Shown here one piece after another: positions 1 to 64,000 of a stretch of 64,000 bases of DNA. How positions within the stretch are numbered: position 1 is the stretch's first letter; every line of letters starts with the position of its first letter. This DNA is from Scilla litardierei (lineage: Eukaryota; Streptophyta; Magnoliopsida; Asparagales; Asparagaceae). Where the stretch lies: positions 327,655,938 through 327,719,937 of the forward strand of contig CM061141.1 in NCBI GenBank assembly GCA_030789695.1, read 5' to 3'. Below the pieces are notes generated by a model. It was given only the letters and a program-made list of their open reading frames with translations, searched no databases and had not been told where the DNA came from. A program made the translations under genes and the position numbers.

Positions 1-2163
1 CGAATAGGAAGAAGTGCCTTTCTGGACAGCCACAGGTGGAGTACCTGGGACATGCGGTGTCAGTAGAGGGCGTCAGCAAACATGGGAAAGATTCTGTCGA
101 TGCTGGACTGGCCGCGTCCTACCACTCTTAGGGGGCTGCGGGGGTTCCTAGGGCTGACAGGATACTACCGCATGTTTGTGGAGGGATATGGGACCATCGC
201 CTAGCCTTTGACCGAGTTATTAAAGAAGGACCAGTTCCATTGGGGGGAGGAGGCGACGGCAGCGTTTGAGGCTCTGAAGAAGGCCATGACGACAGTGCCA
301 GTCTTGGCATTACCAGACTTTTCCAGACCCTTTGTGGTGGAGGCGGATGCATTGGGGCATGGGCTGGGGGCCATACTGATGTAGGAGCAGCGGCCCATTG
401 CCTACTTCAGCCAGGTGTTGACTGTTAGAGGCCGACTGCTGTCAGTCTACGAGAGGAAGCCGATGGTCATAGTCTTGGTTATTCAGAAGTGGCGACCATA
501 CTTGTTTGGGCGGAGTTTCCTGGTACGCACCGATCAGCGGAGCTTGAAGTATTTATTAGAGCAGCGGATGGTAGCAGAGAAGCATCAGAAATGGCTGCGG
601 AAGTTGATGGGGTACAGGTTTGAGATTGAGTATCGCCCGGGGCTGGAGAACAATGCAGCTGATGCATTATCCCGACGGGAGGAGGAGGCGGAGCTAGCGG
701 CACTGGCAGTGTCTGTCCTTGAGGACTGGGGCCCACTACAGCAGGAGGTGGAGCAGGACCCGGAGTTAGCAGATATACGAGAGGCCCTTCTACAGGGGTC
801 GACTGAGTATCCGGGGTATTCTTTTCAGGATGAGCGACTACTATACTGGGGGAGGCTTGTGCTATCGAGGACATCTGCATTTCTACCGGCTATACTCCAG
901 GATTTTCATTGCAGTGCTATTGGAGGACATTTTGGGGTCTTCAAGACCTACCAGCGGCTGGCGAGGGAGGTCTATTGGAAGGGAACGAAGAAGGAGGTGG
1001 CGAGGATGGTGACAGAGTGTGACGTGTGCCAGCGTCACAAGTACCAGGCGATGTCCCCCCGAAGGACTACTACATCCGCTATCCTTACCAGACCGAGTTT
1101 GGGAGGACCTCTCTATGGACTTCATAGATGGGTTGCCGAAGTCGGGTGGATACACTGTCATTTTTGTTGTGGTCGACCGCCTCAACAAATATGCACACTT
1201 TGTCCCGATTCGGCATCCTTACAGCGCATTATCTGTGGCAGAGGTGTTTGTGAGGGAGGTCATTCGTCTGCATGGACCTCTAAAGTCCATAGTTTCGGAT
1301 CGAGACAAGGTGTTACAGAGCAGATTTTGGCAGGAGCTTTTCAGGTTGCATGGGACAACATTGAAGCGGAGCACGGCTACCATCCTCAGACCGATGGTCA
1401 GACGGAGGTGGTAAACATGAGTGTGGAGACTTATCTGCGGTGCTTCATTTCAGAGAATCCTAAGAAGTGGACGTGTTGGCTATCATGGGCGGAATATTGG
1501 TATAACACTTCATATCACACGTCGGCGCTGACGACATCCTTCAGGATTCTGTATGGCAGACCCCCCGCACTTACTACATTATGGGCATGAGATGACACCC
1601 GTGTCGGATGTGGAGCAGTACCTAGCAGAGAGGGATTGGATTCTGGAGGAGCTTAAGCTCCACTTGGCGAGGGCACAGCAGGTGATGAAGGCGAGGGCAG
1701 ACTTACGCCGTCGCGACGTACAGTTTGAGGTTGGCGACATGGTGTACCTGAAGCTGAGGCCCTACAGGCAGAGATCAGTGGCTCAAAGGGGGAATGAGAA
1801 GCATGCACCGTGTTATTTTGGACCTTTCGAGGTCGAGGCAAGAGTAGGGCCGGTGGCCTACAGGTTTCGCTTGCCTCCAGGATCTGCCATTCACATAGTC
1901 TTCCTTGTTTCACAGTTGTGCCAGGCCATTGGTGACCACACACCCTTTCTGTCCCTACCAGAGACTCTGACTGCTGATATGGAGGTGAGACTGGAACCCG
2001 AGGTGTTGAAATGGGTTCGGAGGAGCGACACAGAAATCGACAGGTATTGCTGCAATAGAAGGGCTTGCCAGAGCTTGATAGTACGTGGGAGGACATGGAC
2101 GAGATGGCGACGCGTTTTCCAGATTTCCACCTTGAGGACAATGTGGCTCTTTTGGGGGGAGTA
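1..2163 (+). mobile_element. Decayed Ty3/gypsy chromovirus pol region (left end outside window)
   Basis: The translation runs through the C-terminal part of reverse transcriptase ([15 protein letters not shown] near 128-180), RNase H ([14 protein letters not shown] near 520-560), the integrase zinc-binding region (CDVCQRHK near 1020), the integrase core and a chromodomain-like tail (PDFHLEDNVALL near 2118). It is clearly broken: in-frame stops near 202 and 382, and frame changes near 1060, 1380 and 1560, so no functional polyprotein is encoded. It belongs to the same broad lineage as the young element at 50326-56464, whose protein is alignable throughout and ends in nearly the same words. A purine-rich tract (TTTTGGGGGGAGTA, about 2149-2162) sits directly before the 3' LTR, as a polypurine tract should. 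It lies upstream of PLD exon 2 in the same orientation, probably inside PLD intron 1. Confidence 0.9.
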
Positions 2164-2600
2164 TTGATGGGCCCATGCGGGCCCATCCCGCTTGCGGGTT
2201 TACACCCGCAGGAGGGCGTGGCGGGCGGGGCGGGCCCAAGCCCAGGCCGCCCCTTGCCCACCCTAGCCGCACGCCTAGCCCCCCTGCCCTAGTCTTCATT
2301 ATAAATAGGGGGGCTATCTGTCGCTTGTTTGCCTATGCGTGATATTTGATATTGTGTGATTTTATTGGTAGACGAGTGCGGACGTCCTCTTTGGCGTTTT
2401 GGGAGGAGAATACACCTCTTTTGTATTCACTTATCTACTTCTTGCTATTAATTCTCTATAAAAATTGTGCCTTTTTGTTAGATCCTAATAGTCTTTTGTG
2501 GTTCCGTTATTTCTTCTCTACATTAGCTAGTGCATGTATTTTCACGTATTACTTCTGGGATTTCTTATTCTAGTTAAATTAGACTCCAGCACATTAAGTT
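2164..2600 (+). mobile_element. 3' LTR of the decayed chromovirus (right edge uncertain)
   Basis: Sequence changes right after the polypurine tract to TGATGGGCCC, matching the TGATG start of the LTRs of the related element at 50326-56464. It is very GC-rich up to 2290. The right edge is not resolved: the partner LTR is outside the window and no clear CA terminus plus target duplication is visible. The end at 2600 is an estimate from the 423-bp LTR of the related element. Confidence 0.55.
2300..2307 (+). promoter_or_regulatory. TATA box of the LTR promoter
   Basis: TATAAATA follows a GC-rich stretch and precedes a T-rich region inside the 3' LTR, where the U3/R promoter of an LTR retrotransposon is expected. 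It points toward PLD exon 2, so a read-through transcript from this LTR is possible but not shown. Confidence 0.5.
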
Positions 2601-2933
2601 GTTTGATTTCTTCTGCATTCCCAATTCGAAGCTTTTAGCTAAATTCTCAATGCTTATGGCTTACCTCTCTTCTTACTAGATTGTTTGGTTATATTCCTAG
2701 GAGTGAAAATATAACCATTATGCTGAAGATAATTCTTTGTCAAGCTTCTCTGGTGATAAATCTTGGTTTCTTGTTCATTACATGTTGACATTAGGGCAAA
2801 GGTCTATTAAAGTTGCATGTAGTGATATTACGATTTTTAGCCTTTTATATGTCTTCACCTCCTGATCGTTAAAAGTCTCTCACTTCATTGTTCTAAATTT
2901 ATTAATTAATTTTCTTTTTTTTTCCTTCTGCAG

Positions 2934-5871
2934 ATTGTTGAAGGTGTTGAAGACGTCGTTGGTCTTGGCAAGGGATCTACTAAACTCTATGCCACTATTG
3001 ATCTAGAAAAGGCCAGAGTTGGTAGGACGAGGTTGATCGGCGATGAACCCGTTAAACCCCGTTGGTACGAGTCTTTTCACATCTACTGTTGCCATTTAGC
3101 TTCCAGCATCATCTTCACTGTGAAGTTTGACAACACTATTGGAGCCTCCCTAATTGGTAGGGCTTACCTGCCTGTTGTAGAAATCATTAGTGGAGAGGAA
3201 GTAGATAAATGGCTTGAGATATGTGATGTGGACCATAATCCTTTAGAAAGCGGTGCTAAAATACATGTGAAACTCCAATATTTTGATGTTTCAAAAGACC
3301 GCAACTGGTCAAGAGGTATACGTGGTGGAAAATATCCTGGAGTTCCTTACACATTTTTCTCACTGAGGCACGGGTGCAAAGTGTCCCTTTACCAAGATGC
3401 TCATGTCCCTGACGATTTCATTCCCAAGATTCCTCTTGCCAATGGTTCTAACTATGAACCCCATAGATGTTGGGAGGACATCTTTGAGGCAATTAGCAAT
3501 GCCCAACATCTAATTTACATAACTGGTTGGTCGGTATACACTGGAATCACTCTAGTAAGAGACTCCAAAAGGCAGAAGCCAGGCGGAGATGTTACTCTTG
3601 GGGACCTACTCAAGAAGAAGGCCAGTGAGGGGGTCAGGGTTCTTATGCTCGTCTGGGACGATCGGACATCTGTGGGGCTTCTTAAGAAAGACGGGCTCAT
3701 GGCAACCCACGATCAAGAAACCGCGGAATACTTTCAGGGCTCCGACGTGAACTGTGTTCTGTGTCCTCGCAATCCTGATGATGGTGGAAGTTTTGTTCAG
3801 GATCTGGAGATTGCCACCATGTTCACTCACCATCAAAAGATTGTTGTTGTGGATCACGAGATGCCCACCCCGAATTCGCAACAGAGGAGGATTGTAAGCT
3901 TTGTTGGTGGTATCGATCTTTGCGATGGAAGATACGACACACAGTTTCACTCCTTGTTCAGGACCCTGGACACCGCCCACCATGATGATTTCCATCAGCC
4001 GAATTTCGCAGATGGATCTATTAAGAAAGGCGGGCCGAGGGAGCCTTGGCATGACATTCATTCCCGTTTAGAAGGACCGATTGCTTGGGATGTATTATAT
4101 AATTTTGAGCAGAGATGGAGGAAGCAGGGTGGTAGGGATCTTCTCCTACAGCTTAGAGATCTTTCTGACATCATTATTCCGCCCTCGCCCGTCATGCTCC
4201 CCGATGACAGAGAACAATGGCATGTCCAGTTATTCAGATCCATCGACGGAGGCGCTGCGTTCGGCTTCCCGGAGACACCAGAGGAGGCTGCGAGGGCAGG
4301 GCTAGTTAGTGGAAAGGATAACATCATTGATCGTAGCATCCAGGACGCGTATATACATGCCATACGCAGGGCAAAGCATTTTATCTACATTGAAAACCAG
4401 TATTTCCTTGGTAGCTGTTTCGGATGGAAGCCTACTGACATCAAGCCCGAGGACATTGGGGCTCTGCATGTGATTCCCAAGGAGCTCTCGTTGAAGATTG
4501 TTAGCAAAATTGAAGCCGGTGAACGCTTTACTGTTTACGTTGTTGTTCCAATGTGGCCGGAGGGTGTTCCTGAAAGTGCTTCAGTTCAGGCTATTTTAGA
4601 TTGGCAGAGGAGGACTATGGAAATGATGTATACTGACATTACGGAGGCACTCCGAGCTAAAGGACTACAAGCAAACCCTAAAGACTATCTCACCTTTTTC
4701 TGCTTAGGGAATCGGGAGGTAAAGCATGATGGAGAATACGAACCAGAGGAGCATCCAGAGCCCGACACAGATTACTACAGAGCCCAGCAGGCCCGGAGGT
4801 TTATGATTTATGTTCATGCAAAGATGATGATCGGTAATTAACTTTTCACACTACTACTTAAAATTGACTATCCCTTCTTTATGTCTATTTTATTATTCAA
4901 TAAGCTTTTATTTTTTTTCTTTTACAATAAAACAATACTGTTGAGACCCCCAAAAATAACCCCAAAAATAACCCCCCTATCAAAAATTATTTAGATTATT
5001 TGTCTTTAACTTTATGAATCTCTAGTAGTTAATATCTTCATCGGTAGCTTAGGGTGTTCACATCACTACATCATTGCTGGCTTTAACAATTATACTGTGG
5101 CTGGTTCATGAACCAATTAACTAATGTAACAACGCCATTGATTTCATGAGACTGTATTATCGTACAATTTCACTCGATTATCTTGCCATTGATGATCTTG
5201 CTAAAGGTTGCACGATTTTGAGTCCCGCTACAATTGTAAACCATAACAAGCTGCCCATTTTTGATTGATTATCACGTTCTTCTTCCTTCTTTCCTTTTCG
5301 CCATGTATTTTGGATTAGAGCACCCGAACTTAATCCAACATTTGATCCAGCCGAGCCATTTACTTGTTCATTCACCAGTTACTGCTACTAGCTGGTCCTT
5401 TTCTTCGCTAATGAACCCCAACTGTTTATGGTTTCAGTTGATGATGAGTACATAATCATTGGCTCGGCCAACATCAACCAGAGGTCGATGGACGGAGCAA
5501 GGGACTCCGAGATTGCCATGGGTGCTTTCCAACCCAACCACCTGTCGACCAGGCAGCCGGCCAGGGGGCAGATCCACGGGTTCCGGATGGCATTGTGGTA
5601 CGAGCATCTCGGAATGATCGACGACGTCTTCCTCCGTCCGGACAGCGTGGAGTGCGTGCAGAAGGTAAACAGGATGGCAGAGAAGTACTGGGACCTGTAC
5701 TCGCAGGAGTCCCTTGAGCGCGATCTCCCCGGACATCTCCTCAGCTACCCGATCGGGGTCACCGGCGACGGTGAGGTCACCGAGCTTCCGGGCATGGAGT
5801 TCTTCCCCGACACCAAGGCCCGCGTCCTCGGGACCAAGTCCGACTACCTTCCTCCGATCCTTACAACATAA
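2934..5871 (+). CDS. PLDA: Phospholipase D alpha (exons 2 and 3; first coding exon outside window)
   Basis: PLD alpha hydrolyses membrane phospholipids such as phosphatidylcholine to phosphatidic acid, at membranes in a Ca-dependent way through an N-terminal C2 domain. Two coding exons are visible: 2934-4833 (after a T-rich tract and CAG) and 5438-5871 (after GTTTCAG); 777 residues before the stop, about 35 fewer than the usual 808-812. The missing part is the first C2 strand, normally in a separate first exon. Seen: C2 remainder (YPGVPYTFF closes it), first HKD motif HHQKIVVVD near 3828, the ENQYF block near 4396, and second HKD with HAK at the end of exon 2 and its Asp at the start of exon 3, so intron 2 splits the catalytic motif. 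The C-terminus [10 protein letters not shown] is typical of alpha-class PLDs. No frameshift or stop is seen. Exon 3 is much more GC-rich than the introns. The upstream start codon is probably on the far side of the chromovirus remnant. Confidence 0.95.
4834..5437 (+). other. PLD intron 2
   Basis: 604-bp AT-rich intron bounded by GTAATT and TTTCAG. It contains a local duplication of CCCCAAAAATAA near 4949-4970. No transposon recognised. Removing it joins G|TT to give Val and restores the HKD aspartate. Confidence 0.85.
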
Positions 5872-7018
5872 AGCCTAGTTTCCGGTATCTTACATGTATC
5901 ATCAAGCTCATATTTTGTCTAGTTTTTGTTTTTGTTTTCATCTTGTTCGTAATAACTAGTACTGTATGCGCGAATAAGCTGATGATAGCTGTTTGGGTTT
6001 GGGTGATCCGGGGTACTCTATGTGAGCCATATGTATGATGAGATGCTAGTATTGAGTACTGGGCCTTCCAGCATTGTTAGCTTCTTGATTGTTTGACTAA
6101 TTTTTCTTCAGTCACTTGTTCATGTCGCATGATGTTGTGCATTAATATTTTTTTTTTGATATATCGGAAAGCACTAATCGAATCATCGACCTCTCATAAG
6201 AGGGAGGAAAATATCACTAAGCCAATTGGCTCGGTTGTGTACTATAGGCTACAGAAACACTTTGTGGCAAGATTCTTGATCAATCATCTGATGCCGCTTC
6301 TTCAATGAGTGGTCTTTCAGTACAACCAAACACAATCTTACCAAGTGAGGACCTGAGCTCTTCACGACTCACACTTATAAATGAGAAATCTTTACCAGCA
6401 CACCCTTTTGGGTTAGAATTAAGAAATAGAAAGTTGAAGAGTTTCTCTTTTAATTTTGATCGTTTCCCTCTCAACCAAAACTACTCTAATCAGAGGTTAT
6501 ATGAGACAGTTAGATCTGCAAGGGTATTTTGGTCTTTTACAATTTTCCATCATCACCATGAGTTAGGTCACTGAAACTACAAAAGCATATGGTAGTTTTG
6601 TCATTTTTCAATGTTTCGCGCTAATTTTATGAAATCATAGCAAAGCTTGTCACTTTTACAAAACTTATTCCATAGCACAAACAACTTGAGCTTTAATAAG
6701 ACGGTAGGATAATTTGAATATGTTGGATATCACCTTTGTCCAAGAAAAGTTAAGTAAACAGAAATAAAAGAACCATACATTTCTTTTAAAGAAATGTGCT
6801 TGTTTATATAAAAAAAGAAATAACGTGTGTACATAGTGCATGTGAAAAGCAAAAAAACTCACGCACAGAATGTGAGACCTAGGAACAGGAGTAATGCAAA
6901 GAGAAGAGTGGATGTAAGTGTGAGAAATGACAGGCCAAAAAGAGTAAAAATTCCAATGGCAAACATGCAAATAAGGGGGCCAAAGTGGAGGAAAATGCCA
7001 CTGTCAATCTTGTAAACA

Positions 7019-7021
<3 letters not shown>

Positions 7022-7073
<52 letters not shown>
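7022..7073 (+). repeat. Uninterrupted poly-G run (52 G)
   Basis: Fifty-two consecutive G, preceded by AGGA and followed by CGAAG. This length is rare in plant DNA; it may be an assembly or sequencing artefact, or a real G-quadruplex-prone tract. It lies about 850 bp upstream of the carrier start codon. Confidence 0.9.
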
Positions 7074-7293
7074 CGAAGTCTGAAGTCAAGCATCTCCTTA
7101 ATGGGCTGCCTGCAAGTTAGGCCTTGGGCCTGATTGCAATAAGTTACTAATAATTCTTTACACTGTAAGGAAGCCCAGCTGAATTTTAACCCAGTCAACC
7201 ATTGGAAGTCTCTCGTGTTTACATTCACATTCAATTCAATTCTGAGCAGCTCTTAATTAAATACGGCTTAATAATTGATAGAAGGCAACTTCG

Positions 7294-7322
<29 letters not shown>
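7294..7322 (+). repeat. (TC)n microsatellite
   Basis: About 14 TC units, about 600 bp upstream of the carrier start codon. Such tracts are common in plant promoters. Confidence 0.95.
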
Positions 7323-7324
<2 letters not shown>

Positions 7325-7918
7325 AAGAGTTGGGCTTTCCTCATTGGCCCATCAGGGGCATAAGGCCCATCACTTATTGTTTAATCTATTCTAATAATCT
7401 TAATACAGTCGCTAATCAAAGTTAATGCTACAACAGAATCTCGCACATTTGGCTTTAAAAAAAAATCAGAAAAACAAAACATTAATGGAGGAGCACAAAA
7501 TCGAGGTCAACCCCACCCGCATTTGTTTGTTTCCTCACATCCCACGAATATTCTCCAACATCTCCCCCTTTAAAATGTAGGGGTTTTTTTATAAAATAAA
7601 TAAAGACATTTATTTTCCTTTGAAAATCTATTAAAATTCTTCTCTCTCTCTTTCGTCACCCTCAGCGTCTCCAATGCTCAAGAATCTCTCGCGTCTATTT
7701 ATACCATCGATCAATTAATCGATGATTAAATGCCAGAAAAGATTCTCAAATTTTATCAAATCTAACCACGACAATGGAGCTCCTCTACTGACCTCCTCTC
7801 TTTCTCCCTCTCTAATTCACCTCTAAAATCCCCCTCTCAGCATTTTCGCACGCCAAAACCCTAGAAAAGATCGATCCGATTCGGGCGCCGATTCGGATCC
7901 GGGTCCGGATCCGCGAAG

Positions 7919-10900
7919 ATGGGGGAGGAGCAGCGGCAGCGGCAAGGGGGGCAGGGGCGTGCGGGCGGCGGGTGCAACCCGGTGAAGAAGCCGGGACCCG
8001 TTACGATGGAGCACGTGCTGCTGGCGCTGAGGGAGACGAGGGAGGAGCGCGAGGTGCGGATCCGGAGCCTGTTCAACTTCTTCGACGCCGGCGGGCAGGG
8101 GTACTTGGACTACGCGCAGATTGAGGGGGGGCTGAGCGCGCTGCGGATCCCGGCGGAGTATAAGTACGCCAGGGACCTGCTCAAGGTCTGCGACGCGAAT
8201 CGAGACGGCAGGGTCGACTACCATGAGTTCAGGCGCTACATGGACGACAAGGAGCTGGAGCTCTACCGGATCTTTCAGGCCATCGACGTCGAGCACAATG
8301 GCTGCATCTTGCCGGAGGAGCTCTGGGATGCTCTCGTCAAGGCAGGTATAAAAAATTTAGGTCATTTTTACTTGCTATCGATAGAAAAAGATCTCACTTT
8401 TGCATGTATTCGTGTTCAAACTGTGTGCCAATTTGTGTAAATTGGTAGAAATTTGGCAAGGAAAAACTAGATGAAACCCTTAATACCCACTGGAAAATAA
8501 GTAATTGTGTGAATGCAATGGCTGGTTCACAATGCTTTAGCATTCTTTACAATTTTGATGATCATACCATTTTATACATACGTCCTATTTTAGGGGAAAA
8601 AATCAGGGAAATTTGCAGAAATCATTGCCAGATGGTAACAAATTGATGTGATTTAACTTGCTATACCTATAGACTGAAAAAATATGTCATTTTTATTAAC
8701 TCACTGACTGAATATTGTCACATGGGTTATTATGAAGTTACCTAAAATTGTAGAAATTTTGCACGAAAAGACTGGCTACAACCCTTAGAAGCTGTTAGAT
8801 ATAAAGCAATTGTGTGAATGGAGGACTGGTTCGCAATGCTTTACCATTTTGTACCATTTTGAAGATCAAGAATTTTAGTACATAAGTCTGATTTTCAGGA
8901 AAACATCATGGAAGCTTGAAGAACTGAGTGCCAACAGATTATCTTCACCAACCTATAGATGTAACACGTCTTATTTTGTACTTTTTTGGGTTTAGGTTGA
9001 TTCATTTTGATAGATGGAAGTATCATGATCAAGTTTGATGCGAGCATATGAGGGTAAAAATGGTAGAAAATTTCAGAAACTTGGTATGTAAAGCATGTTT
9101 TCATGAAATAATAGATAAAAGAAGATTCATTTTTGATTTTGTCGGTGATCGAATTGCCGTGTTTTTTTACACTGGGTTGGATTGAACAGACTAGCATGAA
9201 CAACTAGAAACTAAGGTAGGTAGGAAACCCAAACCTTTTTTGTACGAATCAAATGAATTAGATAAATAGTTGATTTGCAAACATTCTAGCCTAGTTTGAT
9301 AATTGTAGTATTTAAAGAGAACATTTAACTGCTTTATTTGGGTTTTAAAAACCTTTTTGGACATGTCAACTTATAATGTAACTTGAATTTTGTCTTGTAG
9401 CTTGTGTGGTGGCTATTTTGGATTTAGAAATCCTGCTGTCATGCGGAACCTCAAACTGAGGTTTAGAGAAATTCTCCCTGATTAGAGGAAATGAAACCAC
9501 ATTTAATACCTTTAAAAACCTTTTAAAAATAACTTAACATTAAACTCATTTTGGAGAACTAGGTCATCAGCTATGCATAGAAACTAACAATCTAGGAAAT
9601 TAGATTTCCTAAGAACATGAAAATTTCTAAATCTTGAATTTCTGTGGATTATTAGTTTTGAAGGAACATGGAGACTGGAAATGGTGGGGTTCAGCCAAAT
9701 ATGGTAAATATAAATAAGTATCTTGAGTGTTGTTTCTTTCAAGCATTTGGAAACTATTGCTATATGATTTTTCAAATTTTGGGCTTTTGTTTGAGCCTGA
9801 GATTGGAGAACTGTTCTATGTGGCATTTACTAGCCAACAGTATCCATAACTTTCAGATACCTGTCATACCAATGAGAAACCAAGCCAATTTCAAAGATTC
9901 TAGGTTTCTAGCTGGGTCAGCCAAATGCATCATTAAGAAATCAATTTCAAGCTTTCATAGCAAAGAAAAAAATGTAGGTCTGGTGAGTGTTTGCCGCAAT
10001 TGTTATCAAAAGTGACATGGCCAATAGCAATGAATGTCTTGCAATGGTGTTCGTCTTGTTTGTAATCTCATCTTATAAGTCAAGCCAGTTTGCCTTTTCC
10101 AGGAATTGAAATTGATGATGAGGAACTCGCCCGATTTGTAGAGCATGTAGACAAGGATAATAATGGTATTATTACCTTTGAAGAATGGAGAGATTTCCTT
10201 CTGCTGTATCCCCATGAGGCAACCATTGAGAATATCTACCACCATTGGGAAAGAGTTTGCCTTGTAGATATTGGTGAGCAGGCTGTTATACCAGAAGGGA
10301 TTAGCAAGCATGTACATGCAAGCAGATATTTGATTGCAGGTGCAGTAGCTGGAGCTACTTCTCGTACAGCTACAGCTCCGCTTGATCGTCTTAAAGTGGT
10401 TTTGCAAGTGCAGACAACACGTACGCAGATTATACCAGCAATAAAGGACATATGGAAAGATGGCCGTATCTTAGGATTTTTCAGAGGGAATGGGTTAAAT
10501 GTGATGAAAGTCGCGCCTGAAAGTGCAATACGATTTTATGTCTATGAAATGCTAAAAACTGCCATTGTAAATGCCAGAGGTGCAGAGAAGAGTGACATTG
10601 GTGCTTCTGGTCGCCTTATTGCTGGGGGACTCGCAGGTGCTGTTGCACAGACTGCTATTTACCCTATGGATCTTGTGAAAACACGGCTGCAGACATATAC
10701 TTGTCCTGGTGGAAAAGTTCCTAGCCTTGCCACACTCTCAAAAGATATATGGGTGCAGGAAGGACCTCGAGCTTTCTATAGGGGTCTCGTCCCTTCTCTC
10801 CTTGGAATGATCCCATATGCAGGCATAGATCTTGCTGCATATGAAACATTAAAAGATATGTCGAGAAAATATATCCTTAAAGATAGTGGTAAGCAATTCA

Positions 10901-11398
10901 TCTCCAATTTTTCTTATTACTTCAGTTTTTATTTGTTATTTGTTATTGTTATTTGTGGTATGTGTCCAATAACAGCCTAAAAATGTATTTTGCAGAACCG
11001 GGCCCTCTTGTCCAACTGGGTTGCGGGACAATTTCGGGAGCCCTTGGAGCTACATGTGTTTACCCCTTGCAGGTTATCAGAACAAGGTACTCAATGATAA
11101 GACGTTGTTTACTTTTTCTATTATTATGAACGGTAACCTGCATAAGTAATGCCCTTTTGTAACTTCTAGACTTTCATAAAGGCTAACTATGTGCTCAACT
11201 TGCAGAATGCAAGCCCAAAACACCAATTCAGCTACTGCATACAGAGGAATGTCTGATTGTTTCTGGAGAACGATACAACATGAAGGTTTTTCTGGATTCT
11301 ATAGAGGGATTTTTCCTAATCTTCTCAAAGTCGTTCCATCAGCAAGTATCACATATTTAGTCTATGAGGCAATGAAAAAAAATCTCTCACTCGATTAA
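7919..11398 (+). CDS. Calcium-dependent mitochondrial ATP-Mg/Pi-type carrier (EF-hand SCaMC/APC family)
   Basis: Members exchange ATP-Mg for phosphate across the mitochondrial inner membrane, gated by cytosolic/intermembrane Ca. Four exons: 7919-8345, 10103-10888, 10996-11086, 11206-11398, all with GT/AG borders, giving 498 aa in one frame. The N-terminal half has four EF-hand-like loops beginning near residues 56 (DAGGQGYLD), 92 (DANRDGRVD), 123 (DVEHNGCIL) and 159 (DKDNNGIIT); loops 2 and 4 look canonical, loops 1 and 3 have substitutions. The C-terminal half carries three mitochondrial-carrier repeats with signatures PLDRLK (235), PMDLVK (330) and the variant PLQVIR (428), where the acidic residue is Gln as in this subfamily. 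The ATG at 7919 is in a good context and starts a GC-rich exon; introns are AT-rich. It resembles the Arabidopsis APC1-3 type. No damage seen. Confidence 0.95.
8346..10102 (+). other. Carrier intron 1
   Basis: 1757-bp AT-rich intron between GTATAA and TTTTCCAG. It holds two loosely similar stretches near 8430-8530 and 8740-8840 (both include a GTAGAAATTT-like word, then AAGACTGG/AAAACTAG, then GTGTGAATG), suggesting an old local duplication. No transposon recognised. Confidence 0.8.
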
Positions 11399-13560
11399 AG
11401 TTCTTTGCCAACAGCCATGCCAATTGATATGGCTGCCTATAGAGTTTATGGTGACGAGAAAAAGGATACTGATTTAGTAGATGATATGAATGTTTCAATT
11501 ATAACATCAAGACTATCTCCTTCAGGACACAAGGTATAGGGGACGTTAACAACTTTTTTGCAAGCGTCCATGGATCTAATAAGAACTGGACTTGTGAGGG
11601 TAATTATAAAGGTCTGGCTTTGGACATTCAGGTATACGTTTTCCCACTTCTATTACACATTATTTTGTGTGGATCAACAAATGAACTATTTAGTATCTGC
11701 TGCCTTCTCAAACCTTCATTTTTTAATCAATATGAATGTACGTCTGCTTTTTGCCTCGAGGCTTAGATTATTAGTGACAACCGTACACATTACTAGTAAT
11801 TGCATATACACAGAACTGGTAGTCTAGTGCAGGTGAAGAAGCTGTATGTTAGCAAAATGCCATCTACAGATAAGCTATATGGATGGAGAATGTAATTCAG
11901 GTTGTAACATGCTTCTCGCCACTTGTTAGTTCACAATATACAGTTGTTTGCCAGAAGCCCAGATTAATGTGACATTCACTCAGTCGTACACGAACATAAG
12001 CATTTGGATATGTTGTGCATGGTATGTGTGTTTCTTTATAATGATTAGATGTTTAACATCAGAACTGTGTAACTTGTTTTGGGCAATATGCAAGTGTAGT
12101 GTGTTAGTTGTCCAAAATCCTTTTCAGCTTTGTAGTATAATTAAATTGCTTCACCATGGTTCTGGACATGAGAAATGCAGACGTAAGAGATTTTGGTTAC
12201 TCTATGTTCTTTCCACCAATCGTGAGTACCGTGATGTCTGTCAAACCTTAAATCTATTTGAGGAATCGTTATCTCCCACCTCCCACCGACAACATGCTTA
12301 CTAGACGCAGGTTCTGAAGTGTTGAGTCTTGCAATTTATGACATGCAATTTCAATTTATGACATGCAATTTATATGGTATATCGGTCCTTGCTAGATATG
12401 TTCTGGAGGAAAATTTGTTATACTACTTTACTTCATATTAAGTTTCATTTTGCCTATTTATTTTCTTTAAATCTATGATAAGCAGTGAGGAAAATCTGTA
12501 ATGGGTATACTGTATACTATTTGACTTTGATTATGCCTCTTATGTATCCAAGTCTCCATAACGAATCCTTTTATTATCTCCGTTTTACCTTCACTCTGAT
12601 TTGACTTAGAGGAATTTAGAAGTTTTCATGTTCTGTTCTTGACCCGTGTGACCAGTAAAGTTGGTCCCAAAGCTACCAGGCCCTTCATGTTTTCCACAAA
12701 CCCGTTGTCCATCTGAAGTTGAATGGGTCATGAACCAGTGTTTGGGCACCAGTTCAGGTAAGGTTAAATTTAGACTCACAGTTTCAAACAATCCTCTTTT
12801 TTGTTGCTTCCTCAGCTGACCTATGATCGTTATCCAAAGCTCAGTTGACGCCAAACAACTTGGATGGTGAATTAGTGGGATATATCATGCTAGGGGCCTA
12901 AGACGCATATAGACATTAAGTTGGATGCGATGTTGTGCTGATATGAATACCAAATACGAGATGATACTATATGGTACAATAAATACTGGAAATTTGAATA
13001 ATCGTAAATATAGCAATAAATAAAATTATGTGCTTGTGGGCTAATTTTCTTTGTATTTAATAGAGGTGTAGTGGGTAAATGAACATGGTAGATGAGATAT
13101 AAAATATCTTAAAGGTATTGGTGCTTACCCAAAATTCATAGCCTTTTCATCAACAAAGTGGACAATTGTATAAGCTCATCAATAGTCAAATGAAACTGTG
13201 AATGACTAATTGCATCATTTTTAATTTAGTATTTAAGGGATCTCACGTCTGAAACACATTATCCATTTTAGGGTATGTCAAAGAAGTGTCAACAAACATC
13301 CATCAATTTTCAAATATCCAAGTATTAGAATGTATTAGATAGAGATTGATGAAAAATATGTGTCATATGATCAAAAATGATCAGTTATAATGACGTGATG
13401 CATTCCCAACAGTTGAGGACAAGGTAAAAGTAAGTACAACACATGAGCTTGGTTTTTCCTCAACCAATAGAAACATGTCAAGTTAGTTGACCTGGTTAGT
13501 TTTATCAAGTATCACTTGTTATCCATTAATCTCTATTAGATATGTATGTCTCATTTATCA
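11399..13560. other. Intergenic and carrier 3' flank
   Basis: No gene supported. The first several hundred bases are probably the carrier 3' untranslated region. A short tandem duplication of ATTTATGACATGCA occurs near 12336-12372. The rest is AT-rich with no recognisable coding signal. Confidence 0.6.
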
Positions 13561-13569
13561 AAATAACAA

Positions 13570-14440
13570 TACCATATAGTAATAGAACCTTTTCCAATCT
13601 AAATAGCAACAAGCTTGGGCTTCCTAGATCTTTGGTGTATTTGGTTTTAAAATATGAACATCAAAATGAACGCTGCAAACCATCGTCACAAATTATGGAG
13701 TAGACTTCTTCCATGGGCATGTGAGGAATTTTCTTGGATAGTTGACTCCATATTTATCAAATACAAAATGAATGTTGCCAATCATCCCAAAAATTATGAA
13801 GTGTGGACTTTTTGAAGGGGCACATGAGGAATTTTCTTGGGTAGTTGGCTCCATATTTATCCAATACACATAGAAAGAGACTACAAAAATTCTGTGTATT
13901 TCTTACACGAACACTCAAGGCCCTGAATTAGCAGATTGTGAACCCAAATAAAAAATTCATTCCATTAGATGTGATAACACATCTAAACTGTCTAAAAACA
14001 AAAATTTAAATGATTTTGCATCAAGCGTAGACAAAATCAATGTTTCAAAATTTTATCGAAATTGACTAATCTGTTGCCGCTTAGGACATGCGGTAAACAT
14101 ATTGAAATCATTTGATTTTTGTTTTGTAGATAGTTTAAATGTGTTAGATCACATCCAATAGTGTTTTAAATTTGTGTTTTCAATTTTTTATTTTGGAGCA
14201 TTAAGCATTTGCTTAAAAATCTTCAAAAAGTTGGTATTTTCCAACATACACAGATATTAGAATAATGCGGTATTATATGAGCATAAAAGCACTTGTGTCA
14301 CATGGCGGTGCCAAACAGTACATGCTTCATAATTTTTTTGGACGAATGGTATTGTTCATTTTGATCTTTGTATTTTAAAATCTAAATACACCAAAGGTCT
14401 AGGGAACATGAAGCTTTTGTTGGTCTTCTTGGTGGAAAAT
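13570..14440. repeat. Large inverted-repeat (foldback) element, arms about 400 bp
   Basis: The left arm (about 13570-14020) reads AGATCTTTGGTGTATTTGG, then TTTTAAAATATGAACATCAA; the right arm (about 14098-14440) holds the complement (TTTGATCTTTGTATTTTAAA and AAATACACCAAAGG). The inner part is also paired: ATTAGATGTGATAACACATC near 13957 against GATCACATCCAATAG near 14148. The loop is about 75 bp. The left arm contains a diverged internal duplication of about 100 bp (13672 and 13770, both with GAGGAATTTTCTTGG). This looks like a non-autonomous DNA transposon; ends and target duplication are not resolved. A related single arm lies near 14500-14560 and another near 29345-29400. Confidence 0.75.
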
Positions 14441-14715
14441 TAATGGCATAGAACTTTTTGATCACTAAATCAACATGTAAAAAACTATGGGTTCACTAGA
14501 TCTTTGGTGTATTTATGTTTAGAATATGAAGTTGAAACTAAACAAAGTTGTTCGTTCAATAAATGTGGATGGTGGATTTTTTTGAGCGTTACATAGCACA
14601 AGTGTTTATATGTCACATGCTACCTTATATATATATATAAATATAAAAGAAATAACCTGTGTGCACTGTACTTGTTCTTATATGTCACATGCTACCATAT
14701 ATATAAGGTATATAT

Positions 14716-14799
14716 ATGAGAATAATTGGTATCTTATAACATGGGATGCATCTACTCATATACCAAGACATAAAAAGTGAGACGGTACAACAAGTACAA

Positions 14800-14849
<50 letters not shown>

Positions 14850-14962
14850 ATAATGGGTATTATACAACACGTACAAACCCATGCGTGCTTGTATCATACC
14901 ACTTTTTGTGTTTTGTATATGAGGAGATGCCTCCCAAGTCATATGATACCCATTATTATTAT
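14716..14962. mobile_element. MITE of the GAGAATAATGGGTAT family, expanded by (TA)n
   Basis: Both ends carry the inverted terminus GAGAATAATNGGTATC (left near 14718, right as GATACCCATTATTATT near 14945). The arms pair through ATGGGATGCATCTACTCATA against TATGAGGAGATGCCTCCCA. The centre holds a (TA)n run (14802-14845) and a second internal copy of the terminal word at 14846. Same family as the copies at 40358-40522 and 58520-58715. Confidence 0.75.
14802..14845. repeat. (TA)n microsatellite
   Basis: About 22 TA units inside the MITE, between its two arms. Confidence 0.95.
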
Positions 14963-14984
14963 AATTATTATTATATTACCTCTA

Positions 14985-17900
14985 TTTCCCCCACCCCTTG
15001 TGTGGATGTGCCCAATGGTCTTGTTGCTGCTGTGTCTTGCTGCAGACCGCCGAATGACTCGGCTTGCTCGCCCTCCTCTTATGAAGTCCCGGTTGCTCCC
15101 TCTTACCAGTCTCCCTTATTATTAATGAGGAATGTCCGACTACTAAAGTGCTTTATAACCCGGAGTTGGTCGCTGCCGTTAGTTCCATACCGAGTTATAA
15201 CCCGGATCTTTGCCATGTCCACGTTATACCAACGAGTACTTGGACGAGAAGAAGTAAGACAGCCCTTAGACTCTCCTAAATATGTTGGTCCTTGTTTGGA
15301 ATGTTGGGGGCGAAGACTCGCGTCACGATGTTCGGCACCTCTTGAATTAATTCTCACCCTCTTTTGTCGAAATTCTTGAGACTAAGGTTTGTGACCCTCT
15401 TGTTTCCCCAAGAACTGGACTTCATTTCAAAACTTAACCATGTGGCTAAGGGGTGTATATGGGTCCTTGTTGACCCTACGGTTTGGGATTGTTTTCACCA
15501 CCCGTCTTTTAGTCAGCACATCACCTTGTTGTGTGTCAACAAAGGGGGGTTCTTTACTTTTATTACTGTCGTCTATGCCTCTAATTTCTCTGCTGAGCAT
15601 GCCACTCTTTGGCCTGAACTCAAGTCTGATTGTCTCTGTATTGCTGGTTCGCCTTGGATTGCCCTAGGAGACTCCAATCTTACTCGTTTTGTAGGTGAAA
15701 AGGTGGGTGGCCGTGTCCTCTCTCTCCCGCTCCTTCAGGAGTTCAATGATTGCATCGAATATTGCGGCTTTGTTGGCCTTAGAAGTCAAGGTAATGTTCT
15801 TAGTTGGTGCAACAACTCTGATGTGGGGCACATCGCTTGCAGACTAAACCGTGTCCTGTGTAATGTAGCGTGGGGGGGCATCCTTTCGGACTCCTATTTC
15901 TGCTATCTCCCGCTTGAAACTAGTGATCATGCTTCCAGTCTCCTCCACGTCCTTCTACCTATCAACTGTGGGCCTAAGCCCTTCAGGTTCTTTGGCTATT
16001 ACCTTCAACTCCCTGGATTCCATCATATCATCTCTTCAGTTTGGGACGCTCATTATTTTGGTTCTCCTGCATTCCGCATGGTTACCATACTTAAGGCTCT
16101 TAAGAGTACCCTTCGGCCTTGGTCTGGTGGGGACAATGACTCTACCACTATTAGAGTGGACATCGACCATATCCGCAGCGCTCCTGATTTTCACTCTAAC
16201 CCCAATATCCAAGGTTAGGAGCGGGCAGTTACCATTAAACTTGTTCGTGCTCTCTATGTTGAGGAAAGTCAGGCTAGGCAGAAGAGTAGGTGTTCTTTGC
16301 TTAAGCTGGGGGATCGGAATTCGAAATTTTTCTATGCTGCTATGAAGGAAAGAGCTTCTCGGAATAGTTTTCTTCACTTGATCTCTCCCAACGGGGACCC
16401 CTCCACCAACCTTTCCACTTTGCATTCTGACGCGGTTGACTTCTATAGCAAGCTCTTCTACCGAGACAACTGCTGGAAACCTTTCCCAAGGTCATTGCCA
16501 AGCGGATTATCTTTCATGATGCAGTATCTTGGATGGGGCGTATGGTGACAAATGAGGAAATCAAGGATGCACTCTTCTCTTTGGACAAAGACAACTCCCC
16601 GGGCCCTGATGGCTTCACTCCCCAGTTTTTCAAGATCTCTGGGGGGTCGTTGGTAGTGATGTCCTTGCGGCGTCCGTTCCTTTTTCTCTTCTGGCCAACT
16701 CCTTCGTCAAACCAACCATACTTTCCTCACACTTGTCCCTAAGTCCTTTACGGCTTCGTCGCTTTTGGATTACCGGCCCATATCCTGCTGCAATGGCATA
16801 TATAAGATCATCTCCAAGGTCCTGAGCCGTTGCTTGGCTGTTGTCATCCCGGATCTCATATCTTGGAACCAGTCTGCTTTCATTAAAGATCGCCTTATCT
16901 CAGACTGTTCTCTTCTGGCCCACGAGATCATCAGAGATGTCTTTAACTCTATGGGAGCTAGAGCTGCATCCAACTCGAACTCCGCAACGCTTTTGACATC
17001 ATCGATCGGGAGTTTGTCTACTACTTCATGCATCAGATGGGCTTTCCGCCAAATTTCGTTCACTGGGTTTGGGAATGTCTTTCGTCCCCTTCCATCTTCG
17101 TCCTTATCAATGACTCCCGCGAGACACTTTGGTGGTAACATGGGCATCTACCACGGGGACCCTATCTCCTCTTTCATCTTCGTCATCGTCATGGAGCTCT
17201 TCACGTCTCTTATGGATCTCGCTTCCGATGCCCGTACCATCCTCCCCCATAAGAGGGGCACTAAGGTTATCCCCTTCCACATCCTCTACGCCGATGATAT
17301 TTTGATCTTTTGCAAGGCGGACCCCCAAACTTTTGACGGGCTTAATCACATCCTCTTCACCTTTCACCTTTTCACGGGGCTTGATGTTTATAAGGGCAAG
17401 ACCAGAATCATTCTTAGCAAGTGTTGCACCTCGGACGAGGAGTTGACCAGACGTTTGAATATTCCTTTTGCGCCCCCCCTGTCAAATACATCGGCCTTCC
17501 TCTCCCAACTATCCCACGGCCAATTTATATTCCAAGCTCTTGGACAAGTGTAAGGCGAAGCTTTCTGGTTGGTCTTCAAGAATTCTTTATATCTCTGGAT
17601 GTGTGGAGCTTGTTCGAACCGTCATTCATGGTATGGTCTCCTATTGGATCCAATTCTTTCGCATTCTGGTGTTTATCCTGTCTTATGAACGACCGGCTAT
17701 GTGGAGATTTCATTTGGGGCTCCAAGATCCATTACTGGAAATGGGGGGACATGGCAAGCCCAAGTTAGGTGGTGTTGGTCTTCGTAACCTTTGGTAGGTT
17801 GGGGTGGCGGCTGGTATTAAGCTTTTCTGGCGTCTTCTTCATTCTTCATCATGTGGGCAGTCTACATGAGGGACACTTATCTGAAAAAATACACCCTCTT

Positions 17901-18940
17901 TCAGTGTGCCTCCTTGACTCTGGTACCTGGAAGCATATCCTCATTTGTCGTGATGCGGCCGCCTCCTGCCTGCGGTGCATTGTGGGGGATGGAGCATCGA
18001 CATCTCTATGGTTTGACCTCTGACTCCAATGTGATCCTTTGGCCCACCTCTGCCCCCACATCCCTCATTGAGCCGTCTTCGTGTTGTCGACTGATGGGAC
18101 GGCTCTTGCTGGTGCCTGCTGGACATATTGTCCTCTTACATAAGACTCTTCCGCACGTTCTCCTTGGGATCCTGGCCTGACTCCTAGATGTGGGATTCCA
18201 GTGGTGGATGCACTCTTCGCTCCTCTTGGTCGTCTACCAGGACATCCTCCCCCCACCGTCTACATGGACCCGTTTGGTTCACTGGGCACGTCCCGAAGTT
18301 TGCCCTCACCCTTCTCCATGACCTCTCCGACAAGCTGCCCACCACTCACCATCTTCTCTGCAGAGGTTTCCAGGTGCTCCCACCTGGGTGGTGTTCCTTC
18401 CACCTGGAAACCGCCCATCACCTCTTCTTCCTGTGTGAGTTCAACAGCTATATTTGGGCCGCCACTAAACTCAAGTTGGGTCTTCCCTCCCGCTCCAGAT
18501 CACTACATGTGGACGCCTTCCTCCTGCGTCTGTTCGGATCGAAAGGGAAGACCCGTGCTATTGGTTGGCTTAGCAAACTTGTGCTCTCCGCTGTTGTCTG
18601 GCATATTTGGAAGGAGATGAACAATCGCATTTTCCTGTCCATGGCACTTTCCAAGGCCCAGATCCTCGTGAAAGTTTCTTTGGTTGTGGCGTCTTCTCCT
18701 CCCCCTTTTGACCTCGAGGAGGTGGATCCGGCTTTCTCATTGCTTTTTGATAATTGGGGATTAGCCTAGCTTTCTCGCTTTTGTTCACTTTTTTGTTAGA
18801 CTTTGCTTTTTTGGCTTTTCTTGTACTTGGTGACTGCTTCCCTAATTCTCCCGAGTCTGTTCAGTCAATGGCTTGGCCTGACGGATCCTGTATACTTGTA
18901 CATGTTTACACACACATATATACTCACTTACATTTTAAAA
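14985..18940 (+). mobile_element. Decayed L1-type LINE retrotransposon
   Basis: Order of remnants: N-terminus of an endonuclease (VWNVGG near 15293 and FVEILETKV near 15365), endonuclease body (WIALGDSNLTRFVGEKVGGR near 15655, LNRVLCN near 15847, SDHASSLL near 15923), the linker LGDRNSKFFYA near 16306, RT blocks (NSPGPDGFTPQFFK near 16590; LDYRPISCCNGIYKIISKVL near 16765; NQSAFIKDRLISD near 16870; FHILYADDILIFC near 17277), then a zf-RVT-like tail (W/H/C pattern near 18400-18470). At least five frame changes and stops break it. The 3' end is near 18940 with a short A-rich tail (TTTTAAAAAAAG). The 5' edge is a guess: sequence becomes C/T-rich and coding-like right after the MITE. Confidence 0.85.
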
Positions 18941-18965
18941 AAAGAAATACATATATATAGACAAA

Positions 18966-19904
18966 CTAGTCATAACTCGTGCCCGTAGGGCACGGTTCAA
19001 CCCATTCAAAATATTCTACCCTCTGAAAAATTTGCACAATAGATATACACTAATGACAAAGATAAGAAGTCTTTTGACTCCAGGGCAATTTACATAAAAA
19101 CTATCACAAAAAGGTTCAAAGAAACTTTTTAAACAACCATCAGAATCAATAACGCTTCATATGTTCATCAGTCAATTTCTACCAAAATTCTTTCAATCAA
19201 GTCCAAATCCTTCAGCAATACCCTACCCTATTGAAAACAACGATTAAAAAACAGAAGCGCTTACCTATCCATCACAAACACAATATACAACTGCAGCCCG
19301 GCCCCCACAGTAAATGCGACTCACCAAAATAAGTAATTAGGCCAAAAACAAAGCACGCTGATCACCGCCAAATATGTCGTCAGGCTATGAACAGAGAACT
19401 TCATCATGCTTCCCAACAGCAACAGCCACGCCATGACGATAGCCGTACTGACGCCGCTGGCTGCCCCGTACAGAGGCCAGTACGCCTCCATTAGCTCCGA
19501 CTGCGGCCTCGGACCGGCGGTGATGTTGGCGAACCAGTCAATGTTGAGCTGGTCGGGCTTCTCGAACTGGGTCAGGCTGAGGAGGAGGACGAATTGAGAA
19601 GATGGACTTGGTCTTTAAAACACAAATGAGAGTTATTTTTTAACTGAATGGTAGAATGGGTAAGTTTTAGGTTTGGGGAGAATGTGCGCGGTTATCCCAA
19701 CGTGAGTTGGGGAGTGTATTTGTGGGCATCCCTATGTGAGATGGGAAACATGAGTGGTGGTTATTAAAGTTTTTAGTTTTTAGTTTTTTTAAAATGCAAA
19801 AGTTACGTCCTAGTTAGCAAGTACAGTCAGCATTTTTGTCCCAGTCATACTTTTGACGTCACGTAGGACAAAGATTTAAAAAAAGTCCTGATTTGTATAA
19901 TAGA
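18966..19904 (-). mobile_element. Non-autonomous Helitron with intact ends (939 bp)
   Basis: Read on the minus strand it starts TCTATTATAC at 19904 and ends with the hairpin CGTGCCC-TAC-GGGCACG, eight bases, then CTAG at 18966. It lies exactly between A and T (A|TC...CTAG|T), the known Helitron insertion pattern, with no target duplication. It lacks Rep/helicase, so it is non-autonomous. Its 5' end is shared with the sequence at 36493. It sits about 25 bp beyond the LINE tail. Confidence 0.85.
19321..19614 (-). pseudogene. Gene fragment captured inside the Helitron (unknown membrane protein)
   Basis: A GC-rich minus-strand open frame of 97 codons without a clear start of its own, ending in TGA at 19321. 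It contains the soluble words EKPDQLNIDWFANITAGPRP and then two hydrophobic stretches (STAIVMAWLLLLGS and LTTYLAVISVLCFW), like part of a membrane protein. Base composition is far richer in GC than the AT-rich ends of the Helitron. Helitrons commonly capture gene pieces. I do not recognise the parent gene, and the frame may be one exon with a little flanking intron. Confidence 0.6.
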
Positions 19905-19986
19905 TTTTCAAAAGCAAATATTTCGCACGAAATTTTCCATGTGAAAAGATATTTATTTATTTATGAAATTTTTATTTCAACAAAAA

Positions 19987-20700
19987 TTCCTCCTTCATTT
20001 CATATTATACACCCCTAAAAAATAATGGTTGAAAAATAATATGATTTGACCTTCGATCAATGCATTACAGAAAGTGCTATTGTTCTGAAACCGTTAAATT
20101 TTGTAACGGGTTGAGCAGTGCTTACACCCTCTAGAATTCACTCATTTATTTTCCTGTGGTATATAATTGTATGGATTAACCATCAAAAAATTTTTGTAAA
20201 AAAATTTCTTAAAAAAGTTAAAAATGTTTTTGCACGGCTATCGCACCAACATTTTCGCATCAGTATATTACTATATATTAGAAATAATCAATGCACAGTG
20301 CACGGGCACCCAAAAACCCCACCCCACACAATAGCATGTGAGCCCCACATATGTGTCTCGCTGGGTGCAAAACCGGGTGTAAATGTGAAGAATGAGTGAG
20401 TGAGTGAGTGTATTTTTAATGTGCAATTTTAATTTTTTTTTTAAAAATTCAAATTTTTTCCTCCTTCACTACATGTATTTATACGTCCTTAAAAAATAAT
20501 GGGTAAAAAATAATAGGATTTGATCCTTGATCAAGGCATTACAGAAAGTTCTATTGTTTTAAAACCGTTAAATTTTGTAATGGGTGGATCGATGCTCAAA
20601 TCCCGAGGTTTCACCCATTATTTCCCTTATAGTATATAATTGTATGGATTAAACATCAAAAAAAATTTCAAATTGTTTTAATAAATAAAAAACACTTTTT
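19987..20700. repeat. Diverged duplicate of about 220 bp
   Basis: The block at about 19987-20210 (TCCTCCTTCATTTCATATTA, later GCATTACAGAAAGTGCTATT) recurs at about 20458-20700 (TCCTCCTTCACTACATGTAT, GCATTACAGAAAGTTCTATT) with many substitutions. Both end near GTATATAATTGTATGGATTA followed by ACCATCAAAAAA or AACATCAAAAAA. The second block runs into the first copy of the 666-bp duplication. Confidence 0.8.
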
Positions 20701-21249
20701 GCACAGGGTGATCTGTGCGAAAATTTTGCACATGATCACCCATATATATGTATGTATGTATTCTTGCCTAGAGAGAATTAGGGGACATTGGCCTCACCAA
20801 AAGGGAAAGTACGAGTGCATATTCCTCAGAGCATCTCATTAATATGAATGAGTTGTCAACTCATTCCCATTATTTCTCTCTCACACACACACAGAGAGAG
20901 AATAATGTATCTCATACGATGCATATGAGATATTTCTTATATATACCGATATATCGTGTTGTCCTTCACAAAGAGAAAAATACCTTCTATGACCACTTGT
21001 ATTATTTGGAGGCAAATACACTATATCAATGTATATGAGATATCTATCACATGTCATAGATGTACATTACTCTCATGTATGTATATAAAGAAACCATCGT
21101 ACTCACAATTGGATCAAAAGTATTTATCCATCCCAATCAAATTTAAATTTAGCATACCAAATGAAAATTTTCGTTGAACGTTATCTTACACATTTAAACT
21201 ACTTATGAACAAAAGTTGATATTGATGTGATTTATCCATGTAAGAAGTG
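20584..21249 (+). repeat. 666-bp tandem duplication, copy 1
   Basis: This block is repeated immediately at 21250-21915 with no difference that I can see. The word GGTGGA lies at the left edge, the junction and the right edge, so the breakpoint has 6-bp microhomology. It encodes no supported protein. Confidence 0.95.
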
Positions 21250-21915
21250 GTGGATCGATGCTCAAATCCCGAGGTTTCACCCATTATTTCCCTTATAGTA
21301 TATAATTGTATGGATTAAACATCAAAAAAAATTTCAAATTGTTTTAATAAATAAAAAACACTTTTTGCACAGGGTGATCTGTGCGAAAATTTTGCACATG
21401 ATCACCCATATATATGTATGTATGTATTCTTGCCTAGAGAGAATTAGGGGACATTGGCCTCACCAAAAGGGAAAGTACGAGTGCATATTCCTCAGAGCAT
21501 CTCATTAATATGAATGAGTTGTCAACTCATTCCCATTATTTCTCTCTCACACACACACAGAGAGAGAATAATGTATCTCATACGATGCATATGAGATATT
21601 TCTTATATATACCGATATATCGTGTTGTCCTTCACAAAGAGAAAAATACCTTCTATGACCACTTGTATTATTTGGAGGCAAATACACTATATCAATGTAT
21701 ATGAGATATCTATCACATGTCATAGATGTACATTACTCTCATGTATGTATATAAAGAAACCATCGTACTCACAATTGGATCAAAAGTATTTATCCATCCC
21801 AATCAAATTTAAATTTAGCATACCAAATGAAAATTTTCGTTGAACGTTATCTTACACATTTAAACTACTTATGAACAAAAGTTGATATTGATGTGATTTA
21901 TCCATGTAAGAAGTG
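21250..21915 (+). repeat. 666-bp tandem duplication, copy 2
   Basis: Direct copy of 20584-21249; flanked on the right by GGTGGAAAAATC. Perfect identity means it is very recent or an assembly artefact. Confidence 0.95.
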
Positions 21916-22170
21916 GTGGAAAAATCACTATTGTAGAATTGCCATAAAATTGATTAATCTAGGCACACTTGATTTATGTATTTTGAAACAAAATGAAACA
22001 AAATGAATGGATTAATCTGGTCACTTGATTTATTGATAAAACATATCAAAATCAGTTAATTTTTTGTTTCTAAGTAGTTTGAAACAAAATGAATTTTTCA
22101 TTTGGGTTGTTGAATTTTAAATTTGATTGCGGTGGATCGGTATGTTTGACCCATTCAAGTGTATCATAGT

Positions 22171-22903
22171 TATTGACGGGTAAATTCCGCCCACAATAAG
22201 AAGGATTCTGACGATGGCGTCTTTGGTGATGTGGCGCTCCGTCGTCGACTGAAGAGTGGGACCCGAGGAGAGGGGGTCCCGGGTCAGAGCGAGCTAAGTC
22301 CGAGCTGTTGGGGTGCAGCTCGAGCTAACTCTGAGATGTATCCGTAGGTCTGTAATACAGAAAGATTGTCATGGGGTCGGATTTGGGTCCCGACCTAAAT
22401 CCCTTCTGATGCTTAAGTCGGTGGATGACTAAGAAGGAGCTCGGGAGAGCTCGGTCCGACCTAAAGGGAAGTCATTTGATCACTGTCTTGTTAAGCTAAG
22501 GAGGAAGAATTATAAAGTGGAAAACAGATATCTGAGTGTCAGAGTACCTGAATTTTTTGTATGTCTGGAGATATTGCCTCATGCCTTGTCGTCATTGAGA
22601 CTATTTATTGGTGATGGTTACTCTTGAGTGATGTTAGCAAATAACGGTCTTGACCTTATGACGGCATGACTGTCCCTAAATAGAGCATAACAGCCCATTT
22701 ACTCCACCATTACTAACCAACTCATTATTAATTGATCTCTTAATACTCGGTAGCTTAACGAGAGGATGAGCTGTTGCTTTTGATCGGGTAAGCGGTTAAC
22801 CGCTCATGCGGGCTGTTGGGCTAAGGTGATGTTTTTGTATTGGGCATATTTATTCGAACGAAATACATTTTTCCGTCATGTGGGCCGGCCCAATGTAGTA
22901 ACG
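22171..22903 (-). repeat. Element I LTR (left copy, 3' LTR)
   Basis: 733 bp, matched to 28195-28933 along its length with many substitutions and small indels. The terminal TG has become TA at 22171. Confidence 0.85.
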
Positions 22904-23134
22904 ATGGCCCTATCTCTCTAGCTCAGATGAGGCGATAGTTGAGATCGGGTGATGTGACGTCTTATTAATTGGGCATGACAGTCGAGACGTGAGTTTTGAT
23001 TTTTTTCCGCCAAGTCCACATTCCTTTGATTTGGTCGTTGTATTGGTACGAGGCTCAGGGCGTTAGTATTCTTGGATGTCGACGTGTGCCTCCCATCGAA
23101 TGGTTGAGCTTGATCAAAGAGAGACGACTTCTAT

Positions 23135-23142
23135 TATAAGTA
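23135..23142 (+). promoter_or_regulatory. Putative TATA box of the element I antisense gene
   Basis: TATAAGTA lies 128 bases upstream of the ATG at 23263, followed by a plausible CT-rich leader. This spacing suits a TATA box plus a leader of about 100 bases. A comparable motif precedes the antisense gene of element II. Confidence 0.45.
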
Positions 23143-23262
23143 GATAAATGAGGGAGAAATGGATGAACTTTCCTGCTTGTGCTCTCAGAAAGAAACCATT
23201 CCCCTTTCTTGTATTTTCATTCTCGTTGTTTGATCTCGTTGCGGTTTGAGAATATATTGTCT

Positions 23263-25400
23263 ATGGCTTCTTCATCAATGTCCGAGACTGTTGAGATGTG
23301 GGAAGAGATTGAAAGAGCGCATGTCGCCGCTACCTAGTTCCCTCGCCTGGAGGATTCTCTTCGTTTTGATGAGACACAAGGGGTCGCCCAACCTTCGGAG
23401 TTGGAACATGTTGTAGATAAGGGGAATGCCTTGGCTCTTGTACCCATTGACTCTAAATCTCCAATTTTACGGGCTGGTGAAGATAAGCCTCTCGTGCCTG
23501 ATGAGATCATAAGTTTGGTCTCTGAGGCGCCCGCCGAAGCGCTTCGAAAAATTTAAGATGAATATCTCCGACCTCCATATCAGGTTCGGAGCCCTCAAAA
23601 CAACGAGGGGGTATGTTTCCCTGGTAAATGTGAGGTCGGGTATTTGCTAAGGCCTTTCATCATTCCATTCTTTCATACACCAAGTCTTGAATTCCATGGG
23701 GCTTTCTCTTTGTCAATTGATGCCAAACTTAGTTGGTTGTCTGGTCGGCTCCGTTGTGCTTTGGATGCTGAATGGAGTAGAGCCGACCTTGGATTTGTTT
23801 AATTAGTTCTTTCAGGTGAAAATCACCATGTCTGGCGTGTGGTATTACATAACCGCCAGAAGGATGAGACACCTAATAAAAGACCTTCCCAGCTCTAACC
23901 GTGGGTGGAATGAATATTTTGTTTTTGTGACTTTTCCAGGTGATGTGACCTTTCTCACTTATTGGGGATGACATAGTCTTGTGGCTAACGAAGAAGTACC
24001 CATCTATGAGGAAGAGAACGCATCTGCACAACCGGATAGCCGCAAGTCAGTGACAAATTTGTTGTCCACTGAAATGTTGTTGAAAACCGTTTGGGCGAAA
24101 GGTAAGATCGATCCTTGGGTCTTGTGTCCACAATTGTGTTTCCTTAATCCCATTTCTTTTGTAGACATGGTCGGAGAGGAGTATCAGTCTGATCCTGAGC
24201 TACGAGATGCCTTTTGTGCCTCTCTTCGGACGGCTAAAGGAAGCTCATCACCTCGACCAGTGACATGTCCGGAGCGAAGCTCGATTAAGATCGTCGGGAG
24301 CTCATCCCAAGTAGCCCGAGACGTTCCTGAGAATGCTAAGGGTTAAAAAAAGAGAATCTGCACCTTGGTCGAGGCTGAAAAGTCAAAGAAAAGAAGAGTT
24401 GAGGTGAGGTCGCTATCCCGAGCTCAACTCTTCCAAACATTGACGTGGCTGAGGCCCAGGTGGTGGTCTCTGATTTTTCTCAAGCTCTGACCCATGCCGC
24501 ACCTTCAAGTGAGTCAACACCACCTCCTGAATCGGGCGATTATGAGGATACTTGGCTATGTGGAGGTCTCCATCCTTCGGAGTCGTTGGTTGATGGGATT
24601 CCTATCGAATTCAGGTCGATCTTGTTGGCGGATAAATACCTCAGGCCCCTCCAGAATGTCTCGAGGATAGACTCCACAGGTTTACTTTTCCCGTGGGGAA
24701 GGGGGAGTCAACCTTCCTAAATTGCGAAGTTGCCTCCTGGCTAGTTGAGAACTCCATCCTTCCCCGAGATCGGGCTATCTTACGAAAAGTCGACTATGAG
24801 AGGCTGACCAGCTTCATGGTCTGGCATAGTCACCAGGTCGGTATCTTCCTTTCCTCCTTGATGGTGCGGAGTACCAGATCTAATTTCTCCTTTATCTTGC
24901 GATATGCAGATGTCCTCAGTAGCTGTGGAACTGTGACATTGATCATTGGTAGTGGCCACCTTTGAAGCGAGCTTAGCTTGGAAGCAAAGACTGATGGCCA
25001 CCGCTGAGAGGGCGGCTGACCATGCGAAGGCCAAGTTGCACAAATCGTCTCAACAAGTCACCGGGCTTACTTCTCGAGTTGAATAACTAGATATTCAAGA
25101 GCTGGCCATGGAGAGGATTGTTGCTGAGGATGAGATTGCCCTCAGGAAAACTTGTCGAGGGACAATTGCTTAGGGGGAGAAAAAATTGAAGTTGGAGGAA
25201 GCCGATCTCCGAGCTCAAATTACTAAGCTGGAGGAAGTCGATTCTTCAAAGGTTGTCGTCGAGGCTATAGAAAAATGTAACGAGACTCTCGGTGTCGGGA
25301 TTATTGACGTGTTCAAGGTAGGCTTTTCGAGATGTAAGCAAGAGATCAATCACAAGTACCCCCAATTCTGGGGTTCACTTTGAACAGCTGAAGTTAATGC
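23263..25400 (+). pseudogene. Element I antisense ORF (putative gypsy-type transposon family), degraded
   Basis: Starts ATG at 23263 with MASSSMSETV. It is broken by in-frame stops (for example near 23334 and 23554) and frame changes, but remnants are continuous: CEVGYLLRPFIIPFFHTPSL near 23630, corresponding to the conserved FP-x-HPF block of this family, an acidic middle with SFVDMVGEEYQSDPELRDAF near 24157, and a C-terminal Lys/Glu/Ala-rich coiled-coil-like region (ITKLEEVDSSKVVVEAIEKC near 25219). It runs opposite to gag of the same element. Its partner in element II begins with the same MASSS and has the same order of parts. Molecular function is unknown; such genes occur as extra antisense ORFs in Tat-lineage retrotransposons. 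Confidence 0.65.
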
Positions 25401-25554
25401 CCGATGAAGAGCCCAACGAAGAGCAAGATACTACCCCTGGCCAAGGAAGCTGCAGCGATGTCCTCTGGGAGTCGATCATCAGGCACCTCTGCGTCATGAA
25501 TTTATCCCTCGGATTTTTCTATTGTATATAGGCTCCGTCTTTTCGCATTCTGTA

Positions 25555-25560
25555 AATAAA
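25555..25560 (+). terminator. AATAAA signal after the element I antisense gene
   Basis: AATAAA about 155 bases beyond the antisense frame, in a T-rich context (TTGTATATAGG upstream). It faces the signal at 26310-26319 on the other strand across the tandem-repeat array. Confidence 0.5.
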
Positions 25561-25749
25561 ATTGATTTTACCAAAAGAAATGAAAGCTTAACTTGTCATG
25601 GATTACCTTGTAGATAAGGAACTATCATGTTGTACGTCGACTGCATGCCCCCTCAAGGGCTCGGGCCCGTGCATTGGTAGGATGTAGAGTGTGAGCTGTT
25701 GAATAACGACTTATGACCTTGATCAGATAGCCTCATATCCCCATATAAT

Positions 25750-26190
25750 AGAGTAGAGAGTTCGTCTCGCGATCGTATAGCTAGCTCGGCCAGCGAGGGA
25801 GTGGTCCCTCGATCGTATAGCTAGCTCGACCAGCGAGGGTGTCAATAGGTCGTCCCTAATCGTTTAGCTAGCTCGGCCAGCGAGGGTGTGGCCACCAATC
25901 GTATAGCCGAGCAGCCAACTAGGGTGCTGATAGGTCATCCCCGATCGTATAACTAGCTAGGCCCGATAGGCGGTGGCCCTCCGATCGTATAGCCGAGTTG
26001 CCCGCGAGGGTGTCAATAGGTCGTCCCTGATCGTATAGCTAGTTAGGCCTATGAGAGTGGTCCTTCCGATCGTATAGCCGTGCAGCCCGTGAGGGTGCTG
26101 GTAAGTCATCCTCGATCAAATAGCTAGCTCGGTCCGCGAGGGAGTGGCCCCCGATCGCATTACCGAGCTGCCGGTAAGAGTGCTGATATA
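25750..26190. repeat. Element I tandem-repeat array (CGATCGTATAGCTAGCTCGG units)
   Basis: About nine imperfect units of 40-55 bp, each containing GATCGTATAGC(TAGCTCGG) and ending in (C)GAGGGTGT or GAGTGG, with a higher-order alternation of GTGGCCC and GTCAATAGGTCGTC units. It lies between the ends of gag and the antisense gene. Confidence 0.85.
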
Positions 26191-26309
26191 ATGCGTAGAT
26201 CTGTTGTACTTGAACGGAAGCAGAAAAGATCGATCAAATGCTCTTCTCAGAGTACATTTGTCGTATGCTCATTGGTTCGGCATAGCATATATATTGAAAA
26301 CGATACTTG

Positions 26310-26319
26310 TTTATTTATT
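26310..26319 (-). terminator. AATAAATAAA signal after element I gag
   Basis: On the minus strand AATAAATAAA follows the gag remnant by about 190 bases, just before the tandem array. Confidence 0.5.
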
Positions 26320-26499
26320 CATCTAAAGGAAAACATATGAACAATGGAAATCAACACATGGATTTATTCGGAGTACTTGGGATGTTTTTGATGAAGTTCG
26401 GTGTATTGCCCAGCTCGTCCCGAGCTCTTGACTAGCAAGATCACCCCAGCTGGTCATTAAATAACACATGTAACTGGGGAGCTCGTTATGACTCCTTTG

Positions 26500-28160
26500 C
26501 CTCAATCCTTGCCCTTTGAGGTACCCTCCTCTGGCCTTGTTTCTGGGGCGTCGACAAATTTCTTCAGATGGCCACGTTTAATCAGGTCTCGATGACCTTC
26601 TATTAGCAGTCTCAGTATTGTGGCCATTGTCTTGATGGTATCTGCAAAATTTAAGGTTGTCCCTCTTCTCATATTTGCTTTTCTGCTTAGGAGGAGGTCA
26701 GTCAAAGTATCACTCGTCCTTTGTGTAAGCTAATACTTCAGCCTTGGAGGCGTTTAGTTTGGTGAAAGTCTCGTCGGCATCTTGTGACGGACCTCGGGGG
26801 CTTCTTTCTCATCGCCGTCGATCTCTGGACTCTCAACAAGATCCGTCTTGAGACCGAGCTTCCTTTCTTGCTTCAGCGGGGGGTCTGGCTGCGCTCTTGT
26901 TACGGACGGCCAATGCTTCTTCGGCCATCATATATCCTTTTGCCTTAGTAAGGAGATGATCTAAGCTACGAAGTGGTTTATGGTGCGGTGACTTCATTAA
27001 ATCATCGCATCGGATCCCTTTTTGAGCGCAATAATGGTGATGTCGTCATTGCAGCTCTCCACATTCAGCCTTTTTAGATTAAGGAAAGCCCGCATCGTTT
27101 CCCCTTATCTCTGTTTCAGAGTGAACAGATGGTCCGAGCTCCTCTTTCTCCTTCGTCCTGCCATGAATTGGAATTGCTATAAGAAAGCTTGTGCTAAGCT
27201 CTTAAAAGATCCGATGATGCAGTTGTGGTGCCCATTATATCATTCCTTTGCAGCTTTTCGTAGTGTCGTCTGAAAAGCCCGGCAGAGGAGGATGTCATCT
27301 GCCCCTTGTATTTCCATCACGCCCTTGTAATCTTGGACGTGTTCTCGATGATCGTCCGAGCCTTCATATTTATCTAGGTTAGGCATCCTAAACCTGAGTA
27401 GTCGTGGAGATGAGATAATGTTCTTCTTCAACCGGTTATGCTCGTCATTCAAGCTTGAGGATGGAGAATAAGGACGGCACACGCTAGCTCGACATTTGGG
27501 GTTTCGACTGGTTGAGATGCTGGAGGAATCGCCTTCCCTGCCACCCGAACTGTTAGGGGGAGACGACGGCGGAGGTTTGTTCATTGACTCTTCCACTTGT
27601 TGTCGGACTTGGGTTGCCAAGGGGACTCCGGTCCCTTTTGCGACCACTCCTTCCCACTTCATCGTTGTTCTGAACGTGATGGCAGTATCCTTTCCCGTTG
27701 GTTGAGGGTCCTTGGCCTGTGGGCTTAGCGGAGCAGTCAATGCCTTCTTTTTCGACATCTTGATCTCCGTCAGGAGGAACGACGTCAGAATTATGTCAAG
27801 GTGGTTGACGAGGGGAAGTCACAGGGATAATCTACCGCTCAGAGTTCGACTCTTCATTCCTTTGGTTTCAGGTTGCAAGCTGTATCTTCTCATGGCTCAG
27901 TTCTGCACTGATGGGCAGTGGTCCTTTAGTCGATCGGGGTTGCCTGTTCGTCGGTTCTATTACAAAGTTAATGTCTTAATGTTGATATTAACTTCATTTG
28001 AGAATGCTTAAAATTGCTCCAATGTGACCTATTGCGGCTCGGATCCTCCCTGAAAAGAAGAGCTAGGGTCATCATGGAGTATGTGAGTATCTGTCTCCTT
28101 GCAAGCGATTGGCCCCTCGGGCCCTTGGTTGGTGGGGTGAGTCGACATTGTGGAGATGTG
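26500..28160 (-). pseudogene. Element I gag, degraded
   Basis: Open stretches on the minus strand at 28150-28029, 27758-27240 and 26705-26502. The middle one holds the capsid-like start RFRMPNLDKYEGSDDHREHV and ILLCRAFQTTLRKAAKEWY; the last holds the C-terminal block LIKRGHLKKFVDAPE that ends gag of Tat-type elements (the preceding His/Cys words are decayed). Frame changes and stops separate them. Gag forms the particle that packages the RNA; this copy cannot encode an intact one. Confidence 0.75.
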
Positions 28161-28194
28161 GATGTTGATTCCGATTCCTACATACGGCACTAGC

Positions 28195-28933
28195 TGTTGA
28201 CGGGTAAATCCGCCCACAGTAAGAAGGATGCTGATGATGACGCCTTCGGTGACATGTCGCTCCGTCGACCGAAGAGTGGGACCCGAGAAGAGGCGGTCAC
28301 GAGTCGGAGAGAGCTAAGTTCAAGTTGTTGGGGGTGAAGCCCGACCTAACTCCGAGCTGTTTCCTTAGGTCTGCAACACAGAAAGATTGTCGGGGGTCGG
28401 ATCTGGGTCCCGACCCAAATCCTCTCTGATACTTAAGTCAGTGGATGACTAAGGAGCTTAGGGCAGCTAGGTCCCGACATAGATGGGGATCGTTCGATCA
28501 CTGTCTCGTCGAGATAAGGTGGAAGAAATATAAAGTTAAAAATAGATATCTGAACATCAGAGTACCTGAGTATTTTGTATGTCTGGAGAGATTGCCACAT
28601 GTCTTGTCGTCATGGAGACTATTTATAGGTGTGGTTCACTCCTGAGTGTCATTAGCGAATAACGGCCTTGCCTTTATGATGGCATGATTGTCCCTGAAAA
28701 TGAACATAACGGCCGACCATTTACTCCGTCATTACTAACCGACCCATTATTAACTTATCCCTTAATACTCGGGAGCTCAACCGGTGGATGAGCTGTTGCT
28801 TTTGACTGGGTAAGCGGTCAACCACACATGCGGGCCTCTGGGCTGTTGGGCTAAGGTGATGCATTCGTCTTGGGCTTATTAATTCGAATGAAATACATTT
28901 CCCCGTCACATGGGCCGACCTAATATAGTAACA
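28195..28933 (-). repeat. Element I LTR (right copy, 5' LTR)
   Basis: 739 bp, starting TGTTGACGGGTAAATCCGCC on the plus strand and ending TAGTAACA. Fragments related to this LTR occur at 34030-34730 and 59815-60010. Confidence 0.85.
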
Positions 28934-28989
28934 ATAGTATATGTGTATCATAGTCTAACTATGTGTATATGATGCTTGGGCCTAAGCTA

Positions 28990-29300
28990 CCGCTGCACAA
29001 ATTTCCATGTGATGTCTTCTCAAAAACCTCCCCTTCTAGTCACTTTTCCAATGGTCGACACGATCTACACATGCTAGATCCCCAACACCAAAAATCTTGT
29101 GAACATCAAGCCATTTGCTCGTTGATCAGGTCGTTTAAATAATAAAATCATTGCATTTTTAGCAATCTGATCAACAAGCAACGATCATCAGATTGACTAG
29201 ATTTTTGGCGTACTAGGGGTATGGCATGTGTAGCTCCAACTGAGGGAAAAATGTGGGGTGAAATTTTTGAGGTGACTCCGCATGTATATTCGTGTGGTGT
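28990..29300. repeat. Foldback element with arms of about 135 bp
   Basis: The left arm (about 28990-29128) includes CACATGCTAGATCCCCAACA and CCAAAAATCTTGTGAACATC; the right arm (about 29163-29300) includes the complement GATTTTTGGCGTACTAGGGG and TATGGCATGTGTAG. Spacer about 35 bp. Consistent with a non-autonomous inverted-repeat transposon; no protein. Confidence 0.75.
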
Positions 29301-32300
29301 CACTTCATTTGCTGGTTTCTCACGCACATGGAATATATATAAAGCTTTGGATTCAATAGAAATTTGGTGTGTTTGGGTTTTAGAATATGAAGATCAAAAT
29401 GAGCGGTGACAATTATCCAAATTAAATTTGGAGAGTGGACTTTTCGAGCTCGCATATGTCATAACCGCTCATATGTCACATGATACCCATTATGCTCAAT
29501 TTGATATCTATCAACTTCAGTTTATGTTCAACAGAGAATTTTCTATCGAGGTTAGCTCTGCAAAACAAGCAATTTTGATGGTGGACAATCATCTCCAAAT
29601 ATAATTTCATATATTCAGTGTTGCTTATGCAAATCTTATGATTATGTGTCCTTGATAGAAAGTGTTTGATTCGTTGAAACTTTGATTAAACCAAAATTTT
29701 AAAATAATCTAAGGACTTCTAAATATGAGCTAAAATTACAGTTCTCTTCGATCAATGCCAGCATTCCCTAGTCATTGGAAAGAGACATGAAGGTCATGTA
29801 GCAGTATGCATCTTTTTCGATCTTAGATCACTGAACCATGACAATTTTGCAGGAAGGTCTAGTCGCTGTTGTCAGAGGTGCACCTTGGACCGCCACAGGG
29901 ACCAGCAACATTGGCCCTTGTGGCAATGTCCCACAGGGAATGTGGGGTGCATGGGGAAGCAAGGCATGTGCCTTGCTGCGAATTGGGATTCGACCCAAAA
30001 AAAACTAGTTAACATCTAAACCCCCCTCAAATTCCTCGAGGGCTTCCACCAGTGCTGCATTGACAACCTATGTTGGCAGTAACAATCTCTGGCCATGATT
30101 GCAACATGTAAGATTCTGTTTATAATTGACTTGCATTTTAGACAGAGTTTGTCCATCAATGCTGTCTTACGAACTCAATTACCCATGCTGCCTGAAAAAG
30201 GTAGCAGAAAAATAAAAAATGAAGGAATAAGCAAATTGGGCGTGCAGTGCTATGTTGTTTGGTGTATCATGCTTTGTATAGATTATGGGCTGCCCCACTC
30301 GCCACCTGGTGTGTGACAAAGGTGCATATTTCTATCACCTTCCAGTGGTTATACCTTAACTTAGAAGGGGATGCAGAAAATCGGTACATTGACGTTAAAC
30401 ATTTTTCACTGGTTAGTCAGATTGGACCCTACCATTTTTGGGATCCTGCCAAGGATTTGGTTCCATAATGTCATCACCTTGAAATTATGATAACTCTATG
30501 AAGATATACTATTACTACCTTTCAGAGTGGGTGAGGCTTAAGTTCAGTTTTTGTGTTCCGGGGATCAATTTAAGTATTGGACCTCTGGCAAGAAAAAACG
30601 TTAGATTCTGTTTTCTTTCCACTATATTACTTGCTAACTTTTTTCTTCTGACTATCTTTACCATCAAAACTTGAAATGTGGTGGCCTTGTGCATCAAATT
30701 CTTCTTCTCATTGTTTGCATGCAACACTGCCATGCAAAAGACAGTATCCCGAATACAAATATGAAAATATAATCCTTGATAACCTTCTCATGTTATTGAA
30801 AGCATTAAAAGGTCAAATTCATGTGGTTTATTTCAATGATTCATTGATTTCTTTGCTCATCAGAAAGTTATTTAATATGTCATGAGAAAATTATTTTGAA
30901 TCTTGCAGTGAAATCGCCCAACACAGTATTAGCTTGACAAATTTGTTTTCATGAATGAAACCCACAGATTTAGTAATGGAAATGGATAAAAGAGAACTCA
31001 AGAAGTCGCCGTAGTTTTTGTGAAAAACTTGTGATGGTAATAACAACTTTATAAATCTACTATGGTTGTTAGCAAATGGAATGGGGTGAAGATTTAACGA
31101 ACTCACTCCATTGTTGACACACTAGAAAACTTGTTGCAGTTGCTATTTCATCGATCTTGTATAGGTTTTAATGGAGTTACGCGTTTTATATATGCGCTAA
31201 TCGTATAGAAACTGGGCTACCGTTTATTCAAGTTTTATGATGACATTCTAACTAATCCTATCATACGCTTCCAAATCGTCTACACTATGCGGAAATTGGT
31301 CTCAACAAGTTGCATGTATGGTAGTGCTGAAAATAATGGGTGCACGAGGTGCGTAGGGTTATTGGCATTTTGAGGCTTTTGATGACTAATAAGTTGCTAG
31401 GACGTGAATGTAAATGATGTGAAGCTTTCTTATTTGGGAACCATGTAACACTTTGAAGTGCTACCTCGTCCAATCTCGTACTGTCATTATGCCATCAAGG
31501 TGGTATTTTGTGTCTAGAAATTTGTGTGTTAATAATATATTTGAAGATAAGAAGCTTAAATGAATGAAATTCTGGTTCATTGCATTTATAGGGTCATAGC
31601 GGTCAACCCAGAGAGGGGGTGTGCAATGAGGTGGAGCGCGTAGCTGTTATAAGAGTAGTACTTATTTCCATTTCATAAGTGAATTAATTTTGGTTTATCT
31701 GCAAGAACAAATGGTAGTGTTTCTCCGAATTTTAGACCAAATGGTGGATCCTAATGATGGCTAGCCTTGGGTGCTTGCTTTCCTCTTTGATATTATGCAT
31801 GTTCTCTAAAGTTATCGTGCACGGTATTTAGAGGGACAATAGTACATACTTTTGATTTTTGTAAGATCCCTTGTTGATGGTTAAGGGTATATCGACGCTG
31901 ATATGCAATCTGCTGCACTACCTTTTTATTGTCCATGGTATCCTATCATATTAGAATGTCTCATTTCCTCCACCGGACTGCTTTCGTGTGCAGCTTCTAT
32001 GAGCCTACGGCATCTTCTCTCCAAACATGTCAGCATGTCAACTAAACATATCAGCATGTCAACTTGGGACTTGCTCCATCTCAGAGAGTTTGCTTGCTGT
32101 ATGTGTTGCTCATTGTCGCACTTCCATCTATTTCACGTTCTGAACTCCCCGTTATTTTTTCTCTGCATTCATCCATCTTGCAGTATCATTTGCTCTACTG
32201 TTTCCCCCCAGGTGTACGTCTATGCATTGTTATCTAAAAACTCAGCTGGTCTTGTAGCCGTCTTATTTTGTTGGCACCATTGCAGTGGATTATTAGCACA

Positions 32301-33560
32301 CTAAAGCTTTAAAAACAAGGGTTTTGTGTCCACCTTACTCATGCTTGCACAAGACCTTGTCTAGGACTCTAATATCTAATATCTAAATGCAATGCAATGC
32401 CTCCTAGATTTTGGTCACATTGCTCATACTTGCATCTTCTGAATTTCCATTTATGAGTCAAGAGTCTGATATTGCTGGCTACACTAGTATTTATACCTGC
32501 CAAAAAGATCGCTGGCAGCAGAATCATGAGATATCTTAGGCTTGTTCTTCTGCCGATCATTGGTCATGTGTTGCTTGAGAATTCCTTTGCGTAGCGCTTC
32601 CTACTGATTTGCATTTGATTTGCATATCTACGATGTTGAATTTTTTTTTGTATGTTGATAGAAAATTTTGCTGATATTAGCTTATTAAGCTGGTCCACGT
32701 AAGCTCATATCTTGCTTCTTGATCTTGATGTAGTTTGGCTTTTCGACAATTTGGAGCTTATTTGCTGGAGATGCTCCTGGCTTGAACTCCAAAAAAGCTG
32801 TTATTTTCGTGGGTTTCTCTTCAACTTTTTTTTCCCTATGGAGAGAGCCAACCTGCTTCAATACATCATGCCCCCAACCGAGGGATAACGTTGTGTTGTT
32901 ACATACTAATATGTTTTCTCATAGATATGACGTATATTTAATTCATGGCATTGTCTTGTTCTTTCTATTGCTATTGAAGTCCCCCCAATCAGGAGCTCGC
33001 CACTCCCGTGAACGACACGTGGGATAGACGTGGCAGCCAATAGCAACGCAACAAGTGTCATGCCAATAACAGCCTCGTCCGTTTCCTTGTAAACAAGTGA
33101 TAGCACAAGTTGGGGAATCTCTATCCACCATCCACATGGGCGCTGTGCTCATATCAAACGTCATCATCCTTCAAGGGGTGTGCAAAAGTCGAAAAAGTGA
33201 ATGGCATTAGGCGAGCAAGAGAGTGGCCATTCTTATTCTAGAGAGGGCTAGTAGCATCTCCATGACCCCTAATCCCTGCTTAAAAGATGGATTAAGGCGT
33301 TTGGTTTAAATAATCCAAATTAATTCGTACATCATTCTGAGCCGTTGTAAATGCGAAAGAGTGACGACAAGGGAACCCCACAGCATGTTAAAAATGTAGC
33401 CTTTGATATTAGGTTAAGATTTAGATATTAGGATTGCGTGAATATTTGACTTCTGGTACAGCTCGAAGGGCCCAATGATGAGAGATTCCTGGAATATCCC
33501 TTGTTGATTGCTTTTGGTTAGCATCTTCCCTTCTGATTAGTAGTTAAAAAGCAAAGAGTC
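29300..33560. other. Intergenic, no gene recognised
   Basis: About 4.2 kb of AT-rich DNA with short, scattered open frames only. A fragment related to the 13.6-14.5 kb repeat lies near 29345-29400, a MITE-end word (GATACCCATTATGCTC) near 29484, and a short direct duplication (CAGCATGTCAACT) near 32031 and 32053. No conserved protein words or RNA genes seen. Confidence 0.6.
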
Positions 33561-33569
33561 AAGCTGCAT

Positions 33570-33609
33570 GAGAGAGAGAGAGAGAGAGAGAGGGAGGGAG
33601 AGGGAGGGC
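33570..33609 (+). repeat. (GA)n followed by GGGA/GAGG microsatellite
   Basis: About 12 GA units running into AGGGAGGGAGAGGGAGGG. Confidence 0.9.
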
Positions 33610-33763
33610 AATAACTGAGGCAGCCAGTGACCTGGCATGATGAATAAAAAACATGGCTACAGTAACCGAAGCTCATTGGAGACCACACAGTTTTCTAACA
33701 GTATAAAAACAAGACTAGCAGGCTAGCAGCCAACAAACTCACCTCTGTTGCAGATGAGGCAAT

Positions 33764-33893
33764 AGGGATGGGAATGTGCATGCCCGAAGTCATCATTCCT
33801 ATCAATTCCACTAATTCTTCGTCTGAAGTGGCATGCCCAATTGAAAGCACAATTGGACTTGGGCATGCCCAATCTCATCCCTACACTGAAAGA
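33764..33893. mobile_element. Short MITE-like inverted repeat (about 130 bp)
   Basis: The left arm has ATAGGGATGGGAATGTGCAT then GCCCGAAGTC; the right arm is the near complement GACTTGGGCATGCCCAATCT then CATCCCTA. Arms about 35 bp, no coding capacity. Confidence 0.65.
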
Positions 33894-34029
33894 AGAGTCG
33901 TTCTTTGGAAGAGCGAGAAGCATGCAGCTCCAGGTCTAAATGATCGGAGCAAGTGAAAGATCTATTGCATAAATCATAACTTAAATTATGACAAAGCGAC
34001 GAGATTCAGCGGGCGGGTTTCTTTACGGG

Positions 34030-34730
34030 TGTTTTCTCGTATGTTATTACATGCTGGAGTATGATGGTTTTGGCGAGGAATGACGTAGACTGCAGACATT
34101 GATGTGCGAGCTAATCCCGGGCTGAACGTACATGCCTCGATCCGACCTGTTGGAGCCGAGTTCGAGCTATCTCCGCCAAGTACAAGCTATTGGTCCGAGC
34201 TATTTCTGGGCTATCTTCAGCTTCAGCTTCATGCGACACGAAAAGCTCGTTAGGGAGGTTTGGATCTGTTGTCCGACCTGATCCCCTCCGATGCTTAAGT
34301 CAGGTAGTGATTCAAAGGAGGCTCGAGATAAGTATGGCCGATCTATTGGGTGATAGACCAATATCACGTCGAGCTATGGAGGAAATGTAGAATGTTAGGT
34401 CGGAGCAAATCACGAGTTTAGGATTACCTGACACGAGATTGTTTGAGAGATTGTGTGCGAAAAGTTGTCTGAGAATGATACACTTCTCCTATTGTCTGAG
34501 AGAGTACTTGTAGGCGGGACGTTAGAGAGTAACGTCTGAGCCTTAGAATTGTTGAGCTGTTGCCATTGATGACGGGTGTAACGGTCAGTCATTCAATACC
34601 TTCATTATATACTAGCGTTTTAAATATAAGAGCCCAACGGTCAGTCCATATTGTCGCCTTAAACGAAGAAACGGTCGGCCGGTAGGCTACTGAATCCATG
34701 CTCTGTATTTTAGTGGACTCCTGAAACCTG
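34030..34730. mobile_element. LTR fragment related to the element I family
   Basis: It carries the family words CCGATGCTTAAGTCAG (34298), GAGCTCG/GAGCTATC-rich sequence with alternating GAGCTA words, and the end ACGGTCAGTC...GAAGAAACGGTCGG also seen at 59830-59930. No internal region adjoins it, so it is a solo or truncated LTR. Edges are approximate. Confidence 0.6.
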
Positions 34731-35287
34731 GATAATAAATGATGTGTCAAAATTTTTTATATGCAAAAAGTCTGCACTCCAAAGATTTGGATGAAGATAA
34801 GAACGAGGCGCATCAAGTTGCATTGCCTTCATATTTGGCTTCTTTCTTAAAATACAAAAAACACCAAGACTGCAAGGCCGACCTAGACAAGTCCGGAAAC
34901 AGCTGTGCCAAAAAAATAACCATTAGAGGAAGAAGCAGACAGCGAGTGATCCAGATTCTCACGCCATTGTATACACAAATCAACAAAAAACAAATGGGAA
35001 TCATATAGATCAGCTGGCACCTGATCTATTGTTGGATGAGTGTATGATACAAAAAAGAGCGGCCTCGTTGAAAATACAAGCACATGTGAAATTTGTATTT
35101 CTCAAAGAAATCGATAAAACCATACCAATAATTTAGCATGTTATTGCCCAAAAAAACGAAGTTTGACCGATATTATATTCATATTAACGTCACGCTCACA
35201 ACCCCAACTTTAAAGCTCAGCCTTCACATGCTTCTCCATTTGTCCCTAGCAACGGAAAGAAGCTACTTGCAAATTATGTCTTCTCTA

Positions 35288-35755
35288 ATGGGCAGCCATG
35301 GGATGGCTCTGGCGACGGCGATGGCGGTCTCCGGCACGGTGATCCTCGTGGCCATGTGCCGGCAGCGCCCGCTGGCGGTCGGCCGCTGCAGTCTCCGGCC
35401 ATGCATCGCCTCTGGTACGACAATCGGCCTCAGCTTCTATTATCAACGCACTCGAATGCAACCGTGTGTAAAATTTCCTTTCTCGGCTAAATTTGCAGGC
35501 CATGGGAGAAAAGACGGCGGCCGGAAGAAGAAAAAGAGGGTGCGATTCGGCGAAGACGTGGTTGTTGAGTTCCTCGACGATGACGGTACGGCGGTGGATG
35601 AGGAAGGGCTCGTGGCCGCCGGGGGCTCCGAGGTCGAGGCCTTGCACGAGGAAGGCCGTACCGATCGGGGTCCGTACGGGCAGATGCCGGCCAACAGGGC
35701 GGCGTTGTACAGCGGAATCATGCAAGCCCGGCTGCAGCGGATGTCGTGTTACTAG
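35288..35755 (+). CDS. Small plant-specific protein with KKKKRVRF motif (function unknown)
   Basis: Two exons, 35288-35414 and 35499-35755, joined by a GT/AG intron of 84 bases; 127 aa. The N-terminus MGSHGMALATAMAVSGTVIL is a hydrophobic signal-anchor-like segment, followed by a basic KKKKRVRFGEDVV block near residue 55, an acidic middle, and the closing block MPANRAALYSGIMQARLQRM near the C-terminus. This order matches a family of short uncharacterised plant proteins. An ATG four codons upstream (35276) is also in frame; I prefer 35288 because family members begin just before SHGMA. The intron is a multiple of three without a stop, so retention would add 28 residues in frame. The exons are GC-rich, flanks AT-rich. 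Function is not known. Confidence 0.85.
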   Translation: MGSHGMALATAMAVSGTVILVAMCRQRPLAVGRCSLRPCIASGTTIGLSFYYQRTRMQPCVKFPFSAKFAGHGRKDGGRKKKKRVRFGEDVVVEFLDDDGTAVDEEGLVAAGGSEVEALHEEGRTDRGPYGQMPANRAALYSGIMQARLQRMSCY

Positions 35756-36480
35756 GGGAGTCGACCTCCCGTTTTCAATTAACGGTGTGATTAAGAGTGA
35801 GTTGGGTGCTTAATTAGCATATAACACGCTCGTAGCCTAATTTTGTGTGTACAGCTTTTGTATCTCTTTGTTAGCTCAATTCAGGGAAGGTTCATGGGCT
35901 TTGTTTAGCAAGAGTTCGTGTGTTGAATTTCAAATACAAGTCCCAACAAAGCCCGGCCCATGTGCAAACTACTTAAAAGTTATCCGATCAAATTTATTTG
36001 AATCTTATCCATCACAGCTCTAAAAGCTGAATGATTCAACCACTAAGATGAGCACGGGAGCACGTGCACGAACTAAGCTAAAAAGTTTCGCTTGGCTCCC
36101 GGGCACGCGTACTCGTTGTACACGTAAGCCCGCAGCACCCGGCACGCGTGTCCACCCCTGACCCGCTGCTGGGTCACACCCAAACGAGGGGACTGTTCCC
36201 CAACCCTGTTCCTTGTTTGGGTGCAACGCAAGCATCGCCGTCGCGCCAAGGACCAACGTGGGGGAACTGCTCATTCAACCCTTTTCAGAGATGAAAATCT
36301 GCCACGTTGCAAGTCTGTGACACGTCACATCTCAATGAGAAGCCACCCAGACATGGATTTCTGGCTTTAGGGTCTAGATTATGAACTTACTGTTTGAAGA
36401 AAGACGTGCAACACACGTTTAATATCATGAACATGTGTTCGGTCGACGACGGTCTCCATGCCCTCCAGACACAACAAACA
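35756..36480. other. Intergenic downstream of the small gene
   Basis: No gene recognised. 36050-36260 is GC-rich with repeated CACGCGT words and a small CCAAACGAGG/CCTTGTTTGG inverted pair, but no consistent frame. Confidence 0.55.
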
Positions 36481-36492
36481 ATTAATCGCTAG

Positions 36493-36812
36493 TCTATTAT
36501 ACAATTCACGACTTTTATCCTATGTGACGGCAAAAGTATGACTAGGACAAAACCTTTGTCCTACGTGGCGGCAAAAGTGTTCTACGTTTTTTGGTGACTG
36601 TGCTACTAGGACAAATTTGATGACTGTGCTTTTCCAAATAAATAAAACCAAAAAACCTAAATTTTTTTCAATTTTCATCTTTTGTAAATCTCTCGTGTAA
36701 CCGAATTTTTGTTAACTACACAATTTTTTCCCATCATCCTTAACCTCACCCCCACACGTTTTTGTTCTCAATTTTTCCTGCGGCGTGCACTATGGGAACG
36801 GGTAATGAGTAT
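36493..36812 (+). mobile_element. Degenerate Helitron-like copy
   Basis: Starts TCTATTATACAATTCACGAC, matching the 5' end of the Helitron at 18966-19904, and continues alignable for over 100 bases (CCTACGTGGCGGCAAAAGTG). A weak hairpin at 36784-36800 (CGTGCAC-TAT-GGGAACG) lies where the 3' hairpin should be, but the terminal CTAG is lost. CTAG immediately precedes the TC start, without a hairpin upstream. Confidence 0.55.
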
Positions 36813-37029
36813 GCATCAATATACTATGATCATTGTGACACTTGCTTTTTTTGTTTAACATGATTAACAGGCTAGCAGTGGCTTGTTTTTCCTACTGGGC
36901 TCTTCTTTATTCGTCGATGTGAGCTATTGGGCCCAAAGCGTCAATTATTGAAGTTATTTCCATGAGGCCGGGCTTTCTCATTCGGCCCGCTTCTCCTTAC
37001 ACTGTCAATTTCAAATAAACTATTATTGA

Positions 37030-37439
37030 ACAATAAATAAATAAATAAATAAATAATAATTAGATAAGGAGGAAAAAAGCATTAAAAAAGGAATAAAAGA
37101 GGGAAAAAGAAGAGGAGCTCGCTCGTTCCGACCAGAGATCAACTCAAAGCGGCGGCGAATCTGCGGGCGATCGATCGATCGATCGATCGATCGGTCGATT
37201 CAGGGACGGAAGGGGAAGGTATCGCGACTCGCTACTCCTCGATCATTTCTCTATTTGATTTTGGTTTGATTTTAAACGGCATTTCTGGCAGGAACCTGGG
37301 AGATTTTTCCTTTTCCCCTTTGTTTCCCTGTATCGAAATCGAAATCGAAATCGAAATCGAAATCGATCGCTTGTTTGATGAATATATGATCTATGCTTCC
37401 CCCTAGATCCGTCTCTTCTTGGATCGGGCATCTTCTCGC
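37030..37439 (+). promoter_or_regulatory. Putative promoter and 5' leader of the DUF4050-type gene
   Basis: An ATAAATAAATAA-rich stretch (37033-37056) is followed by a purine-rich then GC-rich leader with a (GATC)n run (37168-37196) and a (TCGAAA)n run near 37334-37367. A leader intron is possible: donor AAG|GTATCG at 37217 and acceptor CCCCCTAG at 37406. No transcript evidence is available here. Confidence 0.45.
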
Positions 37440-40400
37440 ATGCATGGGGTCAGTCTTTTAATTCCCTCTATTTATCTATTTTTTGGGTGTCTCTCGTGGA
37501 GTTTGAGACGAGGAAGAAGAAAAATCTTTTCTTAATTTAGTATATTATTATTTCCATTGCTTGAAGGAATGGATATTTAGATGATGTGTGATCATTTAGC
37601 TTGACGTTATGGTTTATTTTGATTTTATCTGCCTACGAGCATCTATGAAGAAACAACTATCATGCTGTCCTTCTATTTCAAGTGTGATATTCAAAAAAAA
37701 AAAAGGCAATTTCATTATGATGGGTTTCCTTCTATTGAATCATAGAGATATTTTCGTCATATGGACACTATTGGAAGTTTGTCAATTAAATTGCTTTTCT
37801 GTATAAAGAAAAAGTTTAGATATTTACATTGAGCATCTCCAACCACACTGAGTGTTTGTGTCTCCAACCACACTCTTGCTATAGTAACACTCCAAATTTG
37901 GAGTGTTGGGAGAGAAATGGAGAGACACTCCAAAACACTATTGGAGGAGAGAGACGGAGATGGAAAGGGTTAGAGAGAGTGTGGACATATATTGGAAGGG
38001 GGGGGGGGAGAGATAGATAGTGGAGATTTATGGAGGGTGCTTGTTGAATTATTAGGCCGACATTCGAGATAACTCGACCGACAGAAGACTAAGGCCCACT
38101 GGGCTCACAAGAGAGGCCCGATACCGACTCAGTCAAAGCTCATTGGTCAGTCGACCATTGCATTTACCTCACTCGAACGTGGGAGTAAATGCGGGCTCGC
38201 AATTCGCAGGAACGTGTGCAACACTTACTCCTATTAAAGGGAAAAATCGTGGCCCCCCATTATGGGTAGTCGTTATCTTCCCAACGTCACTGAAAGGACC
38301 CGGAATGCCTATAAATAGGAGGAAGGGTCCCATCTTGGAGGCACGAGGTCTAATACATAGAACTCTACGTTTCTCAGCTGATATTTCTTACTCTATAGAG
38401 CTAGCGATGACATATCTGAGGCGAATCTCCGTTGGTCGATCTCAGCTGCTCTTAACTTCATCTCATACTTAAGTTCATATAATAACTTAAGCATCGGAGG
38501 AGATTTGGGTCAGAATCCAGATCCGACTCACCTAACGTGTCACTGTGGTGCAGATCGACGAGTCTCCATCTAACGTCGAAGGTCGTTGCCAAGCTTCCCA
38601 GTCTCGAACGATCGACGCATCGCTACCCGAAGATCGATCGAACACATTATCATCATCTACATCCATCACTCGATCCGGATTCTTCCAAACTCGGGTCCCA
38701 CTTCACTCGCTGACGAGGCTCCAACTCAGTCTGAGGGACCTACGTCAGCCTGACAACTATACCAGTCAAATTTGGCCTTAACAGTTTGCCGCCGTCCGTG
38801 GAAAACGTTAACCAGCTTGACATCCCAAAGCAATCCAAAAGTTATGACAGCTGGACCCAGTAACGTCGGACCGGTCGAAAGTCTGAAGGAGAAGTAGAAA
38901 TCGAACTGCGTCCTGGTGGAGGACGCCACAGACTCCACATCGCCATCACGACCATCAAAGGCCACGAAGGAGCCTGAGGTGACCCGAAAGGAATTCACCC
39001 AGTTCATCGAGCAGGTCGACAAGAGTCTCGGTGTTTTGACGACCTTGATATGCCAAAACATGGGGAATCCATCGCTCTCGAACGAGCCGTTGCCAAACCT
39101 GGCACTGACACCAACCAAAGGCACGACCTTCATCAGAGATCAGGGGGATCTAAGAGCAGATTAAGTAGAGATCGGCCCACACAATGCAACCCCCGGTCTC
39201 ACCAATACGACAGAATGGGGGTCGACAAACGGGCCTTCGTTCTCCAGGGGGAACACACACCCTCCAATTATTGGAAAGCAACCCACAATATCTTGGATCA
39301 GGTAATGTACGGGGCTCCCCCGGTTATAACCATCAACCCTGCAGGTTGATTCGGAAGGAGAGAGAAGATCCCAAATCGATCTTTAGGAGCCAATTACGTA
39401 CAAACCGGAGAGGGAGGATCTCTACTAGTCCGATCCGCACTCCGACGAACCACACTGAGGGAAAATATCATTTCCGCTCATCCTCTTCCCAAGTTCAAAC
39501 TCCCTGTCTTACCAGCTTATGATGGCAGAGGTGATCCGTGGTCACACATTCATAAAAATCTGAAAGTAATGTTGCTTCACGGAACTGCCGAGCCATACCG
39601 TTGTAGAGCTTTCTACGCTACCCTGTTCAAGAGGGCAGAAAGCTGGTATGAAGGGCTACCTCACGGCTGCATTGAGTCGTTCGATGAATTGGCGGAAATT
39701 TTCTGCAAGCAATTCGTCGCGGGACGACTGTAACGCCCTGCTCCCTAGGATACCAGGGAAGTACGAATTCGTCCCAGGTGATCCCAGAGCAGCGAGGCGT
39801 TACATTTGACGGCCCATGCAGGTCATCTCACTGCTGCTGTTTAAAGGTAGTGTGTGTTGTGTTCCGAGGGTAGCTGAGTCGTAAGGTGGGTAGACGTCTA
39901 GCCTTAGGGTAGAGTCCTCAGGTTAGACAGTCCGAGGACAGACTGTATTTTAAGGTGGGTAGAATGTAATAGCCTAGTTGCCATGTATGGCAGGGTATGT
40001 TATTTTGTGTGATATATAGTATAATTATGCTTGTATAGCATGTAGTGTGTATGGAGGATACGTAGTGTGCATAGTAAGTAACTTATTGGTTGGCTATATG
40101 TGTACCTATATGGATGAATAGTATGTGTATTTGTGTGCTACATAGTGTATATACCCTTGCATACTTGTTTGTCTTTATATGGTGTGATAGTGTGTATAGT
40201 ATTATTATAGTGTGTATATTATTTAGCCTACTTGGTTGCCTATTGATTGCTTATATGGTGACCGTGGATTTATAAGAATGTGTTGCTTGATTTTATGAAT
40301 GGGTGATGTTATGGATGCCTATGAGGGTGATTATGTGTTTGTAATATATATATATATGAGAATAATGCTATCATACGCCATATGAGAGCCTCTCTCATAC

Positions 40401-43400
40401 GCCCTCTCACATAAAGCACCAAAGTACAACCAAGTACATGCCAATGTGGGCTTGTACTTGGGTGCTTTATGTGAGAGGGCGTATGAGAGAAGCTCTCATA
40501 TGGCGTATGATAGCCATTATTCTATATGTGTGTGTGTGTGTAGTCTGTGTTTCTTTTATTGTCCCTCTGGATGTCTGATGTCTCTGTGTTGTTTATTAGT
40601 TTCGGGAATATTACAGGTACTACCCAGCAGTGCGCAGTGGTCATGCTTTGAGTTTTCTTTTTGTATTTCCCTTCGTAACACTCGTTGCGCTGGATCACCT
40701 GGGACGGATTCGTACTTCTCGGGTATCCTAGGGAGCGGGGCATTACAACGACGTCCTAAGAAGAAGTCCTCCCACCTCTTCTCGCTCAAACAGAATGAGA
40801 ATGAGTCGATTTGAGCCTTCTCCAGAGATTTAACGACGAGTGGCTCGATGTAGAAGAGACGCTGGACGTGACTGTCATAGCGGTGCTCACTCAGGCGGTC
40901 TGGAACAAACACCTCTGGAGGGCCCTCCACCAGTTCCCCCTTAACACCGTCGTAGAAATGCTCAACATAACAGATCGGTTCACTGTCTTCGAGGAAGCAT
41001 AGGAACCAACCGGGATTGGTACGAAAGGCACTCCCTCCCGCCGCGGAGACACGAGGCGACCGACTCCGGGGACCCCTCGACAGGAGTCTCGAGACAAGAG
41101 ACCCAAAGAATGGAGCCCTTGAGGCAAGGAGCACCCTGCCTACGTAAAACCGAGCGCTCTAAGACGGAGGTCCTTGCTTACGCTACACGAGAGAAGCTGG
41201 TCCAAAAGACAGCAAAGAAGGGCACATGAGAAGAGGGACGACCTCAAATTCTGCAAGTACCACAACGACTATGACACGATACCAACAACTGTTGGACTCT
41301 CAAAAAGAGATCGATGCACTGGTCAAGCGAGGACACTCCAAAAATCCAGCCAACGATCAACCTAGCAAAGAGGGATCCTCGAAGCAGAAGGGCAATAAGA
41401 CGGGGTTACCTGTCACCAAGGTGATCGATTAGCAAGCCATCTGGGCTCGGGGTCAAATAAAGAGGCGTTGGACAACAACAGCTCCGACGAAGTTCGGAAA
41501 CACATGTATGCCTTTTGTTTTTGTCACTTCTTTCAATAAAGCATGTCTCTTTCATCAAATAAAGTTTTTGCTTCCTTAAAACCTTCATGAATTCTAAAAA
41601 ACCATCCCATTAAAACTCTCCTCGAAAAGGATCCGATCATCGGGAAGCCTGGGTAAAACTGAATTCATGTAGAAATCCATGCGAGTGATTTCTACAAGAG
41701 GCGTCAGCCGTAAGTCGAAGGAGACACCACTTCGCTATTGAACGACTCTCCCAAGAGGCGTCAGCCGTAAGTCGAAGGGGCCATCCCTTCGCTACTGAAC
41801 GACTCTCCCAAGAGGCGTCAGCCGTAAGTCGAAGGGGCCATCCATTCGCTACTGAACGACTCTTCTAAGAGGCGTTAGCCGTAAGTCGAAGGGGCCACCC
41901 CTTCGCTACTGAACGACTCTTCCAAAATGTCGCAGCCGTCAGTCGAAGGGGCCACCCCTTCTCTATTGAACGACTCTCCCAAGAGGCGTCAGCCGTAAGT
42001 TGAATGTGCCATCCCTTCGCTACTGAACGACTTTCCCAAGATGCGCCAGCCGTAAGTCGAAGGGGCCATCCCTTCGCTACTGAACGACTCTCCCAAGAGG
42101 TGTCAGCCGTAAGTCGAAAGGGCCACCCCTTCGCTACTGAACGACTCTCCCAAGAGGCGTCAGCCGTTAGTCGAAGGGGCCACCCCTTCGCTACTGAACG
42201 ACTCTCCTATAGAGGCATCGGTCGTAAGTCGAAGGGGCCACCCCTTCGCTACTGAACGACTCTCCCAAGACGTCGTCAGCCGTAAGTCGAAGGGGCCACC
42301 CCTTCGCTACTGAATGACTCTCCTAAAGAGGCGGCATCCGTAAGTCGAAGGGGCCACCTCTTCGCTACTGAACGACTCTCCTAAAGAGGCGTCACCCGTA
42401 AGTCGAAGAGGTGGCCCTTCGCTACTGGATGACTTTCCTAAAGAGGCATCGGCCGTAAGTCGAAGGGGCCATCACTTCGCTACTGGACGATTCTCCCAGA
42501 ACGTCTTCTGTCGTAAGTCGAAGGGCCACCCCTTCGCTGCTGAACAACTCGCCCTAGAACATCGTCAACCATAAGTCGAAAGGCCACCCCTTCGCTACTG
42601 GACGACTCTCCCATAACGTCGTTAGCCGTAAGTCGAAGGGCCACCACTTCGCTGCTGAACGACTCTACCTAAAATGCCGTCAGCCGTAAGTCGAAGGGCA
42701 ACTCCTTCGTTACTGGACGACTCTCCTAAAACGTCGTCAGCCATAAGTCGAAGGGCTACCCCTTCGATACTGGACGACTCTTCCAGAACGTCGTCAGCCG
42801 TAAGTCGAAGGGCCATCCCTTCGCTGCTGAACGACTCGACCTAAAATGTGGTCAGTCGTAAGTCGAAGGGCCACCCCACCGCTACTGGACAACTCTCTCA
42901 GAACGTCGTCAGCCATAAGTCGAAGGGCAACCCCTTCGCTACTGAACGACTCGCCCTAAAACGTCGTCAGCCGTAAGTCGAAAGGGCCACCCATTTGCCA
43001 CTGGACGACTCTCCTAAAACGTCGTCAGCCGTAAGTCGAAGGGCCACCCCTTCGCTACTGGACGACTCTCCTAAAACGTCGTCAGCCGTAAGTCGGAGGG
43101 CCACCCCTTTGCTGCTGAACGACTCATCCTAAAACGTCGTCAGCCATAAGTCGAAGGGCCACAACTTCGCTACTGGACGACTCTCCTAAAATGTCGTCAG
43201 CCGTAAGTCGAAGGGCCACCCCTTCGCTACTGGATGACTCTCCCAGAACGTCGTCAGCTATAAGTCGAAGGGCCACCCCTTCGCCGCTGAACGAATCACC
43301 CCAGAACGTCGTCAGCCATAAGTCGAAGGGCCACCCCTTCGCTACTGAACGACTCTCCCAAAACGTTGTCAGTCATAAGTCGAAGGGCCGTCCCTTCGTC

Positions 43401-46400
43401 ACTGAACGACTCCCGTTTCGTCAGCCGTGAGCCGAGGAAATCACTCCCTCACCAAGGAACGCAATGATCAACTTCTAAGTATGGTTCGATGGTTTATCCT
43501 CAATTATCCGGAAGCAGCGCCTAACCCATCGAAAGGGGCCATCAAGCATTACGGCCACCACAAGACGTAAGCGGCAGCAAACAAAGAGATGCAATGAAAA
43601 ACAAGGCTATACATGCCAATTCTTCTGGCACTTCCTATTGCAAAACATTGTTTTCGTTTACATTTACATCACCCCTATACATTCAAAAATTTCTAAAGCA
43701 GGCGTAAACAAGAGCGTCGAGATCCTATAGCGGCTGGCTAGGCCCTTGGTCTCCATCCAGCACGGTCGTGGACTCTGGGTCCCCATAGCGTCCGCTCCTG
43801 CTTCGTCGCCGGCCATGGTGGCACCTCGTCAACAAGAGCAGCCTCCTCCGTGCCTTGGCTCGATTCGTCATCGCCTTGGCTTGATTCGTCATCGCCAAGG
43901 TCTGGAAACACCACCGGGATCTGATTGATCGCAGCGGTGAGCTCAGGGAATCGTTTCTTCATCTCCAGTCGACATCGCTCGTAGCATTACTTGTATAGCT
44001 CGTCGAAGTCAGGAAACGTATCATCGAACTTTTGAACCGCCCTCTCCACTATAACCTCGGCTTCGACTCTCTCCTCCAACAGAGCGTCCTCCGCTCGCTC
44101 TCTTAAGGCGGTTTGTTTAGCCTCCCTCCTATGAGACTCGTGTAACTCTTTCTTGAATTTCTGAAGGCGATTCAATCTCGTCTCGCAGAGAAGGCTGAGT
44201 CTAGTTAGCTCAACTTGAGATTTTTCCACGGCCGACCTAATGGCCTCCAGGATGACACCATGATTGGCCACCACTGGAGCGCGACGCCGCACCGCCGCGG
44301 TGGCCACGAGAGCATGCAAACAACACACGATGATCAACATCCATGCTGGTATCACCTACGAGGGAGACCGGAGCAATAATTGCCTGGACATTGGCATGAA
44401 CAGCCATCGACACAAGCCGCTCATAGTCGACCCTCTCCACGACAGCCATGTCTCGTGGAAGGGTCGCATTCTCGGCAATGCGGGATGCAGTCCCGCAATC
44501 GAGGAGGGCGGAATCTTCTTGCCTTATCGAAAACTCCATTTGGACGAGCTCCTCTGCGGTGCAGTCAAATGGGTCCTGGCGAGATCGACTCTCCAGCAAC
44601 ATCGACCTGAATTCATCGGGGATGTCTTCAGACAATGCGACAGGAGGGAACAGACCACCCAAGGCTAGGAGTCCTCGTGCACAAGAAGCTCCGGGGGACA
44701 AGTCTTCCCCGAATGTCCCTCTTGAGGGGTACCCCTCCCCGGCCGGGAGACCTGCTCCGTAGCCGCATTCGACCCAGACGGCTTCGAGTCGCTGAGAACG
44801 AGTCGCCGTCTCTTTTTATTCCCTTCAAGCGCAACTACTTCAAATTCGGAGGCATGCTTTTCCGTCTTCTTCTGATGGCGGGCCACCTGAGCAACCCTCT
44901 CAACAACCATGGGTCGATCCTCCGACGGTTGGGCCACACTTTCCACCACAGTCGGCACCCGAGGAGACAACATGCTCACCTCCGACTCTCTGATGGAAGT
45001 CTCGACTGCTTCCTTCAATGCATGATCCACCCGATAATCAACGTCGGCCATGCCTGCAAAAACAACAAACGAGTTAAGTCGAGGACCAAAGGTTGAACGG
45101 TTGGTAGGCACGATCGAACTAACCTTTCACCCACACGGTCCGACGCAACATGTCGTCAAACCACATACACTTTGCCGACCTTATATTCTCTGACAGACTC
45201 GTCAGTGTGTCGACGGCTTTTTTCTCCTCGCTAGTCAGCTGCTTATATTCGGAGGGGCCCAAGTCAGGGGCACCCCAACCGGTGCAGAATCTTGCCTCTC
45301 CTTGAAAAACCACAAACACAAACTCGTCTTTCCATTTGGGATTGGAGGTGGGAAGGTCTTCTAGCAGCTTCTTGCCTCGACGGGCCATTATCGTATACCA
45401 GCCTGGGGTCTTGAGGGGAGGGATCGAGAAAAATGATTGAACAGACTCAGAGAGGGTTCAATCCCCTTCATCACACACAGAGCTATGAAGCCCATCAGCA
45501 TGCCAATGGCGTTCGGCATCAACTGACAGAGGGAAATGTTCAGGGTACACAAGAAGTACCTTATGAAAGGGTGCATGGGGAATCGAAGGCCTCGTTCGAA
45601 GGCTGTGACGTTTACCCCCGCTTCCCGATCGCAGGGACAATGAACCCTCACATCCTTCCCAGGTACCCGGATTTGGTAATTGAGACGGACATAACTTCTC
45701 TGAAGCTCTGGGATATTGCCCGTCTTGACGTTGGACTTCAGATTCGCAAGCAAACCCGGCTCCAGAACCCATTCCTTATTCTTCTGCATGACCGTGACCA
45801 AGCTCCTTTCAGAGGCAGGGATGGAGGACGAAGCCATTACTTTCGGGAGAAGGAAAATCTAAATCAAGAGAATGAAGACGATACCTTCGCGTTCTACCGC
45901 TGGAGCCGTCCTATATAAGCATGGCGACAACCACATGATGAAACACGCGTCGAAGATCCGAAAGCTCTAAGCGTCTTGGATTTCGAAACGACAAATCATT
46001 TGAATCGACGAAGCGGGTGTTTTGGCGCCTGAAACTCAAGTGCAATTTTCTCGACTGACGTGTCCCATTAATGCGATGTAACGTCGCTTGACTTCAGCGG
46101 GTAGACCCTTCAAGGTCGTGCGACGAGAGCCATTGTTGAATCATTGGCCAGCATTCGAGATAACTCGACCGACAGATGACTAAGGCCCACGGGGCCCACA
46201 AGAGAGGCCCAATACCGACTCCCACAAGAGAGGCCCGATACCGACTCAGTCAAAGCCCATTGGTCAGTCGACCGTTGCATTCACCTCACTCGAACGTGGG
46301 AGTAAAGGCGGGCTCGCAATTCGCGGGAATGTGTACAACATTTACTCCTATTAAAGGGAAAAGATTGTGGCCCCATTATGGGTGGTCCTTATCTCTCCAA

Positions 46401-49400
46401 CGTCACTGAAAGGACCCGTAATGCCTATAAATAGGAGGAAGGGTCACATCTTCAAGGTACAAGGTCTAAGACATAAAACTCTACGTTTCTCAGCTGATAT
46501 TTCTTACTTCATAGAGCCAGCGACGACAGATCTGATGCGAACTTTCGTGGGTCGATCTCAGCTGCTCCTACCTTTCTCTCATCTTTAAGTTTCCATACTA
46601 ACTTAAGCATTGGAGGGGATTTGGGTCGGAACCCAGATCCGACCCCCCTAACGTGTCACTGTGGTGCAGATCGACGAGTCTCCATCCAACGTCGAAGGTC
46701 GTTACTGGGCTGTCCAGCCTCGAACGATCGACGCATCAGCTACCCGAAGGTCGATCGAGCACATCATCATCTTCTACATCCATCACTCTACCTAGGTTCT
46801 TTCAACTTCGGGTCCCACTTCTCTCGCTGATGAGGCCCAACTCAGCCTGAGGGACCTACGTCAGCCTGACAACTGTACCGATCAATTTTGGCCTTAACAG
46901 TACCCATTGGAGCTTTCTCCAATTCTCACCATCCATAATGAGAATATTCCTTTAATATTTCAATCCAACACTCCATTTATAGATTGTTGGGTTGGAGATG
47001 CTATAATGCTTTGGGGAATTTTTTTTCTCTGTTAGGATTGTTGCTTGAGGACATATTAGATTGTTGACTATCTATTCCTGTATATTGTCTGATTTGATGT
47101 AATCTACCACTGTTACAAGCTTGAACTTTACAACAATTGTGGTGTATCTTGCAAATCTTTTACCGTCCAATTTTAGAGTGATATAATTTGTTGTAGTGCA
47201 AACCAATACCATCTATCCATCTTTTGTGCCGTGATGCAAACATGTAGGAAATTACAAAAAAAGAGGGGAAATTTTGGAGCACCGTCACAGCTTCCAATTC
47301 TAGAGAGATACAAGTACTCCAATATTAGATATGCATTCCTTAAAATCACCCTTCCTTGATGACATATTGTTATATCAGTGCAAGTTGAGTGGTCTAATGA
47401 GTTATTAGTTATACAAAATTGCAATGCATAGCGCATGGAACACATCTCACCTTCTGTAAAATGCACAATCACACATTCAAGTGATCTATTATTCTGAAGC
47501 ATTGAAAATGTGAGAAGATATCTCTATCCAAGCAAGCAAGTAGCACTGCATTAACATAGCTTCAACCCTGCCTCCCATACCATGATGCCTTCTGAAGGCA
47601 CGGTTTACTGAGAAAGGAAGATCCTTAATGGAAATTGAAATGTCAGTATAGACCAAGTCAATAGTTAGCATATGATGACTATTTTTTTCTTTTGTTGTTA
47701 ACAAAAAGCAAATATTGGATGATTTTAGTTCCTCTGGAATTAGGAAATTGATGCTAATCGTCGATATGGTAAAACTGTTTTGTAACAGAACAGAGGTTGT
47801 CTTGGCTGCTGTACAAAGCCAACTCCAATAACTGCAGTTGACGAGCCTTCAAAGGGTTTAAAAATCCAAGGCCGGACAGTGAAAAAACCCAGCATATCTG
47901 AGGACTTTTGGAGTACAAGCACATATGAGATGGATAACAGTGGAGTTCAATCCCAACGAAGTGTTTCTTCAATGAGCACATCAACACAAACGCTTGACCA
48001 CCATGGAGCTGGAAGCACTAGCAGCCCTTGTGAATTTGTGAATCATGGTAACTGCAAATTTAGTTGGACACTCTTATTATTGGATTTGTATATAACTCAA
48101 ATTTAAATGTCTTGATTATTGTTTTCATGCATTATTTACTCCCATTTAAGTTTTGGAAATGTCAGCATCATATAATTGAATTTTTGTACCTAACATTTAA
48201 AGGCAAACATGTAGCACTAGTAGCAAATATATATAGTCCGGTGATCTAGCAGGCTAAATGTATTGAAAGCTATTATTTCAATAATATCTTGTTTGCTGAG
48301 ATATCAGTTTTTATGTAGAAATGGTCTATTGATATGTTCCTTCAACAAACTTATTAGATGCCATGCATGTGACAGGCCAGTTATACTAATGGAGGAAACA
48401 CTTAATAAAGAAAAATTATGTTATGTGGACTTAATAAGATAACTGTTGAGCATTGTAATTAAAATCTTTTGTGGTGAGATTTATATTTACCTCTTAAATA
48501 GGACATGCTTTTCTTCTAACTAAATAAGTTGAAAACATCCCAAACAACAGCAATGGCTTTACCTTAAATCTTTTGTCAGGTAAGTTGTGTCGATTGTCAT
48601 ATATTGTCATACTTAATTTTTCCTAGCTATTCATTTTTCTTCAACATGGATTTTCCAACTGATGGTTGGCTAGAGGGTGCATATGAAGAGTTTAGTGGCA
48701 AAGAGTTCAACATAATATGGAGAATCAAATATCTTCTGAATTGGATCTTCTTATCCAAGATTTAGTTTACTATTAGTGGAAGTAGGCCATAACAAATATG
48801 GAAATAAACAAGTTGATATGCTATATTTTTTCTCATTTCCTTGCCACGATGATTGGCAAATGCAAGAACAAAAAGTTTGATAGTCATCTGATTTTATGCT
48901 TAAACTATATGTGTAGGTTTTCTTCTTTGGACCCAGATCAGGCAGCAGTGGGTTGGAAACAAAAACCCTGAAATTCGGTCGCAACAGCTTCGAGAACCGA
49001 GATTAAGGTATGCCTTAGTAATCTGCACTGGATATCTGAATCAAAAGTGCTATAGTGTTAGTCATGTGCCATGCAGGCGAAAAGAGAAACTATCTACCTA
49101 TATAAACAATTGCTTTTATATTTTATTCAGATTATTTTGTATGATTGATATTTTATTTTGATATGTTTGTTTTTTAAGTGAACTGGCATCCTATTTTAAT
49201 ATGAATGTATTTCTATGTTGTTTAATGGTTCCTTTTTAAGAAAACTGGAATTCTACTTTGATATTAATTTCTATTTTACATTTTTTATTTGTATATACAT
49301 CATATATTAAATAATTACAAATATAACCATTGATAGGAAAGAAAAAAAGGGGGACATGATTTCTATCAATATGCTTTTAAGAGTAGTTACACACATGTAT

Positions 49401-52400
49401 ATATAGGGTGCCTCCTTAGATTAAATCTAAGGAGGTGCCCCCATTTCCCTCCATTTTTCACAATTTTTTTGAAATTTTTTTCATGGAATTGTTGTTCACA
49501 TCATGGATGATCAACATACCAAATTTCAATGTATTCCAATACTTTTTGAGCCCCTATCTATCCCTTACAACTTCAACGGTCTGAAAACGTGCTGAAAAAC
49601 ACATGAAGTTGCAAGGGGTAGATGAGTGCTCAAAAAGTATTAGAATCTCTTGAAATTTGGTGTGTTGATTATCCATTAGGTGAACAACAAACACATAAAA
49701 AAATTTCAAAAACAATATGGGAGATGTGGGGAAATGGGGGCGCCTCCTTAGATTGAATCTAAGGAGGCACCTTAGGATCCTTTTACCCATGTATATATGT
49801 ATATGTGTGTGTGTGTATAGTAAAAAGTCTTCATAAGATGACTCCTTAGGAAATTATTTAAGGAGTCGGCCTAAAATCATATAGTTTAGTTACTTTCTGG
49901 ATGATCTGATTCGTCCATCATAATCTACACGTCATCATAATCTACACGTCAACATATACGTACTTGTACTTATAAAAAATCATGTACTTTTAATGTGTTT
50001 TAGCCATAAGTTGTGTGGTAACAAAATGAACGGTTTCTTAACAATGGAACAAATAAAGTCACTTGATTAATGGTCAAACGGTATCTAAATCACATAATTT
50101 TTTAAAGACAATTATTTTGCCTTATGGAGATCATAATGGACGGATCGGATCATCCACGAACTAGCTCGATTTTAGGCCAACTCCTTAGATAATTTCCTAA
50201 GGAGTCACCTTAGGAACACTTTTCCCATATATATATTATTTAATTAATTTCCTGAAGCCAAAACAAGAGATAACCTTTCTGCTTGGTATTTTGTTCCACT
50301 TTAATAATCGGGTTTGTCAGGTTTGTGATGCGACTAGGGCTTTTTGTGGGGATTAAAGGTAGGGTTTTTATGGTTTGTGGACTACTAATCTAGGGTTTGA
50401 TAGCGAAGATCAGATCTGAAATAGTAATTTAATTGCGAATAAAATAGATCTAGGGCTACAACTAATTAATTGGCAACTAGGAGATTAATCTAGAGAACTA
50501 GGAATAGAAATACCTTGATCAAATCTTCGATAATCCACACCCTAGGGCCGGCCGGCCCCTTTATTGGGGGAGGGGTTAATAATTATCTAATTACCCCTTT
50601 GCCCTCCCCACTTGTGAGAAATCACAAGTTTGGGACCGGGTCCAAGTTGGACCCAAGTCGCCGCCTCCGATGGTAGACCCGCATCTCTTGAACCGGGCTC
50701 CCCTTTTGGCAAGCCGCCGCCGCCCCCTGAGCCCCCTGAGCCGCATCATTACTCCCCCCCAAAAGTGCCACCTTGTCCTCAAGGTGGAAATCTGGAAACT
50801 GGTCGCGGATCACTGAAGCCGCCTCCCAAGTAGCATCGTAATCGGGGAGGCCCCGCCAACGAATCCTCACCTCCCGGACCCCGCTTGCGGTCTGCCGAAT
50901 CCCTGTCAACTCCTGAGGCTCCAGGAGCACCTACATGTCATCTGTCAAAGTGGGTGGGAGAGTGGGTGACAGAGTATGATTTCCGATGGCCCGCCGCAAC
51001 TGTGAAATGTGGAACACCGGGTGAATGGTCGAAGTGGCGGGTAACTGCAGTCTATAGGCCACCTTCCCGATCTGAGCGGTCACCTCAAAAGGGCCATAGT
51101 AGCGGGCCGCTAGCTTCTCATTGCTCCGATGAGCCAAGGTCCTCTGCCGGTAAGGTCGAAGCTTCAGGTACACGCGGTCTCCCACCTCAAACTGCTCATC
51201 TCGCCGGTGTGCATCTGCCTTGGTCTTCATGATCTGCTGGGCCCTCAACAAATGTTTCTTCAACTCTTCCAAGTACCTATCCCGCTCAGTCAAGTGCTCC
51301 TCTACCTGGGACACCGGCGTAGAACCTCTGCTGTAATGCATCAACTGTGGGGGGTCACGGCCATAGAGGATCCGGAATGGAGTGCTCTGTGCTGCTGAAT
51401 GGTACGAGGTGTTGTACCAGTATTCGGCCCATGCCAACCACCTGGCCCACTGCCTCGGCGACTCTGACGCGAAGCACCTCAGGTATGTCTCCACACTCCT
51501 ATTCACCACCTCCGTCTGTCCATCTGTCTGCGGGTGATAGGCCGTGCTCCTCCGAAGCTGGGTCCCCTGCACCTTAAATAACTCCTTCCAAAAGCTGCTG
51601 ATGAACACCTTGTCCCGATCTGAAACTATGGAGCCTGGAAAACCGTGCAGGCGAACAACCTCCCTCATAAATGCTGCTGCCACCGTAACTGCAGTGTATG
51701 GGTGTCTGAGAGGTATAAAGTGGGCGTACTTGCTGAGCCGATCGACCACCACTAATATGGAACTGTACCCCTCTGACCGCGGCAACCCCTCAATGAAATC
51801 CATACTAATATCCTCCCATACGCGCTCTGGCAAGGCTAGTGGCTGTAGAAGTCCCGCTGGCGCCATTGCCAAATACTTGTGACGCTGGCACACGTCACAT
51901 TCTGCTATCCGCTGGGCAATGTCCTTCTTCATCCCAGGCCAATATAACTCCCTCGCCATCCGACGGTAAGTTTGCTGTACCCCGGAGTGCCCCCCAATGA
52001 CGCTGCCGTGGAACTCCTGAAATATCATGGGGATGTGGGCGGACCCCCTGGGAATCACCAGCCGGCCATGGTATAGCAACCTCTGTCCCTCCATGCTGTA
52101 TCCCTGAAAGTCTGAGGACCCCTGCTGCAGTGCCTCACGGATCCTCGTCAAATCTGCATCAGCCTCTATCTCTCTACTCAAGGGCTCCCAATCCAAGAGG
52201 ACGGGTGCAGATATGGCCGCGACCTCCGCAATCTCCTCGCGACGTGACAGGGCGTCAGCCGCCTTGTTCTCTAGGCCTGGGCGGTACTGTATCTCGAATG
52301 TAAAGTGCACCAGCTTGGAGAGCCATCGCTGATGTTCCTCGGTGACCATACGCTGCTCCAATAAGTACTTCAGACTTTGCTGGTCGGTCCGCACTACGAA

Positions 52401-55400
52401 TTTCCTACCCAACAGGTAGGGCCGCCACTTCTGAATAGCAAGTACAATCGCCATCAGCTCCCTCTCATAAACTGACTTCAGCCTCGCCCGTGCTGACAGG
52501 GTCTGACTAAAGAAAGCAATGGGCCTCTGGTCCTGCATCAAAACTGCCCATTATCACAAATGGTCGGCTGAAATCTGGGAGCCCCAGAACTGGCACCGAC
52601 GTCATCGCCTGCTTCAGGGCCTCAAATGCCCTGGTAGCCTCCTCGCTCCAGTGGAAGTTGTCTTTCTTCAGTTGCTCGGTGAGAGGCCAAGCAATCATGC
52701 TATACCCCTGGACAAACTTCCTGTAATACCCTGTCAACCCCAAAAAACCCCGCAGTCCCCGTAAGGTAGAGGGTACAGGCCAATCCAACATGGCAGCAAT
52801 CTTGGTCCTGTCGGCTGCCACTCCCTCTGCTGATACCATGTGGCCCAAGTACTCCACCTGTGGCTGGCCGAACAGAAATTTCTTCTTATTTGCACAGAGC
52901 TGCTGCTCCTGTAGCTCATGCAATACTGCTCTCAGATGTCCCACATGCTCCTCCATACTGCGGCTGTACACCAATATGTCATCAAAGAAGACCAACACGA
53001 ACCTCCTCAGAAAAGGTCGGAAGACCTTGTTCATCAACGCCTGGAATGTGGCCGGTGCATTCGTCAAGCCGAATGGCATGACTAGGAACTCATAATGCCC
53101 TTCGTGAGTCCTAAATGCGGTCTTCGGCACGTCGGCCGCCCTCATCCGTATCTGGTGGTAACCCGACTTCAGATCAATTTTGGAAAAATAAGCTGCCCCG
53201 TGGAGTTCATCCAGCAGCTCATCTATCACAGGGATGGGGAATTTATCTGCCACTGTTTCTTTATTGAGGGCCCTGTAATCCACGCAGAATCTCCAGCTGC
53301 CATCCTTCTTCTTCACCAACAGTACTGGGCTAGAAAAAAGGCTAGTGCTCGGTTGGATCACCCCGGCCTGCAGCATCTCCTCCACCAACCGCTCTATCTC
53401 ATCCTTCTGTACCTGAGGATACCTGTAAGGCCGTACACTAATGGGAGACACGCCCTCTCTCAGAACAATGGCGTGCTCATGATCCCTGTGGGGTGGCAGC
53501 CCCTGCGGTGTCTGGAAGACCTCCTCAAACTGTGCCAACAGCTCCTCGACCTCCGGTGCTACTGTCTGCGGGATGCCCTCACTCTGTACCGACGCAGTCA
53601 CTGCCTGTAGCTCCACCAAGTATCCCCCTCCTGCGGTGTGGATAGCCCTGGACATGGCCTTGTAGGACACCAGGGAACGACAGAGGCTGGGGTCCCCCCT
53701 GTAACACTACTGTCCTCCCCTCGTGCTGATACTCCATCCTCAGCAGCTTCCAGTTGGTCCTAGTCTCCCCGAGGGTTTGTAACCACTTCATCCCCAGGAT
53801 GACGTCTGTACTCCCCAGCTCCAAAGGCAGGAAATCGGCGACGATCTGCTCTCCCTGAACCGCCACAACCACCCCGCGACAGACACCAGTGCTATGTGTC
53901 ACATGTCCCGTGCCGAGCATCACTCCATACCTCCCAGTGCCGCTCATCTGCAAACCCTGTGCCTCCGCCAGTCTGCTGGAAATGAAATTGTGGGTGGCCC
54001 CACTGTCGATCAAAACTACCACCTCCTGGCTACCCACCTGTCCCACCAATTTCATGGTGTGGTTCGGTGTGAACCCCACCACGGAATTGAGGGACACCTC
54101 TGCAAGGTCTAAGTGCTGATGCTCCATCTCTTCCTCCTCCTCTCCTGCCTCTAGGGTGATGACCTCGTCCTCTCCCTCCTCATCGCCAGCTATCAGTATC
54201 TGGAGAGTCCGAGCGGCGCATCGGTGTCCGGGGGTGAACTTCTCATCACATCTGAAGCACAGCCCCTTCAACCGCTTCTCCCGTATCTCAGCATCCGTCA
54301 TCCTACGCACCTGCCCCCCACCACGGGGCTCCTGCCTCCTGTCAGTGCCGCTCCCAGCTGCGGCCGTCACCCCCTGCCCTGGGGTGGTCCCTGTAGTCGG
54401 TGTGGTCCTCTGGCCTGCCGTCGCCGACTGACTCCGGAATGTGGCACCTCCCCACGTCCCTCTGGACCTCCGCTCTGTCTCCTGGTGATCCTCCACCTTC
54501 CTGGCCAGTGTCATCATCCCCCGCAACCCGACAGGCTCGAACTGTCTCAGCCCTGACCGCACCGTGGGCTTCAGCCCCTTCATGAAACAACCCTCCAAGG
54601 ACTCCTCAGAGACTCCCCGAACTCGGTGGCAGAGCGACTCGAACTTCTTGATGTAATCACCCACGCTCCCCTCCTGCCTCAGCGAGTACAGCCTCTCGAA
54701 CACGCCGCCAGCTGGGCCTCCGCCAAATCGCTCCGTCAAGAGCGTCGTAAACTCAGCCCAGGTCTGGAAGGGCCGCTGCTGATCGGTCCAATGGAACCAA
54801 CCCAAAGCTTCTCCCTCCAGACAGACCCCTATGGCCCGCAGCCAATCCTCCCCTGGTACAGCGGACACCTCCAAGTACCTCTCCACCCGGTACAGCCAGT
54901 CGTCTGGGTCGCCTCCCTCAAACACAGGCACCTCCAACTTCCTCAGACGCCTCTCGCCAGCAAATCCCCCTCTCTCCTGCGGCTGGAAACCTCCCCTGGG
55001 CTGATATCCCTGTCGCCTGTCTGGAATGTAAGCCTCAGCCCGCTCACGGTAACCTCCCCCTGCTCCATGTCCCTGCCAGTCTCCTGGATGGTACCCAAAC
55101 TCCGTCTGGTGGCCTCCTGGGGGGTCCTGGTGCGCTCTCCAGTCTCCTGTAACGCCCCCAAAGGGTGGGGGCTGAATCGGTGGCCCTCCTGTGGTCTGCT
55201 GGTGGCTTCCGTGCTGCTGAAATCCTCCGCCAGGCCCTCCAAAGGGCTGAAATCCCCCAAACTGAGCTCCACGGACCTCGGGCGGGCCTCCCGGAGGCCG
55301 AAAAATCGTAGTCATGGGCTGTCGGGCATCCTGGGGGGTCGGTGGGCCCCCCCAGTGGTCAGGTGGGCCTCGGGTCCCCCCCTGGGGTCGGCCGAGGCCC

Positions 55401-58309
55401 CCCAGGCCGCCGCCTGGGCCGGCCGGCCCTGGAATTGGGCCGGCGGGCCCCAGGCGGCGGCAGATGGACCTGCCGAGGCCGCCGGGGGGGGGCGGCAGGT
55501 TCGCCCGCCCCTCCCAAGCCCCCGGCGGCCCTCCGCCGCCTCCATTAGGGTTCGCCGACCCCCCAGGGTTGTTTTGGGGGGCCGGCGGCCACGCGGGGTT
55601 GGCCGGGGGTTGTCGATGAGTCGGAAAAGCCCCCCCGGTCATTTGTTCGTCACGGCGCGGCGGTGCGTGGTCTTGATGGGTCCCCCACGTGTTGTCTTCT
55701 TGGTCAAAGCCGCCATCTTCGTCAAATCCCGGATGTTCTTCAAAAAAAATTGCTTTTTTACATTTGTCCTTCGCCAAAGGTGGCTCCTTTTTGCTTGGAT
55801 CCACCTTTGGGATGAGATGAGCGGTCAACGCCGCGATGGCCTCCGTCAATTCCGAGAATTTTCCCTCCGTCATCTCCTTCATCTCCTTCCGGATCTCCGC
55901 GGCCATCTCCGCATCTTCTTTCCTTAGATCGATGAAACCCTTACTGATTTGGGCTTCAATCCTCTCAACTTTCCCTTCCACGACTTCAATCCGCTCCGTG
56001 GATCGCGTGCTTGCCATGGATCAACCGCTCTGATACCAATTTGATGCGACTAGGGCTTTTTGTGGGGATTAAAGGTAGGGTTTTTATGGTTTGTGGACTA
56101 CTAATCTAGGGTTTGATAGCGAAGATCAGATCTGAAATAGTAATTTAATTGCGAATAAAATAGATCTAGGGCTACAACTAATTAATTGGCAACTAGGAGA
56201 TTAATCTAGAGAACTAGGAATAGAAATACCTTGATCAAATCTTCGATAATCCACACCCTAGGGCCGGCCGGCCCCTTTATTGGGGGAGGGGTTAATAATT
56301 ATCTAATTACCCCTTTGCACTCCCCACTTGTGAGAAATCACAAGTTTGGGACCGGGTCCAAGTTGGACCCAAGTCGCCGCCTCCGATGGTAGACCCGCAT
56401 CTCTTGAACCGGGCTCCCCTTTTGGCAAGCCGCCGCCGCCCCCTGAGCCCCCTGAGCCGCATCAGTTTGTTAAGTTTGTAATCAATCTGAACACATCCAA
56501 GATTTTACGGTCAATACTGATATCCCGTTGTTTGAATGAGATCCAGCGATCTTAATCTACATGCTTCAACAATGTTTCAATATGATAAATTAAATTTATG
56601 TGTTATCTGTATTCAGAATAATTGGATTTTTATTAGCATCATAATACTGTAATCGTTCATATTAATTTTGACCGTAGCTGTTTGTTCGGTATGAAATAGC
56701 CTCTATGCCTCAGATAGGAAGGTAGCGCGCAGATTTAAAGGGACATTGTTTATGTAGTTGAAAAGTTATATGCTGTAATCCCAGATGTGCTTGCTTTGTT
56801 AATATTAACAGAGTTACACCTTGGTGGAGGCTGGATGCTGAAACTGGAAAGTCAATCAGGTGAAGAGGGTAGGGATCAAAATATAGTCAAATGCAGCTCA
56901 AAAATGGCTCAAATTAATTGTTAGTAAGCTCAATGAGCAGCTGGCTCCTTCTAGCTTACAGCTGTTTATATATCTTCATTATGCAAAAGCATACACAATC
57001 AGTAGGAAGAATAAGATTTAGCTGTGAGATACAGAAATGTTCACTATGGTATCTTCAGCTACATGCTGCTGGTTCACCACCCCATTGGCAATTTGAGAGT
57101 GCTAAAGTCAATTAAAACTATCGAAAAATTTCGTTGAATGTTTCTATACTATCAGTAACTCTCCAAATTCTAGAAAGCCCCTTTAACTTTCTATTTCTCA
57201 CTAAACTCCTAAACGGCGTTAATGGTGCTGTTAGAATGCATTTTTGCCTTTGAGATCCATGAACTTGATTTGCGGGAATTACAAAAACTTCATGGAAAAA
57301 GACTCCCCTAAGAATGACACGCGTGCCTTCTTAAAAAGTAAAATTAAAAAAAAATTAAAGAAAGATATATTACAAGTGTGGGAACATGTTGAAATTTGTT
57401 TTTTCATTTTCTGAAAGGGTATTTTTGTTTAAAAAAACCACGTGACATGCACGCAACGAAACATCTGAGTCCTCACTAAGGGAAGGTAGTTTAAAGAGAC
57501 TTTGGGAAAAAGTTTCGAGGAATTTAGAAAGTTGGATAATCAATATAATCTTTTGGTGGGTTAGGAAAATATAGCCATGTGGGAGACCACGTTATAGATC
57601 AAACTCTATGCATCATATACCATTGTAAATGATAAGTACTGGGCTCTATCTGTTGGGAGTAATCCTTGATGTGTGATTGCTTCGAGATGCTGACAATATT
57701 ATTACTGAACAACTTTTGATGTGTTAATATTCTTGAACGATGTGTACCATATGATTGAGATTTACTCACAATGAACTACTATGACTTGCCACTATCCAAA
57801 ACATAGCACTTCTGCACATGACTAGCGGTGCGAAAGCACGTGATATTCTAGCCCAGACATGAAAGTAAACAAAACATTGTATCACAACTTATTTGAAAGG
57901 CTAGAACTTCTTTATCCTCTTGAAGCATGATTCTAGAGTTGCTGTTTTGTGGCTGCTTTAATGCTGGATATCTGCATACATGAAGTGCGAGTATAAGATT
58001 ATGCGATGCAATGCAAAAGCAGATGCTTATTGTGTCTTTCCTCGTATTAAGCTCTAAAGATCTGATTCCACTATTTTCATTTGCCTTTTTCTGGATGCAG
58101 CTGGAACGCAACCTATGATAATTTGCTAGGGACCAACAAGCCATTTCCACGACCTGTCCCCCTTGCTGTAAGTTGAATCATCGGCAACCATCTTTACCCC
58201 AATTAATCACACTTGAATCTGATTATTTAGCTGGACTCGGCCTGGCTGTTCGCAGGAAATGGTGGATTTTCTCGTGGACGTCTGGGAGCAGGAGGGGATG
58301 TATGATTAA
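37440..58309 (+). CDS. DUF4050-type (Gag1-like clamp) plant protein, five coding exons over 21 kb
   Basis: Exons: 37440-37448 (ATG CAT GGG, tentative), 47789-48047, 48917-49007, 58101-58167 and 58256-58309; together 480 bases, 159 aa plus stop in one frame. Seen: a Cys-rich start [13 protein letters not shown], then [20 protein letters not shown], then [15 protein letters not shown], then [19 protein letters not shown], ending [17 protein letters not shown], the pattern of small uncharacterised plant proteins I recall as DUF4050. All downstream borders are GT/AG and in phase. The first exon is weak: three codons, chosen because its donor GTCAGT is good and the phase fits. Intron 1 is 10.3 kb and holds a MITE split by LTR element II; intron 3 is 9.1 kb and holds two MITEs and a young chromovirus. 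Coding exons have no stops or frameshifts. Function unknown. Confidence 0.8.
38042..38783 (+). repeat. Element II 5' LTR
   Basis: 742 bp; aligned with 46134-46899. It shares words such as GGTGCAGATCGACGA and GGACCTACGTCAGCCTGAC or close variants with the element III LTR, so the two families are related. Confidence 0.9.
39729..40747. mobile_element. Nested insertion of 1019 bp with TGTAA...TTACA ends; probable solo LTR
   Basis: It interrupts gag of element II and is flanked by a perfect 5-bp duplication ACGAC (39724-39728, 40748-40752). The ends are TGTAACGCCCTGCTCCCTAG and, in complement, TGTAATGCCCCGCTCCCTAG. The inverted similarity extends about 75 bp, and each 75-bp end is itself bounded by TGTAAC...TTACA words. 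A TG...CA element with a 5-bp duplication and TGTAAC ends suggests a solo LTR of a Ty3/gypsy (Del/Tekay-like) element; the long terminal inverted repeats could instead mean a TIR transposon. No protein. Confidence 0.75.
40358..40522. mobile_element. Foldback MITE inside the 1019-bp insertion
   Basis: Near-perfect inverted repeat: GAGAATAATGCTATCATACG against CGTATGATAGCCATTATTCT, continuing through CATATGAGAG and CTTTATGTGAGAGGGCGTAT. Arms about 75 bp, loop about 15 bp. Same family as 14716-14962 and 58520-58715. Confidence 0.85.
41535..41563 (+). terminator. Paired AATAAA signals after element II gag
   Basis: AATAAA at 41535 and 41558 in a T-rich context, about 100 bases after the gag stop and about 100 before the tandem array. 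Confidence 0.5.
41660..43435. repeat. Element II tandem array, 57-bp units, about 30 copies
   Basis: Units of 57-58 bp such as TCAGCCGTAAGTCGAAGGGG followed by CCACCCCTTCGCTACTGAAC and GACTCTCCCAAGAGGCG; exact starts of early units at 41704, 41761 and 41818. Most units contain the near palindrome CGAAGGGG-CCA-CCCCTTCG, which can form a hairpin. Early units use CCCAAGAGGCG, later units CCTAAAACGTCG, so the array falls into at least two subtypes. Confidence 0.95.
43738..45837 (-). pseudogene. Element II antisense ORF (putative gypsy-type transposon family), mildly damaged
   Basis: On the minus strand: [20 protein letters not shown] at 45837; the family's conserved block [20 protein letters not shown] near 45590 and [18 protein letters not shown] near 45520; [20 protein letters not shown] near 45380; an acidic middle, [15 protein letters not shown] near 44570, [19 protein letters not shown] near 44470, and a Glu/Arg-rich coiled-coil-like region 44300-43990 ending with FPDFDELYK. 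Frame changes near 45400, 45110, 44690 and 44290 (some could be short introns) and stops near 43987 break the frame. Function unknown. It is converging with gag across the tandem array and is better preserved than its counterpart in element I. Confidence 0.75.
45911..45918 (-). promoter_or_regulatory. Putative TATA box of the element II antisense gene
   Basis: On the minus strand TTATATAG lies about 75-80 bases upstream of the MASSS start codon, with a C/T-rich leader between. Position comparable with TATAAGTA in element I. Confidence 0.5.
46134..46899 (+). repeat. Element II 3' LTR
   Basis: 766 bp, matching the 5' LTR apart from substitutions and a 24-base internal tandem duplication near 46198-46250. 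Confidence 0.9.
47003..47788. other. Remainder of DUF4050-gene intron 1
   Basis: AT-rich, no transposon ends or coding words recognised before the acceptor TTTTGTAACAG at 47788. Confidence 0.6.
49400..49790. mobile_element. Foldback MITE A in intron 3 of the DUF4050 gene
   Basis: Both ends contain the palindrome GCCTCCTTAGATT(N)AATCTAAGG (49408 and 49742). Inner arms pair through CCCCCATTTCCC against GGGGAAATGGGGG and GAAATTTTTTTCATG against the complement near 49690. Its right end CACCTTAGGATCCTTTTACC is shared with the neighbour below. Confidence 0.8.
49816..50232. mobile_element. Foldback MITE B, related to MITE A
   Basis: Ends carry GACTCCTTAGGAAATTATTT and the complement TAATTTCCTAAGGAGTCACC; inner arms pair through GGCCTAAAATCATA against GATTTTAGGCC. 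The outer end CACCTTAGGAACACTTTTCC matches that of MITE A, so both belong to one superfamily with palindromic sub-termini. Separated from MITE A by about 25 bp. Confidence 0.8.
50326..50748 (-). repeat. Chromovirus 3' LTR
   Basis: 423 bp; one base different from the copy at 56042-56464. Confidence 0.97.
50622..50930 (-). pseudogene. Chromodomain tail of the chromovirus polyprotein, behind a TAG stop
   Basis: In the same frame as the upstream pol segment but separated by one TAG codon at 50931-50933. Contains [20 protein letters not shown] and [13 protein letters not shown], a chromodomain-like fold that in this group helps choose insertion sites. It runs on into the polypurine tract and LTR, so the real end is near 50760. 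Confidence 0.75.
50749..50763 (-). promoter_or_regulatory. Polypurine tract of the chromovirus
   Basis: TTTTGGGGGGGAGTAA on the minus strand, immediately before the 3' LTR; primes plus-strand DNA synthesis. Confidence 0.85.
50931..52541 (-). pseudogene. RNase H (part) and integrase of the chromovirus
   Basis: Order: RNase H remainder ([16 protein letters not shown]), zinc-binding HHCC region (ECDVCQRHK), integrase core with DDE pattern ([37 protein letters not shown]), and the C-terminal [18 protein letters not shown] region. The upstream junction with RT has lost about 30 bases including the segment that normally carries the first RNase H aspartate, and shifts frame. A TAG stop ends it. Confidence 0.9.
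52507..53690 (-). pseudogene. Reverse transcriptase of the chromovirus
   Basis: RT motifs in order: [73 protein letters not shown], and the catalytic [13 protein letters not shown], followed by the thumb and [19 protein letters not shown] itself reads without stops. It is one base out of frame with the upstream gag-protease ORF, at a run of six G near 53695-53700. Confidence 0.95.
53579..56017 (-). CDS. Gag-protease ORF of the chromovirus (812 aa)
   Basis: Starts at ATG 56017 just downstream of the primer-binding site, beginning [20 protein letters not shown] (coiled coil), then a long Gly/Pro-rich linker (about residues 130-350) that is unusual for gag, then the capsid ([20 protein letters not shown] near 355; [12 protein letters not shown]), a zinc knuckle [14 protein letters not shown] near residue 590, and an aspartic protease [15 protein letters not shown] near 680. 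The last 35 or so codons are out of the natural frame because of a one-base change in a G run; RT continues in the next frame. Confidence 0.9.
56027..56038 (-). promoter_or_regulatory. Primer-binding site (initiator Met tRNA) of the chromovirus
   Basis: TGGTATCAGAGC on the minus strand, three bases inside the 5' LTR end; the usual plant site for initiator Met tRNA. Confidence 0.95.
56042..56464 (-). repeat. Chromovirus 5' LTR
   Basis: 423 bp; see the 3' LTR. Confidence 0.97.
56470..58100. other. Remainder of DUF4050-gene intron 3
   Basis: AT-rich, no transposon ends or coding words recognised; closes at GGATGCAG|C before the exon at 58101. Confidence 0.6.
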
Positions 58310-58519
58310 ACCAGAGACGGGAACGCCTTTGTACTAACTACTAGGTATGAAAATGCGAACTGTCGGGCATATGTAAGCAATGTTTATTGTGTAATTTGCT
58401 TTTGCTTTTGCTTTTATATGCCCGGTGATTGTTGGCTAAATCCACTGGAACTCCAAAGACATCCATTGCGATCAATTATACTGCGTGTGATCTCTATAAA
58501 AAAATCTCTATTCAAATAG

Positions 58520-58715
58520 AGAATAATGGGTATCATACGCCATATGAAAGAGTGCCTCATATGCCCTCTCACATAAAGCAACCAAGTACAAACTCACATC
58601 TCCTAAAGCAACCAAGTACAAGCTCACATCAAGCTCACATGGAGATGTGAGCATGTACTTGGTTGCTTTATATGAGAGGGCATATGAGGCACTCCCTCAT
58701 ATGTCGCATTTCATT
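58520..58715. mobile_element. Foldback MITE of the GAGAATAATGGGTAT family
   Basis: Left end AGAATAATGGGTATCATACG; arms pair through GCCTCATATGCCCTCTCACA and TATGAGAGGGCATATGAGGC; the right terminus is diverged. A 20-base block (TAAAGCAACCAAGTACAA) is duplicated in the loop region. It lies about 210 bp after the stop codon of the DUF4050-type gene, so possibly in its 3' region. Confidence 0.8.
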
Positions 58716-59600
58716 TTTTATTTTGCAGTTGATTTTGATTTTGATAGTTTTGTATGATCACACTTACGGTCCTTCAAGAATTATATCCAACACCACACGT
58801 AGATAAATGTATTATGAGAATAATGGATATCAGGTGGCATTTGAAGGAAAAATAGGGCTTAGTTAGATTTACCCAATAAGAAAATGTCACGTGAGCTGCT
58901 TCTATGCACATTGTTCACATGAATAAAACAGTGTGTTACTATTTTAGCTTAAAATGTTCACTTGTTCCTAATTGAGGTAGAGTGATGGTTCATGTTGATC
59001 TAATAAGGCTGGGGTATTATTAGATTCTTTTAGATTATTTTCTCATCGTTCAATTGTTTGGCTAATTTTCACAAAACTACCTATTTCTTGTAAGTATTTC
59101 TCACGAGATTATCTTTGGCATTTTAAATTACAGCATATTACTTTATACTTTTCCTAATTTGTTCCTCTAACGTCATTAACGGCAAAGTAAAAGATAAAGG
59201 TAGTGTTTATAGGAAAAGTGTAAAAGATAAAGATGGTATTGTAAAAATCATCCATAAATTAGACTTATATTTCACGTTCATCCTTAACAGCCTTAGAGGA
59301 GCAAACAAATTTGGAAAAGTGAAAAGTGAGGCATATAGTAGTATTCTGTAGTTTAAGAATCCAAATTCTACACATGGACCTCCGACGCTAGCTGTCGTCA
59401 TCATCCCCTCTGAACTTACAAATTTTGAATGGCAAACTTGTAAATAAATGGTCTGTGGTTGAAGCAATTATGTCTTGGTGTGTATAGCAACTCCCAGAAC
59501 TCGCATTCTCCGGCTTACATATCAATTATCTCATCATCCCTTAACCTCCTCCTGCACTAGCACCTTAGCACAAAAGAAGCTCAGCCATTTGTTTTAGTTT
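58716..59600. other. Intergenic, no gene recognised
   Basis: AT-rich; a single MITE-end word (GAGAATAATGGATATCA) at 58817 suggests a remnant of the same family. Confidence 0.55.
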
Positions 59601-59618
59601 CGAACTGTGTCTGAAATC

Positions 59619-59765
59619 GATGGCTCTGGCCCGAGTGGGCACGGGGAATTTTCTTCTCCGTTCATCTCCGTCGTTGCTTGACATGCCGAGATCGCTTAGA
59701 AGCATGCAAAGATTCGATGCTCACGGCCATGTATCGCTCTCATCATCAACCTCACCCTCGTCGTA
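59619..59765 (+). pseudogene. Possible short gene fragment (48 codons)
   Basis: A GC-rich frame from ATG 59619 reading MALARVGTGNFLLRSSPSLL then Ser-rich to a stop, after a CT-rich leader-like stretch. It is followed directly by an LTR fragment, so it may be the truncated first exon of a gene. I do not recognise it. Confidence 0.3.
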
Positions 59766-59814
59766 GGACTTCGGGTGGCATTGTTAAAATAAATCGACTA
59801 TTGTTTGAGTACAC

Positions 59815-60010
59815 GCCATATGATGAATTTAACGGTCAGTCGTCGTTGAATGCCTTCATTCTGAGCCAACACTTTAAAAGAAGAAGCTCGATGGTCAGTC
59901 GAGCTGTCGTCTTAAATGAAGAAACGGTCGATCTCATGTGAACGCCTCTGGGCTGGGCTGTTGGGCCGAAGCTATGGGCTTTACTGGGTCGGCCTAGTGC
60001 TGTATCAAAA
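59815..60010. mobile_element. LTR fragment related to element I / 34030-34730
   Basis: Words ACGGTCAGTC, GTCTTAAATGAAGAAACGGTCG and CTCTGGGCTGGGCTGTTGGGC match the LTR copies at 34560-34680 and 28825-28855. No internal region. Confidence 0.6.
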
Positions 60011-61049
60011 TATGTCCCAGTATACGAGGCAAAATGTTCGGTTAAGCCAATGGTTTTCGCGGTCCTATTATTATTTCTGTGCATTATGAATTTTGGCATT
60101 AAACCATTGGTAAGATACATTAAACCCCAGCAAACAAAGGGTTGTGGTATATACAATGCATGCAATTTTTTTTTTTGCTAAAAGCGGAGAAAAAAAACAA
60201 TAAATACTCCATGAAATGCGGTGCATACAGCACACGGCCAAACAAAAAGAGACCATAGGGTATTATCAGGGTAAGCGAAAGGAATCTCTTTCCAAATACA
60301 AGCACAAAATTAAGATAAGCATTTGAATTAGAATGGTTTTAGTTAAACCAATCAAAGGGGATATCAAATCAACTATTCCTTTCAAGCTAAGGAAATCAAA
60401 CAATCGTACTGTAACTGAGCTGGATCATTAGAGGGGGCACGTGCATCAGCCTTGAGAAATTAAAAGTAAATCAATTTAATTGGGACTAAGAACTCCGAGA
60501 TCAAATCACAATCAAGAAGAGAGAGAGAAGGAGACAAAGAGGGAACCCCAACGGCAATAAACAACGAGCAACGAGAACCACTCCATCGTATATCCCTAGC
60601 TGGCATGCATGAATAATTTCGATCCACTTGCATGCATAATAATTATTATTAGTGTACATGCAATGCATTTTGTCTTCTGATTGTTGCTCCATGCAAGTGG
60701 GAGTCTGACGATCTCAATGGCACTTGAAGAAAAACCTCAGCAAGTTGTGGGTTTTTGTTATGATTGGGGGGAGCCCAACACAACACTTGGGGGAGAATTC
60801 AGTCATGGGACAGCTAAGAATGCAGGCATGTTGGCAACTAAAATAAGTCCAACTTGAGAGCTGAGTACAGCCTTCACAGAAAATACACCAAAAAGAAGCT
60901 AGAAGAATGTAAAGGTGTTTAATGGTTAATTAACTGGCAGATTTGGCAGATTTGGACACTCACTCCACATATATTGATAACGTCTGAGGGTGCATTTGTG
61001 AATGTTCTACTTCAAAAGATTTCTTTTCCATCTTTCTCTCTTTCACCTG
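60011..61049. other. Intergenic, no gene recognised
   Basis: AT-rich sequence with no supported gene or RNA; contains repeated TGCATGCA-type words near 60600-60665. Confidence 0.55.
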
Positions 61050-62227
61050 TGTTGCGGGTCAAATCCGCCTAACAATGAGATTTGTAGTTAATTGGAATCA
61101 CGGGTACAATGATTACATGTTTTGGGTTGATGGCGAGGTTATCACGGCTCGGAATACGCTTCGGGGGTGGAGAATCCAAGGTCGTCTTAAGGTCGCCCAA
61201 GGTCGTCGTCTCCTGGTAGCTGAGGCGAGCTTCCTGCGATAATAGAAACTTATCAGAATGACGGGGCTGGCTGTCAGCCCGTAGCCTCTCCGATGCTTAA
61301 GTCAGTGGATGACTTGTAATAAGTGGGTCGGACACGCTTGGCGATCTTAAGGTAGATCGGCGAAGCATGACGAGCTTATGTGGAAGCCACAGATATATGG
61401 GAGATATCCGACCTTGAATACTGGAAAGGAGTTAAGGATTTCAACTAACCAACCCACTCCTTGGTGGTAGGAGGGTGGTATTTATAGGGTTGAGAGGCGG
61501 TTGCTCGCCGTCTGTTAGTACACGGATACGAACCCGACCCGTTTATCATCCGCGACCTGTTACCCCTGCACTCTAAGCGGGCAACGACTGAGTCAGTCGA
61601 ACGGGTCAGGCGACCGTTCGGTTGGCGCCGACATTCAAGGAGAAGGTAATGGGACCGAGTAAATGGCAGCCGTTAGTTCGAATCCCAGAGAAGATCGTGC
61701 CTTAATCAATGAGGGGGGGTTACTCCTCATTAAGGGAGAGCTGCATATAAATAGGTCGACGGACAAAGGTAAAGGGGTTCCATCTTCAAGGTACGAGTGC
61801 TAATACATAGAACTCTATCTTCTTACTTCCCAATTCTATATACGAGCTTGCGTCGTTAGTTTAGGGACGAACCTCAGTGGGTCGATCTCAGCTACACCAA
61901 GCTCCGTCTCTTCCTTAAGTTCCTTACTAACTTAAGCATTAGATGTGATTTGGGTCGGAACCCAGATCCGACCCCCTAACGACTCACTGTGGTGCAGATC
62001 GACGATCGCCATCCAACGCCTAAGGTCGATATCGGGCTCTTCAACCTCGAACGACCTAACAGACGGTCGTTCTTAGGTCGATCAATGGTCGTACCACCAA
62101 CTACCACCAACTACCGACCCCGGTTCCCCCAACCGAGGGTCCCACTTCAAAGGCTGACTAGGCTCCAGCTCAGCGCTTCGAGTCTCCGTCAGCTTGACAA
62201 CTGTACCGATCAATTTTGGCCTTAACA
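61050..62227 (+). repeat. Element III 5' LTR
   Basis: 1178 bp; TG...CA ends; TATAAATAGG near 61746 is a TATA-like motif, and CTTAAGTCAGTGGATGACT near 61298 is shared with element I LTRs. Confidence 0.8.
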
Positions 62228-62572
62228 GTTTGGCGACGTATGTGGGAAACCACGAGTCGACATCCTCCTCGACGAACCACTCGTGTATGCCGACTCACCC
62301 AACCACATCCTCCGCGGTTGCTGCGGGATCCCCCAGTGTCAGGATCACCAACATGATAACAGGAGGTCCACCGCACTCGGAACTATCAACCGCTCTCCAA
62401 AGTTCCTACGCTGGGAGATTGCTGACAGTTCCCGTGGGGCGAAAGTGCCCCTGATACTCGACACCTCCTATTTCCTTCTCAGACGAAGATCTGGAAGGGG
62501 TGGAGCTATCGCACGATGATGCCGTAGTTATCACGGCCACGATCAGAGAGATCGCCACGAAAAGATCGCTCG

Positions 62573-62935
62573 TTGACACCAGAAGCTCGAAGACATACTC
62601 TTCTCCACTACGCTGGACAGGATGACAATATCGTCCGAAGAGTCGATGCCCTGCACTGGACCCTTGGTAGGGTTCAGCGTGTACTCCGCCCCGATAGCAG
62701 GCATCGTCACCTTACCGGTGACTCTCGGTTCGTACCCTCAACAAATCACTCGCCTAACCAACTTTATGGTGATAAAGATCAACTCGGCGTACTACGGGAT
62801 CATTGGAAGACTGCTGCTGAGCGCCATAGAAGCGGTGGTCACGACCTTCCACCAGATGATCAAATTCCATACCCCCGAGGGGGTCGCAAAGGCAAAAGGG
62901 AATCTGGAGCGTACGAGTCGACAGTTCGTCCACAC
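62573..62935 (+). pseudogene. Element III protease-region remnant
   Basis: YSAPIAGIVTLPVTLGSYPQ near 62690 and YYGIIGRLLLSAIEAVVTTF near 62790 match the C-terminal part of the protease of Tat-lineage elements; KFHTPEGVAKAKGN near 62862 is the segment after it. The catalytic aspartate region is not found in a clean frame. Confidence 0.65.
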
Positions 62936-63374
62936 AAGCTGGGAGCGGGGCTGGAATAATCGTCCAAACCTCCGGGGCGACATATTCGAATACGCCATCC
63001 ACTTCGACTTCCGAACCACTAACGATGTAGCGGAATATGAGTCGGCCATCAACGAACTCCAACTGGCTCGAGCCCTGGGGGCGAGAGTAGTCTAACTATC
63101 CAGCGACTCCAGCCTTGTCGTTCATCAACTGAACAGGGCCTTCGAGACCTGCGACAACTCAATGCAGAGTTGCGTGCAATTGGCTAAACCAGAGCTCGCC
63201 ACATTCACGCGCGCGGAAATCCACCACGTGCCAGGGTCGAAGAATCATCAAGCTGACACCCTGTCAAAGCTTGTTTTGTCCGCGACCCAAAGCACCGGGG
63301 AAAAGCCGACCAAGGGGTTCATTGTACTTGACGATGAACCAGGTATGACATTCTTCCCATACTTTAAATGGTAA
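62936..63374 (+). pseudogene. Element III archaeal-type RNase H remnant
   Basis: Same frame as the protease remnant. Words IHFDFRTTNDVAEYESAINE, LSSDSSLVVHQLN and HHVPGSKNHQADTLSKL carry the four expected acidic residues, but a TAA stop at 63094 lies in the middle. The second, archaeal-type RNase H is a mark of the Tat lineage. Confidence 0.7.
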
Positions 63375-63639
63375 GCCCCGCAGGAAGCACACTACGTAAT
63401 CCGGGAAGATCCACAAGGGTGATTGTGGGAACCCTTGCGAAAGAACGTCTATAGCCTTGAGGGCCGTAGAACAAGGGTATCTTTTGGCCAACAAGGTTCA
63501 AAGATGCCGTCGAACACGATCAAAGTTCCTCCCGGCAAATGGAGGCTGCGATTCATGAACTATTCGAACCAACGAGTGGTTAATAGATCCTGATAATGGC
63601 GACCGGCTGTTTTTTCCAAGTGGGTTGTGTAAGTGACCC

Positions 63640-64000
63640 TGCGGGGCTACACAAACACTAGAGGGGGGTGAATAGTGTAATGACAAGCAAAGTGCTTAAT
63701 TAAAAGTTACTGAAATTAAAGCACAATAAGCAGCGGAAATTAAAGAGTATATTCAACAACAACAATCGCAAACACAAGGATTTTACCCTGGTTTCCCAAA
63801 AACTTGGTATGTCCAGCCACACCAGTATTCGCTATATTCCCACACAGAGAAGTGAATACAATCTCACACAGAGATACCTCACACAGAGGATTTAGAATTC
63901 CCACACAGAGATATCCTTACTCTCACACAGAGAGACCTCACATAGAGGATTTGTTCTTTCACACAGAAAGAACCAAACTCTCACTCAGAGAGTAACTTCC
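63640..64000. repeat. Unidentified repeat with CACACAGAGA units at the right edge
   Basis: Begins near ACACTAGAGGGGGGTGAATA then GTGT, a partly palindromic end-like motif. From 63840 onward irregular repeats of (C)CACACAGAGA(GG) recur every 15-30 bases up to the window end. No protein frame is convincing. It may be the start of another transposon that truncates element III. Confidence 0.5.

What the first reader, a model, noticed from the sequence alone, without database searches (positions are those of the whole stretch)
22171..46899. Two pol-less LTR elements with the same convergent gag / repeat array / antisense gene layout
Seen: elements I (22171-28933) and II (38042-46899) each have LTRs, gag in sense, no RT/RH/IN motif, a tandem array, then a gene on the opposite strand starting MASSS. 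Known: Tat-lineage Ty3/gypsy elements can carry an antisense extra ORF, and gag-only non-autonomous LTR elements exist. Inference: these are a distinct non-autonomous class that lost pol but kept gag and the antisense gene, implying the antisense protein is useful for mobilisation. The two families differ in LTRs and in the repeat monomer, so the layout is shared beyond one copy.
Basis: partly seen in the sequence, partly recalled or inferred. Interest (0 to 1): 0.8.

Follow-up and report, generated by a model that had tools for sequence, protein, structure and literature searches.

The report
Pol-less retrotransposons keeping an antisense gene
Two old plant jumping-gene copies have lost the copying enzymes but keep their shell-protein gene and a backwards-running gene, and the same genome holds matching partners that kept enzyme genes and lost the shell gene, which suggests a division of labour.

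Summary
Element I (sense minus) and II (sense plus) are LTR elements with decayed gag, a tandem array and a convergent antisense gene; only 332 and 265 bp separate gag from array, so pol is absent. II's antisense gene matches Pfam Transposase_28 (TRP28), the mark of the Retand (Tat) lineage; I's is its homologue.

In the window's own 3.68-Gb genome pol is missing at one junction per family: 36 of 40 scored copies (I), 40 of 40 (II). A third family (III) keeps gag-protease, lacks RT, RNase H and integrase (40 of 40), and is recent; its genes look constrained: dN/dS 0.22-0.29 (gag-protease), 0.23-0.56 (TRP28).

The complement exists too: elements with I-type or II-type LTRs and primer site in which protease follows a short leader and gag is gone (34 of 40 and 40 of 40 scored copies); one lies in this window (61.6-63.5 kb).

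Best reading: gag-plus-TRP28 families mobilised in trans by RT and integrase of gag-less, pol-bearing relatives. Semi-autonomous families are known (Athila, Sabrina, Quinta, Fatima); this Retand version is a variant that an RT-anchored survey sees only by half. TRP28's role is not shown.

The parts
22171..22903 (-). Element I, 3' LTR (element sense is minus)
   Evidence: Aligned to the other LTR, K2P 0.187 over 725 sites
28195..28933 (-). Element I, 5' LTR
   Evidence: the pair is flanked by target-site repeat ATAGT (22166-22170 and 28934-28938)
26505..27818 (-). Element I gag, broken; longest frames 27243-27818 and 26505-26729
   Evidence: Homologous to gag of II (tblastn E 5e-15 and 1e-9) and of family III; no Pfam match of its own
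26173..26504 (-). Element I junction between gag end and array (332 bp), where pol would lie
   Evidence: 36 of 40 scored genome copies, this one included, cross it; alignable in L020, L024, L030
25770..26172 (-). Element I tandem array, unit about 85/171 bp
   Evidence: Tandem Repeats Finder
23263..25500 (+). Element I antisense gene (starts MASSS; 3' end approximate), decayed; candidate GT..AG introns 24102-24164 and 24837-24909
   Evidence: Homologous to II's antisense gene in several blocks (E 4.5e-18, 5.5e-14, 1.9e-13); splice-like sites
38042..38783 (+). Element II, 5' LTR
   Evidence: K2P 0.126 over 739 sites
46134..46899 (+). Element II, 3' LTR
38898..41429 (+). Element II gag, decayed and interrupted by the DNA transposon
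   Evidence: Weak Pfam Retrotrans_gag (E 0.018, below its cut-off); homologous to gag of I, III and L037
39729..40747 (.). DNA transposon inserted in gag of II
   Evidence: Ends and repeat read; absent in L037, which aligns on either side of it
41430..41694 (+). Element II junction between gag end and array (265 bp)
   Evidence: 40 of 40 scored genome copies, this one included, cross it, 85-100% identical
41695..43412 (+). Element II tandem array, 57-bp unit, about 30 copies
   Evidence: hairpin-forming unit CGAAGGGG-CCA-CCCCTTCG
43741..45840 (-). Element II antisense gene (starts MASSS), TRP28 domain in frame 45391-45858, frameshifted; candidate intron 45054-45123
   Evidence: Pfam PF04195 E 9.8e-13, 48.6 bits against cut-off 26.2; splice-like sites
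61644..62227 (+). Complementary gag-less element: II-type LTR (start approximate)
   Evidence: 72% to LTR II over 466 columns (LTR II 284-742), 83% to the LTR beside protease at L012
62228..63507 (+). Complementary gag-less element: primer-site region and leader, then protease (from 62356) and, without RT, RNase H and a faint integrase match; decayed
   Evidence: 84% to the leader-protease stretch of L012; tblastn; LTR-leader-protease junction crossed by 40 of 40 scored copies

Best explanation
Elements I and II are old copies of two pol-less ('semi-autonomous') Retand-type (Tat, Ty3/gypsy) families. Each family descends from an ancestor that lost pol but kept LTRs, primer site, gag, tandem array and the antisense TRP28 gene, then multiplied with reverse transcriptase and integrase made by other Retand elements. 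The likely suppliers are gag-less, pol-bearing elements with the same LTR type and primer site, which in turn would need Gag made by elements like I and II. The TRP28 gene is most likely expressed from its own antisense transcript as a nuclear, possibly DNA-binding accessory protein. Shown: anatomy, family-wide absence of pol, recent spread of family III, constraint on gag-protease and TRP28 in III, gag-less pol-bearing elements with I- and II-type LTRs. Inferred: mutual supply in trans, splicing, what TRP28 does.
For: Layout and TSD; TRP28; I and II homologous in gag, antisense gene and LTR core. Pol missing at one junction per family: 36/40, 40/40, 40/40 scored copies, the query's own copy included; first-look pools 816, 2445, 3825. 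II's second copy L037 is collinear at about 82% without pol. Family III: 953-aa gag-protease frame, array, 504-aa TRP28 frame, no RT/RH/INT; 48 of 48 scored gag-protease hits have frames of 922-1038 aa, 20 without an internal stop; 28 of 48 have a listed TRP28 hit within 20 kb and all 28 are convergent, 26 at 3.8-6.4 kb; the largest of those 26 gaps is a 13.7-copy array and one of the two larger gaps a nested insert. dN/dS: gag-protease 0.22-0.29 (3 pairs), TRP28 0.23-0.56 (11 pairs, plus a partial one at 0.36); TRP28 frame pN/pS 0.26-0.30 against 0.84-2.54 in four other frames. Complement: L032 (protease, RT) and L034 (protease) start 1 bp after I-type LTRs that are 75% identical to LTR I over nearly its whole length with primer site and an about 110-nt leader shared with gag-bearing copies; gag-less junction in 34 of 40 scored copies, II-type in 40 of 40. 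Of 41 LTR-I rows, 4 abut a gag-less start and 6 (two of them in this window) lie within 4.5 kb of a pol-less junction. Pol frames reach 1,548 aa; 5 of 85 scored exceed 1,300 aa without a stop.
Against: Mobilisation in trans was not observed. Junction queries favour junction-bearing copies, so complete gag-plus-pol relatives would rank lower; I did not show that none exist. The II-type partner shares only the 3' 60% or so of LTR II (72%), and in the window it lacks RT as well. In I and II the genes are broken, so constraint is shown only in III, for which no gag-less partner was looked for; the TRP28 copies compared came from the best-scoring hits and mostly long frames, which favours low dN/dS, and all pairs share L038. 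Frame -2 also gives 0.35-0.44; I take it as an echo of third-position change. 4 of 40 family-I rows stop about 23 bp short of the gag end; L018, covering one of them, holds other DNA there, not pol.
Confidence: 0.85

Rival explanations
1. Coincidental decay: the two copies were ordinary full-length elements that each lost pol by deletion after insertion.
For: Both copies are old (LTR K2P 0.187 and 0.126) and broken in every gene.
Against: The same gag-to-array junction recurs in 36 of 40 and 40 of 40 scored copies; L020, L024, L030 and L037 share it.
Confidence: 0.03
2. Passive hitch-hiking: pol-less elements move as pure parasites of complete autonomous Retand elements; gag and TRP28 remain only because a pol deletion left them.
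For: I and II copies are decayed; non-autonomous elements without any coding capacity exist in barley (Suria, Sabrina_B; PMC5738225, passages seen).
Against: In III, gag-protease dN/dS is 0.22-0.29 and TRP28 0.23-0.56, while a non-coding spacer gives pN/pS 1.12 (one comparison). Pol-bearing relatives with matching LTRs seen here lack gag.
Confidence: 0.12
3. What is selected is the antisense RNA or the array rather than the TRP28 protein, for example double-stranded RNA control or a structured packaging or polyadenylation signal.
For: Six folded array units, several of them versions of II's, form a GGGGCCACTCCCC-type hairpin (z -1.95 to -3.78) and most unit pairs are related; antisense RNA effects are proposed in PMC7264820.
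Against: Constraint is codon-shaped in the TRP28 frame. No compensatory change was found within arrays, but only 11 units were recovered.
Confidence: 0.15

Closest known systems
Retand lineage of Ty3/gypsy (Tat); Vicient 2025, PMC11963269 (abstract to conclusions read in three parts)
   Same: Antisense TRP28 gene near the 3' LTR (97% of clusters), arrays in about half, long 3' region; 10 of 63 clusters lack domains: seven lack GAG, two lack GAG and protease, and Table 1 lists two with GAG and protease but without RNase H and integrase.
   Different: Its survey started from intact RT domains, so elements without RT could not appear; here pol is wholly (I, II) or all but the protease (III) absent while gag and TRP28 remain. 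The gag-less half resembles its GAG-lacking clusters.
Semi-autonomous RLG_Sabrina_SA, RLG_WHAM and RLG_Quinta of Triticeae (PMC9744471, PMC11302176, PMC5738225; passages seen)
   Same: Large families coding Gag or Gag-protease without RT or integrase, proposed to supply Gag to partners.
   Different: Their proposed partners (Wilma, Cereba) code GAG, RT and INT together; no antisense TRP28 gene in the passages seen; Sabrina and WHAM are tied to a BAGY2-like (Athila) ancestor, Quinta to Cereba.
Nonautonomous and autonomous Fatima of wheat (PMC3129301; passages seen)
   Same: Nonautonomous form has gag and protease plus a second ORF; autonomous form has protease, RT, RNase H, integrase and only weak similarity to gag; LTRs 91% identical. 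Possibly the same kind of pair.
   Different: Family and orientation of the second ORFs are not stated in the passages seen, so sameness of kind is untested.
Pol-less Athila families of Arabidopsis (PMC2410132; passages seen)
   Same: Whole families without pol, some with intact gag and an extra gene under purifying selection.
   Different: The extra gene is env-like and the lineage is another.

Membership tests
LTR retrotransposon | Two LTRs, TG..CA ends, 5-bp target repeat, primer site | tested here: met
   LTR pairs in both. I: perfect TSD; one LTR keeps TG..CA, the other reads TA..CG. II: TG..CA, TSD 3 of 5. Degenerate primer sites beside the LTRs; III and the gag-less copies have clearer ones
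Retand (Tat) lineage | RT phylogeny | not testable with these tools
   I, II and III have no RT; no reference RT tree was built for L032 or L035
Retand (Tat) lineage | Antisense TRP28 gene between pol and 3' LTR | tested here: met
   II: PF04195 E 9.8e-13; III: E 1.8e-16; I: no Pfam hit of its own, by homology to II
Retand (Tat) lineage | Tandem array in the 3' region (about half of members) | tested here: met
Retand (Tat) lineage | A second, RVT_3-type RNase H in pol (recalled feature of Tat) | tested here: inconclusive
   RVT_3 found in the pol-bearing relative L035; not testable in pol-less elements
Semi-autonomous (gag-bearing, pol-less) LTR element | Gag retained, RT, RNase H and integrase absent across the family | tested here: met
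Semi-autonomous (gag-bearing, pol-less) LTR element | Partner that codes RT and integrase, with matching LTR and primer site | tested here: inconclusive
   I-type: LTR (75%), primer site and leader match in gag-less L032 with protease and RT; RNase H and integrase were not found in L032. II-type: partial LTR match.
Athila | ATHILA ORF-1 (PF03078) | tested here: not met
   No match in the 23 sense frames of I and II scanned at E 0.1

The most novel reading that the evidence does not exclude
In this genome Retand retrotransposons work as a split system with reciprocal halves: one set makes Gag (or Gag-protease) and TRP28 without RT and integrase, the other makes protease, RT and integrase without Gag, and both share LTR type, primer site and leader so that either RNA can use the pooled proteins. 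TRP28 would be an accessory protein that stays with the Gag half.
Probability: 0.5. Interest if true: 0.7.

Novelty: new variant of a known kind. Interest (0 to 1): 0.6.

Why it matters
RT-anchored surveys miss the gag half, although first-look pools here run to hundreds or thousands per family. The two halves are a natural deletion experiment: with pol stripped away at least twice, what stays is Gag (or Gag-protease) and the antisense TRP28 gene, which makes the unknown role of TRP28 testable. The gene also has candidate introns at matching positions in I, II, III and L039; such introns can persist because the genomic RNA is the opposite strand. The word 'intron' occurs in neither of the two papers on these antisense genes that I searched for it.

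Tried and rejected
Coincidental decay was rejected. Pol hidden in frameshifted pieces was rejected by space and by tblastn with L035 pol pieces. Hairpin covariation inside arrays gave nothing usable: 11 units recovered, no compensatory change. In one search the pair II-L035 was not significant (p 0.12). Intron 1 as a plain intron in III is doubtful: its 63 bp are in frame, gap-free and vary mostly at third positions, so it may be translated at times; in II it is 70 bp with a stop and would have to be spliced. Pairs of L038 with L040, L045, L049 and L050 gave dN/dS 0.71-0.79 and 0.34-0.56 by nucleotide alignment; I attribute the difference to frame changes near the 3' end. The spacer control printed three equal values because leading gaps made the frames identical, so I count it as one. 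A search of the big protein set with the family-III TRP28 protein found nothing, nor did the PDB. Structure prediction was not used: proteins from genome-fetch loci are not on that tool's list.

Paper searches: (open-licence PMC only). In their listings and in the papers opened I saw no description of a Retand family without RT that keeps gag and antisense TRP28; subscription papers, such as the original Grande, RIRE2 and Retand reports, were not seen.
Full report
What is in the window. Element I spans 22171-28933 and reads on the minus strand; element II spans 38042-46899 and reads on the plus strand. LTR ends, target repeats and primer-site remnants were located. Element I has a perfect 5-bp target repeat (ATAGT); element II has 3 of 5 matching bases. 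LTR divergence is 0.187 (I) and 0.126 (II), so both are old; I give no dates because the plant and its rate are unknown. In each element's own direction the order is 5' LTR, gag, tandem array, then a gene on the other strand, 3' LTR. Only 332 bp (I) and 265 bp (II) separate the last gag frame from the array, while pol needs several kilobases (general knowledge). I scanned 23 of the 28 sense-strand frames of 70 residues or more with Pfam and found no pol domain up to E 0.1. A tblastn with pieces of a Retand pol found nothing in either element at E 1e-3, although it found two other places in the window.

What the genes are. The antisense gene of II matches Pfam Transposase_28 (PF04195, TRP28) at E 9.8e-13. 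The antisense gene of I has no such match of its own but aligns with II's in several blocks (36-52% identity, E down to 4.5e-18), as does gag. The LTRs share a 46-51-bp core at 87-88% identity. The tandem units are related: I and II share GGGCCAC[CT]CC[CT]TCGCT (p 0.024 against 500 shuffles), and a unit at L025 aligns with both (p 0.002 each, the floor of the test); II against a further unit at L035 is not significant (p 0.12). All six sequences folded have a hairpin around that core (z -1.95 to -3.78); three of them are versions of II's unit.

Is lack of pol a property of the families? The window's own genome (3.68 Gb, 7266 contigs, unnamed) was searched. LTR I gave 41 rows from 2384 first-look candidates; I fetched the flanks of 10 loci, two of them LTR pairs. 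Three hold gag (L020, L024, L030), each followed 288-310 bp later by a period-85 array, and none of these three holds pol. A query from the gag end to the array edge matched across the junction in 36 of 40 scored copies for I and 40 of 40 for II, the window's own copy counted. The four other rows for I, two places on contig C3 and two on C4783 that look like duplicates, stop about 23 bp short of the gag end; L018, which covers one of them, has non-pol DNA there. A second copy of II, L037, is collinear at about 82%, has the same junction, and lacks the 1,019-bp DNA transposon that splits gag in the window. Bias: junction queries favour junction-bearing copies and only the best 40 are scored. 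The LTR-anchored sample lacks that bias but is small.

A third family. TRP28 gave 150 scored matches from 22,280 first-look candidates. One of them, fetched as L038, lies in an element with a 953-aa gag-protease frame, a period-212 array and a 504-aa TRP28 frame, and with no RT, RNase H or integrase. Its junction is crossed by 40 of 40 scored copies at 94-100% identity, from 3825 first-look candidates. The gag-protease protein gave 48 scored matches with frames of 922-1038 aa, 20 of them without an internal stop; none is long enough for a gag-pol fusion, but two-ORF elements exist in monocots (PMC11963269), so the junction data carry the point. 28 of the 48 have a listed TRP28 match within 20 kb; all 28 are convergent, 26 at 3.8-6.4 kb and two at 11.3 and 13.3 kb. 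The largest of the 26 gaps (L051) is filled by a 13.7-copy array and the 11.3-kb gap (L052) by a nested insertion; neither holds pol. The 13.3-kb gap was not examined. So pol was cut at different points, after gag in I and II and after protease in III. Whether I and II share one loss is open: their junctions align only in part.

The other half. Among the same LTR-anchored loci, L032 carries protease and RT, and L034 protease, starting directly after an I-type LTR that is 75% identical to LTR I over nearly its whole length. A clear primer site follows the LTR, then a leader of about 110 nt that aligns with the leader of gag-bearing copies (I and L024) and afterwards protease in place of gag. 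So of the 10 loci, 3 have gag without pol, 2 have protease or RT without gag, and none has both; the other five show neither for that LTR, though one (L035) holds a separate pol-bearing element, beside which gag pieces of I and II found nothing better than E 0.05. A query over the gag-less junction of L032 matched across it in 34 of 40 scored copies, from 1875 first-look candidates; two more match in two adjacent pieces. Of the 41 LTR-I rows, four abut such a gag-less start and six, two of them the window's own LTRs, lie within 4.5 kb of a pol-less junction. For type II, L012 and the window itself (61.6-63.5 kb) hold a related LTR (69-72% to the 3' part of LTR II), primer site, leader and protease without gag; that junction is crossed by 40 of 40 scored copies at 86-100%, from 4887 first-look candidates. 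The window copy is decayed and joins protease to RNase H without RT. RNase H and integrase were not found in L032. A pol search with the L035 piece gave 85 scored matches from 72,959 first-look candidates, frames up to 1,548 aa, five over 1,300 aa without a stop; none of the 85 reaches the size of a full gag-pol fusion, but two-ORF elements are not excluded.

Constraint. Between copies of III, gag-protease dN/dS is 0.29, 0.29 and 0.22 (dS 0.10-0.15). TRP28 exons 1-2 give 0.23-0.56 over 11 pairs, 0.23-0.26 for the five pairs of dS above 0.13; a partial L051 comparison gives 0.36 and exon 3 gives 0.43. In other frames of five of the TRP28 alignments pN/pS is 0.84-2.54, except frame -2 (0.35-0.44), and a spacer gives 1.12. 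All pairs share L038 and the copies came from the best TRP28 hits, mostly with long frames, so this is evidence, not an estimate of selection strength. L042 and L043 belong to copies whose pol-less junction is listed; for L041 and L045 the gap to gag (5.3 and 6.2 kb) is within the range explained by arrays; the others were not checked.

Gene model. The antisense genes of I, II, L037, L038 and L039 have a GT..AG stretch with a pyrimidine tract at the same place. In II it is 70 bp with a stop, so a complete protein would need splicing. In I and III it is 63 bp, in frame and open, and in III it varies mainly at third positions, so it may be read through. A second GT..AG stretch is clear in III (86 bp, more diverged than the exons, with gaps) and in I, and mutated in II. 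These are predictions; no transcript was available.

How it most likely works. Genomic RNA of a pol-less copy is made from its LTR, packaged in Gag, reverse-transcribed and integrated by enzymes of a pol-bearing relative, as proposed for Cereba/Quinta and the Wilma/Sabrina/WHAM complex of wheat (passages in PMC11302176 and PMC9744471). Here the relatives with matching LTRs lack gag, so supply may be mutual. TRP28 is predicted to bind DNA (PMC11963269), and the antisense product of maize Grande is nuclear and has its own promoter (as reported in PMC7264820; original not seen). Its retention through at least two losses of pol, with constraint in III, suggests a contribution that partners do not fully supply.

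Novelty. Retand with antisense TRP28 and arrays is known, GAG-lacking Retand clusters are known (PMC11963269), and gag-only or gag-protease-only families are known in other lineages; the Fatima pair may be the same kind. What I did not find in the eight paper searches listed is a Retand family without RT that keeps gag and TRP28, or the pairing of such families with gag-less ones of the same LTR type. I rate it a new variant of a known kind.

Noticed in passing
window 39729-40747: A 1,019-bp DNA transposon (26-bp TIR, 5-bp target repeat ACGAC) inside gag of II, itself holding a 63-bp inverted repeat, 97% complementary (40367-40429 / 40452-40514).
   Followed up: partly
window 51444-53199: RT and integrase matches (minus strand, 25-35% to Retand pol), probably an LTR element of another lineage.
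   Followed up: no
window 7022-7073: A run of 52 G, unusual for plant DNA and possibly an assembly artefact.
   Followed up: no
window 20583-20882 and 21249-21548: Two 300-bp direct copies 666 bp apart, 100% identical by the repeat finder.
   Followed up: no
L025:8611-8954, L035:7759-8304: Array units resembling those of I and (L025) II, all with a GGGG..CCCC hairpin whose outer pairs differ between families; possible structural conservation of the arrays.
   Followed up: partly
L052:2102-5003: A 32-copy array of 90-bp units lying in an 1,108-aa open frame that begins like a III-type gag; a nested insert in a III copy.
   Followed up: no
G000 contigs C3 and C4783: Two LTR-I places and two junction places occur at matching spacing on both contigs, so C4783 looks like an unplaced duplicate of part of C3.
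   Followed up: no
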